From Microterricola viridarii (GTDB lineage Bacteria > Actinomycetota > Actinomycetes > Actinomycetales > Microbacteriaceae), in contig NZ_LT629742.1 of assembly GCF_900104895.1 (NCBI RefSeq), forward strand, positions 930,001 to 994,000: a stretch of DNA of 64,000 nt, written 5' to 3'. The translations under genes and the position numbers were made by a program. Shown here piece by piece: positions 1 to 64,000 of the stretch. Position 1 is the first letter of the stretch. Each line of letters starts with the position of its first letter. The notes beneath the pieces were generated by a model. The model was given only the letters and a program-made list of their open reading frames with translations, made no database searches and had not been told where the DNA came from.

Positions 1-189
1 CTGCTGTTCAGTGATGCGCGCAACAAGCCGGCCAACCTGCCGCCGGCGGTCGGCCTGCAGGGGCCGGAGTGGCTGAAGGTGTTCCTCGGCCGCTACGGCG
101 AGCAGATCACCACCGTCTTCCTCGACATCGCCGGGCCGCACCCGATGCAGGCGTCACCCGCCGATCTGCTGGCCGCCCTCGAACTGTAG
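1..189 (+). CDS. 3' end of an unidentified gene
   Basis: An open frame enters the window from the left in frame 1 and ends at TAG 187-189, giving the last 62 residues of a protein. The fragment is soluble-looking and ends in ADLLAALEL; it carries no motif I can assign. It points toward radA, which is convergent and ends 51 bases away. The codon usage (G or C in nearly every third position) supports a real gene, but the family cannot be named from this fragment. Confidence 0.6.
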   Translation: MLFSDARNKPANLPPAVGLQGPEWLKVFLGRYGEQITTVFLDIAGPHPMQASPADLLAALEL

Positions 190-239
190 CGCGGACCGGC
201 CGCGGAGGAGGCCGGAACGGGTGACGAACGCCGGGGCGC

Positions 240-1637
240 CTAGAAGACCCGGTCCAGCTCGCGCTCCCGGGCCTCCACGCGCCGCTCGCGCTGCTCGGCC
301 GGCGTGCCGGGCCCGGCCAGGCGCAGACGCTCGAGCGCGGCGGTAACGCTGCCGAGCTCGGCATCCAGAATCTTGTTGAAGCCCAGCCGCCTGGCCTCCG
401 CCCCGCGGTGCTTGCCGGCGTTGACCGGTCGCACCTCGCCGGCGAGGCTGATCTCACCGTAGGCGGCCATGTCGTGCGGCACGGGCCGGTCGTGCATCGC
501 GGAGGCGATGGCCACGGCGATCGCGAGGTCGGCGGCGGGCTCGGTTAGGCGCACCCCGCCGACCGTGGAGATGTAGACGTCCAGCTGGCCGACGCCGGAG
601 AGCTTCGCGCGCCGCTCCAGCACGGCCAGGATCATCGCGACGCGGGACGGGTCGACGCCGTTGACGACGCGGCGCGGCTGCGGGCCGGTGGACTTGACGA
701 GCAGCGCCTGAACCTCAACCGGCAGGGCGCGCCGGCCCTCGAGCGCCACGGTGACACAGGTGCCGCTGACGCCAGTGGCGCCGCGGCTGAGGAAGAGCCC
801 GCTCGGGTCGGGCACCTCGGCGATGCCGTCGCCGGTCATCTCGAAGCAGCCGACCTCGTCGGTCGGGCCGAAGCGGTTCTTCAGGGCGCGCACGAAGCGC
901 AGCGCCGTCTGGCGGTCGCCCTCGAACTGGCAGACGACGTCGACCAGGTGCTCCAGCAGCCGGGGGCCGGCGATCGAGCCGTCCTTGGTGACATGGCCGA
1001 CCAGCAGCACGGGCAGGTGCCGGTCCTTCGCCACCCGGATCAGGGTCGACGCGACCTCGCGCACCTGGCTGGGCTGGCCGGCCAGGCTGTCGGAGTTGGA
1101 GCTGGCGACGGTCTGCACCGAGTCGACGATGAGCAGCTGCGGCCCGACGGCGTCGATCTGGCCGAGGATGGTGGCCAGATCGGTCTCGGCGGCGAGGAAC
1201 AGCGTGGGCACGAGGGCGTTGGTGCGCTCGGCGCGCAGGCGCACCTGCTGCACCGACTCCTCGGCGCTGACGTACAGAACCTTCTGCCCGGTGGCCGCCG
1301 CGCGCGCCGCCACCTCCAGCAGCAGGGTGGACTTGCCGACGCCGGGCTCGCCACTCAAGAGGATCGCGGCACCCGGAACGATGCCGCCGCCGAGGACGCG
1401 GTCGAACTCGTTGATGCCGCTCGGCCAGTGTTGCACCGACTCGGTCGTGACGGCGGTGATGGGGCGGGCGGCACGGGCGTCGGACACCTGCACCGGCTTC
1501 AGCGCCCGGGCCGAGGCGCCCTGGTCTGCGGTGTCGAGCACGGTTCCCCACTGCTGGCATTCGCCGCATCGGCCGACCCAGCGGATGCTGGTCCAGCCGC
1601 ACTCGACGCAGCGGAAGGAACTCACGGATTTGGCCAT
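240..1637 (-). CDS. radA: DNA repair protein RadA (Sms)
   Basis: RadA is a RecA-like ATPase that helps process branched recombination intermediates in the cytoplasm. The 465-residue protein has the full family architecture: an N-terminal four-cysteine zinc finger (C10-x2-C13 and C24-x2-C27), a RecA-type core with Walker A GEPGVGKST near residue 95 and Walker B LLIVDSVQT, the RadA-specific KNRFG motif, and a C-terminal Lon-protease-like domain. Length matches the usual 450-470 residues. It starts at ATG 1637 and ends at TAG 240. It is transcribed away from the tRNA-Ser gene and is probably monocistronic here. Confidence 0.97.
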   Translation of the reverse strand: MAKSVSSFRCVECGWTSIRWVGRCGECQQWGTVLDTADQGASARALKPVQVSDARAARPITAVTTESVQHWPSGINEFDRVLGGGIVPGAAILLSGEPGVGKSTLLLEVAARAAATGQKVLYVSAEESVQQVRLRAERTNALVPTLFLAAETDLATILGQIDAVGPQLLIVDSVQTVASSNSDSLAGQPSQVREVASTLIRVAKDRHLPVLLVGHVTKDGSIAGPRLLEHLVDVVCQFEGDRQTALRFVRALKNRFGPTDEVGCFEMTGDGIAEVPDPSGLFLSRGATGVSGTCVTVALEGRRALPVEVQALLVKSTGPQPRRVVNGVDPSRVAMILAVLERRAKLSGVGQLDVYISTVGGVRLTEPAADLAIAVAIASAMHDRPVPHDMAAYGEISLAGEVRPVNAGKHRGAEARRLGFNKILDAELGSVTAALERLRLAGPGTPAEQRERRVEARERELDRVF

Positions 1638-1743
1638 GATCCGAGGGTAGCTTGACCCTCCGACACCGGGCCCGACACGGGGTCCGACACGCGCTCGGGT
1701 GCTCGATTCGCGCTGCGGGCCGCTGGCTACTAAACTTGTCCTC

Positions 1744-1833
1744 GGTACCGTGTCCGAGCGGCCGAAGGTACAACTCTCGAAAAGTTGTGTGGGTGAAAGT
1801 CCACCGTGGGTTCAAATCCCACCGGTACCGCCA
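1744..1833 (+). tRNA. tRNA-Ser (anticodon CGA)
   Basis: The cloverleaf can be drawn directly. Acceptor arms GGTACCG and CGGTACC pair fully, the anticodon stem CAACT/AGTTG encloses the loop CTCGAAA (anticodon CGA, reading UCG), a long class II variable arm follows, and the T arm contains GGTTCAAAT. The discriminator G is followed by an encoded CCA. The long variable arm and discriminator G are typical of serine tRNAs. Confidence 0.95.
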
Positions 1834-1836
1834 GAA

Positions 1837-1886
1837 AGACCCCCTGAATCTCAGTGAAAACTGCAGAGGCAGGGGGTCTTCTTTGT
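1837..1886 (+). terminator. Terminator of tRNA-Ser
   Basis: The inverted repeat AGACCCCCTG (1837-1846) / CAGGGGGTCT (1870-1879) is followed by the T-rich tract TCTTTGTTG. It sits 4 bases after the tRNA CCA. The stem resembles the hairpin at 3067-3100. Confidence 0.8.
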
Positions 1887-2043
1887 TGTCGGCCGCGTTT
1901 GCCCTCCTGGGCGCGGCCCCGATGCCCATACACGGTTTTTGCCGCCGCCACAAGGGTGTGCGCGGAGCGAAGCGACTTCGGTAGCGTCTCGCGAGAGGTT
2001 CTGCGGTCACCGCAGTTCCGGCCATTCCGAAAGGAGTATCAGA

Positions 2044-2208
2044 GTGAATATCCTGCTTGTCATCATCATTGTCGTGGCGATCGTGCTCGCGATCACCGGA
2101 GGTTTCGTTCAGTCGCTGAACTTCCTCCTCTGGGTGGGCATCGTGCTGCTCATCGTGGCGGTCATCGCCTGGTTGATTCGGTCTCTCTCGGGGCGGAGGA
2201 ACGGCTGA
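2044..2208 (+). CDS. Small two-helix membrane protein
   Basis: This 54-residue, very hydrophobic protein starts at GTG 2044, preceded by a good ribosome site AAAGGAG at 2030-2036. Residues about 2-20 (Ile/Val-rich) and 27-45 form two transmembrane helices separated by a short GGFVQSLNF turn, and the tail is basic (RSLSGRRNG). Its stop overlaps the ATG of the next gene (TGATG), so the two are translationally coupled. Function is unknown. Many actinobacteria carry such minimal membrane proteins near stress genes. Confidence 0.7.
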   Translation: MNILLVIIIVVAIVLAITGGFVQSLNFLLWVGIVLLIVAVIAWLIRSLSGRRNG

Positions 2209-2459
2209 TGAGCATCGGACTGGGGATCGCGCTGATCGCGATCGGGGCCATCTTGGTCTACGCGCTCAACTTCACCGTCGACTGGATCGACATCGACATG
2301 GTCGGCTACATCCTGATGGGAGCTGGCGCCGTCATCGTGATCATCGGCATCGTCCTGCTCGCACGCCGTCGGCGCAGCGTCGCCACGACGCACACCCAGG
2401 TAGACCCGGCCAGCGGCGAACGGCTCACGCGCAGCGAGAACTCCACGCCCGACCTCTGA
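2208..2459 (+). CDS. DUF6458 family membrane protein
   Basis: The protein has 83 residues. The N-terminal pattern MSIGLGIALIAIGAILVYAL, then VDWIDIDMVGYILMGAG, then a second helix ending in LLARRRR, matches the actinobacterial DUF6458 family as I recall it: two transmembrane helices joined by an acidic loop, with a polar C-terminal tail. Function is unknown. It is coupled to the preceding small membrane protein by a TGATG overlap. Confidence 0.85.
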   Translation: MSIGLGIALIAIGAILVYALNFTVDWIDIDMVGYILMGAGAVIVIIGIVLLARRRRSVATTHTQVDPASGERLTRSENSTPDL

Positions 2460-2577
2460 GCGCTGTTGCCACCCGGCACCGCAGGTTCTCCGCGCCTGCA
2501 ACGCGCACACAGCCGTTTCACAGGATGCCGGACCCAGGCCAGTGTTTCAGCGCAAATGCTTCGGCCCGCAAGCGGAG

Positions 2578-2601
2578 GATGTCCCCCGAATGGGTTGCAT
2601 T
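2578..2601. promoter_or_regulatory. Box conserved upstream of both GlsB-type genes
   Basis: This 24-base block, containing CCCCC-N4-GGGTTGCATT, is repeated with about four mismatches at 9626-9649. Both copies lie roughly 100-110 bases before paralogous stress-membrane-protein genes. A shared promoter or operator, or leftover duplication homology, would both explain it. Confidence 0.4.
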
Positions 2602-2699
2602 CGGCGCTGCAGGGTGGGACGGTGGAATCCGCTCGTCGTTCATCGACGGGCAGGGAACGGGCCTGAACCGCCCGACTCCCAACGAGAAGGGACATGACC

Positions 2700-2966
2700 A
2701 TGGGGTTCTTTGCATTTCTTCTCCTCGGCTTGCTTGCCGGGGCCATCGCCAAGCTGATTCTGCCCGGCGATCAGGGCGGCGGCTGGTTCGCCACGTTGCT
2801 GCTCGGCGTGCTCGGCGCGATGCTCGGCGGATGGCTGGGCGGGCTGCTGTTCAACGCCAACCTCGAAGACTTCTGGTCGATCCAGACCTGGCTTCTTGCG
2901 ATCGGAGGAGCGATAGTCGTGCTCCTGGTTTGGGGACTCATTGTCGGTCGCAAGAAGGCTGCGTAG
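2700..2966 (+). CDS. GlsB/YeaQ/YmgE-type stress membrane protein, copy 1
   Basis: This 88-residue transglycosylase-associated/GlsB-type membrane protein is associated with general stress in many bacteria; its biochemical role is unknown. It has an N-terminal helix (FFAFLLLGLLAGAIAKLI), the family signature PGDQGGGWFATLLLGVLGAM followed by GGWLGGLLF, and a C-terminal helix ending in GRKKAA. I chose ATG 2700 over ATG 2694 because AGAAGG then lies 9 bases upstream and the start aligns with the paralogue at 9761 (both begin MGFFAFLLLG). Confidence 0.9.
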   Translation: MGFFAFLLLGLLAGAIAKLILPGDQGGGWFATLLLGVLGAMLGGWLGGLLFNANLEDFWSIQTWLLAIGGAIVVLLVWGLIVGRKKAA

Positions 2967-2984
2967 CCGCAGCCTGTAGCGGCC

Positions 2985-3016
2985 CCCGCCGGCCCGGGGC
3001 TCTCCGGGCCGGCGGG
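2985..3016 (+). terminator. Hairpin after GlsB copy 1
   Basis: A perfect 13-bp GC stem (CCCGCCGGCCCGG / CCGGGCCGGCGGG) with a 6-base loop lies 19 bases after the stop codon. No T tract follows, as is common for actinobacterial terminators. Confidence 0.65.
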
Positions 3017-3066
3017 TGCCGCCGCACACACCTCGAAGCGGGCGCGGGCCGGCATCCGCCCGCGAG

Positions 3067-3100
3067 AAACCCCCTGTCTCGATCAGAGGCAGGGGGTTTT
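3067..3100. terminator. Bidirectional terminator
   Basis: AAACCCCCTGTCTC (3067-3080) pairs with GAGGCAGGGGGTTT (3086-3099) across a 5-base loop, with T on one side and A on the other. It lies between convergent genes (GlsB copy 1 and the lipoprotein gene). It is nearly the same hairpin as the one after tRNA-Ser. Confidence 0.8.
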
Positions 3101-3133
3101 GCGTGCCGTGGGAAGCGCCGCCCAGGCGTCGAT

Positions 3134-4099
3134 TCAGTCGCCGGGCGAGGTCATCACCACGGTGCCAGATTCCAGGGCGGCGAGCACGCAATCGGCCACG
3201 CGCTGTCGGTCAGCGGGCAGTGCGCCGAGCACGAAGGGGGCACGCAGGTAGGGGAACGGCTCGTCGACTCGGACGATCGCGGCCTCGTCAACAGCGGGGT
3301 CGGCGATGCACGCGATCGGCTCCTCGGCGGGCGCCCAGTCGGCCAACTCGAGCACGAACTCGCCACCGTATCTCCAGGTCTCGATCCCGACGGCGTCCGG
3401 GGGCCCGACGTCGTCCAGGTCGGGCAGGCCCGTGGTGTTCCAGTACTCGACGCTGGCGGCGAACTCGATGACTTGGTTGGCCCCGGTGGCCATGATGTCC
3501 GCGGCCGTAATGTCGGCCACGCTGGTGCCCACGGTGCGGCCGACGGTGACGTTCCCCTCCCACGGGGCGTTCCACTCCGCTGGTCGGAACTCGTAGGAGA
3601 CGACCCTAAACGCAACCGGGCCTTCGTGCCCGCCGGCGCTGGGTGTCACGATCTCTGCGTCCTGTCGCACGGGCGGGTACACCGACATCACGTCTCGAAC
3701 CATGCCGCCGGGGGAGAACGGGAGGTCCGTTGCGCCCATCTCGGCGTCGACGGCCGCCGCGGTCTCGTGCGGCGTCCGGGCGTCGGGGATGACTGCGATG
3801 GCCGTCCATGCCGACTCGCAGCGGTAGCCGAGGTCTCTGGTGTCGTCGAACCACCAGTTCTCCGCGGTGTCGCAGTTGTCCTGTTGCACGTCACCCAGCA
3901 CGATGACGCGGTCGGAGAGCACGAGCCGGGTCCGCATCTCCGCAAGCTGGGCTGCGGCCACGGCGCGCGCCTCGGGGATGCCCGGATCGGTCGGCGTCTG
4001 GTGCGGTTGGGGCGAGAAGATGCACCCGGAGAGCAGCAGCGCGAGCGCCACAGCTGCTGTGGTCGCGACCAGCGACCTTCGAACGGAAGTGTGCGTCAC
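3134..4099 (-). CDS. Hypothetical lipoprotein
   Basis: The 321-residue protein has a clear lipoprotein signal peptide: basic start (VRRS), hydrophobic core (VATTAAVALALLL) and lipobox LLSGC, so the mature protein is likely anchored outside the membrane by a diacylglyceryl cysteine. The rest is acidic with scattered cysteines and no recognisable catalytic motif. It faces GlsB copy 1 across a shared terminator. I do not recognise the family. No operon partner is evident. Confidence 0.75.
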   Translation of the reverse strand: MTHTSVRRSLVATTAAVALALLLSGCIFSPQPHQTPTDPGIPEARAVAAAQLAEMRTRLVLSDRVIVLGDVQQDNCDTAENWWFDDTRDLGYRCESAWTAIAVIPDARTPHETAAAVDAEMGATDLPFSPGGMVRDVMSVYPPVRQDAEIVTPSAGGHEGPVAFRVVSYEFRPAEWNAPWEGNVTVGRTVGTSVADITAADIMATGANQVIEFAASVEYWNTTGLPDLDDVGPPDAVGIETWRYGGEFVLELADWAPAEEPIACIADPAVDEAAIVRVDEPFPYLRAPFVLGALPADRQRVADCVLAALESGTVVMTSPGD

Positions 4100-4193
4100 C
4101 CGGTCACTGTACCGAGGGGCCGTTGCCCCGGCCGGTATTTCGCCGAGGCAGTCCGGGCCACGGCCTGTCGCACGCTCGGAGGGACCAATGGGC

Positions 4194-5636
4194 CTATCGG
4201 GGCGTCGGGGCGGCCGGCGGCGCCCCGACGGCGGGGAGGGTGACCGTCACGGTGAGGCCGACGCCCGGGCTGTTCTCCAGCGCGATGGTGCCGCCCGCGT
4301 TCGTGACGATGGCCGCGACGATGGCCAGCCCCAGTCCGGTGCCGCGGCCGGCGGCGCGGGAGGCGTCGCCGCGGCTGAACCGCTCCAGGGCGTGCGCCTC
4401 GAAGCCGGGCTCCAGGCCGCCGCCGGTGTCTGCCACGCGCAGCACCAGGGCGCCGCGGGCGAGCGCGAGCGTCACGGTGAGCGCACCGCCGCCCGGCATC
4501 GCCGTCACCGCGTTGCTGGCCAGATTGTCGATGATCCGACCGAAGTCCTCCGCCTTGATCGCGAACTGCGCACCGGCGCCGGGCCCCGCGAGGCCCTCGT
4601 AGCTGAGCTCGATGGCGGCGGACCCGAACCGGAAGCGGGCCCGCTCCACGGCGTCGCGGGCCTCCCGCTCGAGCTCGGCGGCATCCGAGAGCCCGCCCTC
4701 CTCGCGCGCGGCGAGCCCCTCCAGCGTCGAGAGCTCGAGCAACGAGTTCACCAGCGCCGTCAGCCGGGCCACATTGCGGCGGGCCCCCGCCACATCCTCG
4801 AGGAGCTGCTCGACCGACGACGCCTCGGCCTCGGCCAGCTGCAACTGCATGGTGAGAATCGCCAGCGGAGTGCGCAGCTCGTGGCTGGCATCCGAGACCA
4901 GCTGCCGCTCGCGCGATGCCGAGGCGCGCAGCCGCACGATCAGCTCGTTGAGCGTCTCGGCGAGCTCCGCGATCTCATCGCGGGCGGATGCCACCGGCAA
5001 CAGCTCCGTGCCGGGGCTCGCGCTCAGCTCCTCCGCGCTGGCGCGCAGCCGTTTCACCGGGGCGAGCGCCGCCGAGGTGAGCAGCCAAGCGGTGGCCGCC
5101 GTGCCCAGCACGATGAGGGCGAGGCCGACGAACAACAGCAGCCGCATCTCGTCGAGCACGGTCGACTCCTCGTGCCCGCTGCGCGCCGCGACGACATGCC
5201 ACTCGCCGCCCGCGGTGGTGATCGGCGTCGAGAGCACCAGGTAGCTGATGCCGGCGGACTGGGCGCTCTCCGGCGTCACCGAGCGCGGCGTGTGCGCCGC
5301 GACGAGATTCGGCAGCATGTCGCGCAGCGCGCTCGGCAGGGTATTCACCGGGGTGCTGCCGTCGGGCGCGACCACGGCGATGTGCTGGCCGAGCCCCGGC
5401 GGGTCCAGCGGGCCGCCGTCCTGGTTCTGCAACGCGCTCACGTAGGCCGCGCTGTCGCTCTGCAGCACCGCAATCGAGCCGTCGCGCAGGATCCGCTCGA
5501 TCTGCGCGTTGAACACGATGCCGGCGGCGAGGGAGATGAGCAGGGCGATCACGAGGCTGCCGCCGGCGATCCTGTTGCGGATCGTCAGCACCCGCGGAAG
5601 CGGACGGGGCGCCCCCGGGCGGGCGGCAGCCGGCAT
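4194..5636 (-). CDS. Sensor histidine kinase
   Basis: A 480-residue membrane histidine kinase. One helix lies at about residues 24-44, an extracytoplasmic sensor region of about 120 residues follows, and a second helix lies around 165-190. Then come a HAMP linker, the HisKA box SDASHELRTPLAIL (phosphorylated His near residue 251) and a HATPase domain with N box (DNLASNAVTAMPGGG), DTGGGL and GTGLGLAIV. It is downstream of the response regulator with a TGATG overlap, so the pair is co-translated. Its signal is unknown; it looks like the CssS/BaeS/TcrY-type kinases common in actinobacteria. Confidence 0.93.
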   Translation of the reverse strand: MPAAARPGAPRPLPRVLTIRNRIAGGSLVIALLISLAAGIVFNAQIERILRDGSIAVLQSDSAAYVSALQNQDGGPLDPPGLGQHIAVVAPDGSTPVNTLPSALRDMLPNLVAAHTPRSVTPESAQSAGISYLVLSTPITTAGGEWHVVAARSGHEESTVLDEMRLLLFVGLALIVLGTAATAWLLTSAALAPVKRLRASAEELSASPGTELLPVASARDEIAELAETLNELIVRLRASASRERQLVSDASHELRTPLAILTMQLQLAEAEASSVEQLLEDVAGARRNVARLTALVNSLLELSTLEGLAAREEGGLSDAAELEREARDAVERARFRFGSAAIELSYEGLAGPGAGAQFAIKAEDFGRIIDNLASNAVTAMPGGGALTVTLALARGALVLRVADTGGGLEPGFEAHALERFSRGDASRAAGRGTGLGLAIVAAIVTNAGGTIALENSPGVGLTVTVTLPAVGAPPAAPTPR

Positions 5637-6313
5637 CAGGGCTCCGCGGCGACGAGCCGGAATCCGACGCCGCGCTCGGTCACGATCTGCGCCCCACTCT
5701 CGCTGTGCTCGAGCTTGCGGCGCAGGTAGCTCACGTACTGGTCCACGACGTTCGGGTCGATGTGCTCGTTGGTCTCCCAGACCTGGGCGAGCAGCTCGGA
5801 ACGGCTCACCGTCTCTCCGGCCTGCGCGGCGAGGGCGCGGAGCACGTCGAACTCGGTGCGGCTGAGCGCCAGCTCGCGGTCGCCGGCCTTGGCACGGTGG
5901 CGCAACAGGTCGATGGTGAGCGTGCCAACCGTCAGCGCGCGTGGCGCCGTGAGCGCATCGCGACGGCGCACCGCCCGGATCCGCGCCGAGAGCTCGGCGA
6001 TGTCGAAGGGCTTGATCATGTAGTCGTCGGCACCGGCGTCGAGGCCGCGGATGCGGTCGCCGACGGCATCCCGCGCCGTCAGCAGGATGACGCCCATGGT
6101 CGGGTCGTGCGCCTTCAGCCGCCGGCTGAGCTCGAACCCGGACATGCCGGGCAGCATGACGTCGACGACGGCCAGCTCGAAGTCCTCTGCGGCCAACAGC
6201 GCCATGGCGGCGATGCCGTCGTGGGCCTCGGCCACCTGGTGCCCGTCGGCGCCGAGGCCGCGGCGCAGCAGCGCGGTGAGCTCTGGCTCGTCATCGACCA
6301 CCAGGATCCTCAC
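5636..6313 (-). CDS. OmpR/PhoB-type response regulator
   Basis: This DNA-binding response regulator partners the adjacent kinase. The receiver domain shows the acidic pair DDEPE, phosphoacceptor in VVDVMLPGMSG, LLTARDA and the conserved Lys in YMIKPFD. The C-terminal winged helix includes ELALSRTEFDVLRALA and DQYVSYLRRKL. I chose GTG 6313, which begins VRILVVDDEPE, because GGAGGGAG lies just upstream and the resulting 225 residues are the family norm; the longer frame to 6379 adds non-conserved residues. Confidence 0.94.
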   Translation of the reverse strand: MRILVVDDEPELTALLRRGLGADGHQVAEAHDGIAAMALLAAEDFELAVVDVMLPGMSGFELSRRLKAHDPTMGVILLTARDAVGDRIRGLDAGADDYMIKPFDIAELSARIRAVRRRDALTAPRALTVGTLTIDLLRHRAKAGDRELALSRTEFDVLRALAAQAGETVSRSELLAQVWETNEHIDPNVVDQYVSYLRRKLEHSESGAQIVTERGVGFRLVAAEP

Positions 6314-6488
6314 GGCACTCCCTCCGTCGGCTTGCACACATCCTAGGACCGGAATCGCTCGGCCAGACCGGGCGGGCACCCCCTCTCTGAAAGGGCTCTC
6401 ACGAAACGTTCATCAGAAATCATGCGCGGTCCAGTCGGCACTCAGACGATGAGAAATGTCCGAAGCCCGCAGCGGGAGGAGCGCCGAC

Positions 6489-8072
6489 ATGATCGATGTG
6501 CGCTCAGCTGTGGCCATGCGGATGCCGCACGCGGCGGCCCGCGCGCACCCGGCGCGTACCGCGGCAATGCTCGGCGCCGGCGCGGCACTGCTCTCCTTCG
6601 CGGGCAGCGGGATCCCCTCCTATTGGGGCGACGAGGCGGCCAGCGTGCTCTCGGCGGAACGCACCCTGCCCGGACTGTTCGGGCTGCTCGGGCAGATCGA
6701 CGCCGTGCACGGCGCCTACTACCTGTTCCTGCACTTCTGGGTGCAGCTGCTCGGCACGGGTGAGTGGGCGGTCAGGGCGCCGAGCGCCGTCGCCATCGGG
6801 GTCGCCGCCGCCGGCTGCTGCGTGCTCGGCCGCCGGCTGTTCGGGCCCGCGACCGGGCTCCTGGCCGGCATCCTCTTCGCCGTGCTGCCGCAGGCCACCC
6901 ACATGGGCGCGGAGGCGCGCTCGTACGCCTTCACCATGGCGGCCGCCACCTGGCTGCTGATCTGGCTGCTCATGTTGCTCGACCGGCAGGAGCAGCGCCC
7001 CCGGGTGTGGGCCGGCTACGGGGTGGCGACCGCCGGCTCGATCTACCTCTTCCTCTACCTCGGGCTGATGCTGCCCGTCGGGGCGGTCGTGCTGGTGATC
7101 CTGCGCGCACCGAGGCGCACCTGGGCGGGTTGGGCGCGCGCGGCCGCGCTGGCGCTGCTGCTCGCACTGCCCATCCTCGTCGCCGCCGTGCTGCAGCGGG
7201 CGCAGATCAGCTTCCTCGCCGAGCGCGGATATGCGACGCCCGATGCGGTGCTCGTGTCGCAATGGTTCGGCTGGCCGGGCCTCGCGCTCCTCGCCTGGGC
7301 GCTTATCGTGATCGCGCTGCTGGGCGCGGTGCGAGCTCTCCCCGCGTCGCACGGCGCCGCGGCGCAGCGCGCCGAGCGGATACCGGCCGCAATGGGAGCC
7401 GCACTGCCGCACCGCGACGCGGTGCTCATAGTCACTGCGTGGCTGGTGCTGCCGACCGCCGCGGTGTTGCTCGTGAACGCGGTCGCGCTGCCGGTCTACA
7501 GCGTGCGCTACCTCGCCTTCAGTGCGCCGGCCGCCGCCCTGCTGATGGCGGTTGGGCTGCGCGCCGTCGCCACGTGGGCGCTCGGCCCCTGGCGAGCCTC
7601 GGCGCGTAGGCAGCAGCTCGGGCTGCTGGCCGGCACGCTCGTCATCGCGGCGCTCGCCGCACCCAGCTACCTCGGGCAGCGCACCCCCTTCGCCCAGGGC
7701 GGCAGCGACCTGCGCCAACTGGCCGAAACCGTCGCCGCCAACGGGCAGCGCGGCGATGCGGTCGTCTTCGACGAATCCGTGCGGCCCTCGCTCCGCCCGC
7801 GCCTGGCGCTCGACCTCTACCCCGCACACTTCGCCGACTACGACGACGTGATGCTCGACACTCGCTACGTGCAGCGAACCCGGTTGTGGGACACGGTGCG
7901 ACCGCTCGCCGAGCTCGGCGCCCGGGTACAGGGCCACAGTACGGTGTGGGCCGTCGAGCGCGGCGCGGACCGCCCAGATGTCACCGCGCTCGAGGCACTC
8001 GGCTACCGCGTGGACGCGGCCATGCCGATCAACACCACCACAGTCTTCAAACTCACGAAGGAGCAGCCATGA
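6489..8072 (+). CDS. GT39-like polyprenol-dependent glycosyltransferase, membrane
   Basis: A 527-residue polytopic protein of the ArnT/PMT (GT39, DUF2029-like) class, which moves a sugar from a polyprenyl phosphate donor on the outer face of the membrane. The loop after the first helix contains the expected acidic motif (YWGDEAASVL) and HGAYYLFLHFW; MGAEARSYAFTMA follows in a later loop; about ten hydrophobic helices fill the rest. I selected ATG 6489 because GGGAGGA lies 8 bases upstream; ATG 6456 lacks a site. It overlaps the mannose synthase gene (ATGA), which probably makes its donor. Confidence 0.85.
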   Translation: MIDVRSAVAMRMPHAAARAHPARTAAMLGAGAALLSFAGSGIPSYWGDEAASVLSAERTLPGLFGLLGQIDAVHGAYYLFLHFWVQLLGTGEWAVRAPSAVAIGVAAAGCCVLGRRLFGPATGLLAGILFAVLPQATHMGAEARSYAFTMAAATWLLIWLLMLLDRQEQRPRVWAGYGVATAGSIYLFLYLGLMLPVGAVVLVILRAPRRTWAGWARAAALALLLALPILVAAVLQRAQISFLAERGYATPDAVLVSQWFGWPGLALLAWALIVIALLGAVRALPASHGAAAQRAERIPAAMGAALPHRDAVLIVTAWLVLPTAAVLLVNAVALPVYSVRYLAFSAPAAALLMAVGLRAVATWALGPWRASARRQQLGLLAGTLVIAALAAPSYLGQRTPFAQGGSDLRQLAETVAANGQRGDAVVFDESVRPSLRPRLALDLYPAHFADYDDVMLDTRYVQRTRLWDTVRPLAELGARVQGHSTVWAVERGADRPDVTALEALGYRVDAAMPINTTTVFKLTKEQP

Positions 8073-8833
8073 CCCGCACAATCGTCGTGATTCCGACGTA
8101 CAACGAGATCGAGAACCTCGAAGCCGTCGCCCGGCGCCTGCTGGAGGCCGTACCGGAGGTCGAGCTGCTCGTCGTCGACGACAACTCGCCTGACGGCACA
8201 GGGCGCCTGGCGGAGGACCTGGCCGCCGCCGATGCGCGCATCCATGTGCTGCACCGACCGGGCAAGGGCGGCCTCGGCGCCGCCTACCGGGCCGGTTTCG
8301 CCTGGGCGCTGGGGCACGGCGCCGACGTCGTTGTCGAGATGGACGCCGACGGCTCGCACCTGCCGGAGCAGTTGCCGCGCCTGCTGGACGGGCTCCGTGC
8401 GGCCGACGTCGTGATCGGCTCCCGCTGGGTGCCGGGCGGCGCGGTGCGCGGCTGGCCCGCCCACCGCAAGCTGATCTCCCTGGCCGGCAGCGAGTATGCG
8501 CGCCTCGCCCTCGGGGTGACGCAGCGTGATGCCACGGGCGGATTCCGGGCCTTCACCGCCCCCGCACTGGCGCGGATCGGGGCCGAACGCTCCACCAGTC
8601 AGGGCTATGGCTTCCAGATCGAGACGCTCTGGCAGGCGGTCGGGCAGGGGCTGCGCGTGATCGAGGTGCCGATCACCTTCGTGGAACGGGTCAACGGCAG
8701 CTCGAAGATGAGCGCCGGCATCGTGGTGGAGGCGATGCTGCGGGTCACCGTGTGGGGGCTCGCCGCGCTGCCGGCGCGGGTGCGCCGGCGCCGGCCGGCC
8801 GTGGCCGTGAGCGCGGCCCCCGTGCACCGCTAG
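8069..8833 (+). CDS. Polyprenol monophosphomannose synthase (GT2)
   Basis: The 254-residue GT2 enzyme transfers mannose from GDP-mannose to polyprenol phosphate at the cytoplasmic face, giving the donor for lipoglycan or protein mannosylation. It shows VVIPTYNEIENL, VVDDNSPDGTG, GKGGLGAAYRAGFAWAL, the metal-binding EMDADGSH, GSRWVPGG and ATGGFRAF, all typical of the Dpm1/Ppm1 catalytic domain. It lacks the transmembrane acyltransferase or GtrA domains found fused in some species. ATG 8069 overlaps the stop of the glycosyltransferase, with AAGGAG upstream. Confidence 0.93.
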   Translation: MTRTIVVIPTYNEIENLEAVARRLLEAVPEVELLVVDDNSPDGTGRLAEDLAAADARIHVLHRPGKGGLGAAYRAGFAWALGHGADVVVEMDADGSHLPEQLPRLLDGLRAADVVIGSRWVPGGAVRGWPAHRKLISLAGSEYARLALGVTQRDATGGFRAFTAPALARIGAERSTSQGYGFQIETLWQAVGQGLRVIEVPITFVERVNGSSKMSAGIVVEAMLRVTVWGLAALPARVRRRRPAVAVSAAPVHR

Positions 8834-8912
8834 CCGGCATCCCCGGTAGCAGGAAATCATCCCCGGCGCCGCGACGTAGGCTGGGGGAACGCCCACCGGG
8901 AGGGGGTGCAGC

Positions 8913-9593
8913 ATGGCTCAGACACGTCGCAGCACCGGCAACACCCAGACCAAGGCGCCCCGCCTCGACCGGGTAGACCCGCAGAACCTCGGCGCCGGCT
9001 ACGCGGGCGATCTCGGCGCGAATTCCACCGTGGACGGCCTCTCCTTCGGGGCGCTCGAGCTCGACACCTTCGCGCTGGACTACGCCACCGTGAGCGAGAG
9101 CGTCTTCGCCGGCGTCACCGCCGACGAGGCCGAGCTGCGCAGCGTCCGCATCGTCGACTCGCTGCTGGAGTCGGTGAACGTGCCCGTGCTCCGGGCCGCC
9201 CGCTCCACGTGGCGGGACGTCGTCGTGCGCGGTTCCCGGATCGGCTCCGCCGAGCTGTACGAGACCGGACTGCGGGCTCTGCGCTTCGAGAACTGCAAGC
9301 TCGGCTATGTGAACCTCCGGGGCGCGAGCCTCAACGACGTGCTCTTCGTCGACTGCACCATCGACGAACTCGACCTCGGTCAGGCCACGGCGGCGAGGGT
9401 CGCCTTCGACGGCTGCTCGGTGCGGGCGCTCGACTTGCAACGGGCCACCCTGAGCGACTTCGACCTGCGCGGAGCCGACGTGCAAGAGATCGCCGGCATC
9501 CGCAACCTCGCCGGGGTCACCATCAACGGGCTGCAGCTCGGCATGCTCGCCCCGGCGCTCGCCGAGAGCATCGGTATCCGCGTCGAGGGCTGA
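8913..9593 (+). CDS. Pentapeptide-repeat-like protein
   Basis: The 226-residue protein has no signal peptide or helix. From about residue 30 it shows a repeating five-residue rhythm with a central Leu or Phe (for example VNLRGASLNDVLF, LDLQRATLSDFDLRGADV), the signature of a right-handed quadrilateral beta helix. Several repeats are imperfect. Such proteins can mimic DNA or act as scaffolds, but nothing here shows which. The start follows GGGAGGGGG. It is a stand-alone gene between the mannose synthase and GlsB copy 2. Confidence 0.75.
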   Translation: MAQTRRSTGNTQTKAPRLDRVDPQNLGAGYAGDLGANSTVDGLSFGALELDTFALDYATVSESVFAGVTADEAELRSVRIVDSLLESVNVPVLRAARSTWRDVVVRGSRIGSAELYETGLRALRFENCKLGYVNLRGASLNDVLFVDCTIDELDLGQATAARVAFDGCSVRALDLQRATLSDFDLRGADVQEIAGIRNLAGVTINGLQLGMLAPALAESIGIRVEG

Positions 9594-9625
9594 GCGCCGG
9601 CTCACGCGCTCCGCGCACCCCGCGC

Positions 9626-9649
9626 GATGACCCCCAAAAGGGTTGCATT
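9626..9649. promoter_or_regulatory. Second copy of the box upstream of GlsB-type genes
   Basis: This block, with CCCCC-AAAA-GGGTTGCATT, matches 2578-2601 at about 20 of 24 positions and lies about 112 bases before ATG 9761. A GGGAAC hexamer lies between box and gene in both copies (2653-2658, 9672-9677). Confidence 0.4.
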
Positions 9650-9760
9650 GTCGACCCGTGCGTGCCAAATTGGGAACGCACGCCGTTCGCGGACTGGTGG
9701 GGTCCGGTGACCGGCGTCGAGTTCACGCGGTGATGCTCGCACGGTGAAGGGAGTACGACG

Positions 9761-10027
9761 ATGGGGTTCTTTGCTTTTCTCCTTCTAGGCCTGATTGCGG
9801 GCGCCATTGCCAAGATGATCATGCCCGGCAATCAGGGCGGCGGCTGGTTCGCCACCCTGCTGCTCGGAGTGGTCGGCGCGATGCTGGGCGGCTGGCTCGG
9901 CGGCCTGCTGTTCGGCGCCGACCTCGAGAACTTCTGGTCGATCCAGTCGTGGCTGCTCGCGATCGGCGGCGCCTTCATCGTCCTCCTGATCTGGGGCCTG
10001 ATCTTCGGTCGAAAGAAGGCCGCGTAG
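9761..10027 (+). CDS. GlsB/YeaQ/YmgE-type stress membrane protein, copy 2
   Basis: The 88-residue paralogue of the gene at 2700 has the same order of elements: an N-terminal helix, PGNQGGGWFATLLLGVVGAM, GGWLGGLLFGADLENFWS and a C-terminal helix ending GRKKAA. The two proteins differ at only about a dozen positions, so this is a fairly recent duplication or strongly constrained pair. The ribosome site AAGGGAG lies 9 bases before ATG 9761. It is convergent with the carboxylesterase gene. Confidence 0.9.
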   Translation: MGFFAFLLLGLIAGAIAKMIMPGNQGGGWFATLLLGVVGAMLGGWLGGLLFGADLENFWSIQSWLLAIGGAFIVLLIWGLIFGRKKAA

Positions 10028-10088
10028 CCACAGCCGGGAGCGGCGGTGGGCTCGACCCGCGAGCACGGATGACGCACCGCTCGACGAC

Positions 10089-11636
10089 TCACGCCAAGCG
10101 GCTCTGCGCCGGCACGGTCGACCACAGTGCTCGCAGCGCCGGCCTGGGATCCGAGCGACCAATCGGGTTCTCGTCCCAGACCTGTGTGTGGCGGGACCCT
10201 TCGCGATACGTCGCCCAGCTGCCAGGGCGCCCGGTGCGGGCGAATGCCGCCCACGCCGTCATCATCCGCGAGCTCAGCTCCGGGGGCGGCTGCGTGCCGA
10301 CAAAGAACGCGGCCGCGGGTCGGTCAAGTGTGCCGAAAACGAATGGCAACTCCGCACCGTGGCAGGCGCCGAGACGACCGTTCATGGCCGGACTCGCCCA
10401 ATCGAAGAGGTAACTGAAATTGAGCCCCTCACCTCCCAGACGCGCCTCGAGGAGTCGATTGCTTGGCTGACGGTAGCTGCGATCACTCAGATACGCCTCC
10501 AGGGCCTCGGCCTCCGACGGGCGCTGGCCGACATCCGACTGCACTGCCCGCACGTACTGCTCCGGGCCGAGTACGCCGCCCAGATCGGCGGCGATCTCCC
10601 CGCGCAACGTGCGGGCCAGTTCCTTCGGGTCGCGCGGTGGGCCGAAGGCGAGGCTGAGGGACGCCTCGTTCCGGTTCGTGCCGATGAGGAGGTCGACGGT
10701 GCTATTCAAGCCGGCGCGGACGGCGTCCAGCGGCGAGGCAGGCAGCAGCGTGCCGTCGACGACCGGTTGGAACGGAACCGAGAGCCCCACCGTCCGCGAC
10801 TCGTACTCGAGGCAGACGGCGGACTGCGCTGCGAGAAGTTCGCTGGTCGGCCGGTCGAACACTGTGCTCGCCTCCGAACCATCGATGCCGAGGTGCCGCA
10901 GGATGTCGCAGGTCACCGCAGACGCTTCAGCAGGGGAGTGCACCCGTTCGGCGGTCCCGCTCTGCATGATCGCTCGATGGAAGAGCCCGGTCGCCGTCGG
11001 CACCCCGAGCAGGGTGCCGACGAGCGCCGCCCCAGCCGATTGCCCGCCGATGGTCACGTTCGAGGGATCGCCGCCGAACTGAGCGATCTCGTCGCGGACC
11101 CACCTCAGAGCGGTGATGAGGTCGTGCACGGCCCCGTTGCTGAGCCCGCTGCCGTGCGTGGCCCGCTCCAGGTGGAGGAAGCCGAAGACACCCAGCCGGT
11201 AGTTGACCGCGACAACGACGAGGTCACCGTCGGCAGCGAGCGCAGCGCCGTCGTGCAGGGGCTCGGCGTTGGAACCGATGATGTTGGCGCCCCCGTGGAC
11301 CCAGACCAGCACCGGCCGGCCCCGTTTCGCACCCGCCGGTGCCCAGATGTTCAGGTTGAGCCCGTGCAGGTCGTCCTGATGGCTGCTCGGTGAATCCGCG
11401 CCGCTGCCGAACGGGCTGGGGTTCTGTGGCACTGCGGGCCCCGGCCGACTGCAGTCACGCACTCCCGCCCACCCGTCGGGTGCCCGGCCGGGAGCGAACC
11501 GCAGCCGGCCGGGCCCCAGAGTGGCGTAGGGAACGCCGAGGAAGGCCTCCACCGGGCCGTGCGGAGTGGTGAGGCGGATGCCGGAGAGCGCCCCGGCGGA
11601 CGTATTGGCGTGCGGAACCTGCATGGCGCTCGGCAT
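10089..11636 (-). CDS. Type B carboxylesterase
   Basis: This 515-residue alpha/beta hydrolase of the carboxylesterase B family cleaves carboxylic esters. Visible are the oxyanion-hole segment VWVHGGAN, the nucleophile elbow GGQSAGA, the acid within GTNRNEAS and the catalytic His in ACHGAELPFVFG. There is no signal peptide, so it is probably cytoplasmic. ATG 11636 is preceded by AAGGAG; the frame stays open upstream without a better start. It diverges from the FAH operon across a region holding an IclR-type inverted repeat, so it may cleave an ester made in that pathway, for example a depside. Confidence 0.88.
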   Translation of the reverse strand: MPSAMQVPHANTSAGALSGIRLTTPHGPVEAFLGVPYATLGPGRLRFAPGRAPDGWAGVRDCSRPGPAVPQNPSPFGSGADSPSSHQDDLHGLNLNIWAPAGAKRGRPVLVWVHGGANIIGSNAEPLHDGAALAADGDLVVVAVNYRLGVFGFLHLERATHGSGLSNGAVHDLITALRWVRDEIAQFGGDPSNVTIGGQSAGAALVGTLLGVPTATGLFHRAIMQSGTAERVHSPAEASAVTCDILRHLGIDGSEASTVFDRPTSELLAAQSAVCLEYESRTVGLSVPFQPVVDGTLLPASPLDAVRAGLNSTVDLLIGTNRNEASLSLAFGPPRDPKELARTLRGEIAADLGGVLGPEQYVRAVQSDVGQRPSEAEALEAYLSDRSYRQPSNRLLEARLGGEGLNFSYLFDWASPAMNGRLGACHGAELPFVFGTLDRPAAAFFVGTQPPPELSSRMMTAWAAFARTGRPGSWATYREGSRHTQVWDENPIGRSDPRPALRALWSTVPAQSRLA

Positions 11637-11771
11637 GTGCTCTCCTTCGGACGATGTGCGGCCCTCCCACCGTAGAGAGCCGCCGCCGTGCGGAGCGGGG
11701 TGGCTGCCGGGCAATGGAAACGGGGAGCCAAACCACGGCTGCCGCGCCGGCCGGCAGCTCCGGGGTCGAAG

Positions 11772-11786
11772 TTCCATCCAATGAAA
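11772..11786. promoter_or_regulatory. Candidate IclR operator 1
   Basis: TTCCATCCAATGAAA is an imperfect inverted repeat, TTCCA-N5-TGAAA, in the region between the divergent esterase and FAH genes. It resembles the sites at 24782 and 25693 next to the iclR gene. Confidence 0.5.
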
Positions 11787-11871
11787 AGCGGGTACCTCAG
11801 AACCCTGCCGTTCGCCCACGCTGAACTCAGCCGGATCGCACCGATCCGGCCGAAAGCAGTAGGGACACGAC

Positions 11872-12720
11872 ATGAAGTTCATGGGCATCGCCGCCGATGA
11901 CAGCAACGACACTCGCATCGGCGTCGTCCAGGGCGACTCAGTCGCACCGCTCACCACGCTCGTCGAGTTCTGGCAAGACCCCTTCGCCTGGCAGCAGCGC
12001 GCAGCGGCCGGCGCCGCGGGTGCCGCGCTGCCGCTCAGCAGCGTCCGCGAGGTGCCACTGGTGCCCGCGTCCGCCCGCGTGCTCTGCGTCGGCCTGAACT
12101 ACAAGGCGCATGCGGCCGAGGGCAACTTCGAGGTGCCGGAGTACCCGACGATCTTCGGCCGGTGGACGGCCTCGCTCAGCGTCGGCGGCGTGCCGGCCCC
12201 CGTCCCCACCGGCGAGGCCGGCCTGGACTGGGAGGGCGAGATCGCCGCCGTCGTGGGAGCCCGCATCCAGTCAGCGGATGCCGCGACGGCCGAGTCGGCC
12301 GTGTTCGGCTACTCCGTGTTCAACGACCTCACCTCGCGCCGCGCGCAGAAGCTCACCGCGCAGTGGACGCTCGGCAAGAACGGCGACTTCTCCGGCCCGA
12401 TGGGGCCGCTCGTCAGCCGCGACGAGGTCGGCGACCTGCGAGACGGCCTGCAGCTGCGCACCCGCGTCAACGGCATCGAGGTGCAGAACGGCAACACCCG
12501 CGACATGATCTTCTCCGTCGGCGACATCCTCGCCCTCGTCAGCCAGACGCTCACCCTCCACCCGGGCGACGTGCTCGTCTCCGGCACGCCGGAGGGCGTC
12601 GGCTACGTGCGCACCCCGCCGTGGCTGCTGCAGCCGGGGGACAGCGTCGAGGTCGAGGTGGACCGGCTGGGAACGCTGACAACGCCGATCGTCAACGCGT
12701 CGGCCCGAGACCGTGCCTGA
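11872..12720 (+). CDS. Fumarylacetoacetate hydrolase family protein
   Basis: The 282-residue protein belongs to the FAH superfamily, Mg2+-dependent enzymes that cleave C-C bonds of beta-diketones or decarboxylate or hydrate ring-fission products of aromatic catabolism. It has an N-terminal lead domain, then VGLNYKAHA, PTIFGRW, the metal-binding acidic segment LDWEGEIAAVVG, GKNGDFSGPMGP, and SGTPEGVGY near the end. It is the first gene of a tightly coupled run reaching 19470. The neighbouring ring hydroxylase suggests it acts on an opened aromatic ring. Confidence 0.9.
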   Translation: MKFMGIAADDSNDTRIGVVQGDSVAPLTTLVEFWQDPFAWQQRAAAGAAGAALPLSSVREVPLVPASARVLCVGLNYKAHAAEGNFEVPEYPTIFGRWTASLSVGGVPAPVPTGEAGLDWEGEIAAVVGARIQSADAATAESAVFGYSVFNDLTSRRAQKLTAQWTLGKNGDFSGPMGPLVSRDEVGDLRDGLQLRTRVNGIEVQNGNTRDMIFSVGDILALVSQTLTLHPGDVLVSGTPEGVGYVRTPPWLLQPGDSVEVEVDRLGTLTTPIVNASARDRA

Positions 12721-12727
12721 GGGCCTG

Positions 12728-14427
12728 ATGTCCGCAACGGCCAAGCCCGGCCCGAGCGCCCTCGCGGCGCTGCCCGACTTCGTGCCGGTGCTGATCGTCG
12801 GCGGGGGCCGAGCGGCCTGTTCCTGGCGGCCGACCTCGACCGGCGCGGCGTGCAGAGCCTCGTCATCGAGCCGCGGGACGCAGTGGACCATACCCGCCCG
12901 AAGGCGAAGACCACCAACGCCCGCACCATGAGTCACCTGCGCCGGCTCGGCCTGGCCGCGCCGCTGCGGAGCGCCGCCCCGCTCACGGCCGACTACTCAG
13001 AAGACGTCATCTTCTGCTCGAGCCTGACCGGTCACGAGCTGGCCCGCTTCCGCAACGCGTTCCAGCTGGCGCGGGGTCGCTACGAGCTGCAGCCCGAGTG
13101 CGGGCAGCAGGTCTCGCAGCCGATCGTCGAGGAGGTGTTGCGCGCCGGCGTCGACGCCTCGCCGCTGGCCGAGCTCGCGACCACCCTGCGGGTCGAGCGC
13201 ATCGACGCCGCACCGGGGCGCCGGCCGCGCGCCCTCGTCGTCGACGAGGACGGCGCCTCCCGCTGGGTCGAGTGCGAGCACCTCGTCGGCGCGGACGGCG
13301 GCTCCTCGCTGGCGCGGCACGAGCTCGGCATCGCCATGGAGGGCGGCTCGGCCGCCAAGTCCAACTTCAACTTCCTGTTCCGCTCGGAGCGCTTGGCCGA
13401 GGCGATCGCGCTGGAGCCTGCCGTGCAGTACTGGGTGCTCCGGCCGTCGGCGGCCGGCATGATCGGCCGGATGGACCTCGAGTCGACCTGGTGGGTCATC
13501 ATCCAGAACATCGAGCCCGACGCGCACCCCGACCCCGCAGCGTTGGTGACGGAACTCGTCGGCACCGACGTCGACATCGAGGTGATCGCGACCGACCGCT
13601 GGACGGCCAGGATGCTCCTCGCCGCCAGCTACGGCCGCGACGGCGTCTACCTGGTGGGCGATTCCGCACACCTCAACCCGCCGTGGGGCGGCCACGGCTT
13701 CAACACCTGCGTCGGTGACGCGGCCAACCTCTCCTGGAAGCTCGCGGCCAGCCTGGCAGGCTGGGCAGGCGAAGGCCTGCTGGCCAGCTACGAGCACGAG
13801 CGCCGCCCGATCGCGGCGCGCACCATCGCGGATGCCGCATCGAACGGCCGCAGCCTGGCCTCCGACTTCGCCCACAGCGTGCTCGACGACGACACGGATG
13901 CCGGGGCCGAGGCCCGCCGGCTGATGGCGCAAGACCTCGAGGTCAAGCGCAGCGAGTTCAGCTCGCTCGGGCTCGTGCTCGGCTACCAGTACCCCGGCTC
14001 GCCCATCGTCGTCGACGACGGCTCGGAGCAGATTCCCGAGCACCCGATCCACTACACCCCGTCGACCCGGCCCGGCAGCCTGCTTCCGCACGTCTGGGTC
14101 GGCGAGGAGTCGCTCTACGACGCCATCGGCCAGTGGTTCACGCTGTTGGTGGACGCTGCCGAGCCTCGCCTGGCCGAGTTCGCGCAGGCCGTGGACGCGG
14201 TGCGGGGGCAGACCGGGGTGCCGCTCACGCTGCTGCCGCTGGACTTCTCCGCCCACCCCGAGATCCCGTGGCAGGCGGCCGCCATCCTCGTGCGTCCGGA
14301 TCAGCACGTCGCCTGGCGCGGCGACGAGCCGGCAGCGGTGGCGGAGGCAGTCGCGGTCGCCGTCGGACGCGCCTCGGCGGCATCCGACACCCTGGACGAG
14401 CTGGAGGGCACCCACCGTGGCCGATGA
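12728..14427 (+). pseudogene. FAD-dependent aromatic monooxygenase with a one-base deletion
   Basis: The encoded protein would be a PheA/TfdB/MhpA-type flavin hydroxylase of about 566 residues. Reading from ATG 12728 gives LPDFVPVLIVGGG, then breaks at 12806-12810; adding one C there restores G-P-S-G-L-F-L-A-A-D-L, the FAD-binding GxGxxG fold, and continues without interruption to TGA 14427. Downstream are GADGGSSLARHELGI and YLVGDSAHLNPPWGGHGFNT (second FAD motif). The open part alone starts at about GTG 12850 and lacks the dinucleotide motif. The lesion is in a G5C2 run, so it could be a sequencing slip. The gene starts 8 bases after the FAH stop. Confidence 0.85.
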
Positions 14428-15652
14428 CGACTTCCGCGCACACCTCTTCCCCGTTGACGACCCCCGGATCAGCGCGTTCCGCGGGCTCAGCTATCGCGAG
14501 TACGCGGAGGCGGTCAAGAGCGACCCGTTCGCCGGGCCGATGATCGTGGACTGGGCCACCCGCTACCCGGTGCCCTACCGCGGCGTGAGCCACGACGGCA
14601 ACATCACCTCGCAGCCGCTGGCTGAGCTGCGCGCCGGCGAGGCCGCCCCCAACGCGGCCATGGTCGCGGCCGCCGAGCTGCTGCTGGCCGGGCTCTCCGC
14701 GCGGCAACGGGCCGACATCGGCTACCCGCTGCGCGCCAGCCAGTGGCGCAGCTGGGCCAACCCGGAGTTCCTGCAGCACGACACCGGCCTGCGCCTGGAA
14801 GACCTCGACCAGGTCTCGCGGCACCGCGCGCTCGAGCTCGTGCGCGCCAGCCTCAGCGAGCAGGGCTTCGAGTCCGTGAAGACCCTGATGTGGGTCAACG
14901 GCTACCTGGGCGAGACGATCGACCTCGCCAACGTCATGAACGACGCCAGTTACAACGTGGCCATCTATGGGACGCCCTCGACGAGCGAGCCGTGGGGGTG
15001 GCAGCTCTTCGGCCACCACCTGGCGCTCAACTGCGTCGTCGACGGCGAGCGGATGACGGTCTCGCCCGCGTTCCTTGGAGCGGAGCCCTCGCTGATCCTG
15101 GAGAGCCCGATCGGGCCCGTCGACGTCTTCGGGGCGCGCATCGCCCACGCCAGGGCGCTGATGGCCGGCCTGACACCGGCCGAGCAGGCCGAGGTGCTCA
15201 GCTACCCCGAGATGGTCGACCCGGCGATGCCGCTCGGCCGGCTGCACCCTGGCGATGAACGCCACCTCGGCGGCTGCTTCCAGGACAACCGCATCGTGCC
15301 GTTCGAGGGGATCCTCGTCGGCGACCTCGACGAGCCGACGCGCGCGGAGGTGAGCGCGGTCGCCGCCGCATTCCTCGACCACCTGCCCGCCGGCGTCGCC
15401 GCGGCCCGGCTGCGCGAGATCGAGTCGCGCTACGACGAGACCTGGTTCTCCTGGATCGGCGGCTGGGGCGCTGAGGACGCGTTCTACTTCCGGATCCAGA
15501 GCCCCGTCGTGATGCTGGAACTGGACCACCACTGCGGCGTCTTCCTCAGCAACCGCACCCCGGCGCAGTTCCACGTGCACACCGGCATCCGCACGCCCAA
15601 CGGCGGCGACTACGGCGGGCTCCTACGCGCGCCAGAGGCCGGCGCCTCGTGA
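14417..15652 (+). CDS. DUF3500 domain protein
   Basis: The 411-residue protein matches the DUF3500 family as I recall it: a soluble domain with YNVAIYGTPS, GWQLFGHHLALNCVV and, at the C-terminus, LDHHCGVF and FHVHTGIRTPNGGDYG. Several conserved His, Asp and Glu residues suggest a metal-dependent enzyme, but no reaction is known to me. GTG 14417 overlaps the end of the monooxygenase by 11 bases and its stop overlaps the next GTG, so it is produced with the catabolic enzymes. Confidence 0.85.
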   Translation: MADDDFRAHLFPVDDPRISAFRGLSYREYAEAVKSDPFAGPMIVDWATRYPVPYRGVSHDGNITSQPLAELRAGEAAPNAAMVAAAELLLAGLSARQRADIGYPLRASQWRSWANPEFLQHDTGLRLEDLDQVSRHRALELVRASLSEQGFESVKTLMWVNGYLGETIDLANVMNDASYNVAIYGTPSTSEPWGWQLFGHHLALNCVVDGERMTVSPAFLGAEPSLILESPIGPVDVFGARIAHARALMAGLTPAEQAEVLSYPEMVDPAMPLGRLHPGDERHLGGCFQDNRIVPFEGILVGDLDEPTRAEVSAVAAAFLDHLPAGVAAARLREIESRYDETWFSWIGGWGAEDAFYFRIQSPVVMLELDHHCGVFLSNRTPAQFHVHTGIRTPNGGDYGGLLRAPEAGAS

Positions 15653-16857
15653 GCGGGCAGGCCGGTGCGCTCGCCGGCACGGTCGTGCTCGACCTCAGCC
15701 GTGCCCTCGCCGGGCCGCACGCCGGCATGATGCTCGGCGACCTCGGCGCCCGGGTGATCAAGGTGGAGGCCCCGGGCAGCGGCGACGACACCCGCGGCTG
15801 GGGGCCGCCGTTCCTCGGCGAGCCCGACGCGGAGGAGTCGAGCTACTTCCTCTCCTGCAACCGCAACAAGGAGTCGATCGCGCTCGACCTCAAACACCCG
15901 GACGACCGCCGCGTGCTGGACGGCCTGATCCTCGAGGCTGACGTGCTGATCGAGAACTTCCGCACCGGGGTGATGGACCGCCTCGGATACTCGAGCGCCC
16001 GGCTGCTCGAGCTGAACCCGCGCCTCGTCATCCTCTCGATCACCGGCTTCGGGCACGACGGTCCGGAGGGCGGCCGCGCCGGCTACGACCAGATCGCCCA
16101 GGGCGAGGCCGGGCTCATGTCGATGACGGGCTCCGGCCCCGACGACCCGCAGCGGGTCGGCGTGCCGATCGGCGACCTGCTGAGCGGCATCTACGGCGCC
16201 TATGGGGTCGTCGCCGCGCTGCTCGAACGCGCAGAGACGGGCGCCGGCGGCGTCGTGCGCACCTCCCTGCTCTCCGCACTCGTCGGCGTCCACGCCTTCC
16301 AGGGCACCAGGCAGACGGTCGCCGGGGAGACCCCGCTGGCCCAGGGCAACCACCATCCGTCGATCGCCCCCTACGGGCTGTTCCGCTGTGCGGGCGGCGC
16401 CGTGCAGATCAGCGTCGGCAGCACGGCGCTCTGGGAGCGCTTCTGCGGGCGCTTCGGGCTGGATGCCGGCGCGCCCCGCTTCGCCACCAACGCCCTGCGG
16501 GTGGCGAACCGCGACGCGCTGATCGAGATCGTGGAGGCGGCGTTCGCGCCCTTCGAGGCGACGGATCTGCTCGGCCAGCTCGAGGCGGCCGGGATCCCCG
16601 CCGGCCGGGTGCGCACCCTCGACGAGGTCTACGCCTGGGACCAGGTCGCCTCGCAGGGCCTGCTGCTGGATGTCGAGCACTCGAGCCTCGGACCGCTCAC
16701 CCTGCCCGGCCCGCCGCTGCGCTTCTTCGGCACCGACGACGAGGTGACGTTCCGCGGGCACCGCGCGCCGCCCACGCTCGACCAGCACGGCCCGGCGATC
16801 CGCGCCTGGATCGCGGAGCGCCAGCTCCCCGAAAAGCAGAGCGCCGGCATTCTGTGA
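15649..16857 (+). CDS. CaiB/BaiF (family III) CoA-transferase
   Basis: The 402-residue protein moves CoA from one acyl-CoA to a free carboxylate. Family features are VVLDLSRALAGPHAGMMLGDLGA at the N-terminus (seen in two parts: VLDLSRALAGP and MMLGDLGARVIKVE), NRNKESIALDLK, ENFRTGVMDRLGY, GYDQIAQGEAGL, and the likely catalytic Asp near residue 175 in VPIGDLLSGIYGAYG. It starts at GTG 15649 (GTGA overlap) and overlaps the carboxyltransferase likewise. In context it probably activates an acid released from the aromatic substrate. Confidence 0.93.
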   Translation: MSGQAGALAGTVVLDLSRALAGPHAGMMLGDLGARVIKVEAPGSGDDTRGWGPPFLGEPDAEESSYFLSCNRNKESIALDLKHPDDRRVLDGLILEADVLIENFRTGVMDRLGYSSARLLELNPRLVILSITGFGHDGPEGGRAGYDQIAQGEAGLMSMTGSGPDDPQRVGVPIGDLLSGIYGAYGVVAALLERAETGAGGVVRTSLLSALVGVHAFQGTRQTVAGETPLAQGNHHPSIAPYGLFRCAGGAVQISVGSTALWERFCGRFGLDAGAPRFATNALRVANRDALIEIVEAAFAPFEATDLLGQLEAAGIPAGRVRTLDEVYAWDQVASQGLLLDVEHSSLGPLTLPGPPLRFFGTDDEVTFRGHRAPPTLDQHGPAIRAWIAERQLPEKQSAGIL

Positions 16858-18419
16858 GTTCCACGCGCACCCGTTTGCCCTCCCTCAGCGCCGGCGAGCT
16901 GCTCGAGCTCGTCGCCGACGCGGGCAGCTTCCGCTCCTGGGACGCGGCCGTGCCGCCCCGGCACGTGCAGCCCGGCTACGCCGCCGACCTGGAGCGGGCC
17001 CGCGCCCGGAGCGGATGCGACGAGTCGGTGCTGACCGGTGAGCTGCGCATCGACGGGCGCCGCGTCGCCGTGCTGGTCAGCGAGTTCGGCTTCCTCGGCG
17101 GCTCGATCGGCGTCGACGCCGCGGGCAGGCTCATCGCCGCCATCGAGCGGGCGACGCGGGAGCGGCTGCCGCTGCTGGCCGGACCGGCATCCGGCGGCAC
17201 CCGGATGCAGGAGGGCACGGCCGCGTTCGTGGCCATGGTCGGCATTGCCGCGGCGATCGCCGAGCACAAGAGTGCCGGCCTGCCGTACCTGGTCTACCTG
17301 CGGCATCCGACCACGGGCGGGGTGATGGCGAGCTGGGGCTCGCTCGGTCACGTGACCGTGGCGGAGCCCGGGGCGCTGCTCGGCTTCCTCGGCCCACGCG
17401 TCTACGCGGCCCTCTACGGCGAGCCGTTCCCCGACGGGGTGCAGACGGCCGAGAACCTCTACCGCAACGGCGTGATCGACGGCGTGATCGCGCCCGCCCA
17501 GCTGCCCCGGCTGGTCGCCCGGCTGCTCTCGGTGGTCGCGCCGCCAGAGGGCGCAGGTAGCCTCGGGGGAGACAGCGGGCAGTGCGACGGTCAGTACGAC
17601 GGTCCCGCCATCAGCGCCTCGGCCTCCATCGCCGCCTCGCGGGCGCGGGCGCGCCCCGGCGCACGCACCATCCTGCGCCACGCCGCGCGAGACATCGTGC
17701 CGCTGAGCGGCACCGGGCAGGGCGAGGCCAGCGAGGGCCTGCTCCTGGCCATCGCCCGCTTCGGCGCCGTGCCCTGCGTCGTGATCGCACAGGACCGCTA
17801 TGCCCAGCGCGCGGGCGCGCCGTGGGGCCCGGCCGCACTGCGACAAGCCCAGCGCGGCCAGCGGCTCTCGGCCGAGCTCGGCCTGCCCCTGGTGACGATC
17901 ATCGACACCCCGGGCGCCGCCCTCTCCCGGGAGGCGGAGGAGGGCGGGCTCGCGGGCGAGATTGCGCGCACCCTGGAGAGCCTGGTCGGGCACGAGCAGG
18001 CCACGGTCGCCGTGCTGCTCGGCGAGGGAACCGGCGGCGGCGCGCTCGCCCTGCTGCCAAGCGACGTGACGATCGCCGCCCAGCACGCCTGGCTGGCCCC
18101 GCTGCCGCCAGAGGGCGCCAGCGTCATCATGCACGGCGACACGGCGCACGCCTCCGCCATGGCCGAAGCCCAGGGCATCGGAGCGGTGGCGCTGCGCACG
18201 GCCGGGATCGTGGACTGGGTGGTGCCGGAACGCCCGGATGCCGCGCTGGAGCCCACCGAGTTCAGTCGGAGGATCGGCCGGGTGATCGAACGGCAGCTGC
18301 TCGAACTGGCCGCGGCCACGCCCGCCGAGCGGCTGCGCCGACGCCGGGGCCGCTACCGCGCGTTGGTGCGGCTGCCCGGGCAGGCGGCAGACTCAGGACG
18401 GGACACCGTCGGTGAATAG
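16854..18419 (+). CDS. Fused acyl-CoA carboxylase carboxyltransferase (beta-alpha)
   Basis: The 521-residue protein joins both halves of a carboxyltransferase. The AccD-like half (about 1-240) has FLGGSIGVDAAGRL, SGGTRMQEG, TTGGVMASWGSLG and AEPGALLGFLGPRVY. The AccA-like half (about 265-500) has IDTPGAALSREAEEGG, GEGTGGGALAL and PEGASVIMHGD. It would transfer carboxyl between carboxybiotin and an acyl-CoA, or run in reverse. No biotin carboxylase or biotin carrier gene lies in the window, so partners must be elsewhere. It lies directly after the CoA-transferase with a GTGA overlap. Confidence 0.88.
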   Translation: MSSTRTRLPSLSAGELLELVADAGSFRSWDAAVPPRHVQPGYAADLERARARSGCDESVLTGELRIDGRRVAVLVSEFGFLGGSIGVDAAGRLIAAIERATRERLPLLAGPASGGTRMQEGTAAFVAMVGIAAAIAEHKSAGLPYLVYLRHPTTGGVMASWGSLGHVTVAEPGALLGFLGPRVYAALYGEPFPDGVQTAENLYRNGVIDGVIAPAQLPRLVARLLSVVAPPEGAGSLGGDSGQCDGQYDGPAISASASIAASRARARPGARTILRHAARDIVPLSGTGQGEASEGLLLAIARFGAVPCVVIAQDRYAQRAGAPWGPAALRQAQRGQRLSAELGLPLVTIIDTPGAALSREAEEGGLAGEIARTLESLVGHEQATVAVLLGEGTGGGALALLPSDVTIAAQHAWLAPLPPEGASVIMHGDTAHASAMAEAQGIGAVALRTAGIVDWVVPERPDAALEPTEFSRRIGRVIERQLLELAAATPAERLRRRRGRYRALVRLPGQAADSGRDTVGE

Positions 18420-18528
18420 CAACAACAGACGCATCAGCCACAGCAGCACCAGCGGCACCAATGGCACCAGCAACGTGAACGTCAGCACCGGCGTGGATTT
18501 CAGCACCAGAGAGAGTGGAGGCCAGCAG

Positions 18529-19470
18529 ATGGCACCGGAGAAAGTCAGCGCCCCGCACACCGACGGCCAGGCCCTGCGCGAGCAGCCGGGCATCGAGTTC
18601 GCCCCCGGACTGCTGCTGGACATCGTGCGCCCCGCCGACGACCGGGCCCTGCCGGCGATCATCTGGCTGCACGGCGGCGCCTGGCGGATGGGCGACCGCA
18701 GCTGGCGGCCCGACTTCGCCCGGTACTTCGCCCGCTCCGGCTTCGTCATGGTGAGCATCGACTACACACTCTCCGGCGACGCCGTCTTCCCGCAGCAGCT
18801 CCTCGACGTGCGCGCCGGCATCCGCTGGGTGCGCGAGAACGCGGAAGCGTACGGCATTCTGGCCGACTCGATCGGGCTCTGGGGCTCCTCGGCCGGCGGG
18901 CACCTCGCCGCCCTGGCCGGGCTGCACGGCGGGGCCCCGGCAATCTTCGGTGAGCCGGAGGGCGCGGGCAGCGCCGCCGTGCAGGCGGTCATGGACGGCT
19001 ACGGCGCCGGCGACCTGCTTGCGCCCGACCAGGACAACCCGCCTACAGCCGGCCTGCTCGGCGGCTCGCCCGGCGAACGGCGCGAGCTGGCAACGCTGGC
19101 GAGCCCGGCGCGCACCGCGGTGACGGGCGCCCCGCCGTTCCTCATCATGCACGGCGCCGCAGACGACCTGGTGCCGGCCAGCCAGAGCATCGCGCTCTAC
19201 AAGGCGCTCGCCGCGGGCGGGACGGACGCCACCCTCTACCTGATCGACGGCTTCGGCCACGGCTTCCTCAACCCGGCCGGCCTCGACGAGGTGGCGCCCG
19301 GCCCCCGCCTGGACTCCGGCCGGCTCGAGGCCGACCCCACGGCCACGGCCGAGCTGCGCAGCACGAGCGGCCGGGCCTGGCCGGTGTCGGCCACGTTCGA
19401 GGTCATCGAGCAGTTCTTCCGTGAGCACCTCGACAGCACCTCGAACACGACCACCGGGGCCGAGGCGTGA
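18529..19470 (+). CDS. Alpha/beta hydrolase, acetyl/feruloyl-esterase-like
   Basis: This 313-residue hydrolase is of the Aes/BD-FAE type, which often removes acetyl or phenolic acyl groups from plant glycosides. It has the oxyanion motif IIWLHGGAW, the nucleophile elbow GSSAGGHLAAL, LIMHGAADDLVP (acid) and FGHGF (His). I chose ATG 18529 because GGAG lies 8 bases upstream. An earlier GTG at 18412 would overlap the carboxyltransferase stop, as at other junctions here, but would add a Ser/Thr/Asn-rich leader without family similarity. Its stop overlaps the rhamnosidase start. Confidence 0.85.
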   Translation: MAPEKVSAPHTDGQALREQPGIEFAPGLLLDIVRPADDRALPAIIWLHGGAWRMGDRSWRPDFARYFARSGFVMVSIDYTLSGDAVFPQQLLDVRAGIRWVRENAEAYGILADSIGLWGSSAGGHLAALAGLHGGAPAIFGEPEGAGSAAVQAVMDGYGAGDLLAPDQDNPPTAGLLGGSPGERRELATLASPARTAVTGAPPFLIMHGAADDLVPASQSIALYKALAAGGTDATLYLIDGFGHGFLNPAGLDEVAPGPRLDSGRLEADPTATAELRSTSGRAWPVSATFEVIEQFFREHLDSTSNTTTGAEA

Positions 19471-21878
19471 GCACGGTGAGCACGGCGGATGCCCTGACCG
19501 CAGCCCTGGCATCCGCGCAGTGGATCTCGCCGTATGAGCCCGTGCCGCACCCCGCCGGGCAAAGGCCGGCCCACGAGCTGGCCGGCCGGTTCCACTGGGA
19601 CGGCGCGGCCCCAGAGACAGGCGCAGACGCCGGCGCAGAGGCCGTCGTCTACGCGACCGCGCACGGCGTCTACGAGCTCTTCGTCAACGGCGTCCGCGTC
19701 GGCGACGAGGAGCTCTCGCCCGGCTTCAGCTCCTACCGCAGTCGGCTGCAGGTGCAGCGCTGGGAGATCACGGCGCTGCTGCAGCCCGGCGAGAACTCGG
19801 TCACGGTGCTGCTCTCCGACGGCTGGTTCCGTGGCCGGCACGGCTTCGTGCGGCGGGCGGACGGCTTCGGCACCGACACCGCGTTCCTGGCCGCCGTGCT
19901 GCTGGAGCCGAGCACGGGCGCGGCCCGGCCGCTGCTGGCGACCGGCGCCCACTGGGAGTCCCGCCCGAGCCACATCACCCGTGCCGACCTGATGGACGGG
20001 CAGCGCATCGACCTCCGGTTGGAGGGACCGGACGCGCCGGGGCGGCCCCAAGGCGCGGTGCTCTCGACCGACCCGCTCTGCGACGACCGCACCCGGCTCG
20101 TCCCGGCCGAGGCCCCCGCGGTGCGCCGCATCCAGGAGCTGAGCCCGACACAGATCAGCACGCCCGGCGAGGGCATCACCGTCGTCGACTTCGGACAGAA
20201 CATCAACGGCTGGGTGCGCCTGCACGAACTCGGCCCGGCCGGCACCCGCACGGTGCTCCGCCACGGCGAGGCCCTGGACGATGCGGGCCTGTTGCTCGTG
20301 GAGAACATCCGGGCCTTCGACTTCGCCACCCGCGCGGTGCTGCCGGCCGGCCAGGTCGACGAGGTCATCTCGGCCGGCCGGGCGGGCGACATGTTCGAGC
20401 CCCGGCACACGACCCACGGCTTCCGCTACGTGCAGATCGAGGGCGCCGCCGGCCCGATCGGCATGGGCGACATCCTGGCCATCGTCGTGCACAGCGAGCT
20501 GGCGCGCACCGGTACATTCACCGCCAGCGACCCGCTGCTGAACACGCTGCACGACGTCGTCGACTGGAGCTTCCGCGGCAACGCCTGCGCGGTGCCGACC
20601 GACTGTCCGCAGCGGGAGCGCTCCGGCTTCACCGGCGACTGGCAGGTCTTCGCCGACACCGCCGCCCTGCTCTATGACGTGGCCGCGTTCAGCGAGAGCT
20701 GGTCGACCGACCTGGCCGCCGACCAGTGGGCCGACGGCCGGGTGCCCACCGTGGTGCCCAACCCGGCGGGTAACAGGCCATCCGGCAGCGCGTTCGAGGA
20801 CATGGCGGCCGGCTCGGCCGGGTGGGGGGATGCCGCGGTGCTCGTGCCGTGGTCGATGTGGCGCGCCTACGGCGACCGGGTCGCCCTGGCGCGCGCACTG
20901 CCGTCGATGCGGGTCTGGGTCGAATACGCCGCCCGCTCGGCCGCCGCCGGCCGGCACCCCGACCGGGCAGCGGAGCGCCCGCTCGAACGGCCGCACGAGC
21001 GCTACCTCTGGGACACTGGATTCCACTTCGGCGAGTGGCTGGAGCCAGACACCCCGCCCGCGCCGGACCCCACCGTCGACCACGGCATCGTCGCGACCGC
21101 ATTCCTGCATCGATCGGCCCACACGCTCGCGCTGGCCGAGGCCGCCGTCGGCCGGCCCGCCGATGCCGAGCACTACAGCCGGCTCGCCGAGAACGTGCGC
21201 GCGGCCTGGTGCGCCGAGTACCTGGCCGCCGACAACACGCTCAGCGAGGAATCGCAGGGCCACTACGTGCGCGCGCTCGCTTTCGGCCTCGTTCCGGAGG
21301 AGCGCCGGCAGGCCGTCGCCGACCGGCTGGCCGCCCTGATCCGCGAGAATGGCACCCGGCTCGGCACCGGGTTCCTCGCGACCGGCTTGCTGCTGCCCAC
21401 CCTGGCGGATGCCGGACACCTCGACCTCGCCTACGAGCTGCTCTTCGCCCGCGACATCCCGTCCTGGCTCGGCATGATCGATCACGGTGCCACCACGATG
21501 TGGGAGTGGTGGGATGGCGTGACCCCGAGCGGGGTGCGCGGTTCTCTCAACCATTACAGCAAGGGGGCCGTCGCTTCCTTCCTCTACACGCACGTCGCCG
21601 GCATCCGCCTGGCCGAGAACCCGGAGCCCGGCGCGGAGGCGTACGGCACGGTCGTCATCGCCCCGCAGCCGGGCGGCGGCCTGAGCTCCGCCGCCGCGAG
21701 CGTGCACACCCGGCGGGGAACCATCGGCGCCGAGTGGCGGATCGAGGGCGGCACGTTCCGGCTCACCGCCACGATCCCCGCCGGCGTCACCGCCGAGGTG
21801 CGGCTGCCGGACGGATCGCGCGTGAGCGGGGTCGGCGGCGGAACCCACAGTTACACCGTCGCCGCCGCCGGCCGCTGA
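19467..21878 (+). CDS. GH78 alpha-L-rhamnosidase, copy 1
   Basis: The 803-residue enzyme releases terminal alpha-L-rhamnose from glycosides. It has the beta-sandwich carbohydrate-binding region (YATAHGVYELFVNG near residue 60), the catalytic signature DCPQRERSGFTGD near residue 378 with the conserved Asp-Glu-Asp set, the (alpha/alpha)6 core with GWGDAAVLVPW, the second catalytic region GATTMWEWWDG and a C-terminal sandwich. It lacks the N-terminal Ig-like domain kept in copy 2 (about 100 residues). There is no signal peptide, so it works inside the cell on imported substrate. GTG 19467 overlaps the upstream stop. Confidence 0.94.
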   Translation: MSTVSTADALTAALASAQWISPYEPVPHPAGQRPAHELAGRFHWDGAAPETGADAGAEAVVYATAHGVYELFVNGVRVGDEELSPGFSSYRSRLQVQRWEITALLQPGENSVTVLLSDGWFRGRHGFVRRADGFGTDTAFLAAVLLEPSTGAARPLLATGAHWESRPSHITRADLMDGQRIDLRLEGPDAPGRPQGAVLSTDPLCDDRTRLVPAEAPAVRRIQELSPTQISTPGEGITVVDFGQNINGWVRLHELGPAGTRTVLRHGEALDDAGLLLVENIRAFDFATRAVLPAGQVDEVISAGRAGDMFEPRHTTHGFRYVQIEGAAGPIGMGDILAIVVHSELARTGTFTASDPLLNTLHDVVDWSFRGNACAVPTDCPQRERSGFTGDWQVFADTAALLYDVAAFSESWSTDLAADQWADGRVPTVVPNPAGNRPSGSAFEDMAAGSAGWGDAAVLVPWSMWRAYGDRVALARALPSMRVWVEYAARSAAAGRHPDRAAERPLERPHERYLWDTGFHFGEWLEPDTPPAPDPTVDHGIVATAFLHRSAHTLALAEAAVGRPADAEHYSRLAENVRAAWCAEYLAADNTLSEESQGHYVRALAFGLVPEERRQAVADRLAALIRENGTRLGTGFLATGLLLPTLADAGHLDLAYELLFARDIPSWLGMIDHGATTMWEWWDGVTPSGVRGSLNHYSKGAVASFLYTHVAGIRLAENPEPGAEAYGTVVIAPQPGGGLSSAAASVHTRRGTIGAEWRIEGGTFRLTATIPAGVTAEVRLPDGSRVSGVGGGTHSYTVAAAGR

Positions 21879-21905
21879 CGCCCGAGCACCGGAAGGCACT
21901 TCAGC

Positions 21906-23519
21906 ATGGCGAGTTACACGAACCCCGTCGTCAGGGGCAACGCCCCAGACCCCTCGGCGATTCGAGTGGGCGACGACTACTACCTGGCCACCTCCACATT
22001 CGGGCTTCTGCCGGGAATCGTCATCCGACACTCGACCGACCTCGTGAACTGGCGCATCATCGGCCATGCCGTCACCCGGCCGGCGCAGTACCGCCGCGAC
22101 GGCCAGCCCGGCCCCATCGTGTTGTTCGCGCCGACGCTGCGCCACCACGACGGCCGCTTCTACCTGGCCACGACGAACGTCGCTGACCGACAGGGGAACT
22201 TCTACGTCACCACGGAGGACCCGGCCGGCGAGTGGTCGGACGCGATCTGGATCGACGAGGCGGACTTCGGATTCGACCCGTCGCTCTTCCGCGACGACGA
22301 TGGCGTCTGGTACTACACCCGGCGCACGCTGGAGTTCCGCGAGGATGGCAACCTCGGGGCCATCGTGCAGACGACGATCGACATCGACACGGGAGTCATC
22401 GGCGAGTTCCAGCCGATCACGGCCGACCACCGCGGTTTCGTGACCAATGACATCGAGGGCCCGCACCTCTACAAGATCGACGGACGGTACTACCTGAGCG
22501 CCGCGGAGGGCAGCAGCTGGAAGGGGCACATGCAGACGATCGGTCGCTCCGACTCGCCGTGGGGTCCGTTCGAGCCCGCCCCGCACAACCCGATCCTCTC
22601 GCACCGCGACCGCGTCGCCCACCCGATCCAGTCCCTCGGTCACGCCGAGCTCGTCGACACGGCGGACGGCGACTGGTGGGCGCTCAGCCTCGGCACCCGG
22701 CATGCCGGGATCGCCCTGCACCACAACCTCGGCCGCGAGACCTTCCTCACCCCAGTGCGCTGGGTGGACGGCTGGCCGGTCGTCGGCACAGCCGACGGCA
22801 CGACCGGCGGTTCAGAGTTGGAATTCGACGGCCTGACGCTGCCGGCCGGCCAGGGCAGCGTGGATCGGGGCAGCGTGGACCAAGCAAGCGTCGGCCAGAT
22901 CGCCGACACCCTGTGGACGCGCGGCTGGAGCACCCTCGGCGTGCCGGCGGCCGGGCTCGATGAGCACGCCGGGGACGCGCGGATCGAACTCCCCGCCGGC
23001 GCGCGGCTCGAGGGCGCGGATGCCGGACCGATCGGCGCCCTGCTGCTGCCGCAGACCGAGGACAGGCAACGCTTCAGCGCCACGGTGGCGGCCGACTCCA
23101 CCGCGGTGGCCGGCGTCGCCGCGTTCGCGACGCGCGGGCACCTCTACTCTGCTGTCGTCGAACAGGGAGAAAGTGGCAGACGAATTGTCTTCAGTCGGGC
23201 CGTCGACGACCTGCGCACAGAGACGGTGACGCCGATCGCACCGGACGGCGACGTCGTGCTCCGCATCGACGCCGGCGAGAGCACCTATTCCTTCAGCGCC
23301 GAGGTCGACGGCGTCACCAGTGAGCTCGGGGCCGGCTCCGCGCGGCTGCTGTCCGCCGAGACTGCATCCTGGTTCGTCGGCGTGCACTTCGCGCTCGTGG
23401 CGATCGCGGATGCCGCCGCGGGTGCAGGCACGGGGCACACCGATGCCGCCGCGGTGTTCCTCGACGTGATCGTCAGCGACACCCCGGGGGAGGCGCCCAG
23501 CCTGCACATGGAGTTCTGA
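21906..23519 (+). CDS. GH43 family glycosidase, copy 1
   Basis: The 537-residue enzyme has a five-bladed GH43 propeller: base Asp15 in NAPDPSAIR, modulating Asp in GFDPSLFRDDDG and acid Glu in DIEGPHLYKIDG. A C-terminal concanavalin-like domain (about 330-530) is typical of beta-xylosidase/arabinofuranosidase subfamilies. It probably removes xylose or arabinose inside the cell; there is no signal peptide. It follows the rhamnosidase by 27 bases with GGAAGG before ATG 21906 and is the last gene of the operon. Confidence 0.92.
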   Translation: MASYTNPVVRGNAPDPSAIRVGDDYYLATSTFGLLPGIVIRHSTDLVNWRIIGHAVTRPAQYRRDGQPGPIVLFAPTLRHHDGRFYLATTNVADRQGNFYVTTEDPAGEWSDAIWIDEADFGFDPSLFRDDDGVWYYTRRTLEFREDGNLGAIVQTTIDIDTGVIGEFQPITADHRGFVTNDIEGPHLYKIDGRYYLSAAEGSSWKGHMQTIGRSDSPWGPFEPAPHNPILSHRDRVAHPIQSLGHAELVDTADGDWWALSLGTRHAGIALHHNLGRETFLTPVRWVDGWPVVGTADGTTGGSELEFDGLTLPAGQGSVDRGSVDQASVGQIADTLWTRGWSTLGVPAAGLDEHAGDARIELPAGARLEGADAGPIGALLLPQTEDRQRFSATVAADSTAVAGVAAFATRGHLYSAVVEQGESGRRIVFSRAVDDLRTETVTPIAPDGDVVLRIDAGESTYSFSAEVDGVTSELGAGSARLLSAETASWFVGVHFALVAIADAAAGAGTGHTDAAAVFLDVIVSDTPGEAPSLHMEF

Positions 23520-23532
23520 CCCGGCGCGAAAC

Positions 23533-23587
23533 CCGGGCAACGAAGAACGCCGTTGCGGATTCCGCAGCGGCGTTCGTCGTTGCCCGG
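23533..23587. terminator. Long bidirectional terminator hairpin
   Basis: A 27-base arm (23533-23559) pairs with 23561-23587 with one mismatch and one G-T pair and virtually no loop. It lies between the converging GH43 and cupin genes, 14 bases after the GH43 stop. Confidence 0.85.
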
Positions 23588-23607
23588 CCAGCGCAGCCGG
23601 ACGAGGG

Positions 23608-24690
23608 CTAGATGTCGAGCCCGGCGACGCGCTCGGGCGGCGGGCCGACGACCACCAGGTCGAGCTCGGCCTGGGCGCGGCCGAAGCCGGGGCCGTTGAA
23701 GCCGGGCACTGCGCCCTCCGTGTAGATCGACTCCTCGGTGGGACTGAAGACGTACTCGAAGAACGGCTCGAAGATCGAGGGGGCCAGCACGCCCACCATC
23801 CGCGCGTAGGCGGTTTCGTAGGCGTAGGAGTGGATCGTGCCCGCCGGGGCGTGCACGAAGTCGCCCTTGCTGAGCAGCACCTCGCGCCCGTTCACGTGCA
23901 GGCGCACGCGGCCGTCCAGGCAGATGAAATTCTCGGTGTGCTGCTGGTGGAAGTGCAGCGGGATGTAGCCGGAGCGCGCGCCGCTGGACTCCACCGCGAA
24001 GTAGCGCCCGCCGGTGTTGGCCCCGCGGGACATGTAGCTGTGCATCTCGTCGGCTCCGAGGTAGCGCTCGCCCTCGCCGGCGCTCAGGAAGAACGCCTCC
24101 TCCGTGCGAGGCAGGCCGGCGTGGCGGGCGCCGGCAGCCGGCTGCCGCGCGGCGTCGAAGAGCGGCACCGCGGTGACGTCGACGCCGAACTCCTCGCCGA
24201 CCGCGCGGAACTCGTCGAGCGAGACGAGCCGCTCGGCCCGGGCCGGGCGCACGTGCGAGGCCGTCGGGGTGCCGAGGCGGCTGAGCAGCTCGAGCGAGTG
24301 ACCGGGCGAGGACCAGAGCAGCAGGCGGTTCTCGCCGGCAAGCATCCGGTAGGCGAAGGAGGTGCCGGCCGGGATGACGACCTCGTCGCCCGGGGAGAGC
24401 AGGCTCGTCTCGGAGCCGAGCCAGACCTGCACGAGGCCGTCGAACACGATGACGGTGCGGTGCTCGGCGGCATCCGTCGTCGCGGGCAGCTCCGCCCCGC
24501 GCCCGCCGGAGAGGTACGCGGCACCGAAGAGGTCGCCGGTGTCGACCGGGCGGGCGATCACCGTGAGCAGCTGCCCGTTGAGCAGGAACCGATCGCCGTG
24601 CCCCGCCGCCATGACATACGGCAGCTGCGCCCCCGGGAGCGCGTTGGCGATCGGGACGTGGGCCCCAGGCTCGAGCAGGGTGGATGCCAT
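23608..24690 (-). CDS. Quercetin 2,3-dioxygenase-like bicupin
   Basis: The 360-residue protein has two cupin domains. The C-terminal cupin keeps a full metal site: PLHFHQQHTE (His, His, Glu) and GDFVHAPAGTIHSY (His). The N-terminal cupin has the fold (LSPGDEVVIPAGTSF) but its ligands are replaced. The layout resembles quercetinases, which open the flavonol C ring releasing CO and leave a depside. Start ATG 24690 follows GAGGAG. The surrounding rhamnosidases, glucosidase and esterases suit a flavonoid glycoside pathway. A quercetinase assignment is family inference; a sugar-related cupin remains possible. Confidence 0.72.
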   Translation of the reverse strand: MASTLLEPGAHVPIANALPGAQLPYVMAAGHGDRFLLNGQLLTVIARPVDTGDLFGAAYLSGGRGAELPATTDAAEHRTVIVFDGLVQVWLGSETSLLSPGDEVVIPAGTSFAYRMLAGENRLLLWSSPGHSLELLSRLGTPTASHVRPARAERLVSLDEFRAVGEEFGVDVTAVPLFDAARQPAAGARHAGLPRTEEAFFLSAGEGERYLGADEMHSYMSRGANTGGRYFAVESSGARSGYIPLHFHQQHTENFICLDGRVRLHVNGREVLLSKGDFVHAPAGTIHSYAYETAYARMVGVLAPSIFEPFFEYVFSPTEESIYTEGAVPGFNGPGFGRAQAELDLVVVGPPPERVAGLDI

Positions 24691-24781
24691 CGATGTCTCC
24701 TCATTGAGTCGTGTGTGCGCCCCCACCAGAGAGGGCAGCAGCCTTCATTGTTCCCGAGACGGGCCGCACAGAATACGTTCC

Positions 24782-24796
24782 TTCCACTGAATGGAA
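24782..24796. promoter_or_regulatory. Candidate IclR operator 2
   Basis: TTCCACTGAATGGAA is a perfect inverted repeat, TTCCA-N5-TGGAA, extended to CTTCCA/TGGAAG (24781-24797). It lies between the end of iclR and the start of the cupin gene, about 92 bases before that ATG, where a promoter is expected. Confidence 0.6.
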
Positions 24797-24809
24797 GTGC
24801 GTTTCATGC

Positions 24810-25661
24810 TCAGCGGCTCTCGCGGTCCGGCTGCGAGCGGATGCCGTCGATGCCCGGCGGGTGGTAGCCGAGGGCGCGGGAGATCGACCGCGCCGTCGCC
24901 CGCAGCGCGGGCAGCGCGACATCCGGTGTGAACGCGCCGTCCGGGGCCAGGATCGACACCGCGGCGGCCACCTGGCGATTGGCGCCGAAGACGGGCGCGG
25001 CCAGCGAGATGGTGTGCGAGGGCTGGGTGCGGCGCACGACGGAGTAGCCGAGCCGGGCGACATCCTTCAGCTCGAGCCGCAGCGCCTCGATGGAGCCCAG
25101 ATTCTCGACCTGGAAGTCCTCGTCGAGCGGCAGCGCGAGGGTCGCCTCGCGCTCCGGCGTCGGCTGCGCGGCCAGCAGCACCCGGCCGACCGCAGTGCTG
25201 CGCAGCGGCAGCCGACCTCCCAGCCGGTAGGCCACAGCCGGCGCGCGCCGGGAGGAGAGCCGCTCGATCAGGATCGCCTCCCGCCCGTCCTGCACGGCCA
25301 ATAGCACGTGGTGGCGGCTGACCTCGTAGAGGTCCTCGAGGAAGGGCAGCGCGATCTCGCGCACGCCGTGCCCGCGGGGCGCGAGCGAGGCCACCTCCCA
25401 GAGGCGCACCCCGATGACGAAGTCGCCGCCGGGCAGTCGTTCGAGGGCGCCCCACTTGAGCAGTCCCTGGGCCAGCCGGAGCGTCGAGGAGAGCGGAATC
25501 CCGGAGCGGGCGGAGAGCTCGCCGAGGCTGAGCTCGCGGCGGTCATCGCTGAAACAGTTGAGCAGCGAGAGCGCGCGATCGATCACGGGCTCGCCGCGCG
25601 GCGGCCGCTTGCCGCGGGTGGGGGCGGGGCGGGGCGGCTGCACTTCGGCGGGCATGTCCAT
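24810..25661 (-). CDS. IclR family transcriptional regulator
   Basis: The 283-residue protein has an N-terminal winged helix (AloneS-type positions about 25-85: VIDRALSLLNCFSD, LSLGELSARSGIPLSSTLRL) and a C-terminal IclR effector domain with GREAILIERL, GRLPLRSTAVGRVLLA and YSVVRRTQPSHTISLAAPV. IclR proteins in catabolic islands usually sense a pathway aromatic or sugar acid. It is divergent from the ABC transporter. Inverted repeats of TTCCA-N5-TGGAA type occur on both sides of it and before the FAH operon, so it is the probable local regulator. Confidence 0.93.
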   Translation of the reverse strand: MDMPAEVQPPRPAPTRGKRPPRGEPVIDRALSLLNCFSDDRRELSLGELSARSGIPLSSTLRLAQGLLKWGALERLPGGDFVIGVRLWEVASLAPRGHGVREIALPFLEDLYEVSRHHVLLAVQDGREAILIERLSSRRAPAVAYRLGGRLPLRSTAVGRVLLAAQPTPEREATLALPLDEDFQVENLGSIEALRLELKDVARLGYSVVRRTQPSHTISLAAPVFGANRQVAAAVSILAPDGAFTPDVALPALRATARSISRALGYHPPGIDGIRSQPDRESR

Positions 25662-25692
25662 GCCGCCGATCCTGTCGGAACCGGCCCAATAT

Positions 25693-25707
25693 GTCCAATC
25701 AATGGAA
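25693..25707. promoter_or_regulatory. Candidate IclR operator 3
   Basis: GTCCAATCAATGGAA matches the TTCCA-N5-TGGAA repeat with one arm mismatch. It lies 32 bases upstream of the iclR start codon in the divergent iclR/ABC transporter control region. Confidence 0.55.
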
Positions 25708-25864
25708 TTGTCTTGGATTCGAGGTCGGGGTTCAGCGCACAGTGGGCCGAGCGATGGCGCTCCGGCGCCCGCTGAAACGTCTCACAGCACCAAGCCAATG
25801 CAGTCAGAACACGAACACCAACAAAGCAGTCAGTGCAATCAATCAGCGTAGATGGAGGCCGAAC

Positions 25865-27430
25865 GTGAACAAATCAACTTTCGACTGGGTGCGACGGGCG
25901 GCTGCAGTCGCCGTCACGGGAACACTCGTCGTCGCACTCGCCGGGTGCAGCGCAGCGGGCGGGGCCGGCACAGCCGCTGGCTCCAGCACGCTGACGATCG
26001 CGCAAGAGGCAGACATGGCGCCGAGCGGCTTCGACCCGATCGCCTACTCGGCCGGCCAGCAGCAGATGTTCTCTGCCGCGTACAACTCGCTCCTGTCGAT
26101 CCAGCCCGACGGCTCGGTCGGCCCTGGACTGGCATCCGCCTGGGAGTTCAACGAGGACGGCACCGTGCTCACCCTCACACTGGCAGAGGGCGTGACCTTC
26201 AGCGACGAGAGCGCGCTGACGGCCGACCTCGTCGTGGCCAACTTCGAGCGGCGCACCGACCCCGCCCTGCAGGCATACAGCGGCTTCGCCGCCGGCGGCG
26301 ACGCCGAGATGGTCTCGGTCGAGGCCCCGGATGCCGGCACCGTCGTCATCACCTTCGCCGCCCCGCAGTTCGCCGTCGTCTCGACGCTCGCCAACGTGCC
26401 GGGAATGATCCTCGGCCAGAGCGCCCTCGACGACCCGACACTGCTCAAGGCTGCCCCGGTCGGCTCCGGCCCGTACGTGCTCGACACCGCCAAGACGGTC
26501 AAGGCCAGCACCTACACCTTCGTGCGCAACGAGGCGAGCACCGAGACCGCCGACTACCCGTTCGACACGATCGTGTTCCGCCCGATCCTCGACCCGCAGG
26601 CCCGCGCCAACGCCCTGATCTCCGGCCAGGTGGATGCCGGCGTGATGAAGTCCTCCAGCGTCGACCTGCTCGAGTCCAAGGACATCGGCGTCGCGCAGAT
26701 CGGCGGCACGATGGTCTCGCTGATCCAGTTCGACAAGAACGGCACCTCCGTTCCCGAGATGGCCGACGAGCGCGTGCGCCAGGCGATCCAGCTCTCCATC
26801 GACCGCGACCGCTTGGTCGAGCTGCTGCACGTCGGCGACACCGCCCAGCGCAACGCGCTGCCGTCGGCATCCGCCGGCTGGTCGAAGGACGTGGACGCCG
26901 CGTGGAAGCGCGACGTGCCGAAGGCCAAGGCACTCCTCGCGGAGGCCGGCTACCCCAACGGCTTCAGCTTCGAGATCCTCTCCAGCCCCGACACCCAGGC
27001 CGACCTGGAGACCATCCAGACCGACCTCGCCGAGGCTGGGATCACGCTGGAGATCCGCCCGGCCGCCTCGACCCAGGAGGCATTCGACGCGGTGAAGACC
27101 ACCGCCATGGGCCACATCCCGATCGACTGGTCCAACCCGCTCGGCATCATGTACGGCGTCGTCCTCGGCTTCGCCAACTCCCAGGGCGGCGACGACGAGC
27201 AGCTGCGCGCGGCCACCGGTGCACTGGCCGGGGCACAGACGGACGACGCCCGCGACGAGGCCCTGCAGGCGCTGAACGCCCGCCTGGTCGAGGCCGGCTG
27301 GCTCTATCCGCTCTACGAGCCGCTGCTGAACATCGGCTACAACCCCAAGAAGCTGAACCCGGTCGAGTTCCCGGGCCAGCAGAGCATCCCGCTGCTCTCC
27401 GCGTTCACCCCGGTGACCGCAGCTCAGTAA
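25865..27430 (+). CDS. ABC transporter substrate-binding lipoprotein (family 5)
   Basis: The 521-residue solute-binding protein is of the DppA/OppA class. The signal peptide ends in the lipobox VVALAGC (Cys28), so it is lipid-anchored outside the membrane. SBP_bac_5 features include PDGSVGPGLASAWEF, GTVLTLTLAEGVTFSD, VRQAIQLSIDRDRLVELL and AKALLAEAGYPNGF. I chose GTG 25865 with GGAGG 7 bases upstream. Family-5 transporters carry peptides but also plant oligosaccharides and glycosides; flanking glycosidases favour the latter. Confidence 0.92.
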   Translation: MNKSTFDWVRRAAAVAVTGTLVVALAGCSAAGGAGTAAGSSTLTIAQEADMAPSGFDPIAYSAGQQQMFSAAYNSLLSIQPDGSVGPGLASAWEFNEDGTVLTLTLAEGVTFSDESALTADLVVANFERRTDPALQAYSGFAAGGDAEMVSVEAPDAGTVVITFAAPQFAVVSTLANVPGMILGQSALDDPTLLKAAPVGSGPYVLDTAKTVKASTYTFVRNEASTETADYPFDTIVFRPILDPQARANALISGQVDAGVMKSSSVDLLESKDIGVAQIGGTMVSLIQFDKNGTSVPEMADERVRQAIQLSIDRDRLVELLHVGDTAQRNALPSASAGWSKDVDAAWKRDVPKAKALLAEAGYPNGFSFEILSSPDTQADLETIQTDLAEAGITLEIRPAASTQEAFDAVKTTAMGHIPIDWSNPLGIMYGVVLGFANSQGGDDEQLRAATGALAGAQTDDARDEALQALNARLVEAGWLYPLYEPLLNIGYNPKKLNPVEFPGQQSIPLLSAFTPVTAAQ

Positions 27431-27435
27431 CACCA

Positions 27436-27467
27436 GGGGGTGGCGGCCGCTCGCGGCCGCCACCCCC
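27436..27467 (+). terminator. Intercistronic hairpin after the binding-protein gene
   Basis: A perfect 15-bp stem, GGGGGTGGCGGCCGC (27436-27450) with its complement at 27453-27467, lies 5 bases after the stop and before the permease. It probably acts as a partial terminator or mRNA 3' stabiliser that raises binding protein over membrane parts. Confidence 0.65.
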
Positions 27468-27502
27468 TCCATCTTTTCCACCATCAGCCCCCTGGAGGCG
27501 AC

Positions 27503-28444
27503 ATGGCCGGCTTCATCACGAAGCGCATACTGTTCGGCATCCTGACGATCTTCGTCGTATCCGTTGTCGCCTTCCTCCTCGTGCGCCTCATGCCGGGCAG
27601 CCCAGGGACCATCGTGCTGGGGATCGGGGCCAGCGACGAGGACATCCTCGCCTACGACACCTCGATCGGCTGGCACGACCCGCTCGCCGTGCAGTACCTC
27701 GCCTGGCTCAGCGAAGCCGTGCGCGGCAACTTCGGGGTCAGCCTGCTGGACGGCCGCCAGGTCAACGCCGACATCGCCGCCCGCCTGCCCGTGACCTTCT
27801 CGCTGGCGCTCGTCGGCACGCTGATGAGCGCCCTGATCGGCGTTCTGCTCGGCGTCATCGCCGCGGTGCGCGGCGGGCTCGTCGACCGCATCGTCAACGC
27901 GTTCTCCGCCCTCGGCGCCGCCATCCCCGCGTTCTGGATCGGCATCGTCTTCGTCTTCGTCTTCTCGGTGCAGACCGGGCTTCTCCCCGCCACCGGGTTC
28001 GTGCCGTTCGAGCAGGACCCGGCGCTCTGGCTGCAGTCGCTGATCCTCCCCGTCGCCACCCTCGCCCTCGGCGGCGCCGCCTTCGTCGCCCGTCAGACGC
28101 GCGCCTCGATGATCGACGCGCTCTCCCAGGACCACATGCGCACGCTGCGCGCCACCGCGATGCCGGAATGGCGCATCCGTTACGTGCACGCGCTCCGCTA
28201 CGCCAGCCTGCCCATCGTCGCCGGCGTCGGCCTGCAGTTCATCGCCCTGTTCGGCGGCTCGGTCATCATCGAGCAGATCTTCGCGATGCCGGGCCTCGGC
28301 CAGTCGATCCAGGGCGCGGCGGCCTCCAACGATGCGCCGCTCGTGCTCGGGATCGTGGTGACGACGACCGTGGTCGTCGTCATCGTCAACCTCCTGCTGG
28401 AGCTCTCCAACCGCTTCCTCGACCCCAAGCTGAGGACCTCATGA
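27503..28444 (+). CDS. ABC transporter permease (DppB type)
   Basis: The 313-residue permease has six predicted helices. It starts MAGFITKRILFGILTI, has RLMPGSPG after the first helix and a binding-protein-dependent transport loop near the C-terminus (RATAMPEWRIRYVHALR, then PIVAGVGLQF and EQIFAMPGLGQ). GGAGG lies 6 bases before ATG 27503. Its stop overlaps the start of the permease-ATPase gene (ATGA). Confidence 0.93.
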   Translation: MAGFITKRILFGILTIFVVSVVAFLLVRLMPGSPGTIVLGIGASDEDILAYDTSIGWHDPLAVQYLAWLSEAVRGNFGVSLLDGRQVNADIAARLPVTFSLALVGTLMSALIGVLLGVIAAVRGGLVDRIVNAFSALGAAIPAFWIGIVFVFVFSVQTGLLPATGFVPFEQDPALWLQSLILPVATLALGGAAFVARQTRASMIDALSQDHMRTLRATAMPEWRIRYVHALRYASLPIVAGVGLQFIALFGGSVIIEQIFAMPGLGQSIQGAAASNDAPLVLGIVVTTTVVVVIVNLLLELSNRFLDPKLRTS

Positions 28445-30459
28445 CCACTCGAAACGACTCGACCGTCGCCATCGCGACCGCGCCGCCGCGCACCGTGCGC
28501 CCGTCCCGGCTGCGCGCCATCCGGCAGTCGCTCTCCACCCCTGGCGCACTCTTCGGCATCAGCTGGCTGCTGCTGATCGTCGTCGCCTCCTTCACCGCCC
28601 CGCTCTGGTCGCCGTACGGGCCGAACGAGCAGACCGGCAGCGGGGCGCTGACCGGCCCGAGCGCCGCGCACTGGCTCGGCACCGACGACCTCGGCCGCGA
28701 CGTGCTCACCCGCATCTTCACTGCCGGTGCGGATGCCATCGCCACCTCGGCCCTCGGCGCCGTCGTCGCACTGACCGTCGCCATCCCGCTCGCCCTCTGG
28801 GCCGCCTCGCGCGGACGAGGCACCGAGACCGTGATCAACCGGGTCACGGAGATCGCCATGTCGATCCCCGTCATCATCATCATGCTGACCGTGGTCGGGA
28901 TCGTCGGCACCAACCTGCCGCTGATCATGGTGATCCTCGGCCTGGTGATCTCCACCGGCATGTACCGCGTGCTGCTCGGGCAGGCGAAGTCGTTGCAGTC
29001 CCAGCTCTACGTCGACGCGGCCTTCGTCGACGGCCTCACCGCACCCCGGGTGAGCGGGCGGCATGTGCTCCCAGGGCTCACGACCACGATCATGGTGCAG
29101 TTTGCCCTGGTCTTCTCCATCGGGCTGATGATCCAGACCGGGCTCGCGTTCATCGGCTTCGGGCCGCCCGTTCCCGCCCCGAGCTGGGGTGGCATGATCC
29201 AGAACGCCTCAACGCACATCTACGACGCCCCCTGGCTGATGGTGCCGACCGGCGTGGTGCTGATCCTCACGGTGTTCGCCGCCAACTCGATCGGCGACGC
29301 GCTGAGCGGGCCGCGGGAGAAGGCGCCGGTGCGCGCGAGCACGCGCAGCCCGCGCGCCCGGCGGGCCGCGGCATCCGCCGGCAACACGGAACCCACAGGC
29401 GGCGCCCCCGCCGCCGCATCGTCTGCGACGGAACCCGCGCTGCGCGTGCAGGGCCTGCACGTGGGGCTGGACGACGGGACGACCCTTGTCAGCGATGTGT
29501 CGTTCGCAGTCGGTGCCGGGCGGGTGCTCGGCCTGGTCGGGGAGTCCGGCTGCGGCAAGACGCTCACCTCGCTCTCGCTGATCGGCCTGCTGCCGACCGC
29601 GGTGGCCACCACGGCCGGCTCGATCCTGTGGAACGGCCGCGACATCGCCGCCCTCAGCGAGCAGGAGCTGCTCCGGGTGCGCGGGCGCGAGATCGCGTTC
29701 ATCGCCCAGGAGCCGATGCGCGCCCTCGACCCGATGTTCTCCATCGGCTCGCAGCTGACCGGGGCCGTGCAGCGCCTGCGCTCCGTTCCCAAGCGGGAGG
29801 CCGGGGCCATCGCGACCGCGCTGCTCGAACAGGTCGGCATCGTCGACGCCGCGCGCGTGCTCACCTCCTACCCGCACGAGATCTCGGGCGGAATGGCGCA
29901 GCGCGTCGCCATCGCCCTGGCCCTGGCCGGCCGGCCGCGTCTGCTCATCGCCGACGAGCCAACCACCTCGCTCGATGTCACGGTGCAGGCCGAGATCCTC
30001 TCCCTGCTGCGCCAGATCATCGCAGAGGAGGGCATGACGATGGTCATGGTCACGCACGACCTCGGCGTCGTCGCCGACATCTGCGACGACGTCGCGGTGA
30101 TGTACGCCGGGCAGATCGTGGAGACCGGGGCCGTGCGCTCCGTGCTGCTCGAACCGGCGCACCCGTACACGAAGGCGCTGCTCGGCGCCGACCCGCACGC
30201 CACAGTGAACGGCGGCCCGAAGCGCCGGCTGGTGTCGATTCCCGGACAGGTTCCCGCGCCCCGCGACTGGCCGAGCTCGTGCCGCTTCGCCCAGCGCTGC
30301 GAATTCGCCACGGCGGCCTGCTCTGGCAGCGTGCCGCTAACCCCGCGGCCCAGCGGGGCCGGCCTCAGCCGCTGCATCCGCGCCGAGGAGCTCTTCGCCC
30401 GCCCAACCTCCAGCCTCCCGGCGCACGCCGCCGCCTTGAAAGAGCAGGTCGACCGATGA
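28441..30459 (+). CDS. ABC permease-ATPase fusion (DppC-DppD type)
   Basis: This 672-residue protein joins a DppC-like permease (about 1-290; DHWLGTDDLGRDVL-like HWLGTDDLGRDVLTRI and the GFGPPVPAPSWGGMI end motif) to a DppD-like ATPase (about 335-672) through an Ala/Arg-rich linker. The ATPase has Walker A GESGCGKT near 366, signature ISGGMAQRV near 481, Walker B LLIADEPT, and the C-terminal Cys-rich oligopeptide segment (CRFAQRCEFATAAC). One frame runs without a break, so the fusion is real in this sequence. It is coupled to both neighbours by ATGA overlaps. Confidence 0.93.
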   Translation: MTTRNDSTVAIATAPPRTVRPSRLRAIRQSLSTPGALFGISWLLLIVVASFTAPLWSPYGPNEQTGSGALTGPSAAHWLGTDDLGRDVLTRIFTAGADAIATSALGAVVALTVAIPLALWAASRGRGTETVINRVTEIAMSIPVIIIMLTVVGIVGTNLPLIMVILGLVISTGMYRVLLGQAKSLQSQLYVDAAFVDGLTAPRVSGRHVLPGLTTTIMVQFALVFSIGLMIQTGLAFIGFGPPVPAPSWGGMIQNASTHIYDAPWLMVPTGVVLILTVFAANSIGDALSGPREKAPVRASTRSPRARRAAASAGNTEPTGGAPAAASSATEPALRVQGLHVGLDDGTTLVSDVSFAVGAGRVLGLVGESGCGKTLTSLSLIGLLPTAVATTAGSILWNGRDIAALSEQELLRVRGREIAFIAQEPMRALDPMFSIGSQLTGAVQRLRSVPKREAGAIATALLEQVGIVDAARVLTSYPHEISGGMAQRVAIALALAGRPRLLIADEPTTSLDVTVQAEILSLLRQIIAEEGMTMVMVTHDLGVVADICDDVAVMYAGQIVETGAVRSVLLEPAHPYTKALLGADPHATVNGGPKRRLVSIPGQVPAPRDWPSSCRFAQRCEFATAACSGSVPLTPRPSGAGLSRCIRAEELFARPTSSLPAHAAALKEQVDR

Positions 30460-31457
30460 CTCTCCTCAGCCCGCAGAGCCTCGCGTCGGATGCCGCGGCC
30501 CAGCCCGTCCTCGAGGTCGAGAATCTCGTCATCCGCTATGGCCGCGCGACCCGCCGCCCGACCGGACCGGCGGCCGTCGACGGCGTCAGCTTCACTATCC
30601 GGCCCGGCGAGACCCTCGGCCTGGTCGGCGAATCGGGGTCGGGCAAGACGACGATCGGCAAGGCCATCCTCGGCCTGCAAGCCGTCACCTCCGGCTCGAT
30701 CCGCTTCGAGGGCCAGCAGATCGACGGGCTGAAACCGCGTGCCCGCCGCGTGCTCGCCACCAAGCTCCGAGCCGTCTTCCAAGATCCGTACTCTTCGCTG
30801 AACCCCCGGCTGTCCATCGGCGACTCGCTGGCCGAGCCGCTGCTGGTCAGCGGGGTGCGCCGAGAGGAGGCGCAGCTGCGCGCCGAGGACATGCTCGAGC
30901 AGGTCGGGCTGCCGCGGGACGCGGTCACCCGTCTGCCGCGCCAGTTCTCCGGCGGCCAGCGCCAGCGCATCGCCGTCGCCCGCGCCCTGATCACCCGGCC
31001 CAGCCTCGTCGTCTGCGACGAGCCGGTCAGCGCCCTGGACCTCTCCACGCAGGCGCAGGTGTTGAACCTGCTCGCCGACCTCCGCGACGAGCTCGGCCTC
31101 AGCTACCTGTTCATCGCCCACGACATGGCGGTCGTGCGCATGCTCGCGCAACGCGTGATCGTGCTGTACCGCGGACAGGTGATGGAGGAAGGTTCCACGG
31201 CCGCCGTGATGGATGACGCGCGCCACCCCTTCACCCAGGCGCTCCTGGCCGCCTCGCCTGTGCCCGACCCGATCGCGCAGGCCGAGCGCCGCCGGCTGCG
31301 GGAGTCCCGCCTGGTCGACGGTGCCTCGGCGTCATCCATCTCGGCGACCGGCTGCCCGTTCGCGGCGCGCTGCCCGATGGCGACCGAGCTGTGCCGCACG
31401 GAACGCCCCGCACTGCGGCCGGCCGCCACGTCGCTGGCGGCCTGCCACTACGCGTGA
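30456..31457 (+). CDS. ABC transporter ATP-binding protein (DppF type)
   Basis: The 333-residue second ATPase of the transporter has Walker [10 protein letters not shown] near residue 60, Q-loop [12 protein letters not shown], signature [15 protein letters not shown] near 165, Walker [12 protein letters not shown], and the oligopeptide C-terminal region [18 protein letters not shown] 30456 overlaps the previous stop. With the fused gene it supplies the two nucleotide-binding sites. It ends 50 bases before the second rhamnosidase, which is probably in the same transcript. Confidence 0.95.
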
Positions 31458-31507
31458 CCGGCGCAGCGCCACACCGACCACACACCATGCAACGCCAAGG
31501 AGCCCCA

Positions 31508-34333
31508 GTGTCACTTTCGCCATCGACAACCGTCGCGAGCCTCACCGCCGACCTCGCACCGAGCGGTCCCTTCGTCGGCGGAGCGACCCCGAGGCTTTCC
31601 TGGCGCACAGAGAGCGACGCCGCCGACTGGCTGCAGCGCAGCGCGGAACTGGAGATCCAGCGGGGCCGCGAGACACACCTGGCTGTGCAGGAGAGTGGCG
31701 ACTCGAGTCTCGTCAACTGGCCGTTCGCACCCATCGAGCCCAGGGAGCAGGTGATCGTGCGGGTGCGTGTGACCGGCACCGACGGCGTCAGCTCGCCGTG
31801 GAGCAGCCCACTCGAGCTCGTCGGCGGGTTCCTGTCGGCGGGGGAGTGGCGCGCGCAGATGATCGGCGCAGCGGATGCCGCAGAGCCGGGCGCCCCGTTC
31901 CTCGCCCGCCGCACGCTCAGCGTGACGGGCGCCGTCGCGCGCGCCACGCTCTACGCGGCCGGCCACGGTGTCTACCAGGCCGCCGTCAACGGCCGCGACG
32001 TCGACGACCACGTGATGAAGCCGGGCTGGACCGGCTACGCCCGTCGGCTGACCCACGAGACGAGCGACGTGACGGCGCTGCTCCTGCCGGGCGCCAACGA
32101 GATCACCGTGCGGGTGGCCGCCGGCTGGTACGCGGAGCGGCTGCGGCTGTTCGGCCCGCCGAAGGCCTTCTACGGAGAGCAGCCGGCCGTCGCGGCACAG
32201 CTCGTCATCGAGTACACCGACGGGCGCACGGAGACGCTCGCCACCGACGGTTCCTGGGAGTCCACCCTCGACGGGCCGCTGCGCGCCAGCGGCCTCTACG
32301 CGGGCGAGCACGTCGACTCCCGGCGTGCACATGCATTCGGCGTGGAGACGGGCTGGCTGCCCGTGCGGGTGGACGGTGCGAGCATCGTGCCACGGATGAG
32401 CACGCAGCCGCCGGTGCGGGCCATCGAGGAGGTGCCGGTGCAGCAGGTCATCACCGCGCCGAGCGGCGCCGTCATCCTGGACTTCGGCCAGAACCTCGTC
32501 GGGGTGCTCCGCATCAGCGTGAACGGCGCGGCCGGCGACACCGTCACGCTGCGCCATGCGGAGGTGTTGGAGAACGGCGAGCTGGGCACCCGCCCGCTGC
32601 GCGAGGCGCAGGCGACGGACAGCTTCGTCTGCGACGGCTCCGGCCCACAGACGTGGCAGCCCGAGTTCACGTTCCACGGCTTCCGCTACGCCGAGGTGAG
32701 CGGGTGGCCGGGCGAGCTCGACCCCTCCGACGTCGTGGCCGTCGTGCTGCACACCGACATGACCCGCACCGGCTGGTTCCACAGCTCGGATGCCACCCTC
32801 GACCGCTTCCATGAGAACGTGGTGTGGGGCATGCGCGGCAACTTCCTCTCCATCCCGACCGACTGCCCGCAGCGCAATGAGCGCCTCGGCTGGACGGGCG
32901 ACATCGGGGTCTTCGCCCCCACCGCGAGCTACCTCTACGACTGCCGGTCGATGCTGGCATCCTGGCTCGAGGACCTCGCCATCGAGCAGCAGGCCTCCAA
33001 CGGCGTCGTGCCGTTCTTCGTGCCCTCCTACGACCCGGCCATCGCCGCGGCGGCCGGGTGGGGCGACGCGGCGACGGTCGTGCCGTGGGCCCTGTACGAG
33101 CGCTTCGGCGACGCCGGCGTGCTGGCCGAGCAATACCAGAGCATGGCGTCCTGGGTGGACACCATCGCGGCGCTCGCCGGGCGGCGCCACCTCTGGGAGG
33201 GCGGCTTCCAGTTCGGTGACTGGCTCGACCCTGACGCCCCGCCGGAGAGCCCCGCGAAGGCGAAGGCCGACCCCGACGTCGTCGCGACCGCGTACCTCTG
33301 GCGCAGCTCCGACATCCTGGCCAAGGCCGCGGCCGTGCTCGGGCACACCGCGGACGCCACACGCTACCGCGAGCTCGCCGAGCGGGTCCGCACGGCCTTC
33401 CTGCGGGAGTACGCGACGGATGCCGGCCGTCTCGTCTCGGACTCCGCGACACCCTACGGCCTCGCGATCGTCTTCGGCCTGGCCAGAGACGAAGCCCAGC
33501 GGCAGCAGTTCGGCGATCGGCTCGCCGCACTCGTGCGCTCCTCCGGCTATCTGATCAGCACCGGCTTCCTGGGCACACCGCTCATCACCGATGCCCTGAC
33601 CAGCACCGGCCACCACGACGCAGCCGCCCGGCTGCTGTTCCAGACGCAGTGCCCGTCCTGGCTCTACCAGGTGCGGATGGGGGCCACGACGGTCTGGGAG
33701 CGCTGGGACAGCATGCTCGAGGACGGCTCGATCAACCCGGGCCAGATGACCAGCTTCAACCACTACTCGCTGGGATCCGTCGCCGACTGGATGCACCGTG
33801 AGCTCGGCGGGCTCTCGCCCATCGAGCCCGGCTACCGGCGGATCCGGATCGCACCGCGGCCGGTGCCGCAGTTGCAGCACGCGCAGACGGAGCACGACAC
33901 GCCATACGGGCGGGCGGCATCCGGCTGGGAGCGCACCGCGGCCGGCCTCGTCGTGACCGCGGTCATCCCGCCGAACACGCGCGCCGAGGTGCTCCTGCCC
34001 GGGGCCGCCAGCCCGTTCGAGGTCGGGTCCGGGCGGCACGAGTGGCGGCTGGACGGGCACGAGGAGTCCGGGCAGCTGCCGAACCACGAGCTCGGTTCGC
34101 AGACGCCGCTGGCCGAGCTCATCGATGACGAGCAGGCGTTCAGCGCCATCATCGAGGCCATCGAGTCCGTGGACGTGGACCGGGCGCGGGCGTTCCACCG
34201 CGAGACGAAATGGCGCGGGGACACCAGCCTCGGCGACGTCTCCTTCTTCCTGCAGGGCCCGGTCGGGCAGAGCGTAACCGCGGCCATCGCAGCGCTCAAT
34301 GCGGCGCGCGCGCGGGCGAGGGCGGGCAATTGA
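31508..34333 (+). CDS. GH78 alpha-L-rhamnosidase, copy 2
   Basis: The 941-residue enzyme keeps all GH78 domains: an N-terminal Ig-like domain (about 20-110, TPRLSWRTESD), a carbohydrate-binding sandwich (LYAAGHGVYQAAVNG), the signature DCPQRNERLGWTGD, GWGDAATVVPW, GATTVWERWDS, and a C-terminal sandwich. About 80 extra residues follow (LAELIDDEQAFSAIIEAIES and onward), predicted helical, possibly a small add-on domain. There is no signal peptide. GTG 31508 has AAGGAG upstream. It differs clearly from copy 1, so the two likely prefer different linkages. Confidence 0.94.
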   Translation: MSLSPSTTVASLTADLAPSGPFVGGATPRLSWRTESDAADWLQRSAELEIQRGRETHLAVQESGDSSLVNWPFAPIEPREQVIVRVRVTGTDGVSSPWSSPLELVGGFLSAGEWRAQMIGAADAAEPGAPFLARRTLSVTGAVARATLYAAGHGVYQAAVNGRDVDDHVMKPGWTGYARRLTHETSDVTALLLPGANEITVRVAAGWYAERLRLFGPPKAFYGEQPAVAAQLVIEYTDGRTETLATDGSWESTLDGPLRASGLYAGEHVDSRRAHAFGVETGWLPVRVDGASIVPRMSTQPPVRAIEEVPVQQVITAPSGAVILDFGQNLVGVLRISVNGAAGDTVTLRHAEVLENGELGTRPLREAQATDSFVCDGSGPQTWQPEFTFHGFRYAEVSGWPGELDPSDVVAVVLHTDMTRTGWFHSSDATLDRFHENVVWGMRGNFLSIPTDCPQRNERLGWTGDIGVFAPTASYLYDCRSMLASWLEDLAIEQQASNGVVPFFVPSYDPAIAAAAGWGDAATVVPWALYERFGDAGVLAEQYQSMASWVDTIAALAGRRHLWEGGFQFGDWLDPDAPPESPAKAKADPDVVATAYLWRSSDILAKAAAVLGHTADATRYRELAERVRTAFLREYATDAGRLVSDSATPYGLAIVFGLARDEAQRQQFGDRLAALVRSSGYLISTGFLGTPLITDALTSTGHHDAAARLLFQTQCPSWLYQVRMGATTVWERWDSMLEDGSINPGQMTSFNHYSLGSVADWMHRELGGLSPIEPGYRRIRIAPRPVPQLQHAQTEHDTPYGRAASGWERTAAGLVVTAVIPPNTRAEVLLPGAASPFEVGSGRHEWRLDGHEESGQLPNHELGSQTPLAELIDDEQAFSAIIEAIESVDVDRARAFHRETKWRGDTSLGDVSFFLQGPVGQSVTAAIAALNAARARARAGN

Positions 34334-35787
34334 GCCGTCCAATCCTGCCGGGCTTCCACCCGGATCCCACGATCTGCCGCGTCGGGGATGATTTCTACCT
34401 GGCCACGTCGAGCTTCGAGTACTTTCCGGGTGTCCCGCTCTTCCACAGCACCGACCTGCTCACCTGGACGCAGCTCGGCAACGTGCTGGACCGGCCATCC
34501 CAGCTGCCGTTGACCGCGCAGTCCGGCGGAATCTTCGCGCCGACGCTGCGACACCACGACGGCCGCTTCTGGATGGTCACCACCCAGATCGACCGCATTG
34601 CAGATGGCCACCTCATCGTCACGGCCACCGACCCGGCCGGGCCGTGGTCCGAGCCGGTCTTCACAACGGGCACGCTCGGCATCGACCCCGACCTGGCCTG
34701 GGACGATGACGGCGTCTGCCACCTGAGCTGGACACGGTTCTCGCCGACTGGCAGCGAGATCGTGCAGGCTCGCCTCGACCCGGAATCCGGAGCGCTGCTC
34801 TCCGAGCCGAAACCGCTCTGGAACGGCACCGGGCTCGCCCATGCCGAGGGGCCGCACCTCCACCGCCGCGGCGACTGGTGGTACCTGCTCATCGCCGAGG
34901 GCGGCACGGAGCGCGGCCACGCCGTCTCGATCGCCCGCTCGCGTGCCATCGACGGGCCGTTCGAGTCGAACCCGGCGAACCCGATCCTCTCCCACCGCAG
35001 CACCGATCACCCCGTGCAGAACACCGGCCACGCCGACCTCGTCGAGCTGCCGAACGGCGAGTGGGCGATGGTCTACCTCGGCGTGCGCCCGCGCGGCATG
35101 ACCCCGGGCTTCCACGTGAACGGTCGGGAGACCTTCCTCGCCGGCATCGACTGGGTCGACGACTGGCCCGTTGTCGACGAGTCACGCCATGTGGCGCCGC
35201 CCGCGCAGACCGACTTCGTCGATCGCTTCGAGGCCGACGAGCTGGACCCGCGGTGGATCTCGTCCGGCGGCCCGGCCGGGGCATGGCTCCCGCGGGGAGT
35301 GGCCGGCGCAGTGACGGTGCCGCCGCTGCGCGAGGCGCCCGACGCGTTCCTCGGCGTGCGCACCCGCGACGAGCGCTGGCAGGCCGAGCTCACCGTCGCC
35401 GCCGGCGATGCCGCCCTCGTGCTGCGCCTCGACGCGGCCCACCTGGTGCGGGTCGAGACGGATGCCGGCTGCATCCGTGCCATCGCCCGGATCGGCGGCA
35501 TCGACATCCCGCTCGGGGAGGAGACGCGGACGGCCGAGTGCGTCGTCCTTGCCATCAGGGCCGACGACGCACCGACGGGCATCGGCGTGCGCAGCGGCCC
35601 CGACATTCTGCGCCTCGGCGTCGTGCTGGCCGGCGTCTTCGCCGAGCTGGCCAGCCTCGACGGCCGGTACGTCTCGACCGAGGTTGCCGGTGGGTTCACC
35701 GGCCGCGTCATCGGTTTCTCGCCCGCAGCGCGCGGCGGCACGATCAGCACCTTCGCCACCCACCGAATCGAAGAGGACGACGCATGA
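34330..35787 (+). CDS. GH43 family glycosidase, copy 2
   Basis: The 485-residue enzyme has a GH43 propeller: base Asp12 in GFHPDPTICRVGDDFYLATS, modulating Asp in GIDPDLAWDDDG and acid Glu in HAEGPHLHRRG, followed by a concanavalin-like C-terminal domain (about 300-485). Family similarity begins right at the TTG codon 34330, which overlaps the rhamnosidase stop as TTGA and has GAGGG upstream, so I use this rare start. The next gene overlaps by ATGA. The probable substrates are xylosides or arabinosides. Confidence 0.88.
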   Translation: MSRPILPGFHPDPTICRVGDDFYLATSSFEYFPGVPLFHSTDLLTWTQLGNVLDRPSQLPLTAQSGGIFAPTLRHHDGRFWMVTTQIDRIADGHLIVTATDPAGPWSEPVFTTGTLGIDPDLAWDDDGVCHLSWTRFSPTGSEIVQARLDPESGALLSEPKPLWNGTGLAHAEGPHLHRRGDWWYLLIAEGGTERGHAVSIARSRAIDGPFESNPANPILSHRSTDHPVQNTGHADLVELPNGEWAMVYLGVRPRGMTPGFHVNGRETFLAGIDWVDDWPVVDESRHVAPPAQTDFVDRFEADELDPRWISSGGPAGAWLPRGVAGAVTVPPLREAPDAFLGVRTRDERWQAELTVAAGDAALVLRLDAAHLVRVETDAGCIRAIARIGGIDIPLGEETRTAECVVLAIRADDAPTGIGVRSGPDILRLGVVLAGVFAELASLDGRYVSTEVAGGFTGRVIGFSPAARGGTISTFATHRIEEDDA

Positions 35788-36731
35788 GCATCATCACCAT
35801 CCCCGAGACAGGCTACGTTTTCCCGCAGTTCCGCCCGCCGGTCTCCGCGGGCCGCTCGCCGGTTCCTGCCGGAACGACGGCACATCTCGGCCTGAGCTAC
35901 GCGCTGCTGGAGGGCTATCGCGAGTTGGGCCTCGACCTGTACGTCCCGACGGATCGCCCCGGCCCGGTTCCCTGCGTCATCTGGATCCACGGTGGGGCCT
36001 GGCTGAGTGGCGACCGGCGCTACTTCCCCGACATCTGGCCGGAGGGGATCGTGTTCGACGGGCTCATCGCGCGCGGCTATGCCGTCGCGACCATCGACTA
36101 CCGGCATGCGCGCGAGGCGAGCTTCCCCGCGCAGCTGCACGACGCCAAGGCGGCCGTGCGCTACCTGCGGCACTTCGCCGCGGAGCTCGGCATCGACCCG
36201 ACGCGTTTCGCCGTGTGGGGAGAGTCGGCCGGTGGCCATCTCGCGGCCCTCGTCGGCCTGGTATCCGGCCGGCCAGAGCTCGAGGGCTCGATCGGGGTCG
36301 CGGAGGGCGACAGCTCCGTGTCGGCCGTCGTCGACTGGTACGGCGTCAGCGACGTGGCCACGATGCCCGCCTTCGCCGACGCGGCCCTCCCGGATGCCGA
36401 CCCCCACGCCGAGGCGGAGGGCGCCTGGCGCGGCGAGGAGCCGATCGACGTGGTGCTCGCAGGGGTGGCCGACCGTGAGGCGGCGGAGCGGGACTTCTCT
36501 CCCGTGAGCCATGTCTCGGCCTCCGCCCCGCCGTTCCTCCTCGTGCACGGTGACTCCGACGGGCTCGTGCCCATCGGGCAGAGCGTGCTGCTGCATGAGC
36601 GCCTGCGCGCCGCCGGCGCACCGGTGCACTTCCACCCCGTCCCGGGTGCCGACCACGTCTGGATCGGCGTCGACATGCAACCGCTCGTGACCGAGGCACT
36701 CGACTTCCTCGAGGGGGTGCTGGGCGGCTAG
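35784..36731 (+). CDS. Alpha/beta hydrolase, carbohydrate-esterase-like
   Basis: The 315-residue hydrolase belongs to the same BD-FAE/Aes-like group as the gene at 18529: VIWIHGGAWLSGDRR, nucleophile in GESAGGHLAALVG, acid in LVHGDSDGLVP and His in GADHVW. It probably removes acyl groups that decorate the glycosides. No signal peptide is present. Its TAG stop shares the palindrome CTAG (36728-36731) with the stop of the converging nucleoside hydrolase. Confidence 0.9.
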   Translation: MSIITIPETGYVFPQFRPPVSAGRSPVPAGTTAHLGLSYALLEGYRELGLDLYVPTDRPGPVPCVIWIHGGAWLSGDRRYFPDIWPEGIVFDGLIARGYAVATIDYRHAREASFPAQLHDAKAAVRYLRHFAAELGIDPTRFAVWGESAGGHLAALVGLVSGRPELEGSIGVAEGDSSVSAVVDWYGVSDVATMPAFADAALPDADPHAEAEGAWRGEEPIDVVLAGVADREAAERDFSPVSHVSASAPPFLLVHGDSDGLVPIGQSVLLHERLRAAGAPVHFHPVPGADHVWIGVDMQPLVTEALDFLEGVLGG

Positions 36732-37615
36732 ACGAGACGCCGCGCTCCGGGCCCTCGCCGTTCGTGCAGGCGCAGCTTGGCCAGCATGTCGCCGACGATG
36801 AGCCGGAAGTCGATGTCACGGTAGACCCGGCGCTCCGCGCGGCCGGGCACGGCGGGCGCCTCGTCATACGCGCTGGAGAGGTCGCTCAGCGCGGTGATCA
36901 GCACGGACGGGCTATCGCCGAGGGGCCAGTTGTCGGCCAACTCGATGAAGTCGGGAATCGGCAGCGCCACGAAGCGCTCCCACAGCCAGGCGCCGAGCGG
37001 GCCGCTGCCGCCGAGATCGTGTTCCAGCTCGGCGACCGAGTAGGTGCAGCGGCGGTAGGTCTCAGCGGGGAACTGCAGGACAGAGAGCTCCGCGTGACCC
37101 AGCACAAACTCGGCGGCGTCCGGGTCGGTGTCCCGGTTGTACTCCGGCGCCGCGGGGTCCACGGTCCCGCCGATCCAGACGAGTGTCAACGTCGCCGCGA
37201 TATCCGGCGCGTGGCGGAGCGCCTGCGCGACGTTGGTCAGGGGCCCGCCGCAGACGAGGAACAGCGGCAGGGCGTCGGCGCGTCTGGCCTCGACGACGAT
37301 GGCCTCGGCGGCAGCGGAGGGAACCTCCACGCCGCGGTCGGCGTCGTAGGAGCTCTCGCTGCCCGCCCACACTCGGGGCGGCAGTGGCAGCGACATCAGC
37401 GCGATCAGTTCTTCGGCAAGCCGGGCACCATCGGCGGCCGACGTCGGCGCCTGGAACATCGGGCTGATATGCGAGCTGGTCACGGCGACGACGCGGTTGG
37501 CCGGGGAGAGGAGGTGGTGGGCGAGCGCGACCAGCCCGTCGGGGTCGCCTGACCAGTCGTTGTCGATGACGACCCGGCACCGCTCGGCCACGTGCAGCGA
37601 CGACTTCTGTGGCAT
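36728..37615 (-). CDS. Nucleoside hydrolase-like protein (IunH superfamily)
   Basis: The 295-residue protein has an N-terminal Asp cluster (VIDNDWSGDPDGLVAL) that replaces the usual DxDxGxDD calcium site of nucleoside hydrolases, plus PLFLVCGGPLTNVAQAL and WIGGTVDP. The divergent Asp motif means an N-ribosidase role is uncertain; it might cleave another glycosidic bond. ATG 37615 has AGAGG upstream. It lies 68 bases after the GH1 gene on the same strand and is likely cotranscribed with it. Confidence 0.82.
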   Translation of the reverse strand: MPQKSSLHVAERCRVVIDNDWSGDPDGLVALAHHLLSPANRVVAVTSSHISPMFQAPTSAADGARLAEELIALMSLPLPPRVWAGSESSYDADRGVEVPSAAAEAIVVEARRADALPLFLVCGGPLTNVAQALRHAPDIAATLTLVWIGGTVDPAAPEYNRDTDPDAAEFVLGHAELSVLQFPAETYRRCTYSVAELEHDLGGSGPLGAWLWERFVALPIPDFIELADNWPLGDSPSVLITALSDLSSAYDEAPAVPGRAERRVYRDIDFRLIVGDMLAKLRLHERRGPGARRLV

Positions 37616-37683
37616 TCGGTGGTTCCTCTCCCCCGCTGTACTTCCCGCGCCGTCCCGGCGCGGGTTGGTTGCTCCCGTGTGGC

Positions 37684-38934
37684 CTAGGCGGCCACGGCAG
37701 CGCGCTGGGCGGCGACGATCCCGGCGTAGACGCCGGCGCTCGGCTTGGCCGTGCGCTCGAAGGTGGTGCGGTCCACGGAGTGCAGGCCGAGCTGGTGGCC
37801 GTAGCCGAAGACCCACTCGAAGTTGTCCATCAGGGTCCAGTGGCAGTAGCCGAGCACGGGCACGCCGTCGGAGATGGCCTCCAGGAGCCCCGCAAGCGAG
37901 GGTTCGATGAAGGCAGCGCGCACTGCATCGTCGGGGGTGCTCGCACCATGCTCGGTGACGAGGACCGGCACGCCGCTCACCGCGTGGGCGTAGCGAGCGG
38001 CGCCGCCGAGGGAGGCCGCATCCACGGCGGATCCCATCTCGTTGATGATGGAGCCCGCGGCAGGGGGCAGCTGGCCGTCGGGCCCGAACCAGAGACGCTC
38101 GTAGTTCTGCACGCCGATGAAGTCGTCCGTGCGGGCCAGGCGCAGCCAGTGGTCGTAGACGTCCGCGCGCTTGGCGTCGCGGGTGGACTCCCCGCCCTCC
38201 GCCGCACAATCGTCGGAGATCGCGATCGAGAGGCCCACCGGCAGCTCGGGGCGGCGCTGCTTGATCGCGGCCTTGGCCGCCAGGTGGGCGTTCGTCATCC
38301 CGATCTGCATGGCGTCGAAGTCCTCCGCGACCATGACGTTGCCCGAGCGGTACTTCTCGACACCGGCGGCGGCGGATGCCGCGTCCAGCGTGGCCCTGGT
38401 GAGGTCGGCGACGAAGGCGGGCAGACCAGCCCAGGCAAGCATCTGCGGCAGGTTTGGCTCGTTGAAGGTCACGGCCGCCGCGATCCGGTCGCCGAAACGG
38501 TCCATCACCACGCCGCAGAACCGCGCGAACAACGCCGGCGCCTCGGCGTCGAGCCAGGCGCCGCGCTTCGCGAACCAGTGCGGCTGGGTGAAGTGGCTGA
38601 AGGTGACGAGCGGGGCGAGCCCGCGCTCGATGCACCCGTTGACAACGGCCTCGTAGTGGGCCAGCGCCTCCTCGTTGAACTCGCCATTGGCGGGCTCGAT
38701 CCTGGCCCACTCCACCGAGAAGCGGTAGGCGTTCAGCCCCATCCCGGCGACGAGGTCGAGATCCTCGCTCCAGCGCTCGTAGCCCATGCAGGCCGGGCCG
38801 GAGGGCTCGGCGAAGACTGTGGGTGTGACGTTCTCCAGGAACCAGGTGTCGCTGTCGCGGTTGTCTCCCTCGCTCTGGTGGCCTGCCGTTGCCACGCCCC
38901 AGAAGAATGGTGCGGGATAGATGCCGAGAACCAT
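37684..38934 (-). CDS. GH1 beta-glucosidase-like enzyme
   Basis: The 416-residue (beta/alpha)8 barrel hydrolyses beta-glucosides or related glycosides. It starts FFWGVATAGHQSEG (family N-terminal signature), has GLNAYRFSVEWARIEP, the acid/base Glu in TFNEPN and the nucleophile Glu in VTEHGAS, then HWTLMDNFEWVFGYG. The nucleophile loop TEHG differs from the common TENG. No signal peptide is present. I used ATG 38934, with AGGAAG upstream. It could remove the glucose left after rhamnose is clipped from rutinose-type sugars. Confidence 0.92.
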   Translation of the reverse strand: MVLGIYPAPFFWGVATAGHQSEGDNRDSDTWFLENVTPTVFAEPSGPACMGYERWSEDLDLVAGMGLNAYRFSVEWARIEPANGEFNEEALAHYEAVVNGCIERGLAPLVTFSHFTQPHWFAKRGAWLDAEAPALFARFCGVVMDRFGDRIAAAVTFNEPNLPQMLAWAGLPAFVADLTRATLDAASAAAGVEKYRSGNVMVAEDFDAMQIGMTNAHLAAKAAIKQRRPELPVGLSIAISDDCAAEGGESTRDAKRADVYDHWLRLARTDDFIGVQNYERLWFGPDGQLPPAAGSIINEMGSAVDAASLGGAARYAHAVSGVPVLVTEHGASTPDDAVRAAFIEPSLAGLLEAISDGVPVLGYCHWTLMDNFEWVFGYGHQLGLHSVDRTTFERTAKPSAGVYAGIVAAQRAAVAA

Positions 38935-39057
38935 GGGATACCACTTCCTAGTCTGAGAAAGGCAGCGCGTGCCGATGACGCGGCCTGTCGGCCGCTGGCT
39001 GCGCGAGCGGTTCGACGTACTCAGGTTCGCGGAGCTGAGTACCCAATGCACTCGGGA

Positions 39058-39072
39058 TTCCGTTGATTGGGA
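39058..39072. promoter_or_regulatory. Weak fourth IclR-type site
   Basis: TTCCGTTGATTGGGA fits TTCCA-N5-TGGAA with one mismatch in each arm and lies 124 bases upstream of the GH1 start. It could be chance. Confidence 0.25.
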
Positions 39073-39091
39073 GAACCGGGACGTGCACCAC

Positions 39092-39115
39092 CGGGCCGGG
39101 CACCACGCCGGCCCG
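39092..39115 (-). terminator. GC hairpin after the large membrane protein gene
   Basis: CGGGCCGG pairs with CCGGCCCG across an 8-base loop, about 55 bases beyond the stop of the 39170 gene and before the GH1 promoter region. No T tract follows. Confidence 0.45.
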
Positions 39116-39169
39116 CACCCGGCGGGCCCGACCCCGCTGCGTCTCCTCCGCTGCGCCTGCCAGCAGCCC

Positions 39170-42100
39170 CTACTCCGCGGGCACCGACCGGGCCTGTGCC
39201 CGATTCCCCGGCCGGCGCGCGCCGCGAGCCCAGGGGAGCGCCAGCAGGAGCCCGAGCAGGATCAACACACCGCCGGCCGCGGCCGCGTACCACGGCGTCG
39301 CCAGGGGGATCTCGAGGTAGACCGTCAGGCCGAGGATGCGCGAGAGCCCCCACGGCAGCAGAGACATCTCGTCGTTCCAAGCGGTGAGCGCCTGCTCCAG
39401 CCCGATCGCGCCGAGGAAGCCGCCCAGGGCTGCGAGCACGAAGCCGGAGGCGGCGAGAACCGTCCCCGTTGCCCGACGTGCGCCGATCTGGCCGCCGAGC
39501 GCCCACGCGGCGGCGACGATCACCCAGAGGAACAGGGCGAAACCGAGCGTGATGTAGGCCGTCCGTGCGAGTGGGTCGGTCCAGAAGCCGAACCAGTAGT
39601 AGCCGGGCCCGCGCACGGCGAGCACCGCCAGCAGCAGCAGCGTGCGCAGCAGGACGGCCCCACCCGCCGCCGCGATGATCGGCCAGGCCGAGCGCCGACG
39701 GAGTGCGAGCGCGATGACCGCGGCGAACAGCAGCCAGGCCGCCGTGGTGAACAACACGTGTGACGGCGCCAGGAACCAGGTGTAGATGCCGCGGCTGAGC
39801 AGCAGCAGGGTCGCCGGCACGGCGACGAGCAGCACCCGTGAGCCGGTGGAGAGGCCGGCGACGGCATCCGCCGCGCGCCACGGGCACGTGCCGGCGAGCC
39901 ACAGCGCCCGCGCCGCCGCGGCGCCCGGCCAGGACGCGAAGCGCGGCCAGCGGGCCAGCATGCCGAGCGCGAGCCAGAGCACCAGCAGCGCGCCGGCCAC
40001 CCGGGCCAGCCACGCCATCGGCAGGTCGAGGGACGCCCGCGTCTCGCCGATTCGAGCCGCCGTCAGGTTGAAGGCGGGCAGCTCGATCGAGGTGCCGTAG
40101 CGGGCCTCATGCTCGGCCGCGAAGCCGTCGAACGCCGTGCGGGCGGCCGCCCACTGCTCCCGCGCCTCGGCGGAGCCGGTGTCGAGCCACTGGCTGTGCC
40201 GCAACACCATGGTGCGGTAGGAGCCGAGCGTCTCGAACAGGTTCACCTGGTAGTCGAGGGTGTCCACGAACTGCGCGTGCAGCGCTGGGTCCTTCCACGT
40301 CGACGGGTCGGATGCCGCCACGGCGTCGCGCATCGAGACGGCGGTGCGCACGGCGTCGGCGCCGCCGGCGATGGCGGCCTCGAGCTCTGCGCGGCTCACC
40401 TCGTAGATCACCGAGAGCACGGCGCTGTCGCCGGTGAGGATGTCCCACTCGAAGATCCACATCATGGGCGGCGGCTCGAGACCGAGCGCCTCGACCCGTT
40501 GCTCGGCGAACGGCCCGATGTAGAGGCCGGCGGTCACGGCATCCCGGGACTGGGACATCGCCGTCGCCAGGGTCTGCGCGGTGGCCGGGTCATCGGAGAA
40601 CCACTCGTGGATCCAATCGGCCGTGATCCGCGCCGGATCCTGCTCCGGGTCACGGGCCAGCCGCACCGCGAGCTCGGTGTTCAGCTCGTAGAGCTGCCAG
40701 AAGCCGGCCTTCAGTTCGAGCGTCAGGGGGCCGGCACGCCACGGCCCACCGTCCTGGGTCCAGGTCCAGATCCCCTCGACCTGCGGGTTGGCGGCGATGA
40801 AGTGGGTGAGCGCGCTCTGGTAGAGCGAGCCGAGGTCGTTCGGCAGTGCGCCGAAGGCCTCGAACTCGCGCCGGCTCTGAAACTCGACGATGCGCCGCTG
40901 GCTGCCGGACTCCAGCGTGGTGTTCAACGGCAGGTAGCTGTAGAAGTCGCCGAGCGTGTACTTCGTCGAGACGACGAGCGCCGGCGAGTCGATGCCGTCG
41001 AGCACCTGGGCGTAGGAGTCGGGATTCGTGTGCATGTCGCCGACCGCGCCGACACCGACACTCCAGGAGCGGAAGATCACCTCGCGCCCGGCCGACTCGG
41101 CCTGCGCGCTGAACGTGGTGAGCATGGCGCGCACCGCGTCGACCGAGGTCACGGCCAGGTCAGAGTAGTAGTCCCACCCCGGCAGGTCGTAGACCCGGCC
41201 GGCCTCGCCGATGCGCACGACAACGCCGTCGACGGCGGGCAGGGCGGTGTACAGCTCGTCGAGCCCGGCCCGGTAGACGTCCCAGAACGCCGAGTCGTCA
41301 GTCGCGAGGCCGCCAAAGCTCCGCTCGAAGTACTGGGCGAGCGGATCGCTCAGCGCGAGCATGTCGGTGCGCATGTACACCTTCATGCCCAGCTCCTGTG
41401 CGTCGTCGAAGAGCGGGCCGAAGGCCCGCTGCATCGCGAGTGCGCGCTCGCGGTGTGGGTCTCCGGCCGGGTACACGGCCGCGCCGTCCTCGACACCGTC
41501 GAAGGTGACGTACTCAATGAAGCCGGGCACGGCAATCGCGTTGTAACCGAGGGCGAGGGAGTGGCGAACGAAGGCGTGGAACTCGCTCGTCGCCTGCGCC
41601 ATCTCCTCGGCATCGATGTAGGGCGCCTCGGCGAGCATCACGTCTTTGAACGCGTTGGAGTTGTGGGAGTAGTCGGTGCCCGTCGCGTAGGCCGCGGCAT
41701 CCGCCTTCACACCGACTGCGCCGAGGTCGACCATGCGAAACGGCAGGGCGGAGTCGATGGTGCGGCCGAGGTTCTCGGTGATGGGGCGGCCGGCCCGCAC
41801 CGCGGCGGCCAGGTCATAGACGCCGAGCACGGCGCCGGCGCGGCTGGGCGCGGTGATGGTGATCGCCTGCTCCGTGCCCGAGAGCGTATAGCCCTGCTCG
41901 CTCTCCGGCTCGAGGGCTTCGTAGCGCACGGAGAGCGTCGTCGTGCCCGTCGTGCCGCCGGCTCCGGCCGCGGCCTCCCGCAACGCGTCGAGCGCGGTGT
42001 TGGTGCGCAGGTCGTCGGGGGCGTCGATGCTCGTGAACGCTGGCGGCAGCACGACGGGTGCGTCCGGCGCCACGGTCAGCTCTTCCACGGGGATCCCCAC

Positions 42101-42220
42101 CGCGGGTTGAGCGCTCAGGCCGAGGGCGTCGGACACCTGCACGGCCACGCCGGCGCCGAGCGCGAGGAGCGCGGCCGCAGTGCCGAGGAGCGTCAATCTG
42201 TGGCGCAACTCACGTTTCAC
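39170..42220 (-). CDS. Large membrane-anchored GH67/GH20-like glycosidase candidate
   Basis: The 1016-residue protein starts at GTG 42220. One N-terminal helix (about 8-30) is followed by a long extracytoplasmic part. Residues about 60-170 look like the accessory domain before GH67/GH20/GH84 barrels (TITAPSRAGAVLGVYDLAAA, then LPFRMVDLGA). About 190-600 resembles a TIM barrel (GYNAIAVPGF, MKVYMRTDMLAL, GVVVRIGEAGRVYDLPGWDY, VEGIWTWTQDGGPW). About 735-1000 holds roughly seven transmembrane helices, unusual for a glycosidase. Family and substrate cannot be fixed by eye. The upstream ribosome site is weak. Confidence 0.7.
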   Translation of the reverse strand: MKRELRHRLTLLGTAAALLALGAGVAVQVSDALGLSAQPAVGIPVEELTVAPDAPVVLPPAFTSIDAPDDLRTNTALDALREAAAGAGGTTGTTTLSVRYEALEPESEQGYTLSGTEQAITITAPSRAGAVLGVYDLAAAVRAGRPITENLGRTIDSALPFRMVDLGAVGVKADAAAYATGTDYSHNSNAFKDVMLAEAPYIDAEEMAQATSEFHAFVRHSLALGYNAIAVPGFIEYVTFDGVEDGAAVYPAGDPHRERALAMQRAFGPLFDDAQELGMKVYMRTDMLALSDPLAQYFERSFGGLATDDSAFWDVYRAGLDELYTALPAVDGVVVRIGEAGRVYDLPGWDYYSDLAVTSVDAVRAMLTTFSAQAESAGREVIFRSWSVGVGAVGDMHTNPDSYAQVLDGIDSPALVVSTKYTLGDFYSYLPLNTTLESGSQRRIVEFQSRREFEAFGALPNDLGSLYQSALTHFIAANPQVEGIWTWTQDGGPWRAGPLTLELKAGFWQLYELNTELAVRLARDPEQDPARITADWIHEWFSDDPATAQTLATAMSQSRDAVTAGLYIGPFAEQRVEALGLEPPPMMWIFEWDILTGDSAVLSVIYEVSRAELEAAIAGGADAVRTAVSMRDAVAASDPSTWKDPALHAQFVDTLDYQVNLFETLGSYRTMVLRHSQWLDTGSAEAREQWAAARTAFDGFAAEHEARYGTSIELPAFNLTAARIGETRASLDLPMAWLARVAGALLVLWLALGMLARWPRFASWPGAAAARALWLAGTCPWRAADAVAGLSTGSRVLLVAVPATLLLLSRGIYTWFLAPSHVLFTTAAWLLFAAVIALALRRRSAWPIIAAAGGAVLLRTLLLLAVLAVRGPGYYWFGFWTDPLARTAYITLGFALFLWVIVAAAWALGGQIGARRATGTVLAASGFVLAALGGFLGAIGLEQALTAWNDEMSLLPWGLSRILGLTVYLEIPLATPWYAAAAGGVLILLGLLLALPWARGARRPGNRAQARSVPAE

Positions 42221-42337
42221 TGCACCAGACTAGCGCCCGCTGTACCCCAGTTCGGGCGAGCGTTCCTCACGGATGAGCTCACGCGGACAGTGCGTTTTGG
42301 GCGGTGATGGGGGCTGGGAAGTCGAGCCTCAAGTGAC

Positions 42338-42343
42338 TAGCCT
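42338..42343 (+). promoter_or_regulatory. Possible -10 box of a leaderless BCCT transcript
   Basis: TAGCCT fits the TANNNT -10 pattern and lies 7 bases before ATG 42351, while no ribosome site is visible. That spacing is typical of leaderless actinobacterial genes. Confidence 0.35.
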
Positions 42344-42350
42344 CAAAGTT

Positions 42351-44303
42351 ATGGCAACTGCGGAGAAGTCCAAGCAGCCAGGAGTGAAGCGGTGGGTTTT
42401 CTGGCCGGCCGCGGTCATCGTCACGGTCTTCGTCGGCTTCGCCTTGTTGGCGCCGAACGCGGCCGAGGCCCTGTTCGGCGCTATCCAGAGCAACATCGTC
42501 AACACCTTCAACTGGTACTACGTGCTGATAGCCGCGTTCTTCGTGGCCTTCTGCCTGTTCCTCGGGTTCAGCCGCTTCGGCGACATCCGCCTCGGCAAGG
42601 ACGACGAGGAACCGGAATTCTCGTTGATGTCCTGGTTCTCGCTGCTCTTCGCCGCGGGCATGGGCATCGGGCTCGTCTTCTACGGGGTCAGTGAGCCGCT
42701 CAGCCACTTCGCGACTCCGCGCCCCGGAGTCGAGGGGACGCCGCCGGAATTGGCCCAACTGGCGCTCACGCAGACCTACCTGCACTGGGGCGTGCACGCC
42801 TGGTCGATCTATGTCGTGGTCGGCCTCGCCCTGGCCTACGCGATCCACCGCCGCAACCGGCCCATCTCGATCCGCTGGGCCTTGGAGCCGCTGCTCGGCA
42901 AGAAGGTGCGCGGCGCGTGGGGCAACGCGGTCGACGTGATCGCGCTGGTCGGCACCTTGTTCGGCGTCGCGACATCCCTCGGCCTCGGGGTGTTGCAGAT
43001 CGGCGCCGGGCTCGACGCTGCCGGGTTCGGCAAGCCGACGGAGCTCTTGCAGGTCGTGATCATCCTCGTCATCTCCTGCTTCGTGCTGTTCTCGGTGCTC
43101 TCCGGTGTGGAGAAGGGCATGAAGTGGCTGTCCAACACCAACCTCGTGCTCGCCGGCCTGCTCGTGATCTACCTGCTGGTGACCGGCCCGACCACCTTCC
43201 TGCTGCGCGAGTTTGTGCAGTCGATCGGCGGGTACATCCAGAACTTCGTGAGCCTGTCGTTCAACGTCAACGCGTTCACCGGGGATGCCGGGGAGTCCTG
43301 GCAGGCCAGCTGGACGTCGTTCTACTGGGGCTGGTGGATCTCCTGGGCGCCCTTCGTCGGCATCTTCATCGCCCGCGTCTCGCGGGGGCGCACGGTGCGG
43401 CAGTTCGTGACCGGCGTGATCTTGGTGCCGACGCTCATCGGCGTGCTCTGGTTCAGTGTGCTGGGCGGCACGGCCATCGCCATGGAGCTGGCCAACCCGG
43501 GCACGCTGGTCGGCGCCAACGGCGCCGTCAACCTGGAGGGCGCACTCTTCACGATGCTCGCCCAGATCCCCGGCGGCCAGGTGATCACCTATGGCGTCAT
43601 CCTGTTGATCGGCCTGTTCTTCATCACCTCCGCCGACTCCGGCGCCCTCGTGATGGGCATGCTCGCGACCGGCGGGCAGATCCACCCGGCACGCTGGATT
43701 CGCATCTTCTTCACCGCGATCACCGCGCTGCTCGCGATCGCCCTGCTGCTCACCGGCGGGCTCAAAGCACTGCAGACGGCGGCGATCATCATCGCGCTGC
43801 CGTTCAGCGTCGTGATGCTCATGATCTGTTGGTCGACCGTGCTCGCCTTCAGTCGGGAACGCCGCGCCTACGTGCTGGCCCGGCGGGCGCAGCTCGTCGA
43901 CAACATCGGTGACTTCTACGGCTTGGACCCGGAGGAGGCCGCCGACGACGTGGCGACGTCCGGACCCACGTTCTGGACATGGCCGCTGCGGAAACGCGCG
44001 CAAGGACGCCCGGGCGACCCGTTGCCGCCGGAACAGGTGCTGATCACGACGGCGGAGAGCCTGCCGGACCCGGAGCCGTCGACGGCCGCCATCGACATCC
44101 TGGTGGAGGTCGAGCAGTTGGCTCAGGCGGGCGAGAGCCTCGAAGACGCCGCGATAGACGCGCAGGACCTCCCCGTTGGCGGCATAGACGAATTCGGAGT
44201 TCACGATCCGAAGCACCGGGACACGGCGCAGTATGACACTCAGACGCCGCCCGATGGCGGCGAGCAGCCCGGCGAGGGAGGGCCGCGGGAACCGCAGCCC
44301 TAG
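42351..44303 (+). CDS. BCCT family betaine/choline/carnitine transporter
   Basis: The 650-residue sodium- or proton-coupled transporter has twelve helices and imports quaternary ammonium compounds such as glycine betaine for osmotic balance. Diagnostic segments are GMGIGLVFYGVSEPLSHF, the Trp-rich WGWWISWAPFVGIFIARVSR and FITSADSGALVMGML. A polar C-terminal tail of about 130 residues may be the osmosensing part. I chose ATG 42351 because earlier in-frame codons precede the promoter-like TAGCCT and are not conserved. It converges with the MFS gene; the stops share CTAG. Confidence 0.92.
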   Translation: MATAEKSKQPGVKRWVFWPAAVIVTVFVGFALLAPNAAEALFGAIQSNIVNTFNWYYVLIAAFFVAFCLFLGFSRFGDIRLGKDDEEPEFSLMSWFSLLFAAGMGIGLVFYGVSEPLSHFATPRPGVEGTPPELAQLALTQTYLHWGVHAWSIYVVVGLALAYAIHRRNRPISIRWALEPLLGKKVRGAWGNAVDVIALVGTLFGVATSLGLGVLQIGAGLDAAGFGKPTELLQVVIILVISCFVLFSVLSGVEKGMKWLSNTNLVLAGLLVIYLLVTGPTTFLLREFVQSIGGYIQNFVSLSFNVNAFTGDAGESWQASWTSFYWGWWISWAPFVGIFIARVSRGRTVRQFVTGVILVPTLIGVLWFSVLGGTAIAMELANPGTLVGANGAVNLEGALFTMLAQIPGGQVITYGVILLIGLFFITSADSGALVMGMLATGGQIHPARWIRIFFTAITALLAIALLLTGGLKALQTAAIIIALPFSVVMLMICWSTVLAFSRERRAYVLARRAQLVDNIGDFYGLDPEEAADDVATSGPTFWTWPLRKRAQGRPGDPLPPEQVLITTAESLPDPEPSTAAIDILVEVEQLAQAGESLEDAAIDAQDLPVGGIDEFGVHDPKHRDTAQYDTQTPPDGGEQPGEGGPREPQP

Positions 44304-45775
44304 CCCGCGCTGTCCGCGTCGACCCGCTTCGGCAGGGCGAAGACCAGCAGGAAGGCGAGGACGCTGAGTCCCGCGCTCACCGCGAGCGCGGACGTGGCGC
44401 TGCTGGCGAAGGCATCCGCGACACCCGACGGCCCGGTGACGGTGAGGGTGCCGAACAGCACGCTGCCGACGACGGCGATGCCGATGGCGCTGCCGACGCG
44501 CTGCATCACGCTGATGACGCCGCTGGCCGCCCCCGCCTCCGACCGGTCGACGGTGGCGACGATGAACTGGGCGTTCGGGGCGATGAAGAGGCCATTGCCG
44601 ATGCCGGCGATGAACAGCGGGGGCAGCAGCAGCCAGTGTGTGAGGTCGCTGGCCGGCGTGACGAAAAGGATCACCCACAGCCAGACCAGGCCGATGCTGA
44701 CCAGGCCGGTGCCGATGACGAGGATGGTGCGCCCGAGCGTTCGGGACAGCCGGTCGCTGAAGGACGCGCCCAGGATGCTGCCGATGGCGAAGGGCACCGA
44801 CACGATGCCGGACTCGAGCGCGGTGTGGCCGAGACCCGCCTGCCAGAGCAGCGAGATGATGAAGAAGATTCCGGTGAACGAGGCGAAGTAGACGAGGGCG
44901 AGGATGACGCCGCCGCTGAACGCGGGATGGCTGAACAGGTGGGGTGGCACCAGCGGAGACTTGTCCGCCCTCGCGAGCCGCACCTCCCAGAGGGCGAACA
45001 GCACGATGAGGAGGGCGCCCGCGGCCAGAGTGACGAAGGTCCAGAGCGGCCAGCCCTCGTCCTGTCCCTCGATCAGCGGCACGAGCAGCGCCACGAGGCC
45101 GGCGGTGAGCAGCAGCAGGCCGACCGGGTCCGTGCCGGTCCTGACCAGCTGGCGCTCGTGCGCGGGCAGCAGGACCGCCGCGGCGATCAGTGCGATCACG
45201 CCGATCGGCAGATTCACCCAGAACACGAGCCGCCAGCCGTTCTCGTCGCCGAACGCCTCGATGATCAGCCCGCCGAGGATCGGGCCGATCGCCGTGGAGA
45301 CACCGATGACGGCGCCCATGATTGCGAACGCCTTGCCGCGGCTCTTCAGCGGGAACAGCAGCTGGATGGTGGCCGTGACGGCCGGCACGAAGATGCCTCC
45401 GGCGAAGCCCTGGACGACGCGGGCGACCACCAGTTGGAGGTCGTTCGTCGCGAGCCCGCAGGCCAGGCTGGCGAGGGTGAACAGGGCGAGGCCCGTGAAG
45501 AACACCCACTTGTGGCCGATCCTGTCGCCGACCCGGCCGGCCGGGATGAGGGCGAGGCCGAAGGCGAGCGCGTAGCCCGAGATGATCCAGGACAGCGTCG
45601 CCTCGGAGGCGTCGAGGCTGGTGCGGATGGTGGGCAGGGCCACGTTGACGATCGTCGTGTCGAGCAGGGCCATGAACATGCCGAGCATGAGCACGATGAG
45701 GGCGAACCACGCCCGGCGGGGCACCGCCGGTGAGGCGGCGGTGGGCACGGCACCGGCGAGGGGAGTCTCAGGCAC
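44300..45775 (-). CDS. MFS transporter, DHA2 (14-helix) drug exporter type
   Basis: This 491-residue efflux-type major facilitator has LDTTIVNVALPTI (motif D1 of DHA2), GRVGDRIGHKWVF (motif A), RVVQGFAGG and GPILGGLI (motif C), and about 14 helices. Such proteins export drugs or small organics by proton antiport. I used GTG 45775, with AAGGA about 9 bases upstream; an ATG at 45847 in frame would add 24 basic residues. No local regulator is seen. Confidence 0.9.
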   Translation of the reverse strand: MPETPLAGAVPTAASPAVPRRAWFALIVLMLGMFMALLDTTIVNVALPTIRTSLDASEATLSWIISGYALAFGLALIPAGRVGDRIGHKWVFFTGLALFTLASLACGLATNDLQLVVARVVQGFAGGIFVPAVTATIQLLFPLKSRGKAFAIMGAVIGVSTAIGPILGGLIIEAFGDENGWRLVFWVNLPIGVIALIAAAVLLPAHERQLVRTGTDPVGLLLLTAGLVALLVPLIEGQDEGWPLWTFVTLAAGALLIVLFALWEVRLARADKSPLVPPHLFSHPAFSGGVILALVYFASFTGIFFIISLLWQAGLGHTALESGIVSVPFAIGSILGASFSDRLSRTLGRTILVIGTGLVSIGLVWLWVILFVTPASDLTHWLLLPPLFIAGIGNGLFIAPNAQFIVATVDRSEAGAASGVISVMQRVGSAIGIAVVGSVLFGTLTVTGPSGVADAFASSATSALAVSAGLSVLAFLLVFALPKRVDADSAG

Positions 45776-45917
45776 GAGCGGGGTCCTTCCGAGTGACGGG
45801 CGTCGCCGCGATGCGCGACTGATCAAGTATCGCCCCGCGCGGGCCATGCCGGAACAGCATTCGCCGGGCGGATGACGCGGGGCGGTCAGCTGGGATCAGC
45901 AACGGCTCAGCAGCAGA

Positions 45918-46589
45918 TCAGCAGGCGCCCCAGAGGCCGGCGCCGCCCGCCTGGGCGCTCGCCTCGCTGGAGCGGAACAGCTCGGTGTGCGCCCGGTTCG
46001 GGTCGATCTGCAGCACGGTTGCGGCGCCGGAAAGCAGCAGCTCGTTGTTGACGAAGCGGCCGTCGTCCGTCCACATCAGCAGCAGGCTGCGGTCGTACCT
46101 GTCGCGCGGGTTCACGTCGCTGAGCGTCCAGGCGGTGGCGCCCTCCGGCAGCAGCGCGCGCAGCGCCTCGGTGGCCTCGGCCCCGAAACACTCGGCGTTC
46201 TCGCCGACCTCTGGGGTGTCGACGCCGAGCAGGCGCACCTTGATGCGGTCGGCGCTCGGGTCCTCCGGGTAGACGAAGAGGGTGTCGCCGTCGTGCACGT
46301 AGTCGACGGTGACCGGCACGGCCTCGGCCGGGCGGGCCGGTGAGGCGTCGGGGGCGGGGTTGCCCTCGGGTGCGGTGCCCGGCTCAGTTCCCTGCCCGGG
46401 GAGGAGCTCCGTGCTGGATCCGCCGCCCGGGCCGGCGTCGCCGAGCCCGAACCAGCCGATCTTCGGCCCCCAGATCGCGGCGGTCGCGGCGAGCACGAGC
46501 ACGATCGGCACGAGCAGGCGCAGCCACGGGTTGACGCGACGGCGGGAGCGGCGGGAGGTCGAGGAGGTCACCACGTGAGCGTACGGCAT
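45918..46589 (-). CDS. Membrane-anchored thermonuclease (SNase) family protein
   Basis: The 223-residue protein has one N-terminal helix (about 25-45), a Gly/Pro-rich spacer, and a staphylococcal-nuclease-like domain (about 90-223) with VDYVHDGDTLFV, IKVRLLGVDTPEVGE (catalytic Arg and Glu) and YDRSLLLMW. It is probably a surface nuclease that digests extracellular DNA or RNA. The start is uncertain: ATG 46589 gives the longest protein but has no well-spaced site; a GTG pair at about 46574 is an alternative. Confidence 0.85.
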   Translation of the reverse strand: MPYAHVVTSSTSRRSRRRVNPWLRLLVPIVLVLAATAAIWGPKIGWFGLGDAGPGGGSSTELLPGQGTEPGTAPEGNPAPDASPARPAEAVPVTVDYVHDGDTLFVYPEDPSADRIKVRLLGVDTPEVGENAECFGAEATEALRALLPEGATAWTLSDVNPRDRYDRSLLLMWTDDGRFVNNELLLSGAATVLQIDPNRAHTELFRSSEASAQAGGAGLWGAC

Positions 46590-46670
46590 CCGCCCCAAAC
46601 GACCGCTCTCCCGCTCAGGGCTTCGGGCGCGGCGCCCTCCAGCCGACGTGCAGAGGACCGAAGCCACACC

Positions 46671-46780
46671 CCGTTGGTCGAGTAGCGAGGAACGAGCGTA
46701 TCGAGACCTCGCACGCGACACGGTTTTCGCTTGGATGCCGGGTCTCGATACGGCCCTGGCGGGCCTGCTCGACCAGCGGG
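46671..46780 (+). repeat. REP-like intergenic element, copy A
   Basis: The element runs from CCGTTGGTCGAGTAGCGAGG to CTCGACCAGCGGG. Outer arms (TTGGTCGAG / CTCGACCA) and inner arms (TATCGAGACC / GGTCTCGATA) are inverted, so the transcript could fold into a compound hairpin. An inverted copy lies at 53332-53440. I recall similar GGTCGAGTAGCGAGGAACGAGC words in intergenic DNA of Microbacteriaceae. Confidence 0.75.
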
Positions 46781-46799
46781 TGGGCCGCGGCATGCCTCG

Positions 46800-46873
46800 A
46801 CGCGACGGCAGGATTCGAACCTGCGAATGACGGGCTATGAGACCGTTCCCTTGGACCACTTGGGTACGCCGCG
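46800..46873 (-). tRNA. tRNA-Met-like gene (anticodon CAT)
   Basis: On the minus strand CGCGGCG pairs with CGTCGCG (one G-T pair). The D arm (CCC...GGG), an anticodon arm with loop CTCATAG (anticodon CAT) and a perfect T arm (GCAGG TTCGAAT CCTGC) follow. One anticodon-stem pair is a T-C mismatch, the discriminator would be T, and no CCA is encoded. CAT could mean elongator Met or lysidine-modified Ile, but the body does not resemble the usual genes for either as I remember them, so it may be atypical or degenerate. Confidence 0.65.
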
Positions 46874-46966
46874 ATCCCTCGACGCTAGCCGCGCGGCCGC
46901 GCATCCGCACCTGGTGTTGCGGCGCGCTACCGCCGGTGACGCCGCGTGACGCCGTGCTGCCTCCGC

Positions 46967-47716
46967 CTACGCGGCCGGCCGGGCGAAGCGCTGCACGAAG
47001 CGGCTCATGATCAGCGCCGGCTCGGTGACGACGGATGCCGCCAGTCGCGCGACGACGTCCTCGAGCTCGTGCGCGGGGAAGTAGCCGTGCTCCCGGTACA
47101 CGTGGGCGCGGGCGATGAAGTCCTGCGGCAGCACCTCCGGGTGGAACTGGGTGGCGTAGACGGAGCTGCCGACGCGGTAGATCTGCACCGGGCAGGAGTC
47201 GCTCGTGGCGAGCAGCGTGGCCGACTCCGGCAGCACGCTGGTCGCCTCCTTGTGGCCGGTGAGCGCCGTGAAGCTGGGGTTGAGCCCGGCCAGCAGCGGG
47301 TCGTCCCGGCCTTCCGCGGTCAGCGTGACGGTGACCGGGCCGGCCTCCTCGCCGTACTCGGTGCCGACGACGCCGCCCTGACGCTCGGTGAGCAGGCCGA
47401 TGCCGTAACAGGTGAACAGTGCGGGCAGCCCGGCGTCGACCGCCCAGTCGGCCAGCAGCGACAGCTCGTTCTCGACCCGCCGCTGCGTCTCCGACTTGCT
47501 CGCCGGATCGCTCGTGACGTTGAACGGGCTGCCGCCGACGATCACGCCGGAGTACCCCTCCAGCGGAAGCGGCGGCAGCGGCTCGAGGTCGAGCCGGTGG
47601 TGCTGCAGCTCGCCGGCCTCGAGCCCGGTGGCGGTGAGCATGGCCTGGTACTCGGGGCCGACGGCGTCGTCCTCCGGTCGGGCGGAGAGGAAGAGGAATG
47701 GCCGTTTCCGGCTCAT
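46967..47716 (-). CDS. Class I glutamine amidotransferase-like protein
   Basis: The 249-residue GMP-synthase-type amidotransferase domain is a stand-alone protein. It has GVIVGGSPFNVTS, the nucleophile Cys in PALFTCYGIGLL, TGHKEATSVLP and the catalytic His in ATQFHPEVL. Stand-alone members deliver ammonia to unknown partners or act as gamma-glutamyl hydrolases. ATG 47716 overlaps the end of the LysR-type substrate-binding-domain gene (ATGA), so both are co-expressed. Confidence 0.9.
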   Translation of the reverse strand: MSRKRPFLFLSARPEDDAVGPEYQAMLTATGLEAGELQHHRLDLEPLPPLPLEGYSGVIVGGSPFNVTSDPASKSETQRRVENELSLLADWAVDAGLPALFTCYGIGLLTERQGGVVGTEYGEEAGPVTVTLTAEGRDDPLLAGLNPSFTALTGHKEATSVLPESATLLATSDSCPVQIYRVGSSVYATQFHPEVLPQDFIARAHVYREHGYFPAHELEDVVARLAASVVTEPALIMSRFVQRFARPAA

Positions 47717-48486
47717 CGACGCTTGCCCTTCTTCTTGTTCGAGTGCGGGCGGCCGGGGTTCGGGTTCGGCCGGTGACCGTTTCCGGCGACCTTCTTCTTG
47801 CCCTCGCCCGGCTTCTTCTGCTTGCCGCTCGCCTCGCGGAGCGCGCGCGCCGCCGCCTTGGCCTTGTCCGCCCGGCTGAGCACCTTGCCGTTCGCGTTCG
47901 TCTCCGGGGCGATGCCGCGCGAGCTCTGCGCGGTGCGGCCGCGCACGATGCCGACGAACTCCTCGACGTCGTCGGTGGTGCGCTCCGTCGGCCAGGCGAT
48001 CGCGATGCGGGTCGACGCGGCATCCGTCACCGGCTTGGCGACGAGGTCTTTGCGGCTGTGCAGGCGGGCGATGCTGTGCGGCACGATCGCGACGCCGACG
48101 CCGGCCGCGATGAGCTCCATGGCGATGCCGAGGTCGGGGTCGCCGGGGGCGTAGCCGGTGCTGCTCGGCCCGGCCAGCTCGGCCAGTTCGGCCAGGGTGA
48201 GCTCGTCGAGCTTGGCGATGGCGTGCTCCTTGGGCACGACGACGACGGCGATCTCCTCATAGAGCGGGATGACGCTGAGCTCGAGGCCGGCCGGGGTGTC
48301 CAGCGGCAGGCGCACCAGCAGCACGTCGGCCGTGGCCTCCGTCTCGGGGTCGGCGGTCAACGGGGCGAGCTGCTCGCTCTCGGCCATCCCGAACGCGACG
48401 ATGCCGACGTCTGCGAATCGTTCCTTCCAGATTCCGATCCACTTGGTGGGGGTGACCCCTTCAACAAAGCCGAGCTTGAGTGTCAC
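47713..48486 (-). CDS. LysR-type substrate-binding-domain protein without HTH
   Basis: The 257-residue protein matches the C-terminal effector-binding domain of LysR regulators (LGFVEGVTPTKWIGIWKERF, VVVVPKEHAIAKL, GVGVAIVPHSIARL) but has no DNA-binding helix-turn-helix. It ends in a long Lys/Arg/Gly-rich tail (about 200-257) that may bind nucleic acid. GTG 48486 begins right at the domain. The divergent DUF5997 gene lies 64 bases away, an arrangement I recall as common in related genomes, which hints at a functional link. Confidence 0.85.
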   Translation of the reverse strand: MTLKLGFVEGVTPTKWIGIWKERFADVGIVAFGMAESEQLAPLTADPETEATADVLLVRLPLDTPAGLELSVIPLYEEIAVVVVPKEHAIAKLDELTLAELAELAGPSSTGYAPGDPDLGIAMELIAAGVGVAIVPHSIARLHSRKDLVAKPVTDAASTRIAIAWPTERTTDDVEEFVGIVRGRTAQSSRGIAPETNANGKVLSRADKAKAAARALREASGKQKKPGEGKKKVAGNGHRPNPNPGRPHSNKKKGKRR

Positions 48487-48550
48487 GGTGTTCTTTCTGC
48501 CGGTGGGGCACGGATGCCGAGCCCTCAGGTTCAGGCTATACGCTGAGTCG

Positions 48551-49054
48551 GTGAGTACCGTAGAGAGCAATCCAGTCGACCCCGTTGCCGACAACGCCGA
48601 GGCACCCGTTTACCGCGAAGACAAGCGCCAGCAGCCCAAGCCCAAGACCAAGAAGCCGCAGATCATGAAGGCCGAGACGGCCGCCAAGAAACTGGGCATC
48701 CTGCTCAGCGCGGCCCCCGAATCCTTCACCGCCGAGCCGATCAGCCGCGAGCAGCTCGACGCCATCCTGGCCGACCCGCCCGCCTGGCTCGTCGAGCTGC
48801 GCGCCAACGGCCCGCACCCGCGCCCCGTCGTCGCCGCCCGATTGGGCGTGTCGATCTCCGGACTGATCCGCGCCGAGGTGACCGAGCCGCTGACCACCGC
48901 CGAGATCAAGCACCTGCTCGAGACCAAGCCGCAGTGGCTCGTCGTCGAGCGCGCCACCCAGCACGAGGTGCGCGAGGAGCAGATCCGCGTCAAGAACGCC
49001 CAGGCCGGCAAGGAAGCGCTGGCCAAGGAGGCGCAGAAGAGCGCCAAGAAGTAA
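48551..49054 (+). CDS. DUF5997 family protein
   Basis: This 167-residue soluble protein matches DUF5997. It has a polar start, a core with MKAETAAKKLGILLSAAPESF, PPAWLVELRANGPHPRPVVA and LGVSISGLIRAE (helix-turn-helix-like), and a Lys-rich end. Function is unknown. GTG 48551 has no clear ribosome site; TATACG lies 8 bases upstream and could be a -10 for a leaderless mRNA. It is divergent from the substrate-binding-domain gene. Confidence 0.85.
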   Translation: MSTVESNPVDPVADNAEAPVYREDKRQQPKPKTKKPQIMKAETAAKKLGILLSAAPESFTAEPISREQLDAILADPPAWLVELRANGPHPRPVVAARLGVSISGLIRAEVTEPLTTAEIKHLLETKPQWLVVERATQHEVREEQIRVKNAQAGKEALAKEAQKSAKK

Positions 49055-49094
49055 CCAGAGTTCCGCTGTTCAGCCGGCTCGAGGAGCCGCAGAT

Positions 49095-49137
49095 CGAAGC
49101 CCCGCCGCCCGACGAGAGTCGTGGCGACGGGGCTTCG
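49095..49137. terminator. Bidirectional hairpin terminator
   Basis: CGAAGCCCCGCCG (49095-49107) pairs with CGACGGGGCTTCG (49125-49137) with one mismatch. It lies between the converging DUF5997 and carboxylesterase genes. Confidence 0.7.
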
Positions 49138-49177
49138 GTCGTTCCGGCCTCAGTCGACGAGGAGCCGAGCGCCGGGC

Positions 49178-49816
49178 CTACGCGTACTGCTCGTTCAGGA
49201 ACGCGACGGTGTCGGCGAGCTCGGCCTGCGACACCGAGTGGCCGAGGCCCTCGTAGATGCGCTCGGTGAGGCTCGTGTGTCCGGGGAGCCAGGCCTGCGT
49301 GCGGTCGACGGCCACCGCCGAGATCACCGCGTCCGCCGTGCCGCGCCCCCAGAACACCGGCGGCTTGCGGGCGCCGAGCTCGGTGTCGCCGGCCTGTGCG
49401 CCTCCGGCCAGGAACCCGGCCAGCACCACGGCGTAGTCGAAGCGGGCCGGCTCCAGCCGCATCAGTTGCAGCGCCATGGCGCCGCCCTGTGAGAAGCCGA
49501 GCAGGCCGACGCTCGACGGCTGCACCGTGAGCGCGCCCAGCCAGTCGAGCACGCTGCGGGCGGCATCCGTCACGCCCTGCGGATCGGGGACGCCGGGCTG
49601 CGCGCCCAGCTCGAACCAGGCGTGCCCCGGCCCCATCGGGATCGGCGCGCGCAGCGAGGCGATGACGGGGGAGAGTGGCAGGTACGGGGCCAGGTCGAAC
49701 AGGTCGGCCTCGTTCGATCCGTAGCCGTGCAGCAGCACGAGCAGCGGGCGCCCGGCGCGGTCGTGCTCGCTGGCCGACCAGAGCACGGCGTCGGGGTCGA
49801 GGGGGAGTGCGGTCAT
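49178..49816 (-). CDS. Phospholipase/carboxylesterase family hydrolase
   Basis: The 212-residue alpha/beta hydrolase of the small carboxylesterase/thioesterase type has PLLVLLHGYGSNEADLF, the nucleophile in GLLGFSQGGAMALQLM, FWGRGTADAVIS (acid region) and GLGHSVSQAELA (His). It is cytoplasmic and acts on short acyl esters. Its ATG overlaps the stop of the acetyltransferase upstream (ATGA), so the two form an operon. Confidence 0.9.
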   Translation of the reverse strand: MTALPLDPDAVLWSASEHDRAGRPLLVLLHGYGSNEADLFDLAPYLPLSPVIASLRAPIPMGPGHAWFELGAQPGVPDPQGVTDAARSVLDWLGALTVQPSSVGLLGFSQGGAMALQLMRLEPARFDYAVVLAGFLAGGAQAGDTELGARKPPVFWGRGTADAVISAVAVDRTQAWLPGHTSLTERIYEGLGHSVSQAELADTVAFLNEQYA

Positions 49817-50472
49817 GATTCCTCTGATTCTGTGGGAGCGGCGGGAGGGGTCGGGGCGGCACGGGCGGCCCGGCTCGCCCACTCGGCCGCGTCGATGCGC
49901 AGGTGCACGGCCGGGAGCTTCTTCGGGTGCGGCTCCTGCTCGGCGTCGAGCTCGAGGAAGACGCGGAACCCCAGCTTCTGGAGCAGCCCGATCGACGCCG
50001 TGTTCGGCGCCCAGGCGATGGCCCGCACCTCGCTGGCGGCATGCTCCTCGAACAGCCAGCCGATCAGCAGTGCGGCCGCCTCGCGGGCGTAGCCCCTGCG
50101 CTGCATGTCCGGGTGGAGGGCGTAGCCGAGCCAGAAGATCGACGGCTCCTCGGATGCCGGGGCGCTGCCGTCGGGCAGCAGGTTCCAGACGCGCAGATCG
50201 CCGATGGCCTCGCCGCCGGCCTCGTCGCCCTCCGCCGCTTCGAGCAGCTCGACGGCGAAGCTCAGGCTGAACCACTCGGCCGGGTACTCGCCCCAGCGCT
50301 CGAGTGACTGGGCGATCCTGGCCCGAGTGGCGGCCGGGCTGAGCGGCTCGTGCAGCAGGTAGCGCGTGACGTCCTCGCGGCCGCGGTAGCTCTGCATCGC
50401 GTCGGCGTCGCCGGCCTCGATCGGTCGGAGCAGCAGGCGCTCGCTGCGCAGTTCGGGGCGGCTGGGGTGCAT
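49813..50472 (-). CDS. GNAT family N-acetyltransferase (RimJ-like)
   Basis: The 219-residue protein begins RSERLLLRPIEAGDADAM, typical of the RimJ/RimL-type GNAT fold, and carries the acetyl-CoA loop region GYALHPDMQRRGYAREAAALL with the QRRGYA pyrophosphate-binding motif. The substrate is unknown. ATG 50472 has GAGAGGA upstream. It is divergent from the NUDIX-like gene and coupled to the carboxylesterase. Confidence 0.9.
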   Translation of the reverse strand: MHPSRPELRSERLLLRPIEAGDADAMQSYRGREDVTRYLLHEPLSPAATRARIAQSLERWGEYPAEWFSLSFAVELLEAAEGDEAGGEAIGDLRVWNLLPDGSAPASEEPSIFWLGYALHPDMQRRGYAREAAALLIGWLFEEHAASEVRAIAWAPNTASIGLLQKLGFRVFLELDAEQEPHPKKLPAVHLRIDAAEWASRAARAAPTPPAAPTESEES

Positions 50473-50574
50473 CGGGTCCTCTCGCGACAAGGCTCTGGCT
50501 GCGTGGTGGTGCTGCTCCCATCTTCGCACCCGGCGCCTGCACCGTTCTCGCGATCGGTGAGCAACAATGGACCC

Positions 50575-51165
50575 ATGAGCGTGCGCACCCCCGACCCCGA
50601 CCCGGAGTGGACCCCGGATTCCGATCCGCCCGGCCCCGTGGAGAGTGTGACCCCGGGCTGGCTGAGCGACATCGAGCTCGCCGAGATCCGCGGCCGGCTG
50701 CCGCTGCTCTACGTCGAGGCCGTGCCGGTGCGGGTGGACGGGCTCGGCCAGGTGACCGAGCTCGGCGTGCTGCTGCGGGCGACCGCGGTCGGCGAGATGA
50801 CCCGCACCCTCGTCTCCGGCCGGGTGATGTACGGCGAGACGGTGCGCGACGCGCTGTTCCGGCACCTCGAGAAGGACCTCGGGCCGATGGCGTTCCCGCA
50901 GCTGCCGCTCAGCCCGGTGCCGTTCACCGTGGCCGAGTACTTCCCGATGCCCGGTCTCTCCGCCTTCCACGACGACCGGCAGCACGCCGTCTCGCTCGTC
51001 TTCGTCGTGCCCGTGACGGGCACCTGCGAACCGCGGCAGGATGCGCTCGAGATCACGTGGATGACGCCGGAGGAGGCGTCATCGGCCGGCGTCGGCGCCG
51101 AGATGGAGGGCGGCCGCGGGGTGCTGCTGCGCCAGGCGCTCGCCTCGGTCGGCGCGCTCCGCTAG
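50575..51165 (+). CDS. NUDIX-like DUF4916 protein
   Basis: The 196-residue protein matches the actinobacterial DUF4916/NUDIX-like family: TPGWLSDIELAEIRGRLPLLYVEAVPVR, LVSGRVMYGETVRDALFRHLEKDLGP and AVSLVFVVPV. The usual NUDIX box GX5EX7REUXEEXGU is altered (G-x5-E then ALFRHLEKDLG), so hydrolase activity is uncertain. The proline-rich N-terminus (about 25 residues) is variable. The gene ends 2 bases before the converging DHFR-like gene. Confidence 0.85.
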   Translation: MSVRTPDPDPEWTPDSDPPGPVESVTPGWLSDIELAEIRGRLPLLYVEAVPVRVDGLGQVTELGVLLRATAVGEMTRTLVSGRVMYGETVRDALFRHLEKDLGPMAFPQLPLSPVPFTVAEYFPMPGLSAFHDDRQHAVSLVFVVPVTGTCEPRQDALEITWMTPEEASSAGVGAEMEGGRGVLLRQALASVGALR

Positions 51166-51167
51166 CG

Positions 51168-51728
51168 TCAGCGGGTGACGGCGTAGGCGACGTAGACGAC
51201 CCCGCCGTCGAACCGGCGCTCGTCGATCAGCTCGAGACTGCCGTGCACGGAATCCGGGAACATGCGCAGCCCGCCGCCCAGCAGGGCCGGCGCGACCAGC
51301 ATCCGAATCTCGTCGACGAGGCCCGCCCGCAGGGCGTACCCGGCGAGCGTCGCCCCGCCCACGAGGATGTCGTGCGGGGACGTCTCCTTCAGCTCCCGGA
51401 TGGCGGGCACCTCGAAGCTGCGCTCGACGCGGGTGCGTGGCCCGACCGGTTCCGTCAGCGTGCGCGAGTACACGGTCTTGTCTGCGGCCTGCCAGATTGC
51501 GACGTACTCCTGCTGGTAGTCGGGCAGCTCCGCGAGCGTCTCCGCGGAGTCCCACACCCTCATCGCCTCGTACATGCGCCGGCCGAAGAGGTAGCTGCGG
51601 ATCGGGCGCAGGGACTCGTTCACGAACCGGCTCACCTCGACATCCGGGTCCGAGTAGTCGAGGTTCCCGTGCGCGTCGGCGGTGAACCCGTCCAGCGAGC
51701 AAAAGCTCTGGTAGATCAACGTGGCCAT
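51168..51728 (-). CDS. DHFR/RibD C-terminal domain protein, copy 1
   Basis: This 186-residue stand-alone RibD-C/DHFR-like domain occurs widely in actinobacteria with unknown substrate. It has FCSLDGFTADAHG at the N-terminus, LFGRRMYEAM, VYSRTL and the NADPH-binding ILVGGATLAGYAL. It is a tandem paralogue of the gene at 51742, with only 13 bases between them. ATG 51728 sits after GGAGACCGCC-type sequence. Confidence 0.88.
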   Translation of the reverse strand: MATLIYQSFCSLDGFTADAHGNLDYSDPDVEVSRFVNESLRPIRSYLFGRRMYEAMRVWDSAETLAELPDYQQEYVAIWQAADKTVYSRTLTEPVGPRTRVERSFEVPAIRELKETSPHDILVGGATLAGYALRAGLVDEIRMLVAPALLGGGLRMFPDSVHGSLELIDERRFDGGVVYVAYAVTR

Positions 51729-51741
51729 GGCGGTCTCCTGT

Positions 51742-52305
51742 CTAGGTGCGGCGCACCCGGTAGCCCAGGTAGACGACGCCGCTGTCGAAGCGGCGCTCGT
51801 CGGTGAGTTCGAGCGTGCTCTGCACGGCCTCCGGGAACATGTGCAGACCGCCGCCCAGGATGAAGGGGAACACCAGCAGCTGAACCTCATCGACGAGACC
51901 GGCGCGCAGGGCGTGGGAGGCGAGGGTCGGCCCGCTCACGCTGATGTCGCGGGCGGATGCCGCCTTCAACTCCCGGATCGTCGGCACGTCGAAGCGGCGC
52001 TCGATCCGGGTGCGCGGCCCGGCCGGCTCGGTGAGCGTGCGGGAGTAGACGATCTTGTCGGCCGCCTGCCAGACAGCGGCGTACTCCTGCACAAAACCCG
52101 GCATATCGGAGAAGTCGTTCGTCGCCTCCCACCAGGTCATCACCTCGTACATGCGCCGCCCGTAGAGGTGGGTGCCGACGGAGCGCTCGAGCTCGTTCGC
52201 GAAGCGGTGCACCTCCTCATCCGGCATCGCGAACTCGAAGCTGCCGTGTGCATCAGCGGTGAATCCGTCGAGAGAGCACAAGCTGGTGTAGATCAACGCG
52301 GCCAT
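51742..52305 (-). CDS. DHFR/RibD C-terminal domain protein, copy 2
   Basis: The 187-residue paralogue of the neighbouring downstream gene has the same elements in order: LCSLDGFTADAHG, LYGRRMYEVM, IVYSRTLTEP, SGPTLASHALRAGLVDE. The NADPH loop is ISVSGPTLA in place of ILVGGATLA, so cofactor or substrate use may have diverged. The two are adjacent and probably transcribed together from a promoter near 52320-52430. Confidence 0.88.
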   Translation of the reverse strand: MAALIYTSLCSLDGFTADAHGSFEFAMPDEEVHRFANELERSVGTHLYGRRMYEVMTWWEATNDFSDMPGFVQEYAAVWQAADKIVYSRTLTEPAGPRTRIERRFDVPTIRELKAASARDISVSGPTLASHALRAGLVDEVQLLVFPFILGGGLHMFPEAVQSTLELTDERRFDSGVVYLGYRVRRT

Positions 52306-52432
52306 GCCGGCCTCCTCCGTGTCGAGCGAGGGTGTGACGCGGAATCGAGCCTAGGAGCGTCGGCGGCGTCGCGCCAGTGCCTCGTGCCGGTTCGCGCGCT
52401 CGCCGCCCAGCAGAAGCGCGTACCCTCATACG

Positions 52433-53344
52433 GTGCCCGTTCCCGCCACCCTCGCCCCCGCGCCTGCCACGGCTCCCGTCGTGCTCGCCGCCGCGGAGTG
52501 GCGCGCCCTCGAGGCGGCGCACGTCGAGCGCGCCGACGCGCTGACGCTTGGGCGGCGCGAGCGCGTGCAGCGCCGCGAGACGCACCCGGTCGAGGACTTC
52601 CTCTTCACCTACTACCCGAACAAGCCGTCGGCGCTGCGCCGCTGGCACCCGGGGGCCGGCACCGTGCTGAGCGGCGCCGCCGCCGAGGACCGCGCCGAGT
52701 GGCGCTGGTACCGCGCAGCGGGCGGCGACCTCGAGGTGGATGCCGCCGCCTTCCTCGCCGCGCGCGGCGCCACCGTCGACTTCATCGCGCGGCTGCTCGG
52801 CCGCACGGCGGAGCGCACCGCGCGCTTCGGCTGCTTCGGCCTGCACGAGTGGGCGATGGTCTACAAGCAGGGCGAGCACCGGCACGAGGTGCCGCTCCGG
52901 CTCGGCCAGGCCGCCACCGACGCCGTCGTCGAGGCCGCCAACATCAGCTGCACGCACTTCGACGCGTACCGCTTCTTCACGCCGGCGGCCGTGCCGCGCA
53001 ACGCGCTGACGCCGACGCGCGAGAACCAGCCGGAGCTGGAGCAGTCTGGCTGCCTGCACGCCGGCATGGACCTCTACAAGTGGGCCGTGAAGCTCGGCCC
53101 GCTGGTGCCGGGGGCGCTGCTGCTCGACACCTTCGAGCTGGCCCGCGACATCCGCTGGCTCGACATGGCGGCCTCGCCGTACGACGTGAGCGCGTGGGGT
53201 GCACCTGCCGTCGCCATCGAGACCGCGGAGGGCAAGGCGGAGTACGTCCGCGCCCAGCGCGGCTTCGCCGAGCGCGGCGACGCGCTGCGCGTGCGGCTGC
53301 TCGCCGCGATGGAGAGCGCGCGCGCAGCCGCGCTGGTCGAGTAG
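52433..53344 (+). CDS. Putative 3-methyladenine DNA glycosylase-like protein
   Basis: The 303-residue actinobacterial protein is of a family often labelled 3-methyladenine DNA glycosylase; I know of no experimental proof. It has HPVEDFLFTYYPNKPSALRR, ARFGCFGLHEWAMVYKQ, ISCTHFDAYRFFTP and LHAGMDLYKWAVKLGP, with several conserved His and Asp that suggest a metal or nucleotide site. It starts at GTG 52433. Its last codons and TAG lie inside the REP-like element at 53332, so the repeat supplies the C-terminus LVE. Confidence 0.7.
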   Translation: MPVPATLAPAPATAPVVLAAAEWRALEAAHVERADALTLGRRERVQRRETHPVEDFLFTYYPNKPSALRRWHPGAGTVLSGAAAEDRAEWRWYRAAGGDLEVDAAAFLAARGATVDFIARLLGRTAERTARFGCFGLHEWAMVYKQGEHRHEVPLRLGQAATDAVVEAANISCTHFDAYRFFTPAAVPRNALTPTRENQPELEQSGCLHAGMDLYKWAVKLGPLVPGALLLDTFELARDIRWLDMAASPYDVSAWGAPAVAIETAEGKAEYVRAQRGFAERGDALRVRLLAAMESARAAALVE

Positions 53345-53440
53345 GCCCGCCAGGGCCGCATCGAGACCCGGCTCCCCGCCTGGGACCGTCCGCAGTGCGA
53401 GGTCTCGATACGCTCGTTCCTCGCTACTCGACCAACGGGG
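53332..53440 (-). repeat. REP-like intergenic element, copy B (inverted)
   Basis: This is the reverse of the element at 46671-46780, running from CTGGTCGAGTAGGCCCGCC to CGTTCCTCGCTACTCGACCAACGGGG with inner arms CATCGAGACC / GGTCTCGATA. Its first bases overlap the 3' end of the preceding gene. Confidence 0.75.
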
Positions 53441-53583
53441 TCGGCGCGGTGTCGGCTTCGGTCGCCGGCGCCCCTCGACCAGCGGGGTCGGCGAGGTGCC
53501 GGCTTCGGTCGCCGGCGCCCCCTCGACCAACGGGGTCGGCGGGGTGGTGGCTTCGGTCGCCGGCGCCCCTCGACCAGCGGGGG
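53428..53583. repeat. Tandem repeat of 47-48 bp units
   Basis: Three units start at 53428, 53475 and 53523, with a partial fourth at 53570. Each begins TCGACCA(A/G)CGGGG and contains GGCTTCGGTCGCCGGCGCCC. The first bases are the end of the REP-like element, so the array grew from its edge. With copy B and the hairpin at 53680 it fills most of the 405-base gap 53345-53749. Confidence 0.8.
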
Positions 53584-53679
53584 ATTCACGCCGGCCGGAG
53601 GGGCCGCGCCGCGACGACGGATCAGCGCAGCCCCCGAAGCCCCGGAGTGCACGCGATCGGGTCCTACGCCACTTCCGGT

Positions 53680-53710
53680 GGAACCGCGCCAGTTCAGCTG
53701 GCGCGGTTCC
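53680..53710. terminator. Hairpin after the nucleoside hydrolase gene
   Basis: GGAACCGCGCCAG (53680-53692) pairs perfectly with CTGGCGCGGTTCC (53698-53710) over a 5-base loop, 40 bases beyond the converging stop at 53750. A near copy of one arm (CCGGTGCAACTGGCG) follows. Confidence 0.65.
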
Positions 53711-53749
53711 GGTGCAACTGGCGTGGCTGCGGCGGGCGGGGGGAGCCGG

Positions 53750-54706
53750 CTACTTGAGCCCGAGCGTCTCCAGGAACAGCTCCGCGTAGCGCGGGGCGTC
53801 CACGTCGAGGGCGATGTCGATGGTCGCCCACTCATCGGCCAGGCCATGCACGATGTCCTCGCCGCCGAACAGGCGCATGTCGACGAGGGTCTGGCCGCGG
53901 CCGTAGCCGCCGAGCTCGATCCGCACCGGGCGGTGCTCGATGCGCAGCGACTCCGGCTCGACGAGCGCGCAGACGGCGCCGGCGTCGCCGATCAGGCCGG
54001 TGTACTCGGCCGTCGAGTCCTCGCTCAGCGCAATCCGGTTGCCGAGCAGCGCGCCGACGATCCGGCCGACAGGGTCGTCGCCGGCGGCCAGGGCTGCCGC
54101 GGCATCCTGCTCGACAGCGACCTGGTTGAACACGTCGAGGCCGTACATGAGCGTCGGCACACCGGAGTCGAGAACGATGGCGGCGGCCTCCGGGTCGTGC
54201 CAGACGTTGAACTCGGCGACGGCGGTGGCGTTGCCGACGGATGCCGAGCCTCCCATGAACACGATGCGCTCGAGCTTCTCGGCCACCTCGGGGTGGGTTC
54301 GCAACAGCAGGGCCAGGTTGGTCTGCGGGGCCAGCGCCACGAGCGTGACGGGGCGCTCGGCGTCCATGATGGTGCGGCGCATCAGCTCGACGGCGCTGAC
54401 CTGCTCGGCGACGCGCTGGGTGGCCGGCAGTGCGATGCCGCCGAGGCCGTCCGCTCCGTGCACGTGCGAGGCCGAGCGGGCCGGCTCGATCAGCGGGCGG
54501 GTGGCGCCGGCGGCGACGGGGATGGCCGGGGCGTCTGCGGCATCCAGGATCTTCAGGGTGTTCTCGACGACCTGCTCGAGCGAGGCGTTGCCGGCCACAC
54601 ACGTGATGGCGAGCACCTCGATCGCGGGGTGCTTGACGGCGAACAGAATGGCGAGGGCGTCGTCGACGCCGGTGTCGACATCGAGGATGACGGGGATCGT
54701 AGGCAT
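53750..54706 (-). CDS. Nucleoside hydrolase (IunH/RihA type)
   Basis: The 318-residue enzyme hydrolyses the N-glycosidic bond of ribonucleosides for base and ribose salvage. The calcium-binding Asp cluster is intact (VILDVDTGVDDALAI, Asp9, 11, 15 and 16), with VVENTLKIL, LVALAPQTNLALLL, IVFMGGSASVGNATAVAEFN and FNVWHDPEAAAIVL. It is a standard family member, unlike the divergent one at 36728. A hairpin at 54719 separates it from the upstream acetyltransferase. Confidence 0.95.
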   Translation of the reverse strand: MPTIPVILDVDTGVDDALAILFAVKHPAIEVLAITCVAGNASLEQVVENTLKILDAADAPAIPVAAGATRPLIEPARSASHVHGADGLGGIALPATQRVAEQVSAVELMRRTIMDAERPVTLVALAPQTNLALLLRTHPEVAEKLERIVFMGGSASVGNATAVAEFNVWHDPEAAAIVLDSGVPTLMYGLDVFNQVAVEQDAAAALAAGDDPVGRIVGALLGNRIALSEDSTAEYTGLIGDAGAVCALVEPESLRIEHRPVRIELGGYGRGQTLVDMRLFGGEDIVHGLADEWATIDIALDVDAPRYAELFLETLGLK

Positions 54707-54718
54707 CTAGCAAGGATA

Positions 54719-54755
54719 CGGCCGCCTCGCCGACGCGTTCGCTGCGAGGCGGCCG
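54719..54755 (-). terminator. Terminator between acetyltransferase and nucleoside hydrolase
   Basis: CGGCCGCCTCGC (54719-54730) pairs with GCGAGGCGGCCG (54744-54755) over a 13-base loop, 11 bases after the acetyltransferase stop. Confidence 0.65.
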
Positions 54756-54766
54756 CGAGGTGCGGC

Positions 54767-55270
54767 CTATCGAACGAGCCGGACTTCCTTGATCTCCTCG
54801 CCGAGGAACGGCTGCAGCTGGGTGGCGCCATCCGGCACGAACCCGTTGCGCTTGTAGAAGCCGTGCGCGCGCGGGTTGTCCTCGGCGACCCAGAGGTAGC
54901 CGGGTCGGGCCTCGCAGGCGGCGTCGAACAGGCGCTGGCCGAGGCCGGTTCCCTGGTAGGCCTCGAGCAGGTAGATGAAGTAGAGCTCGCGCTCGCGGGG
55001 GGCGTCTTCGTCGCGGGCGGGGCCGGAGCCGACGAAGCCGACGATCTCGCCATCGACCTGCGCGACGTAGAGGTGGTGGTCCGGGCCCTGGCTGACCCAG
55101 TGGGTCCAGAGCTCGGCCATGCGGCGGGGGGAGAGCTTGGCGAGGGTGGCCTCGCTGATCAGGTGATCGTAGGTCTCGTGCCAGCACTGGGCGTGAACGC
55201 GGCCGAGGGCCTCGGTGTCCACGTCGCGGACGGGTCGGATAATCGCTTCAGCAACTGCATTGGTGCTCAT
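54767..55270 (-). CDS. GNAT family N-acetyltransferase
   Basis: This 167-residue acetyltransferase has IRPVRDVDTEALGRVHAQCW at its start, YFIYLLEAYQGTGLGQRLFD with the Q-x-x-G-x-G acetyl-CoA loop, and YLWVAEDNPRAHGFYKRNGF with the C-terminal FYKRNGF motif. The substrate is unknown. It diverges from the aminopeptidase gene; the first putative GntR operator (55343-55361) lies between the two. Confidence 0.92.
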   Translation of the reverse strand: MSTNAVAEAIIRPVRDVDTEALGRVHAQCWHETYDHLISEATLAKLSPRRMAELWTHWVSQGPDHHLYVAQVDGEIVGFVGSGPARDEDAPRERELYFIYLLEAYQGTGLGQRLFDAACEARPGYLWVAEDNPRAHGFYKRNGFVPDGATQLQPFLGEEIKEVRLVR

Positions 55271-55342
55271 GACCAGAGACTAAGCCAGCACCCGCTCGTC
55301 TGTGAAATCGGCGCGGATACAGGGGATCGGGAGCCTCGTGCG

Positions 55343-55361
55343 GTAATATGTCACCCATTAC
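55343..55361. promoter_or_regulatory. Candidate GntR operator 1
   Basis: GTAATATGTCACCCATTAC has inverted ends GTAAT/ATTAC. Its reverse strand contains GTGACATATTAC, identical to 12 bases of the site at 57662-57678. It lies 48 bases before the aminopeptidase start. Confidence 0.6.
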
Positions 55362-55408
55362 GATCCACTCTGGAATTCTCGCCGATGCCCCGCCAGAAAG
55401 GCCACTTC

Positions 55409-56872
55409 ATGCACACGCACACCGACGCGCACCCGCACGAACAACCGACGTCGTCGATGCCGCGCCCGAGTGAGCCAGACCCCCGCCTGCCGCGTCTCGC
55501 CGAGTCGGCCGGGTTCATCGAGTACATGGGAACCGGGTGGGCAACCCCGGACCGCACCCCGGTGACGGTGCCGGGAGTGGCCGGCGCTGCGGCGGCGCAC
55601 CGGCAGCGGCTGAGCGCGGTCAGCGCGGGCAGCACCATCGTCGTGCTCGCCGGCCGCGCCCCGGTGCGGGCCAACGACACCTACTACGACTTCCGCCCGG
55701 ACAGCGACTTCTTCTGGCTGACCGGCTGCTCGGCCGAGGACGCCGTCGTCGTGATGACGCCCGTCTCCGGCGGCCACGACGCGACCCTCTACGTGCCGGC
55801 GCCGGCATACCCCGGCGAGGCGGGCTTCTTCGCCGACGCCGCCCACGGCGAGCTCTGGGTTGGCTCGGCGCCCGGCATGCCGGAGTGGAGTGCGGCGCTG
55901 GACATCGAGACCAAGCCGCTCAGCCAGCTCGCCGCCGCGCTGCGGGGCGCCTCCGAGGTGCTGCTCGCCGGCAACACGGTGGCCGCGCCGCGCGAGCTCG
56001 CCGAGTTCCCCGTGTCGGTGCCGCTGCGCCGCACGCTCGCCGAGCTGCGGATGATCAAGGACGCGTGGGAGCTCGCCGAGCTGCGCCGTGCCGTTGACGA
56101 CAGTGTCGACGGCTTCGCCGCCGTCGCCCGCGAGATCCCGAACGCCATCGCGTTCGGCGGGGAGCGCTGGCTGCAGGGAACATTCGACCGCTACGCGCGC
56201 ACGGTCGGCAACGGCCCCGGCTACTCGACGATCGTCGGCAGTGGCGCGCACGCGCCGATCCTGCACTGGGTTCGCTGCGACGGCCCCGTGCTGCCCGACG
56301 CGGCGCTGCTGCTCGACATGGGGGTCGAGGCGCGCTCGTTCTACACCGCGGACGTCACCCGCACGCTGCCGGCATCCGGCACCTTCTCCACCGCCCAGCG
56401 CGCCGTGCACGACCTCGTCGAGGCCTCGCACCGCGCCGGCCTGGCGGCGGTTGGTCCCGGCCGCCAGTTCAGCGACTTCCACACCGCGTCACTCGAGGTC
56501 ATCGCGCGCGGCCTGCACGACTGGGGCCTGCTCCCCGTCTCGGTCGACGAGGCACTCAGCGCGGAGGGGCAGCAGCACCGGCGCTACATCGTCTGCGGCA
56601 TCGGCCACCACCTCGGCCTGGACGTGCACGACTGCGCCCAGTCCAGCTACGAGGCCTACCAGGGGGCGCCGATGGCGCCCGGCATGGTGCTCACCGTTGA
56701 GCCCGGGCTGTACTTCCACGCCTGGGACGAGACGGTTCCCCCTGAGTTGAGGGGTATCGGGGTGCGCATCGAGGACGATATTTTGGTGACGGATTCCGGC
56801 TCCGATATTCTTTCTGACGCATTGCCCATCGATGCGTCTGGCCTTGAACAGTGGATGCGCGCGCTCGCGTGA
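55409..56872 (+). CDS. Aminopeptidase P (Xaa-Pro/Hyp) family
   Basis: The 487-residue metallopeptidase of the M24 pita-bread fold removes the residue before proline and would release Pro or Hyp from collagen-like peptides. An N-terminal AMP_N domain (about 40-190, YYDFRPDSDFFWLTGC) precedes the catalytic domain with metal ligands in LLLDMGVEARSFYTADVTRTL, GIGHHLGLDVHD, LTVEPGLYF and VRIEDDILVT. I chose ATG 55409 because AGAAAGG lies 7 bases upstream; ATG 55385 has none. It stands before the GntR gene, as the substrate-release step of the hydroxyproline locus. Confidence 0.93.
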   Translation: MHTHTDAHPHEQPTSSMPRPSEPDPRLPRLAESAGFIEYMGTGWATPDRTPVTVPGVAGAAAAHRQRLSAVSAGSTIVVLAGRAPVRANDTYYDFRPDSDFFWLTGCSAEDAVVVMTPVSGGHDATLYVPAPAYPGEAGFFADAAHGELWVGSAPGMPEWSAALDIETKPLSQLAAALRGASEVLLAGNTVAAPRELAEFPVSVPLRRTLAELRMIKDAWELAELRRAVDDSVDGFAAVAREIPNAIAFGGERWLQGTFDRYARTVGNGPGYSTIVGSGAHAPILHWVRCDGPVLPDAALLLDMGVEARSFYTADVTRTLPASGTFSTAQRAVHDLVEASHRAGLAAVGPGRQFSDFHTASLEVIARGLHDWGLLPVSVDEALSAEGQQHRRYIVCGIGHHLGLDVHDCAQSSYEAYQGAPMAPGMVLTVEPGLYFHAWDETVPPELRGIGVRIEDDILVTDSGSDILSDALPIDASGLEQWMRALA

Positions 56873-56903
56873 TTCACCCCAGCCGAGAGACGAAGGAGCA
56901 CAG

Positions 56904-57584
56904 ATGAGCATCCCAGCAATGGAGCCCGTCGGCCAGCCGATCAGCCTCCGCGCGCACGTCGAGAAGGCGCTGTCCTCTGCGATCATCTCGGGCGAGCTCG
57001 CGCCGGGCACCATGCTGACCGTGCCGACGCTGGCCGCGCAGTTCGACGTCTCGGCGACCCCGGTGCGCGAGGCGATGCTCGATCTGGAGGGGCGCGGCTT
57101 CGTGGAGTCGGCCCGCAACAAGGGCTTCCGGGTCACCGAGATGAGCGAGGACGCGCTGCGCGAGCTGGCCGAGGTGCGCCTGCTGCTCGAGCCGCCGGCC
57201 ATGGAGCGGCTCGCGGGCAGCTTCCCACTCGAGCAGCTCGCCGCCTTCGAGGAGCTGGCTGAGCGGATCACCGCCGGCGCCGAGGCGGGCGATCTGCGCG
57301 CCTATCTGGAGGCCGACATGCAGTTCCACCTCGACCTCACCCGGCTGCTCGGCAACACCCTGCTCGTCGACACCGTCGCGGAGTTGCGCTCGCGCACCCG
57401 CTTGCTCGGCCTGGCCTCGATGCTGGAGAGCAAGAAGCTCGGCGACTCGGCCGCCGAGCACGCCGAGCTGCTCGGCTACCTGGCCACCGGCGATGCGCAG
57501 GCCGCACGCGATCTCATGCGCCGGCACATCGCGCACACGACCGGCTGGTGGTCGGGAAACCCCGAGTCCGAGCAGGGCGCCTAG
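56904..57584 (+). CDS. GntR family regulator, FCD type (hydroxyproline locus)
   Basis: The 226-residue protein has a winged helix at about 10-75 (LRAHVEKALSSAIISGELAPG, LAAQFDVSATPVREAMLDL) and an FCD effector domain with metal-ligand positions in EADMQFHLDLTRLLGN, AAEHAELLGYL and RRHIAHTT. AAGGAG lies before ATG 56904. It is between the aminopeptidase and the catabolic operon, and two matching inverted sites lie before those transcripts, so it is the likely local repressor responding to hydroxyproline or a breakdown product. Confidence 0.93.
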   Translation: MSIPAMEPVGQPISLRAHVEKALSSAIISGELAPGTMLTVPTLAAQFDVSATPVREAMLDLEGRGFVESARNKGFRVTEMSEDALRELAEVRLLLEPPAMERLAGSFPLEQLAAFEELAERITAGAEAGDLRAYLEADMQFHLDLTRLLGNTLLVDTVAELRSRTRLLGLASMLESKKLGDSAAEHAELLGYLATGDAQAARDLMRRHIAHTTGWWSGNPESEQGA

Positions 57585-57661
57585 ACCCGATTCCGCCCGC
57601 CGTCTGAGCGGGACACCAGGGGCAGCAGGTCGTTCCCACGCTCCCCATTGGCAAAATCAAC

Positions 57662-57678
57662 AATATGTGACATATTAC
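57662..57678. promoter_or_regulatory. Candidate GntR operator 2
   Basis: AATATGTGACATATTAC contains the perfect palindrome AATATGT-G-ACATATT (57662-57676). It is AT-rich in a GC-rich window, shares GTGACATATTAC with the reverse of site 1, and lies 58 bases before the dehydrogenase operon start. Confidence 0.7.
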
Positions 57679-57735
57679 TAAAACGAGCCGCAGCAGCGGG
57701 TCGCAGAGAACGACAAGCCTCAGAGAGGAGGCGCA

Positions 57736-58971
57736 ATGCCGCTCGGTACCCTCCGTGCCACCGCCCACCACGCGGGTGCGCGCTCCGCCGACGTCATCGT
57801 CATCGGCGCCGGGATCATCGGCGCCGCCTGTGCTCGCTCTCTCTCCCGCGCCGGCCTCTCGGTGATCGTGCTCGAGCGCTCCGCCGCCGCCAGCGGCACC
57901 AGCGCCAAGGGCGAGGGCAACCTCCTCGTCTCCGACAAGGGCCCGGGCGCCGAGCTGCGCCTGGCCCAGTACGCCGGCTCGCTCTGGCCGAGCGTCGTCG
58001 CCGAGCTGCGCGCGGAGCTCGGCCCCGACTTCCCCAGCCTCGAGTACGAGCGCAAGGGCGGCCTCGTCGTCGCGACGACGGATGCCGGGGCCGCGCCGCT
58101 GCTCGCATTCGCCGCAGGCCAGCGTGCCGCGGGCGTCGACGCCCTCCCCGTCGGCATCGACGAGGCCCTCGAGCTGGAGCCCGAACTCAACCCGGCCGCC
58201 ACGGCCGCCGTCTTCTACCCGGATGACGCCCAGGTGCAGCCCGTCGCGGCCACCGAGGCGCTGCTGGCATCCGCCCGGCGCTCCGGTGCCACCGTGCACA
58301 TCGACGCCCGCGTGACCGGGGCGATCCGCAGCCAGCTCCACCCGGACACGGTCACCGGCGTGCGCACCACCGTCGGCGAGTTCCACGCCCCCCACGTCAT
58401 CGTGGCCGCCGGGCCCTGGAGCGGAGAGGTCGCAGAGGCCCTCGGCGTCAGCCTCCCCGTGCGCCCGCGGCGCGGCATGGTGCTCGTGACCACGCGCATG
58501 CCGCACCGCATCTTCCACAAGGTCTACGACGGCGACTACTTCGGGGCCACGCAGTCCAGCGACGCCGCGCTGCAGACGTCGAGCGTCGTCGAGTCCACCG
58601 CGGCCGGAACCGTGCTGATCGGCTCCAGCCGCGAGCAGATCGGCTTCGACGAGCGCCTGCGGGTCGAGGTGCTGCGCGGCATCGCGGCCAAGTCGCTGCG
58701 GCTGTTCCCCTTTCTCGAGAATGCGAGCATCATGCGCACCTACGGTGGCTTCCGGCCGTTCATGCCCGACCACCTGCCGGTGATCGGCGCAGACCACCGC
58801 GCGCCGGGCCTCTGGCACGCCAGCGGCCACGAGGGCGCCGGGATCGGCCTCTCCCTCGCGACCGCCGAGATCCTCGCCGCCCAGCTGCTCGGCACGACGC
58901 CGCCGACGGATGCCGCGCCGTTCTCGCTGGCGCGGGCATCGCTCGCCCCTCACCTCGGAAGCGCCGCCTGA
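57736..58971 (+). CDS. FAD oxidoreductase, DadA/SoxB-like subunit of D-hydroxyproline dehydrogenase
   Basis: The 411-residue flavoprotein has an N-terminal FAD fold (DVIVIGAGIIGAACARSLSR near residue 19), a DAO-type middle with YERKGGLVVATTD, and the C-terminal FAD motif RPFMPDHLPVIG followed by GHEGAGIGLSLA. With the next two genes it matches heteromeric D-hydroxyproline dehydrogenases (LhpB-LhpE-LhpF type), which oxidise cis-4-hydroxy-D-proline to pyrroline-4-hydroxy-2-carboxylate. AGAGGAGG precedes ATG 57736. Its stop overlaps the ferredoxin-like gene (TGATG). Confidence 0.9.
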   Translation: MPLGTLRATAHHAGARSADVIVIGAGIIGAACARSLSRAGLSVIVLERSAAASGTSAKGEGNLLVSDKGPGAELRLAQYAGSLWPSVVAELRAELGPDFPSLEYERKGGLVVATTDAGAAPLLAFAAGQRAAGVDALPVGIDEALELEPELNPAATAAVFYPDDAQVQPVAATEALLASARRSGATVHIDARVTGAIRSQLHPDTVTGVRTTVGEFHAPHVIVAAGPWSGEVAEALGVSLPVRPRRGMVLVTTRMPHRIFHKVYDGDYFGATQSSDAALQTSSVVESTAAGTVLIGSSREQIGFDERLRVEVLRGIAAKSLRLFPFLENASIMRTYGGFRPFMPDHLPVIGADHRAPGLWHASGHEGAGIGLSLATAEILAAQLLGTTPPTDAAPFSLARASLAPHLGSAA

Positions 58972-59294
58972 TGGCCGCCCGACTGCTGCCGGCCGGCACC
59001 GACCCGATCCGCCCGGGCGCGACACGCGCCCTCTCCCTCTCCGTCGACGGCGAGCCCGTCGACGGCGTCGACGGGCAGAGCATCGCGGGCGTCATTCTCG
59101 CGTCCGGCCGGCTGAGCTGGCGGCGCACCTCGAGCGAGGGCAAGCCGCGCGGGCTGTTCTGCGGCATCGGCGTCTGCTTCGACTGCATCGTCACTGTGAA
59201 TGGGGAGCGCGACGTGCGCGCCTGCCAGCGCCGCGCCGCAGACGGCGATGTGATCCAGAGCCAACACGACACCCTGCCGGAGGTGCGCGCATGA
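58971..59294 (+). CDS. [2Fe-2S] subunit of the D-hydroxyproline dehydrogenase
   Basis: The 107-residue protein has a plant-ferredoxin-like [2Fe-2S] domain with Cys ligands in GLFCGIGVCFDCIVTV and, further on, VRACQRR. Such small subunits sit between the two flavin subunits of heteromeric amino-acid dehydrogenases and pass electrons. It overlaps both neighbours (TGATG upstream, ATGA downstream), so the three subunits are translated together. Confidence 0.92.
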   Translation: MAARLLPAGTDPIRPGATRALSLSVDGEPVDGVDGQSIAGVILASGRLSWRRTSSEGKPRGLFCGIGVCFDCIVTVNGERDVRACQRRAADGDVIQSQHDTLPEVRA

Positions 59295-60748
59295 GCCACC
59301 GCAGCGTTCTCGTCATCGGCGCCGGCCCGGCCGGGCTGGCCGCAGCGCGCGCCGCGCGGGCGGCCGGCGCCAGCGTCACGCTGCTCGACTCGTCCGACTA
59401 CCTCGGCGGCCAGTACTGGCGGCACCTGCCGGCGGCCCGCCCGGCCGGCAATGAGAAGGTGCTGCACCACGGCTGGTCGACGTTCTCTGCGCTCCGCCGG
59501 GAGCTCGAGGCGGATGCCGGCTGCGAGATCGTTCTGGGTGCGCAGGTCTGGGCGCTCGAGACCGCCAACGGAGCCGCGGCACCCACCGTCCACGCTCTGA
59601 TCGGCCCGGTCGACGGCATCCGCCGCTCTGGCCGCAGCTTCACCGCCGACGCACTCGTGCTCGCCACGGGCGCACACGACCGCACCCTGCCGTTCCCCGG
59701 CTGGGACCTGCCCGGCGTCTTCACCGCCGGCGCCGCCCAGGCCTTCGCCAAGGGCGAGCGGGTGGCTGTCGGGAGCCGCGTCGTCGTCGCCGGAGCCGGG
59801 CCGTTCCTGCTGCCCGTGGCCGCGTCGCTCACGCAGAGCGGAGCCCGCGTGCTCGGCGTCTACGAGGCCAACGGCATCGGCCGGCTGCTGCGCGGCTGGC
59901 TGCCCCGGCCCTGGCGCCTGCTCGGCGCGTCGAAGAAGGCCGGCGAGGCGCTGGGCTACCTGCGCAACCACCTCGGCAACCGGATCCCGTATCGCACGGG
60001 CCAGGCCGTCATCGCGGCGCACGGCACCGACCGGGTCGAGGCGGTCACCGTCGCCAAGCTCGACGCCGAGTGGCGCCCGATCCCGTCGACGGCCAGGCGC
60101 GTGAGCGCCGACGCCGTCTGCGTCAGCCACGGCTTCACCCCGCGCCTCGAGCTGCCGATCGCGGCCGGCTGCGCCCTCGACGCCGACCGCTTCGTCACCG
60201 TCGACGGCCGCCAGGCCACGACGACCGCGAGCGTCTACGCCGCCGGCGAGATCACCGGCATCGGCGGCGTCGACGCCGCCCTCGCCGAGGGCCAGATCGC
60301 CGGGCACTGCGCGGCGGGAGGGCACGAGGGCGACCCGGCCATGAAGGCGGCGGTCGCGGCGCGAGCCACCTTCACCGACTTCGCCTCCCGGATCGAGGCC
60401 GCCCACGGCATCCGCCCCGGCTGGACCGCCTGGCTGCACGAGGACACCCTCGTCTGCCGCTGCGAGGAGGTCAGCTACGGCCGGCTCTGCAGCGCGGCCA
60501 GCGCCACCGACTCGGCCAGCCTGCGCTCGCAGAAGCTGAGCAGCCGGGCCGGGCTCGGCATCTGCCAGGGCCGGGTGTGCGGCCGCACCGTCGAGCAGAT
60601 CCTCGCCGCCGAGCGGCCGGGCGGCATGCGCGACGGGGCGAGCACCGACCGCCGCCCCATCGTCGCCCCCGTGCGCATCGGCGAGCTCGCCGCGGCGGCG
60701 GCGGACCAGACCTCTTCACCCACGCTCATCACCACAGAACGTCCGTAG
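59291..60748 (+). CDS. NAD(P)/FAD oxidoreductase with BFD-like C-terminus, dehydrogenase alpha subunit
   Basis: The 485-residue disulfide-reductase-like flavoprotein has SVLVIGAGPAGLAAARAARA at the N-terminus, YLGGQYWR, ALVLATGAHDRTLPFPGW, a second dinucleotide fold VVVAGAGPFLLPVA, and near the end the four-Cys [2Fe-2S] BFD-like cluster CRCEEVSYG and GLGICQGRVCG. This is the large subunit layout of heteromeric Hyp/Pro/opine/sarcosine-type dehydrogenases. It is directly coupled to the small iron-sulfur subunit. Confidence 0.92.
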   Translation: MSHRSVLVIGAGPAGLAAARAARAAGASVTLLDSSDYLGGQYWRHLPAARPAGNEKVLHHGWSTFSALRRELEADAGCEIVLGAQVWALETANGAAAPTVHALIGPVDGIRRSGRSFTADALVLATGAHDRTLPFPGWDLPGVFTAGAAQAFAKGERVAVGSRVVVAGAGPFLLPVAASLTQSGARVLGVYEANGIGRLLRGWLPRPWRLLGASKKAGEALGYLRNHLGNRIPYRTGQAVIAAHGTDRVEAVTVAKLDAEWRPIPSTARRVSADAVCVSHGFTPRLELPIAAGCALDADRFVTVDGRQATTTASVYAAGEITGIGGVDAALAEGQIAGHCAAGGHEGDPAMKAAVAARATFTDFASRIEAAHGIRPGWTAWLHEDTLVCRCEEVSYGRLCSAASATDSASLRSQKLSSRAGLGICQGRVCGRTVEQILAAERPGGMRDGASTDRRPIVAPVRIGELAAAAADQTSSPTLITTERP

Positions 60749-60759
60749 AAAGGACAACC

Positions 60760-61677
60760 ATGACCGACACAACAATCGATCTGGGCGGCGTCGTCGTCGC
60801 CACGACCCTCGCGTTCAAGGAAGACGCCTCTGCCCCCGCCGGCCTCGCCGTCGACTGGGAGAAGTTCGCGGAGCACTGCAACTTCCTGATGGAGAACGGA
60901 TGCCGCGGCGTCGGCCCGAACGGCTCGCTCGGCGAGTACGAGGCCCTCACCGACGAGGAGCGCCGCAAGGTCATCCAGGTCGCCGTCGAGGCCGTCGCCG
61001 GCCGCGGCGTCGTGGTCGCCGGCGTGCACGGCGTCGGCTGGCACCAGGCCGTCAAGTGGGCCCAGTACGCCAAGGAGGACGGCGCGGACGGCGTGCTGCT
61101 GCTGCCGCCGACCATGTACAAGTCCAACGACGACGAGATCTTCCTGCACTACCAGAAGGTGGCGGAGGTCGGCCTGCCGATCATGATCTACAACAACCCC
61201 TTCTCGATGAAGGTCGACATGTCGCCGCAGCTCATCGCGCGCCTCGCCACCATCCCCGGCGTCGTCGCCGTGAAGGAGTTCTCCACCGACATCCGCCGCG
61301 TGCTCGAGATCAAGGAACTCTGCGACCTCGACGTCATCTGCGGCGCGGACGACCTGCTCTTCGAGTCGCTCGTCGCCGGCGCGGACGGCTGGTTCGCCGG
61401 CTACCCGAACGCCTTCCCGAAGGAGGCCGTCGAGATCTACGACCAGGTCAAGGCCGGCAACATCGCCGAGGCGCTCGAGCTGTACCGCCACCTGATCACG
61501 GTGTTCCGCTGGGACACCAAGATCGAGTTCGTCCAGGCCATCAAGCTCTCGATCGACATCGCCGGGCAGAGCTACGGCGGCGTCACCCGCCCGCCGCGCG
61601 GCCCGCTGAGCGCCGAGCAGGAGGCACAGGTGCGTGCCGACACCCAGAAGGCACTGGACTACATCGCCAGCCGCTAA
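60760..61677 (+). CDS. DHDPS-family pyrroline-4-hydroxy-2-carboxylate deaminase
   Basis: This 305-residue class I aldolase-fold enzyme is of the dihydrodipicolinate synthase/NAL superfamily. It has GVGPNGSLGEYEALTDEER (the GGT/S motif variant), the conserved Tyr in IMIYNNPFS and the Schiff-base Lys in VVAVKEFS. Between the dehydrogenase and epimerase genes it fits the deaminase that turns the pyrroline product into 2-oxoglutarate semialdehyde (LhpC/HypD type). It starts 11 bases after the dehydrogenase subunit with AAAGGA upstream. Confidence 0.9.
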   Translation: MTDTTIDLGGVVVATTLAFKEDASAPAGLAVDWEKFAEHCNFLMENGCRGVGPNGSLGEYEALTDEERRKVIQVAVEAVAGRGVVVAGVHGVGWHQAVKWAQYAKEDGADGVLLLPPTMYKSNDDEIFLHYQKVAEVGLPIMIYNNPFSMKVDMSPQLIARLATIPGVVAVKEFSTDIRRVLEIKELCDLDVICGADDLLFESLVAGADGWFAGYPNAFPKEAVEIYDQVKAGNIAEALELYRHLITVFRWDTKIEFVQAIKLSIDIAGQSYGGVTRPPRGPLSAEQEAQVRADTQKALDYIASR

Positions 61678-61688
61678 CACCAGCAGCA

Positions 61689-61724
61689 CGGATGCCGGCC
61701 GGGCACGCGCCCGGCCGGCATCCG
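61689..61724 (+). terminator. Strong intra-operon hairpin
   Basis: A perfect 16-bp stem, CGGATGCCGGCCGGGC (61689-61704) and its complement (61709-61724), has the 4-base loop ACGC. It lies between the deaminase and epimerase genes, followed by a new ribosome site. It may attenuate or stabilise the message. Confidence 0.6.
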
Positions 61725-61768
61725 CCCCGTGACGTCACACCGCAACAGAACCACCCCCTGGAGGACAC

Positions 61769-62770
61769 ATGCGTTCCACTCGACTGATCAGCGCCGTCGA
61801 CTCGCACACGGAGGGCATGCCCACCCGGGTGGTCACCGGCGGCGTCGGCGTCATCCCCGGCGCGACCATGAACGAGAAGCGCCTCTACTTCATGGAACAC
61901 CTCGACCACATCCGGCAGTTCCTGATGAACGAGCCCCGCGGCCACGCCGCCATGAGCGGGGCCATCCTGCAGCCCGCGACGCGCGAGGACTGCGACTGGG
62001 GCGTCGTCTACATCGAGGTCTCCGGCTGCCTGCCGATGTGCGGCCACGGCACGATCGGCGTCGCCACCGTGCTCGTGGAGACCGGCATGGTCGCGGTGCA
62101 GGAGCCGGTCACGACGATCCGCCTCGACACCCCGGCCGGCCTGGTGATCGCCCGCGTCGCCGTCAGCGACGGGCACGCCGACTCGGTCACGATCGAGAAC
62201 GTGCCGAGCTACGTCGACCGGCTCGACGCCACGATCGAGGTGCCGGGCCTCGGCACCGTGCCGTACTCGCTCGCCTTCGGCGGCAACTTCTACGCCATGG
62301 TCAACCTCGCCGACGTCGGCCTCCCCTTCGACCGGAGCAGGCACCAGGAGGTCACCGCAGCCGGCCTCGCCATCATGGAGGCCATCAACGCGGGGGACCC
62401 GCCCCGGCACCCGTCCATCGACGGCGTCGACCACTGCCACCACGTCGAGTTCATCGCCCCCGGCTCTGACGCGACGCTCTCGCGGCACGCCATGTCGATC
62501 TACCCCGGCTGGTTCGACCGCTCCCCGTGTGGAACGGGCACCTCGGCCAGGATGGCCGAGCTCTGGGCGCGCGGCGAGCTGCCGCTCGGCCAGGACTTCA
62601 CGAACGAGTCCTTCATCGGCAGCCGCTTCGTCGGCCGGCTCATCGCCGAGACGGAGGTCGACGGCCGCCCGGCCGTCATCCCGACGATCACCGGCCGCGC
62701 CTGGGTGACCGGCATCGGCCAGTACATGCTCGACCCGAGCGACCCCTTCCCCACCGGCTTCCAGTTCTAG
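61769..62770 (+). CDS. 4-hydroxyproline 2-epimerase (proline racemase family)
   Basis: The 333-residue enzyme inverts C2 of trans-4-hydroxy-L-proline to give cis-4-hydroxy-D-proline. It has VDSHTEGMPTRVV, the first catalytic Cys in LPMCGHGTIG and the second in RSPCGTGTSA. Having both Cys marks an epimerase/racemase; the dehydratase branch carries Thr at the second place. Operon context favours hydroxyproline over proline. GGAGG lies about 7 bases before ATG 61769. Confidence 0.95.
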   Translation: MRSTRLISAVDSHTEGMPTRVVTGGVGVIPGATMNEKRLYFMEHLDHIRQFLMNEPRGHAAMSGAILQPATREDCDWGVVYIEVSGCLPMCGHGTIGVATVLVETGMVAVQEPVTTIRLDTPAGLVIARVAVSDGHADSVTIENVPSYVDRLDATIEVPGLGTVPYSLAFGGNFYAMVNLADVGLPFDRSRHQEVTAAGLAIMEAINAGDPPRHPSIDGVDHCHHVEFIAPGSDATLSRHAMSIYPGWFDRSPCGTGTSARMAELWARGELPLGQDFTNESFIGSRFVGRLIAETEVDGRPAVIPTITGRAWVTGIGQYMLDPSDPFPTGFQF

Positions 62771-62779
62771 GAGAATCCC

Positions 62780-64000
62780 ATGACCAGCACACTCTCTGAG
62801 GCGCGTCGCGCCGAACTGGACTCCGTCGCCGCCCGCGCGGACGCGGCGGCCGCGCCCTATGCCGCCACCGCGCCGGGCGAGCGGGCCGCCGCGCTCGTGG
62901 CCGTGGCCGACACCCTCGCCGCGCACGCCGCCGAGCTCGTCGCGCTCGGCATGGCGGAGACGGGCCTCACCGAGGCGCGCCTGAACGGCGAGCTCACCCG
63001 CACCGCGGTGCAGTTGCGCCTCTTCGCCGACGTCGTCAGGGACGGCGGCTACCTCGACGCCCGCATCGACGCGGCAGACGGCGATTTCGTGCTCGGCGCG
63101 CGCCCCGATGTGCGCCGGGTGCTCACCGCGCTCGGACCCGTCGTCAACTTCGCCGCGAGCAACTTCCCCTTCGCGTTCTCCGTGGCCGGCGGCGACACCG
63201 CCGCGGCGCTGGCTGCCGGCTGCCCGGTGATCCTCAAGGGCCACTCCGGCCACCCGCGCCTCGGCGCGCGCACGGCCGAACTCGTCGCGGCAGCCCTCGA
63301 CGGCGCCGGGATGCCGGACGGCACCTTCCAGTTCATCCTCGGCCAGCAGGAGGGCGTCGCGATCCTGCAGGACCCGCGCGTGCGCGCCGGGTCGTTCACC
63401 GGCTCGATCCCGGCCGGCCGCCTGCTCGCCGACATCGCCGCCGCCCGCCCGGCCCCCATCCCGTTCTTCGGCGAGCTCGGCAGCGTGAACCCCGTGTTCG
63501 TCACGCCGGCCGCCATCGCCGAGCGGGGCGCGGCCATCGCCGCCGGCTACGTCGCGAGCGTCGCCGGCTCGGCCGGGCAGCTCTGCACCAAGCCCGGCTT
63601 CGTCTTCGTGCCGGCCGGGCACGGCCTGGCGGCCGCCATCTCGGATGCCGCGGAATCCGTCGCCCCGCACCGCCTGCTGAACCCGCGCATCGCGGCCGGC
63701 TTCGGCGCACGCCGCGCCGAGATCTTCCAGACGCCGGGCGTCAGCGTGCTGGCAGAGGGCGAGCTGAACGAGGACCAGGACGGGCAGGGCTGGGCCACCG
63801 TCACGATCGTCTCCGTCTCGGCGGAGACGCTGCGCGCGCAGCGCGAGCGGCTGCTCGAGGAGGCCTTCGGCCCGCTGTCGATCCTCGTCGAGTACCCGGC
63901 GGACGCGGACCTCGCCGGCCTCGTCGCCGAGCTGTTCGAGGGCAACCTCACCGCCACGGTGCACATCGGGGCGGGGGAGGACTCGGCCGAGCTGCGCGAG
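62780..64000 (+). CDS. 2-Oxoglutarate-semialdehyde dehydrogenase (partial)
   Basis: The open frame runs from ATG 62780 (AGGAGA upstream) off the right edge, giving 407 residues without a stop. It is an NADP-type aldehyde dehydrogenase close to alpha-ketoglutaric semialdehyde dehydrogenases: GPVVNFAASNFPFAFSVAGG, PVILKGHSGHP, the catalytic Glu in PFFGELGSVNPVF and the catalytic Cys in GQLCTKPGF. It would oxidise the deaminase product to 2-oxoglutarate, feeding the TCA cycle. About 70-100 C-terminal residues are missing. Confidence 0.93.
   Translation, partial: MTSTLSEARRAELDSVAARADAAAAPYAATAPGERAAALVAVADTLAAHAAELVALGMAETGLTEARLNGELTRTAVQLRLFADVVRDGGYLDARIDAADGDFVLGARPDVRRVLTALGPVVNFAASNFPFAFSVAGGDTAAALAAGCPVILKGHSGHPRLGARTAELVAAALDGAGMPDGTFQFILGQQEGVAILQDPRVRAGSFTGSIPAGRLLADIAAARPAPIPFFGELGSVNPVFVTPAAIAERGAAIAAGYVASVAGSAGQLCTKPGFVFVPAGHGLAAAISDAAESVAPHRLLNPRIAAGFGARRAEIFQTPGVSVLAEGELNEDQDGQGWATVTIVSVSAETLRAQRERLLEEAFGPLSILVEYPADADLAGLVAELFEGNLTATVHIGAGEDSAELRE

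Follow-up and report, generated by a model that had tools for sequence, protein, structure and literature searches.

A putative flavonol glycoside regulon in Microterricola viridarii, with a DUF3500 protein as candidate ring-opening dioxygenase

The analyzed 64,000-nucleotide stretch of the Microterricola viridarii genome (the window) carries a gene cluster that would, in the reading we consider probable, form one regulon through which flavonol glycosides (rutin or quercitrin, for example) are used completely under aerobic conditions. Gene content, conservation and a shared operator can be read directly from the DNA, and the chemistry assigned to the enzymes is predicted. The original prediction had outlined a route from import through intracellular sugar removal, a quercetinase, an esterase and ring cleavage to CoA intermediates, and this outline finds support in homology, in the conservation of the genes across several genera and in the shared operator. 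It nonetheless has to be amended, as the genes first listed included no known opener of the A ring, for which an unlisted DUF3500 protein is now the candidate, as the B-ring product would be served by a pca operon located more than 600 kb away and preceded by the same operator, and as one esterase and one GH43 gene are absent from the sister genome, while the hydroxylase is frameshifted in the assembly.

All of the enzyme classes first listed were recovered by Pfam at their places, namely two GH78, two GH43 and one GH1 enzyme, a YxaG-like quercetinase, an FAD hydroxylase, an FAH-family hydrolase, a CoA-transferase, a carboxyltransferase, an ABC importer, an IclR regulator and three esterase-type hydrolases (one COesterase and two BD-FAE proteins). 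For the window and its relatives alike, genes were called and their starts assigned with our own scripts rather than taken from an annotation. The stop-start overlaps that had been claimed are found in the ORF coordinates for the genes starting at 14417, 15649, 16854 and 19467, whereas the overlap at 18412 depends on whether the hydrolase in question starts there or at 18529.

The glycoside would be taken up by the ABC importer, which is encoded on the plus strand by genes for a family 5 solute-binding protein (25865-27430; PF00496 (SBP_bac_5), 1.9e-59), a permease (27503-28444; PF00528), a fused permease-ATPase (28441-30459; PF00528, PF00005, PF08352) and an ATPase (30456-31457; PF00005, PF08352). 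Rhamnose, glucose and pentoses would then be stripped by the GH78, GH1 and GH43 enzymes, thereby freeing the 3-OH that quercetinase needs. The two alpha-L-rhamnosidases, A (19467-21878, +) and B (31508-34333, +), each contain four GH78 Pfam domains over cutoff and score below the NCBIfam cutoffs for full-length rhamnosidases (1720-1800 bits). Next to rhamnosidase B lie a GH43 glycosidase conserved in the genus (34330-35787, +; PF04616, 1.8e-85) and a second BD-FAE alpha/beta hydrolase (35784-36731, +; PF20434, 1.4e-58) that is 71% identical in G012. The GH1 beta-glucosidase (37684-38934, -; PF00232, 2.2e-56) is 81% identical in G012, with a TIGR03356 score of 206.6 bits, below the cutoff of 478.5. 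Judged by eye, signal peptides are absent from the glycosidases. Relative to sister genome G001, fourteen cluster genes show dN/dS values of 0.02-0.28, in line with the proposed reading.

Several neighboring genes are not counted among the core. The type-B carboxylesterase (10089-11636, -; PF00135 (COesterase), 1.2e-90), which faces the operator at 11772, the accessory GH43 glycosidase (21906-23519, +; PF04616, 4.4e-76) and a nucleoside-hydrolase-like protein (36728-37615, -; Pfam) were rejected as core parts, since none was matched in the G001 locus; the accessory GH43 was likewise not found in sister genome G004. The nucleoside-hydrolase-like gene is not known to belong to the cluster, and the same holds for the reading frame at 39170-42220 (-), which had no match in Pfam or NCBIfam.

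Opening of the C ring, with release of CO and a depside, would be carried out by the predicted bicupin quercetinase (flavonol 2,4-dioxygenase; 23608-24690, -) via its C-terminal metal site. Over nearly its full chain (residues 16-323), this protein matches the Bacillus subtilis quercetinase YxaG (1y3t, E 6.9e-62). The outcome that the original prediction had named as damaging, a best match to a sugar isomerase or another non-dioxygenase family, did not materialize; indeed, given the match along the chain, both a sugar isomerase and an AraC-like protein were rejected as identities for the cupin. The metal ligands H, H, E, H of the C-terminal cupin are kept in 18/18 actinobacterial homologs, while the N-terminal ligand set is intact in none of the 18. 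The depside would be split, giving protocatechuate from the B ring and 2,4,6-trihydroxybenzoate from the A ring, by the first BD-FAE alpha/beta hydrolase (18529-19470, +; PF20434, 6.5e-50), the predicted depside esterase, which accompanies the quercetinase in relatives and adjoins it in 11 other loci.

For the A ring, the group A FAD monooxygenase (12728-14427, +; PF01494 (FAD_binding_3), 3.4e-48, and PF21274; NF004780, 525.4 bits, cutoff 445) is predicted to convert 2,4,6-trihydroxybenzoate to 1,2,3,5-tetrahydroxybenzene by hydroxylation and oxidative decarboxylation, although phloroglucinol derived from the benzoate may instead be its substrate. The open reading frame starting at 12850 (12850-14427) lacks the N-terminal FAD-binding stretch, which is found in another frame from about 12728, with the interruption lying near 12797-12810 of the assembly; the copy in G001 is intact. 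The DUF3500 protein (14417-15652, +; PF12006, 1.9e-93), missed by the first list, is predicted to be the dioxygenase that opens the ring of 1,2,3,5-tetrahydroxybenzene. Its residues H200, H201, E368, H386, H388 and R392 are invariant in two alignments (18/18 and 47/47 sequences), and the enzyme is probably metal-dependent through the invariant His and Glu residues, as judged from the alignments. A structure model from the single sequence had a low mean pLDDT of 33.4; one distant DUF3500 protein has a solved structure (9x86, 'Amc20'). The ring-opening chemistry itself we infer from gene context and from a fungal proposal: in the part of the source consulted, the DUF3500 protein AN10530 of A. 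nidulans is the proposed opener of 1,2,3,5-tetrahydroxybenzene (PMC12388069). According to a table in PMC8416521, a few locus tags separate a DUF3500 gene of Rhodococcus qingshengii RL1 from the genes for a hydroxyphenylpropionate-type hydroxylase, an MFS transporter and an FCD-domain protein.

The conservation of these genes as a module should be considered together with this prediction. In all 12 near-clade neighborhoods that were read (11 loci of the order-wide survey and the window), DUF3500 is flanked by orthologs of the hydroxylase and of the FAH-family hydrolase, with a gene order that varies among them, and the same orthologs flank it in G012 and G011. In G392 and G663, the module is kept though the quercetinase is on another contig. 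Locus L064 presents the run FAH, DUF3500, MFS, FMO, CaiB, ACC, in which no other ring-cleaving gene was recognised (Pfam having been run for the MFS gene). At L053, outside the order survey, a 52% identical DUF3500 stands beside an FAH ortholog, but the FAD hydroxylase there is only distantly related, with 26% identity over half of the query.

It could be argued that flavonol glycosides are indeed degraded here, and that the ring is opened by the flavoprotein itself or by an enzyme encoded elsewhere, with DUF3500 acting later as a hydrolase, isomerase or decarboxylase. Flavin-dependent ring opening has a precedent in MHPC oxygenase, the cluster around a far-clade DUF3500 gene (L073) also encodes a dienelactone hydrolase and a member of the glyoxalase superfamily, the genome contains three matches to intradiol dioxygenase domains at other places (two of them being pcaH and pcaG), and the function of DUF3500 is, after all, a prediction. 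However, DUF3500 is the unassigned enzyme that accompanies the monooxygenase and FAH in all 12 near-clade neighborhoods of the order survey, a metal site would be compatible with its invariant GHH, E and HxH residues, and a DUF3500 protein is the ring opener proposed in A. nidulans, so that we regard this alternative as unlikely and retain DUF3500 as the candidate opener.

The link between this module and flavonols is provided by co-occurrence. Among 396 genomes, quercetinase is found in 13/13 genomes with a near-clade DUF3500 (identity of at least 47%) and in 3/383 of the others (p 7e-22); when collapsed to genera, the figures are 5/5 and 3/105 (p 4.6e-7). These statistics take the DUF3500 and quercetinase surveys of 396 genomes as the same set, with handles agreeing where both are shown, and it should be noted that the split between near and far clades was chosen after the match list had been seen. 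None of the 11 far-clade genomes (identity of 46% or less) contains quercetinase and, as far-clade DUF3500 thus occurs without it, the DUF3500 family is not flavonol-specific. DUF3500 regions were taken from 20 of the 24 genomes, with G703, G499 and the second DUF3500 match of G685 lying outside this set, G323 being locus L054 and G000 being the window.

Such coupling also bears on the idea that the island serves other plant phenolic glycosides or esters, such as phenylpropanoid rhamnosides or tannins, with quercetinase as a side or detoxifying activity. Quercetinases accept several flavonols and BD-FAE esterases many ester substrates; in addition, near-clade DUF3500 is absent from 3/16 quercetinase genomes, and in G007 and two Arthrobacter loci, quercetinase and esterase are present with no FMO, FAH or DUF3500 matches in the stretches read. 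Yet the module is coupled to quercetinase in all 13 genomes with near-clade DUF3500, the operator is common to the pca operon, and the predicted depside products fit both downstream modules. We therefore hold this idea to be quite improbable, and consider flavonol glycosides as the probable substrates in what follows.

The 2,4-dioxo acid formed upon ring opening would be cleaved to pyruvate and malonate by the FAH-family hydrolase (11872-12720, +; PF01557 (FAA_hydrolase), 2e-60), as predicted for this family member. Among its solved relatives, the second match is a 2,4-diketo-acid hydrolase of the L-rhamnose-pathway type, the third is the isomerase/decarboxylase HpaG, and the acylpyruvase FAHD1 ranks lower. 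Its best NCBIfam match is 2,4-didehydro-3-deoxy-L-rhamnonate hydrolase (NF053535), at 158.8 bits against a cutoff of 500. Together with the failure to find a RhaA-type rhamnose isomerase, which was looked for, and with the frequency of GH78 and GH43 enzymes in loci for pectin and xylan side chains, these matches could suggest a rhamnogalacturonan or arabinoxylan locus merely adjoining aromatic genes, in which the FAH enzyme completes oxidative L-rhamnose breakdown. Such a locus is, in our view, very improbable. The role in rhamnose breakdown was rejected for the FAH enzyme, as its score is below the cutoff and as it stays with FMO and DUF3500 in L064, L065 and L067, where no GH78 match was seen in the stretch read; moreover, no further enzyme of oxidative rhamnose breakdown was recognized in the cluster by Pfam, and one operator precedes both the sugar and the aromatic operons.

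Malonate, the remaining product of the proposed A-ring route, would be converted by way of malonyl-CoA to acetyl-CoA, a step that we infer. The class III CoA-transferase (15649-16857, +; PF02515 (CoA_transf_3), 4.5e-112), the closest solved chains of which include succinate--hydroxymethylglutarate CoA-transferase, is predicted to form malonyl-CoA, and the fused AccD/AccA-like carboxyltransferase (16854-18419, +; PF01039 (Carboxyl_trans), PF03255 (ACCA)) is predicted to yield acetyl-CoA. The latter scores below the cutoffs for accD (TIGR00515, 159.7 of 317.45), accA (TIGR00513, 94.5 of 319.3) and malonate decarboxylase (TIGR03133 (malonate_beta), 33 bits, cutoff 278.15). As it scores below the accD and accA cutoffs and has only a 30% partial paralog elsewhere in the genome, it was rejected as a housekeeping acetyl-CoA carboxylase. 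Orthologs of the two proteins co-occur in every locus where either is seen at 50% identity or more; however, only 2 of the 11 loci L061-L071 have the pair, and G011 lacks it.

The cluster appears to be held together by a putative palindromic operator, copies of which lie in front of four units in the window (FAH, quercetinase, ABC and GH1) and of the distant pcaHGBDC operon. The sites are TTCCATCCAATGAAA (11772-11786), located where the esterase and FAH operons diverge and conserved upstream of FAH in G001 (L015:8733), TTCCACTGAATGGAA (24782-24796), upstream of the quercetinase gene, GTCCAATCAATGGAA (25693-25707), between the IclR gene and the ABC operon, and a weaker site, TTCCGTTGATTGGGA (39058-39072), upstream of GH1. 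With one mismatch or fewer, the window has three sites, each in a cluster promoter, where 0.25 would be expected, and none of 100 shuffles reaches three. When two mismatches are allowed, the enrichment is weak: the window has 12 sites where 6.0 are expected, a number reached by 3/100 shuffles, and the genome yields 26 strand-hits, compared with 14 when the pattern is reversed as a control. Among the 21 places recorded across the genome, the surrounding genes were viewed for those of the cluster and for the pca site. A matrix built from the Microterricola sites detected 9 sites scoring at least 19 in G012, G058, G506 and G530, all of them 50-136 bp upstream of cluster genes. This matrix was run on 12 sources, 9 of which are loci outside its building set but earlier viewed with the simple pattern; L066-L069 and L071 lay outside the scan.

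The same matrix found sites upstream of pcaH in the genome of the window (19.9), in G004 (19.9) and in G001 (18.2). In G012, the nearest site is about 1.4 kb upstream of pcaH, and in G506 and G530, no operator site was found within roughly 1.5 kb flanks of that gene. The pcaHGBDC genes were identified by NCBIfam, with H, G and C over cutoff; the adjacent pcaB (290.5 of 355.75) and pcaD (213.4 of 255.85) score below theirs, but the pca models are their best named matches. Protocatechuate from the B ring would enter this operon. The IclR-family protein (24810-25661, -) is likely the common regulator, and the curated model nearest to it is PcaR/PcaU/PobR (TIGR02431), at 99.1 bits, below the cutoff of 284.75.

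A wider proposal, on which we would not lean to either side, is that Actinobacteria have a 1,2,3,5-tetrahydroxybenzene central pathway, in which DUF3500 represents a distinct class of ring-opening dioxygenase with a GHH/E/HxH site and which, together with a quercetinase with one active cupin and with malonate activation, would allow one regulon at two distant loci to mineralise whole flavonol glycosides. Such a pathway was called restricted to fungi by a 2026 database paper, and would thereby be extended to bacteria. The proposal offers a testable function for the uncharacterised DUF3500 family in bacteria and an answer to the fate of the A ring after quercetinase. It is also specific as to substrate, intermediates, products, regulator and operator, with every step being assayable.

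When compared with known systems, the cluster most directly recalls the fungal 1,2,3,5-tetrahydroxybenzene pathway of Martins et al. 2024, the cluster of which reportedly also has a monooxygenase, an FAH-like gene and a short protein; a monooxygenase and an FAH-like gene likewise cluster with DUF3500 in the 12 near-clade neighborhoods. As far as the partly consulted fungal source goes, the two share DUF3500 as proposed ring opener and a decarboxylating monooxygenase acting upstream, while here the pathway would be actinobacterial and joined to a quercetinase, an esterase, glycosidases, an ABC importer and the CoA-transferase/carboxyltransferase pair. YxaG of B. subtilis (1y3t/2h0v) is a bicupin homolog with the C-terminal ligands kept, yet the 18 actinobacterial homologs all lack an intact N-terminal metal site, and here the enzyme is placed in a catabolic regulon. 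The beta-ketoadipate (pca) pathway is present in the genome behind the same operator but is encoded far away and would serve the B ring only. In the ifc and fde clusters, a glyoxalase-family protein has the ring-cleaving role. These clusters of Variovorax (ifc, isoflavone) and Herbaspirillum (fde, naringenin) resemble the present one in that they serve flavonoid catabolism in bacteria and include an FAD monooxygenase, which is there paired, in the portion of the source considered, with the glyoxalase-family protein (PMC11069340); the text contains neither 'DUF3500' nor 'fumarylacetoacetate', and in that portion quercetinases appear only as the work of other groups. QueD of Streptomyces sp. FLA matches the C-terminal cupin of the window quercetinase, and resembles the C-terminal domain of YxaG according to excerpts of PMC4416304; it differs in being a monocupin, and those excerpts mention no comparable regulon for it. 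Finally, the anaerobic gallate and phloroglucinol routes, with transhydroxylase and phloroglucinol reductase, also have 1,2,3,5-tetrahydroxybenzene as a bacterial metabolite but, in the part of the source drawn upon (PMC13039779), use it as a co-substrate when hydroxyl groups are transferred, and the ring is opened after reductive steps.

The region at 10089-42220, which the original prediction had read from sequence alone as an island for degrading flavonoid or phenolic rhamnosides, is very probably a genuine, conserved regulon for flavonol-glycoside catabolism whose genes are probably co-regulated. All of the enzyme classes named at that stage were confirmed by Pfam, which also revealed a DUF3500 protein (14417-15652) missing from the initial list. 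This protein is encoded in a run comprising a FAH-family hydrolase (FAH; 11872-12720), a group A FAD monooxygenase (FMO; 12728-14427), DUF3500, a CoA-transferase, an AccDA-like carboxyltransferase (16854-18419), a BD-FAE alpha/beta hydrolase (18529-19470; hereafter, the esterase) and a GH78 enzyme. The source genome is a single contig of 3.84 Mb, in the whole of which a RhaA-type rhamnose isomerase was not found, although four GH78 matches are present. At 39170-42220 (reverse strand) lies a 1016-aa protein with no match in Pfam or NCBIfam, whose copy in the sister genome G001 is 93% identical and in which possible membrane segments can be seen by eye toward the C-terminus.

A synteny search in related genomes, proposed with the original prediction, recovered the cluster in the sister Microterricola genomes G001 and G004 and in G012 (same family, different genus), and a minimal form in G011. 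In G001 the cluster is nearly complete (79.5-99% identity), without the type-B carboxylesterase (10089), the GH43 enzyme (21906) and the nucleoside hydrolase, while in G004 the same gene run reaches the contig end, the contig starting inside the FMO gene. The G012 orthologs are 45-81% identical in a different gene order, and include the ABC system, second esterase, GH1, quercetinase, first esterase, GH78, carboxyltransferase, CoA-transferase, DUF3500, FMO, FAH and IclR; the G011 set consists of FAH, FMO, DUF3500, esterase, quercetinase and GH1. In the present assembly, the FMO frame is broken near 12797-12810, with the FAD-binding start in a different frame. The G001 copy is intact, and a dN/dS of 0.108 against it suggests that the break arose recently or is an error in the sequence. 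G001 itself carries one in-frame stop in the carboxyltransferase gene (locus L015) and a pcaH match split in two pieces (G001:C1:752808-753460), reflecting either real decay or sequence errors.

The cupin at 23608-24690, predicted from the outset to be a quercetinase-like bicupin, is a quercetinase homolog: residues 16-323 match Bacillus subtilis YxaG (1y3t, E 6.9e-62), and its C-terminal half matches the Streptomyces monocupin QueD and the Aspergillus quercetinase. In a set of 18 homologs (that of the window plus 17 taken from fetched loci), 18/18 retain the C-terminal ligands H,H,E,H and none has an intact N-terminal set, so that the C-terminal cupin is the expected active site; QueD has been described as resembling the C-terminal domain of YxaG (PMC4416304). 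The esterase adjoins the quercetinase in 11 loci (those of G012, G011, G007, Arthrobacter luteolus and A. gallicola, and L065, L066, L067, L069, L070 and L071), and is thus the best candidate for the depside esterase; the quercetinase genes of L062 and L063 are flanked by different genes. A very strong hairpin that separates the convergently oriented GH43 and quercetinase genes (23519-23608; -73.3 kcal/mol over 101 nt, z -9.5) is probably a two-way terminator.

Among 396 genomes of the order, DUF3500 was found in 24 and the quercetinase in 16 (both at E ≤1e-30). When DUF3500 genomes were divided, after the list had been seen, into a near clade (identity of at least 47%; 13 genomes) and a far clade (at most 46%; 11 genomes), the quercetinase was present in all 13 near-clade genomes versus 3 of the 383 others (Fisher p 7e-22) and in none of the 11 far-clade genomes. 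As genomes are not independent, the per-genus figure is fairer (5/5 versus 3/105, p 4.6e-7). In G392 and G663, the quercetinase and the module lie on separate contigs, and the coupling is thus more than physical linkage.

DUF3500 neighbourhoods were read in 20 fetched regions, L054 and the window. Near-clade DUF3500 is accompanied by adjacent FMO and FAH orthologs in 12/12 loci (L061-L071 and the window), counting a partial FAH match in L068 and an FMO split in two pieces in L070; all three genes are also present in G012 and G011, outside the order survey. In L053, from the same class but likewise outside that survey, a 52% identical DUF3500 is adjoined by a FAH ortholog (55%) and an IclR gene, and the FAD hydroxylase shows only distant relatedness (26% across half of the query). 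Among the matches listed for the far-clade loci L072-L080, the FMO was matched in 0/9 at E 1e-6; FAH-like genes and FAD proteins of other kinds are found repeatedly in far-clade loci. Thus, L078:3262-10061 and L054:1538-10800 (genes called by eye, with Pfam for L078) combine DUF3500 with an FAD hydroxylase, an NTF2-like protein (DUF4440 in L078), FAH, RidA and an amidohydrolase, possibly another aromatic pathway; L078 contains two different DUF3500 genes. In L073:1605-16690, the partners are a glyoxalase-superfamily protein, an HpaI-type aldolase, a FAA_hydrolase-type protein and a dienelactone hydrolase, and in Rhodococcus qingshengii RL1 a published table places a DUF3500 gene within a few locus tags of genes for a hydroxyphenylpropionate-type hydroxylase, an MFS transporter and an FCD-domain protein (PMC8416521). 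The recurrence of this pairing with differing partners suggests a role for DUF3500 in the breakdown of aromatics. In 47/47 sequences, some of about 25% identity, six residues do not vary: two neighbouring His, a Glu, the two His of an HxH motif and an Arg (H200, H201, E368, H386, H388 and R392 in an 18-sequence alignment), which suits a putative metal site. A profile search found a solved structure of a far relative, 9x86 'Amc20' (E 6.6e-63). The family also occurs in Corynebacterium glutamicum, our control genome and a genetically tractable host in which it could be tested.

The motif TTCCA-N5-TGGAA occurs three times in the window with at most one mismatch (11772, 24782 and 25693, all in cluster promoters) versus 0.25 expected, a count reached by 0/100 shuffles; at up to two mismatches there are 12 versus 6.0 expected, reached by 3/100. 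A weaker site (39058) lies upstream of GH1. Genome-wide, 21 places (26 strand-hits) carry at most two mismatches, versus 14 strand-hits for a reversed-pattern control, and the three with at most one are all in the cluster. A matrix trained exclusively on Microterricola sites gave nine sites scoring at least 19 in the G012, G058, G506 and G530 loci, each situated 50-136 bp upstream of a cluster gene, and nothing above 15 in L020, L064, L065 and L070; the L065 module contains a GntR-type regulator gene. For the B ring, pcaH, G, B, D and C form one run (L086:10698-14613) more than 600 kb from the cluster, and one of the remaining genome-wide places lies within TTCCCATTGAATGGGAA, with its end some 70 bp upstream of the probable pcaH ATG. 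Equivalents precede pcaH in G004 (score 19.9) and G001 (18.2), and G012 has a site about 1.4 kb upstream (20.3); none was seen in the pcaH flanks covered for G506 and G530 (best 12.7 and 11.0). The IclR protein, whose best model is PcaR/PcaU/PobR with a score below cutoff, is the putative ligand of these sites.

Depside ester hydrolysis would yield protocatechuate and 2,4,6-trihydroxybenzoate, both also reported from non-enzymatic quercetin fragmentation (PMC12921883). Exchanging the carboxyl of the latter for OH would, by derivation, give exactly 1,2,3,5-tetrahydroxybenzene, and intradiol opening with tautomerisation would then lead to 2,4-dioxoadipate. Among solved relatives of FAH, a 2,4-diketo-acid hydrolase ranks second and an isomerase/decarboxylase third, with the acylpyruvase FAHD1 lower; a 2,4-diketo-acid-cleaving FAH would release pyruvate and malonate. 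The CoA-transferase and AccDA-like carboxyltransferase could carry malonate through malonyl-CoA to acetyl-CoA, which fits their joint presence in the window, G001, G004, G012, L063 and L064. As no curated model cutoff was reached for this step and just two of the 11 loci L061-L071 contain the pair, the malonate ending is the least certain step, plausible but evenly balanced. We consider it likely that the A ring passes through 1,2,3,5-tetrahydroxybenzene and DUF3500. Among the literature matches listed, with subscription literature mostly outside their scope, no bacterial version of the pathway and no joined flavonol operon was recognised. In Aspergillus nidulans, a DUF3500 protein has been proposed as the opener of the 1,2,3,5-tetrahydroxybenzene ring, with 5-hydroxydienelactone as product (PMC12388069), and in bacteria the same compound is known to serve as a co-substrate when gallate is broken down anaerobically (PMC13039779).
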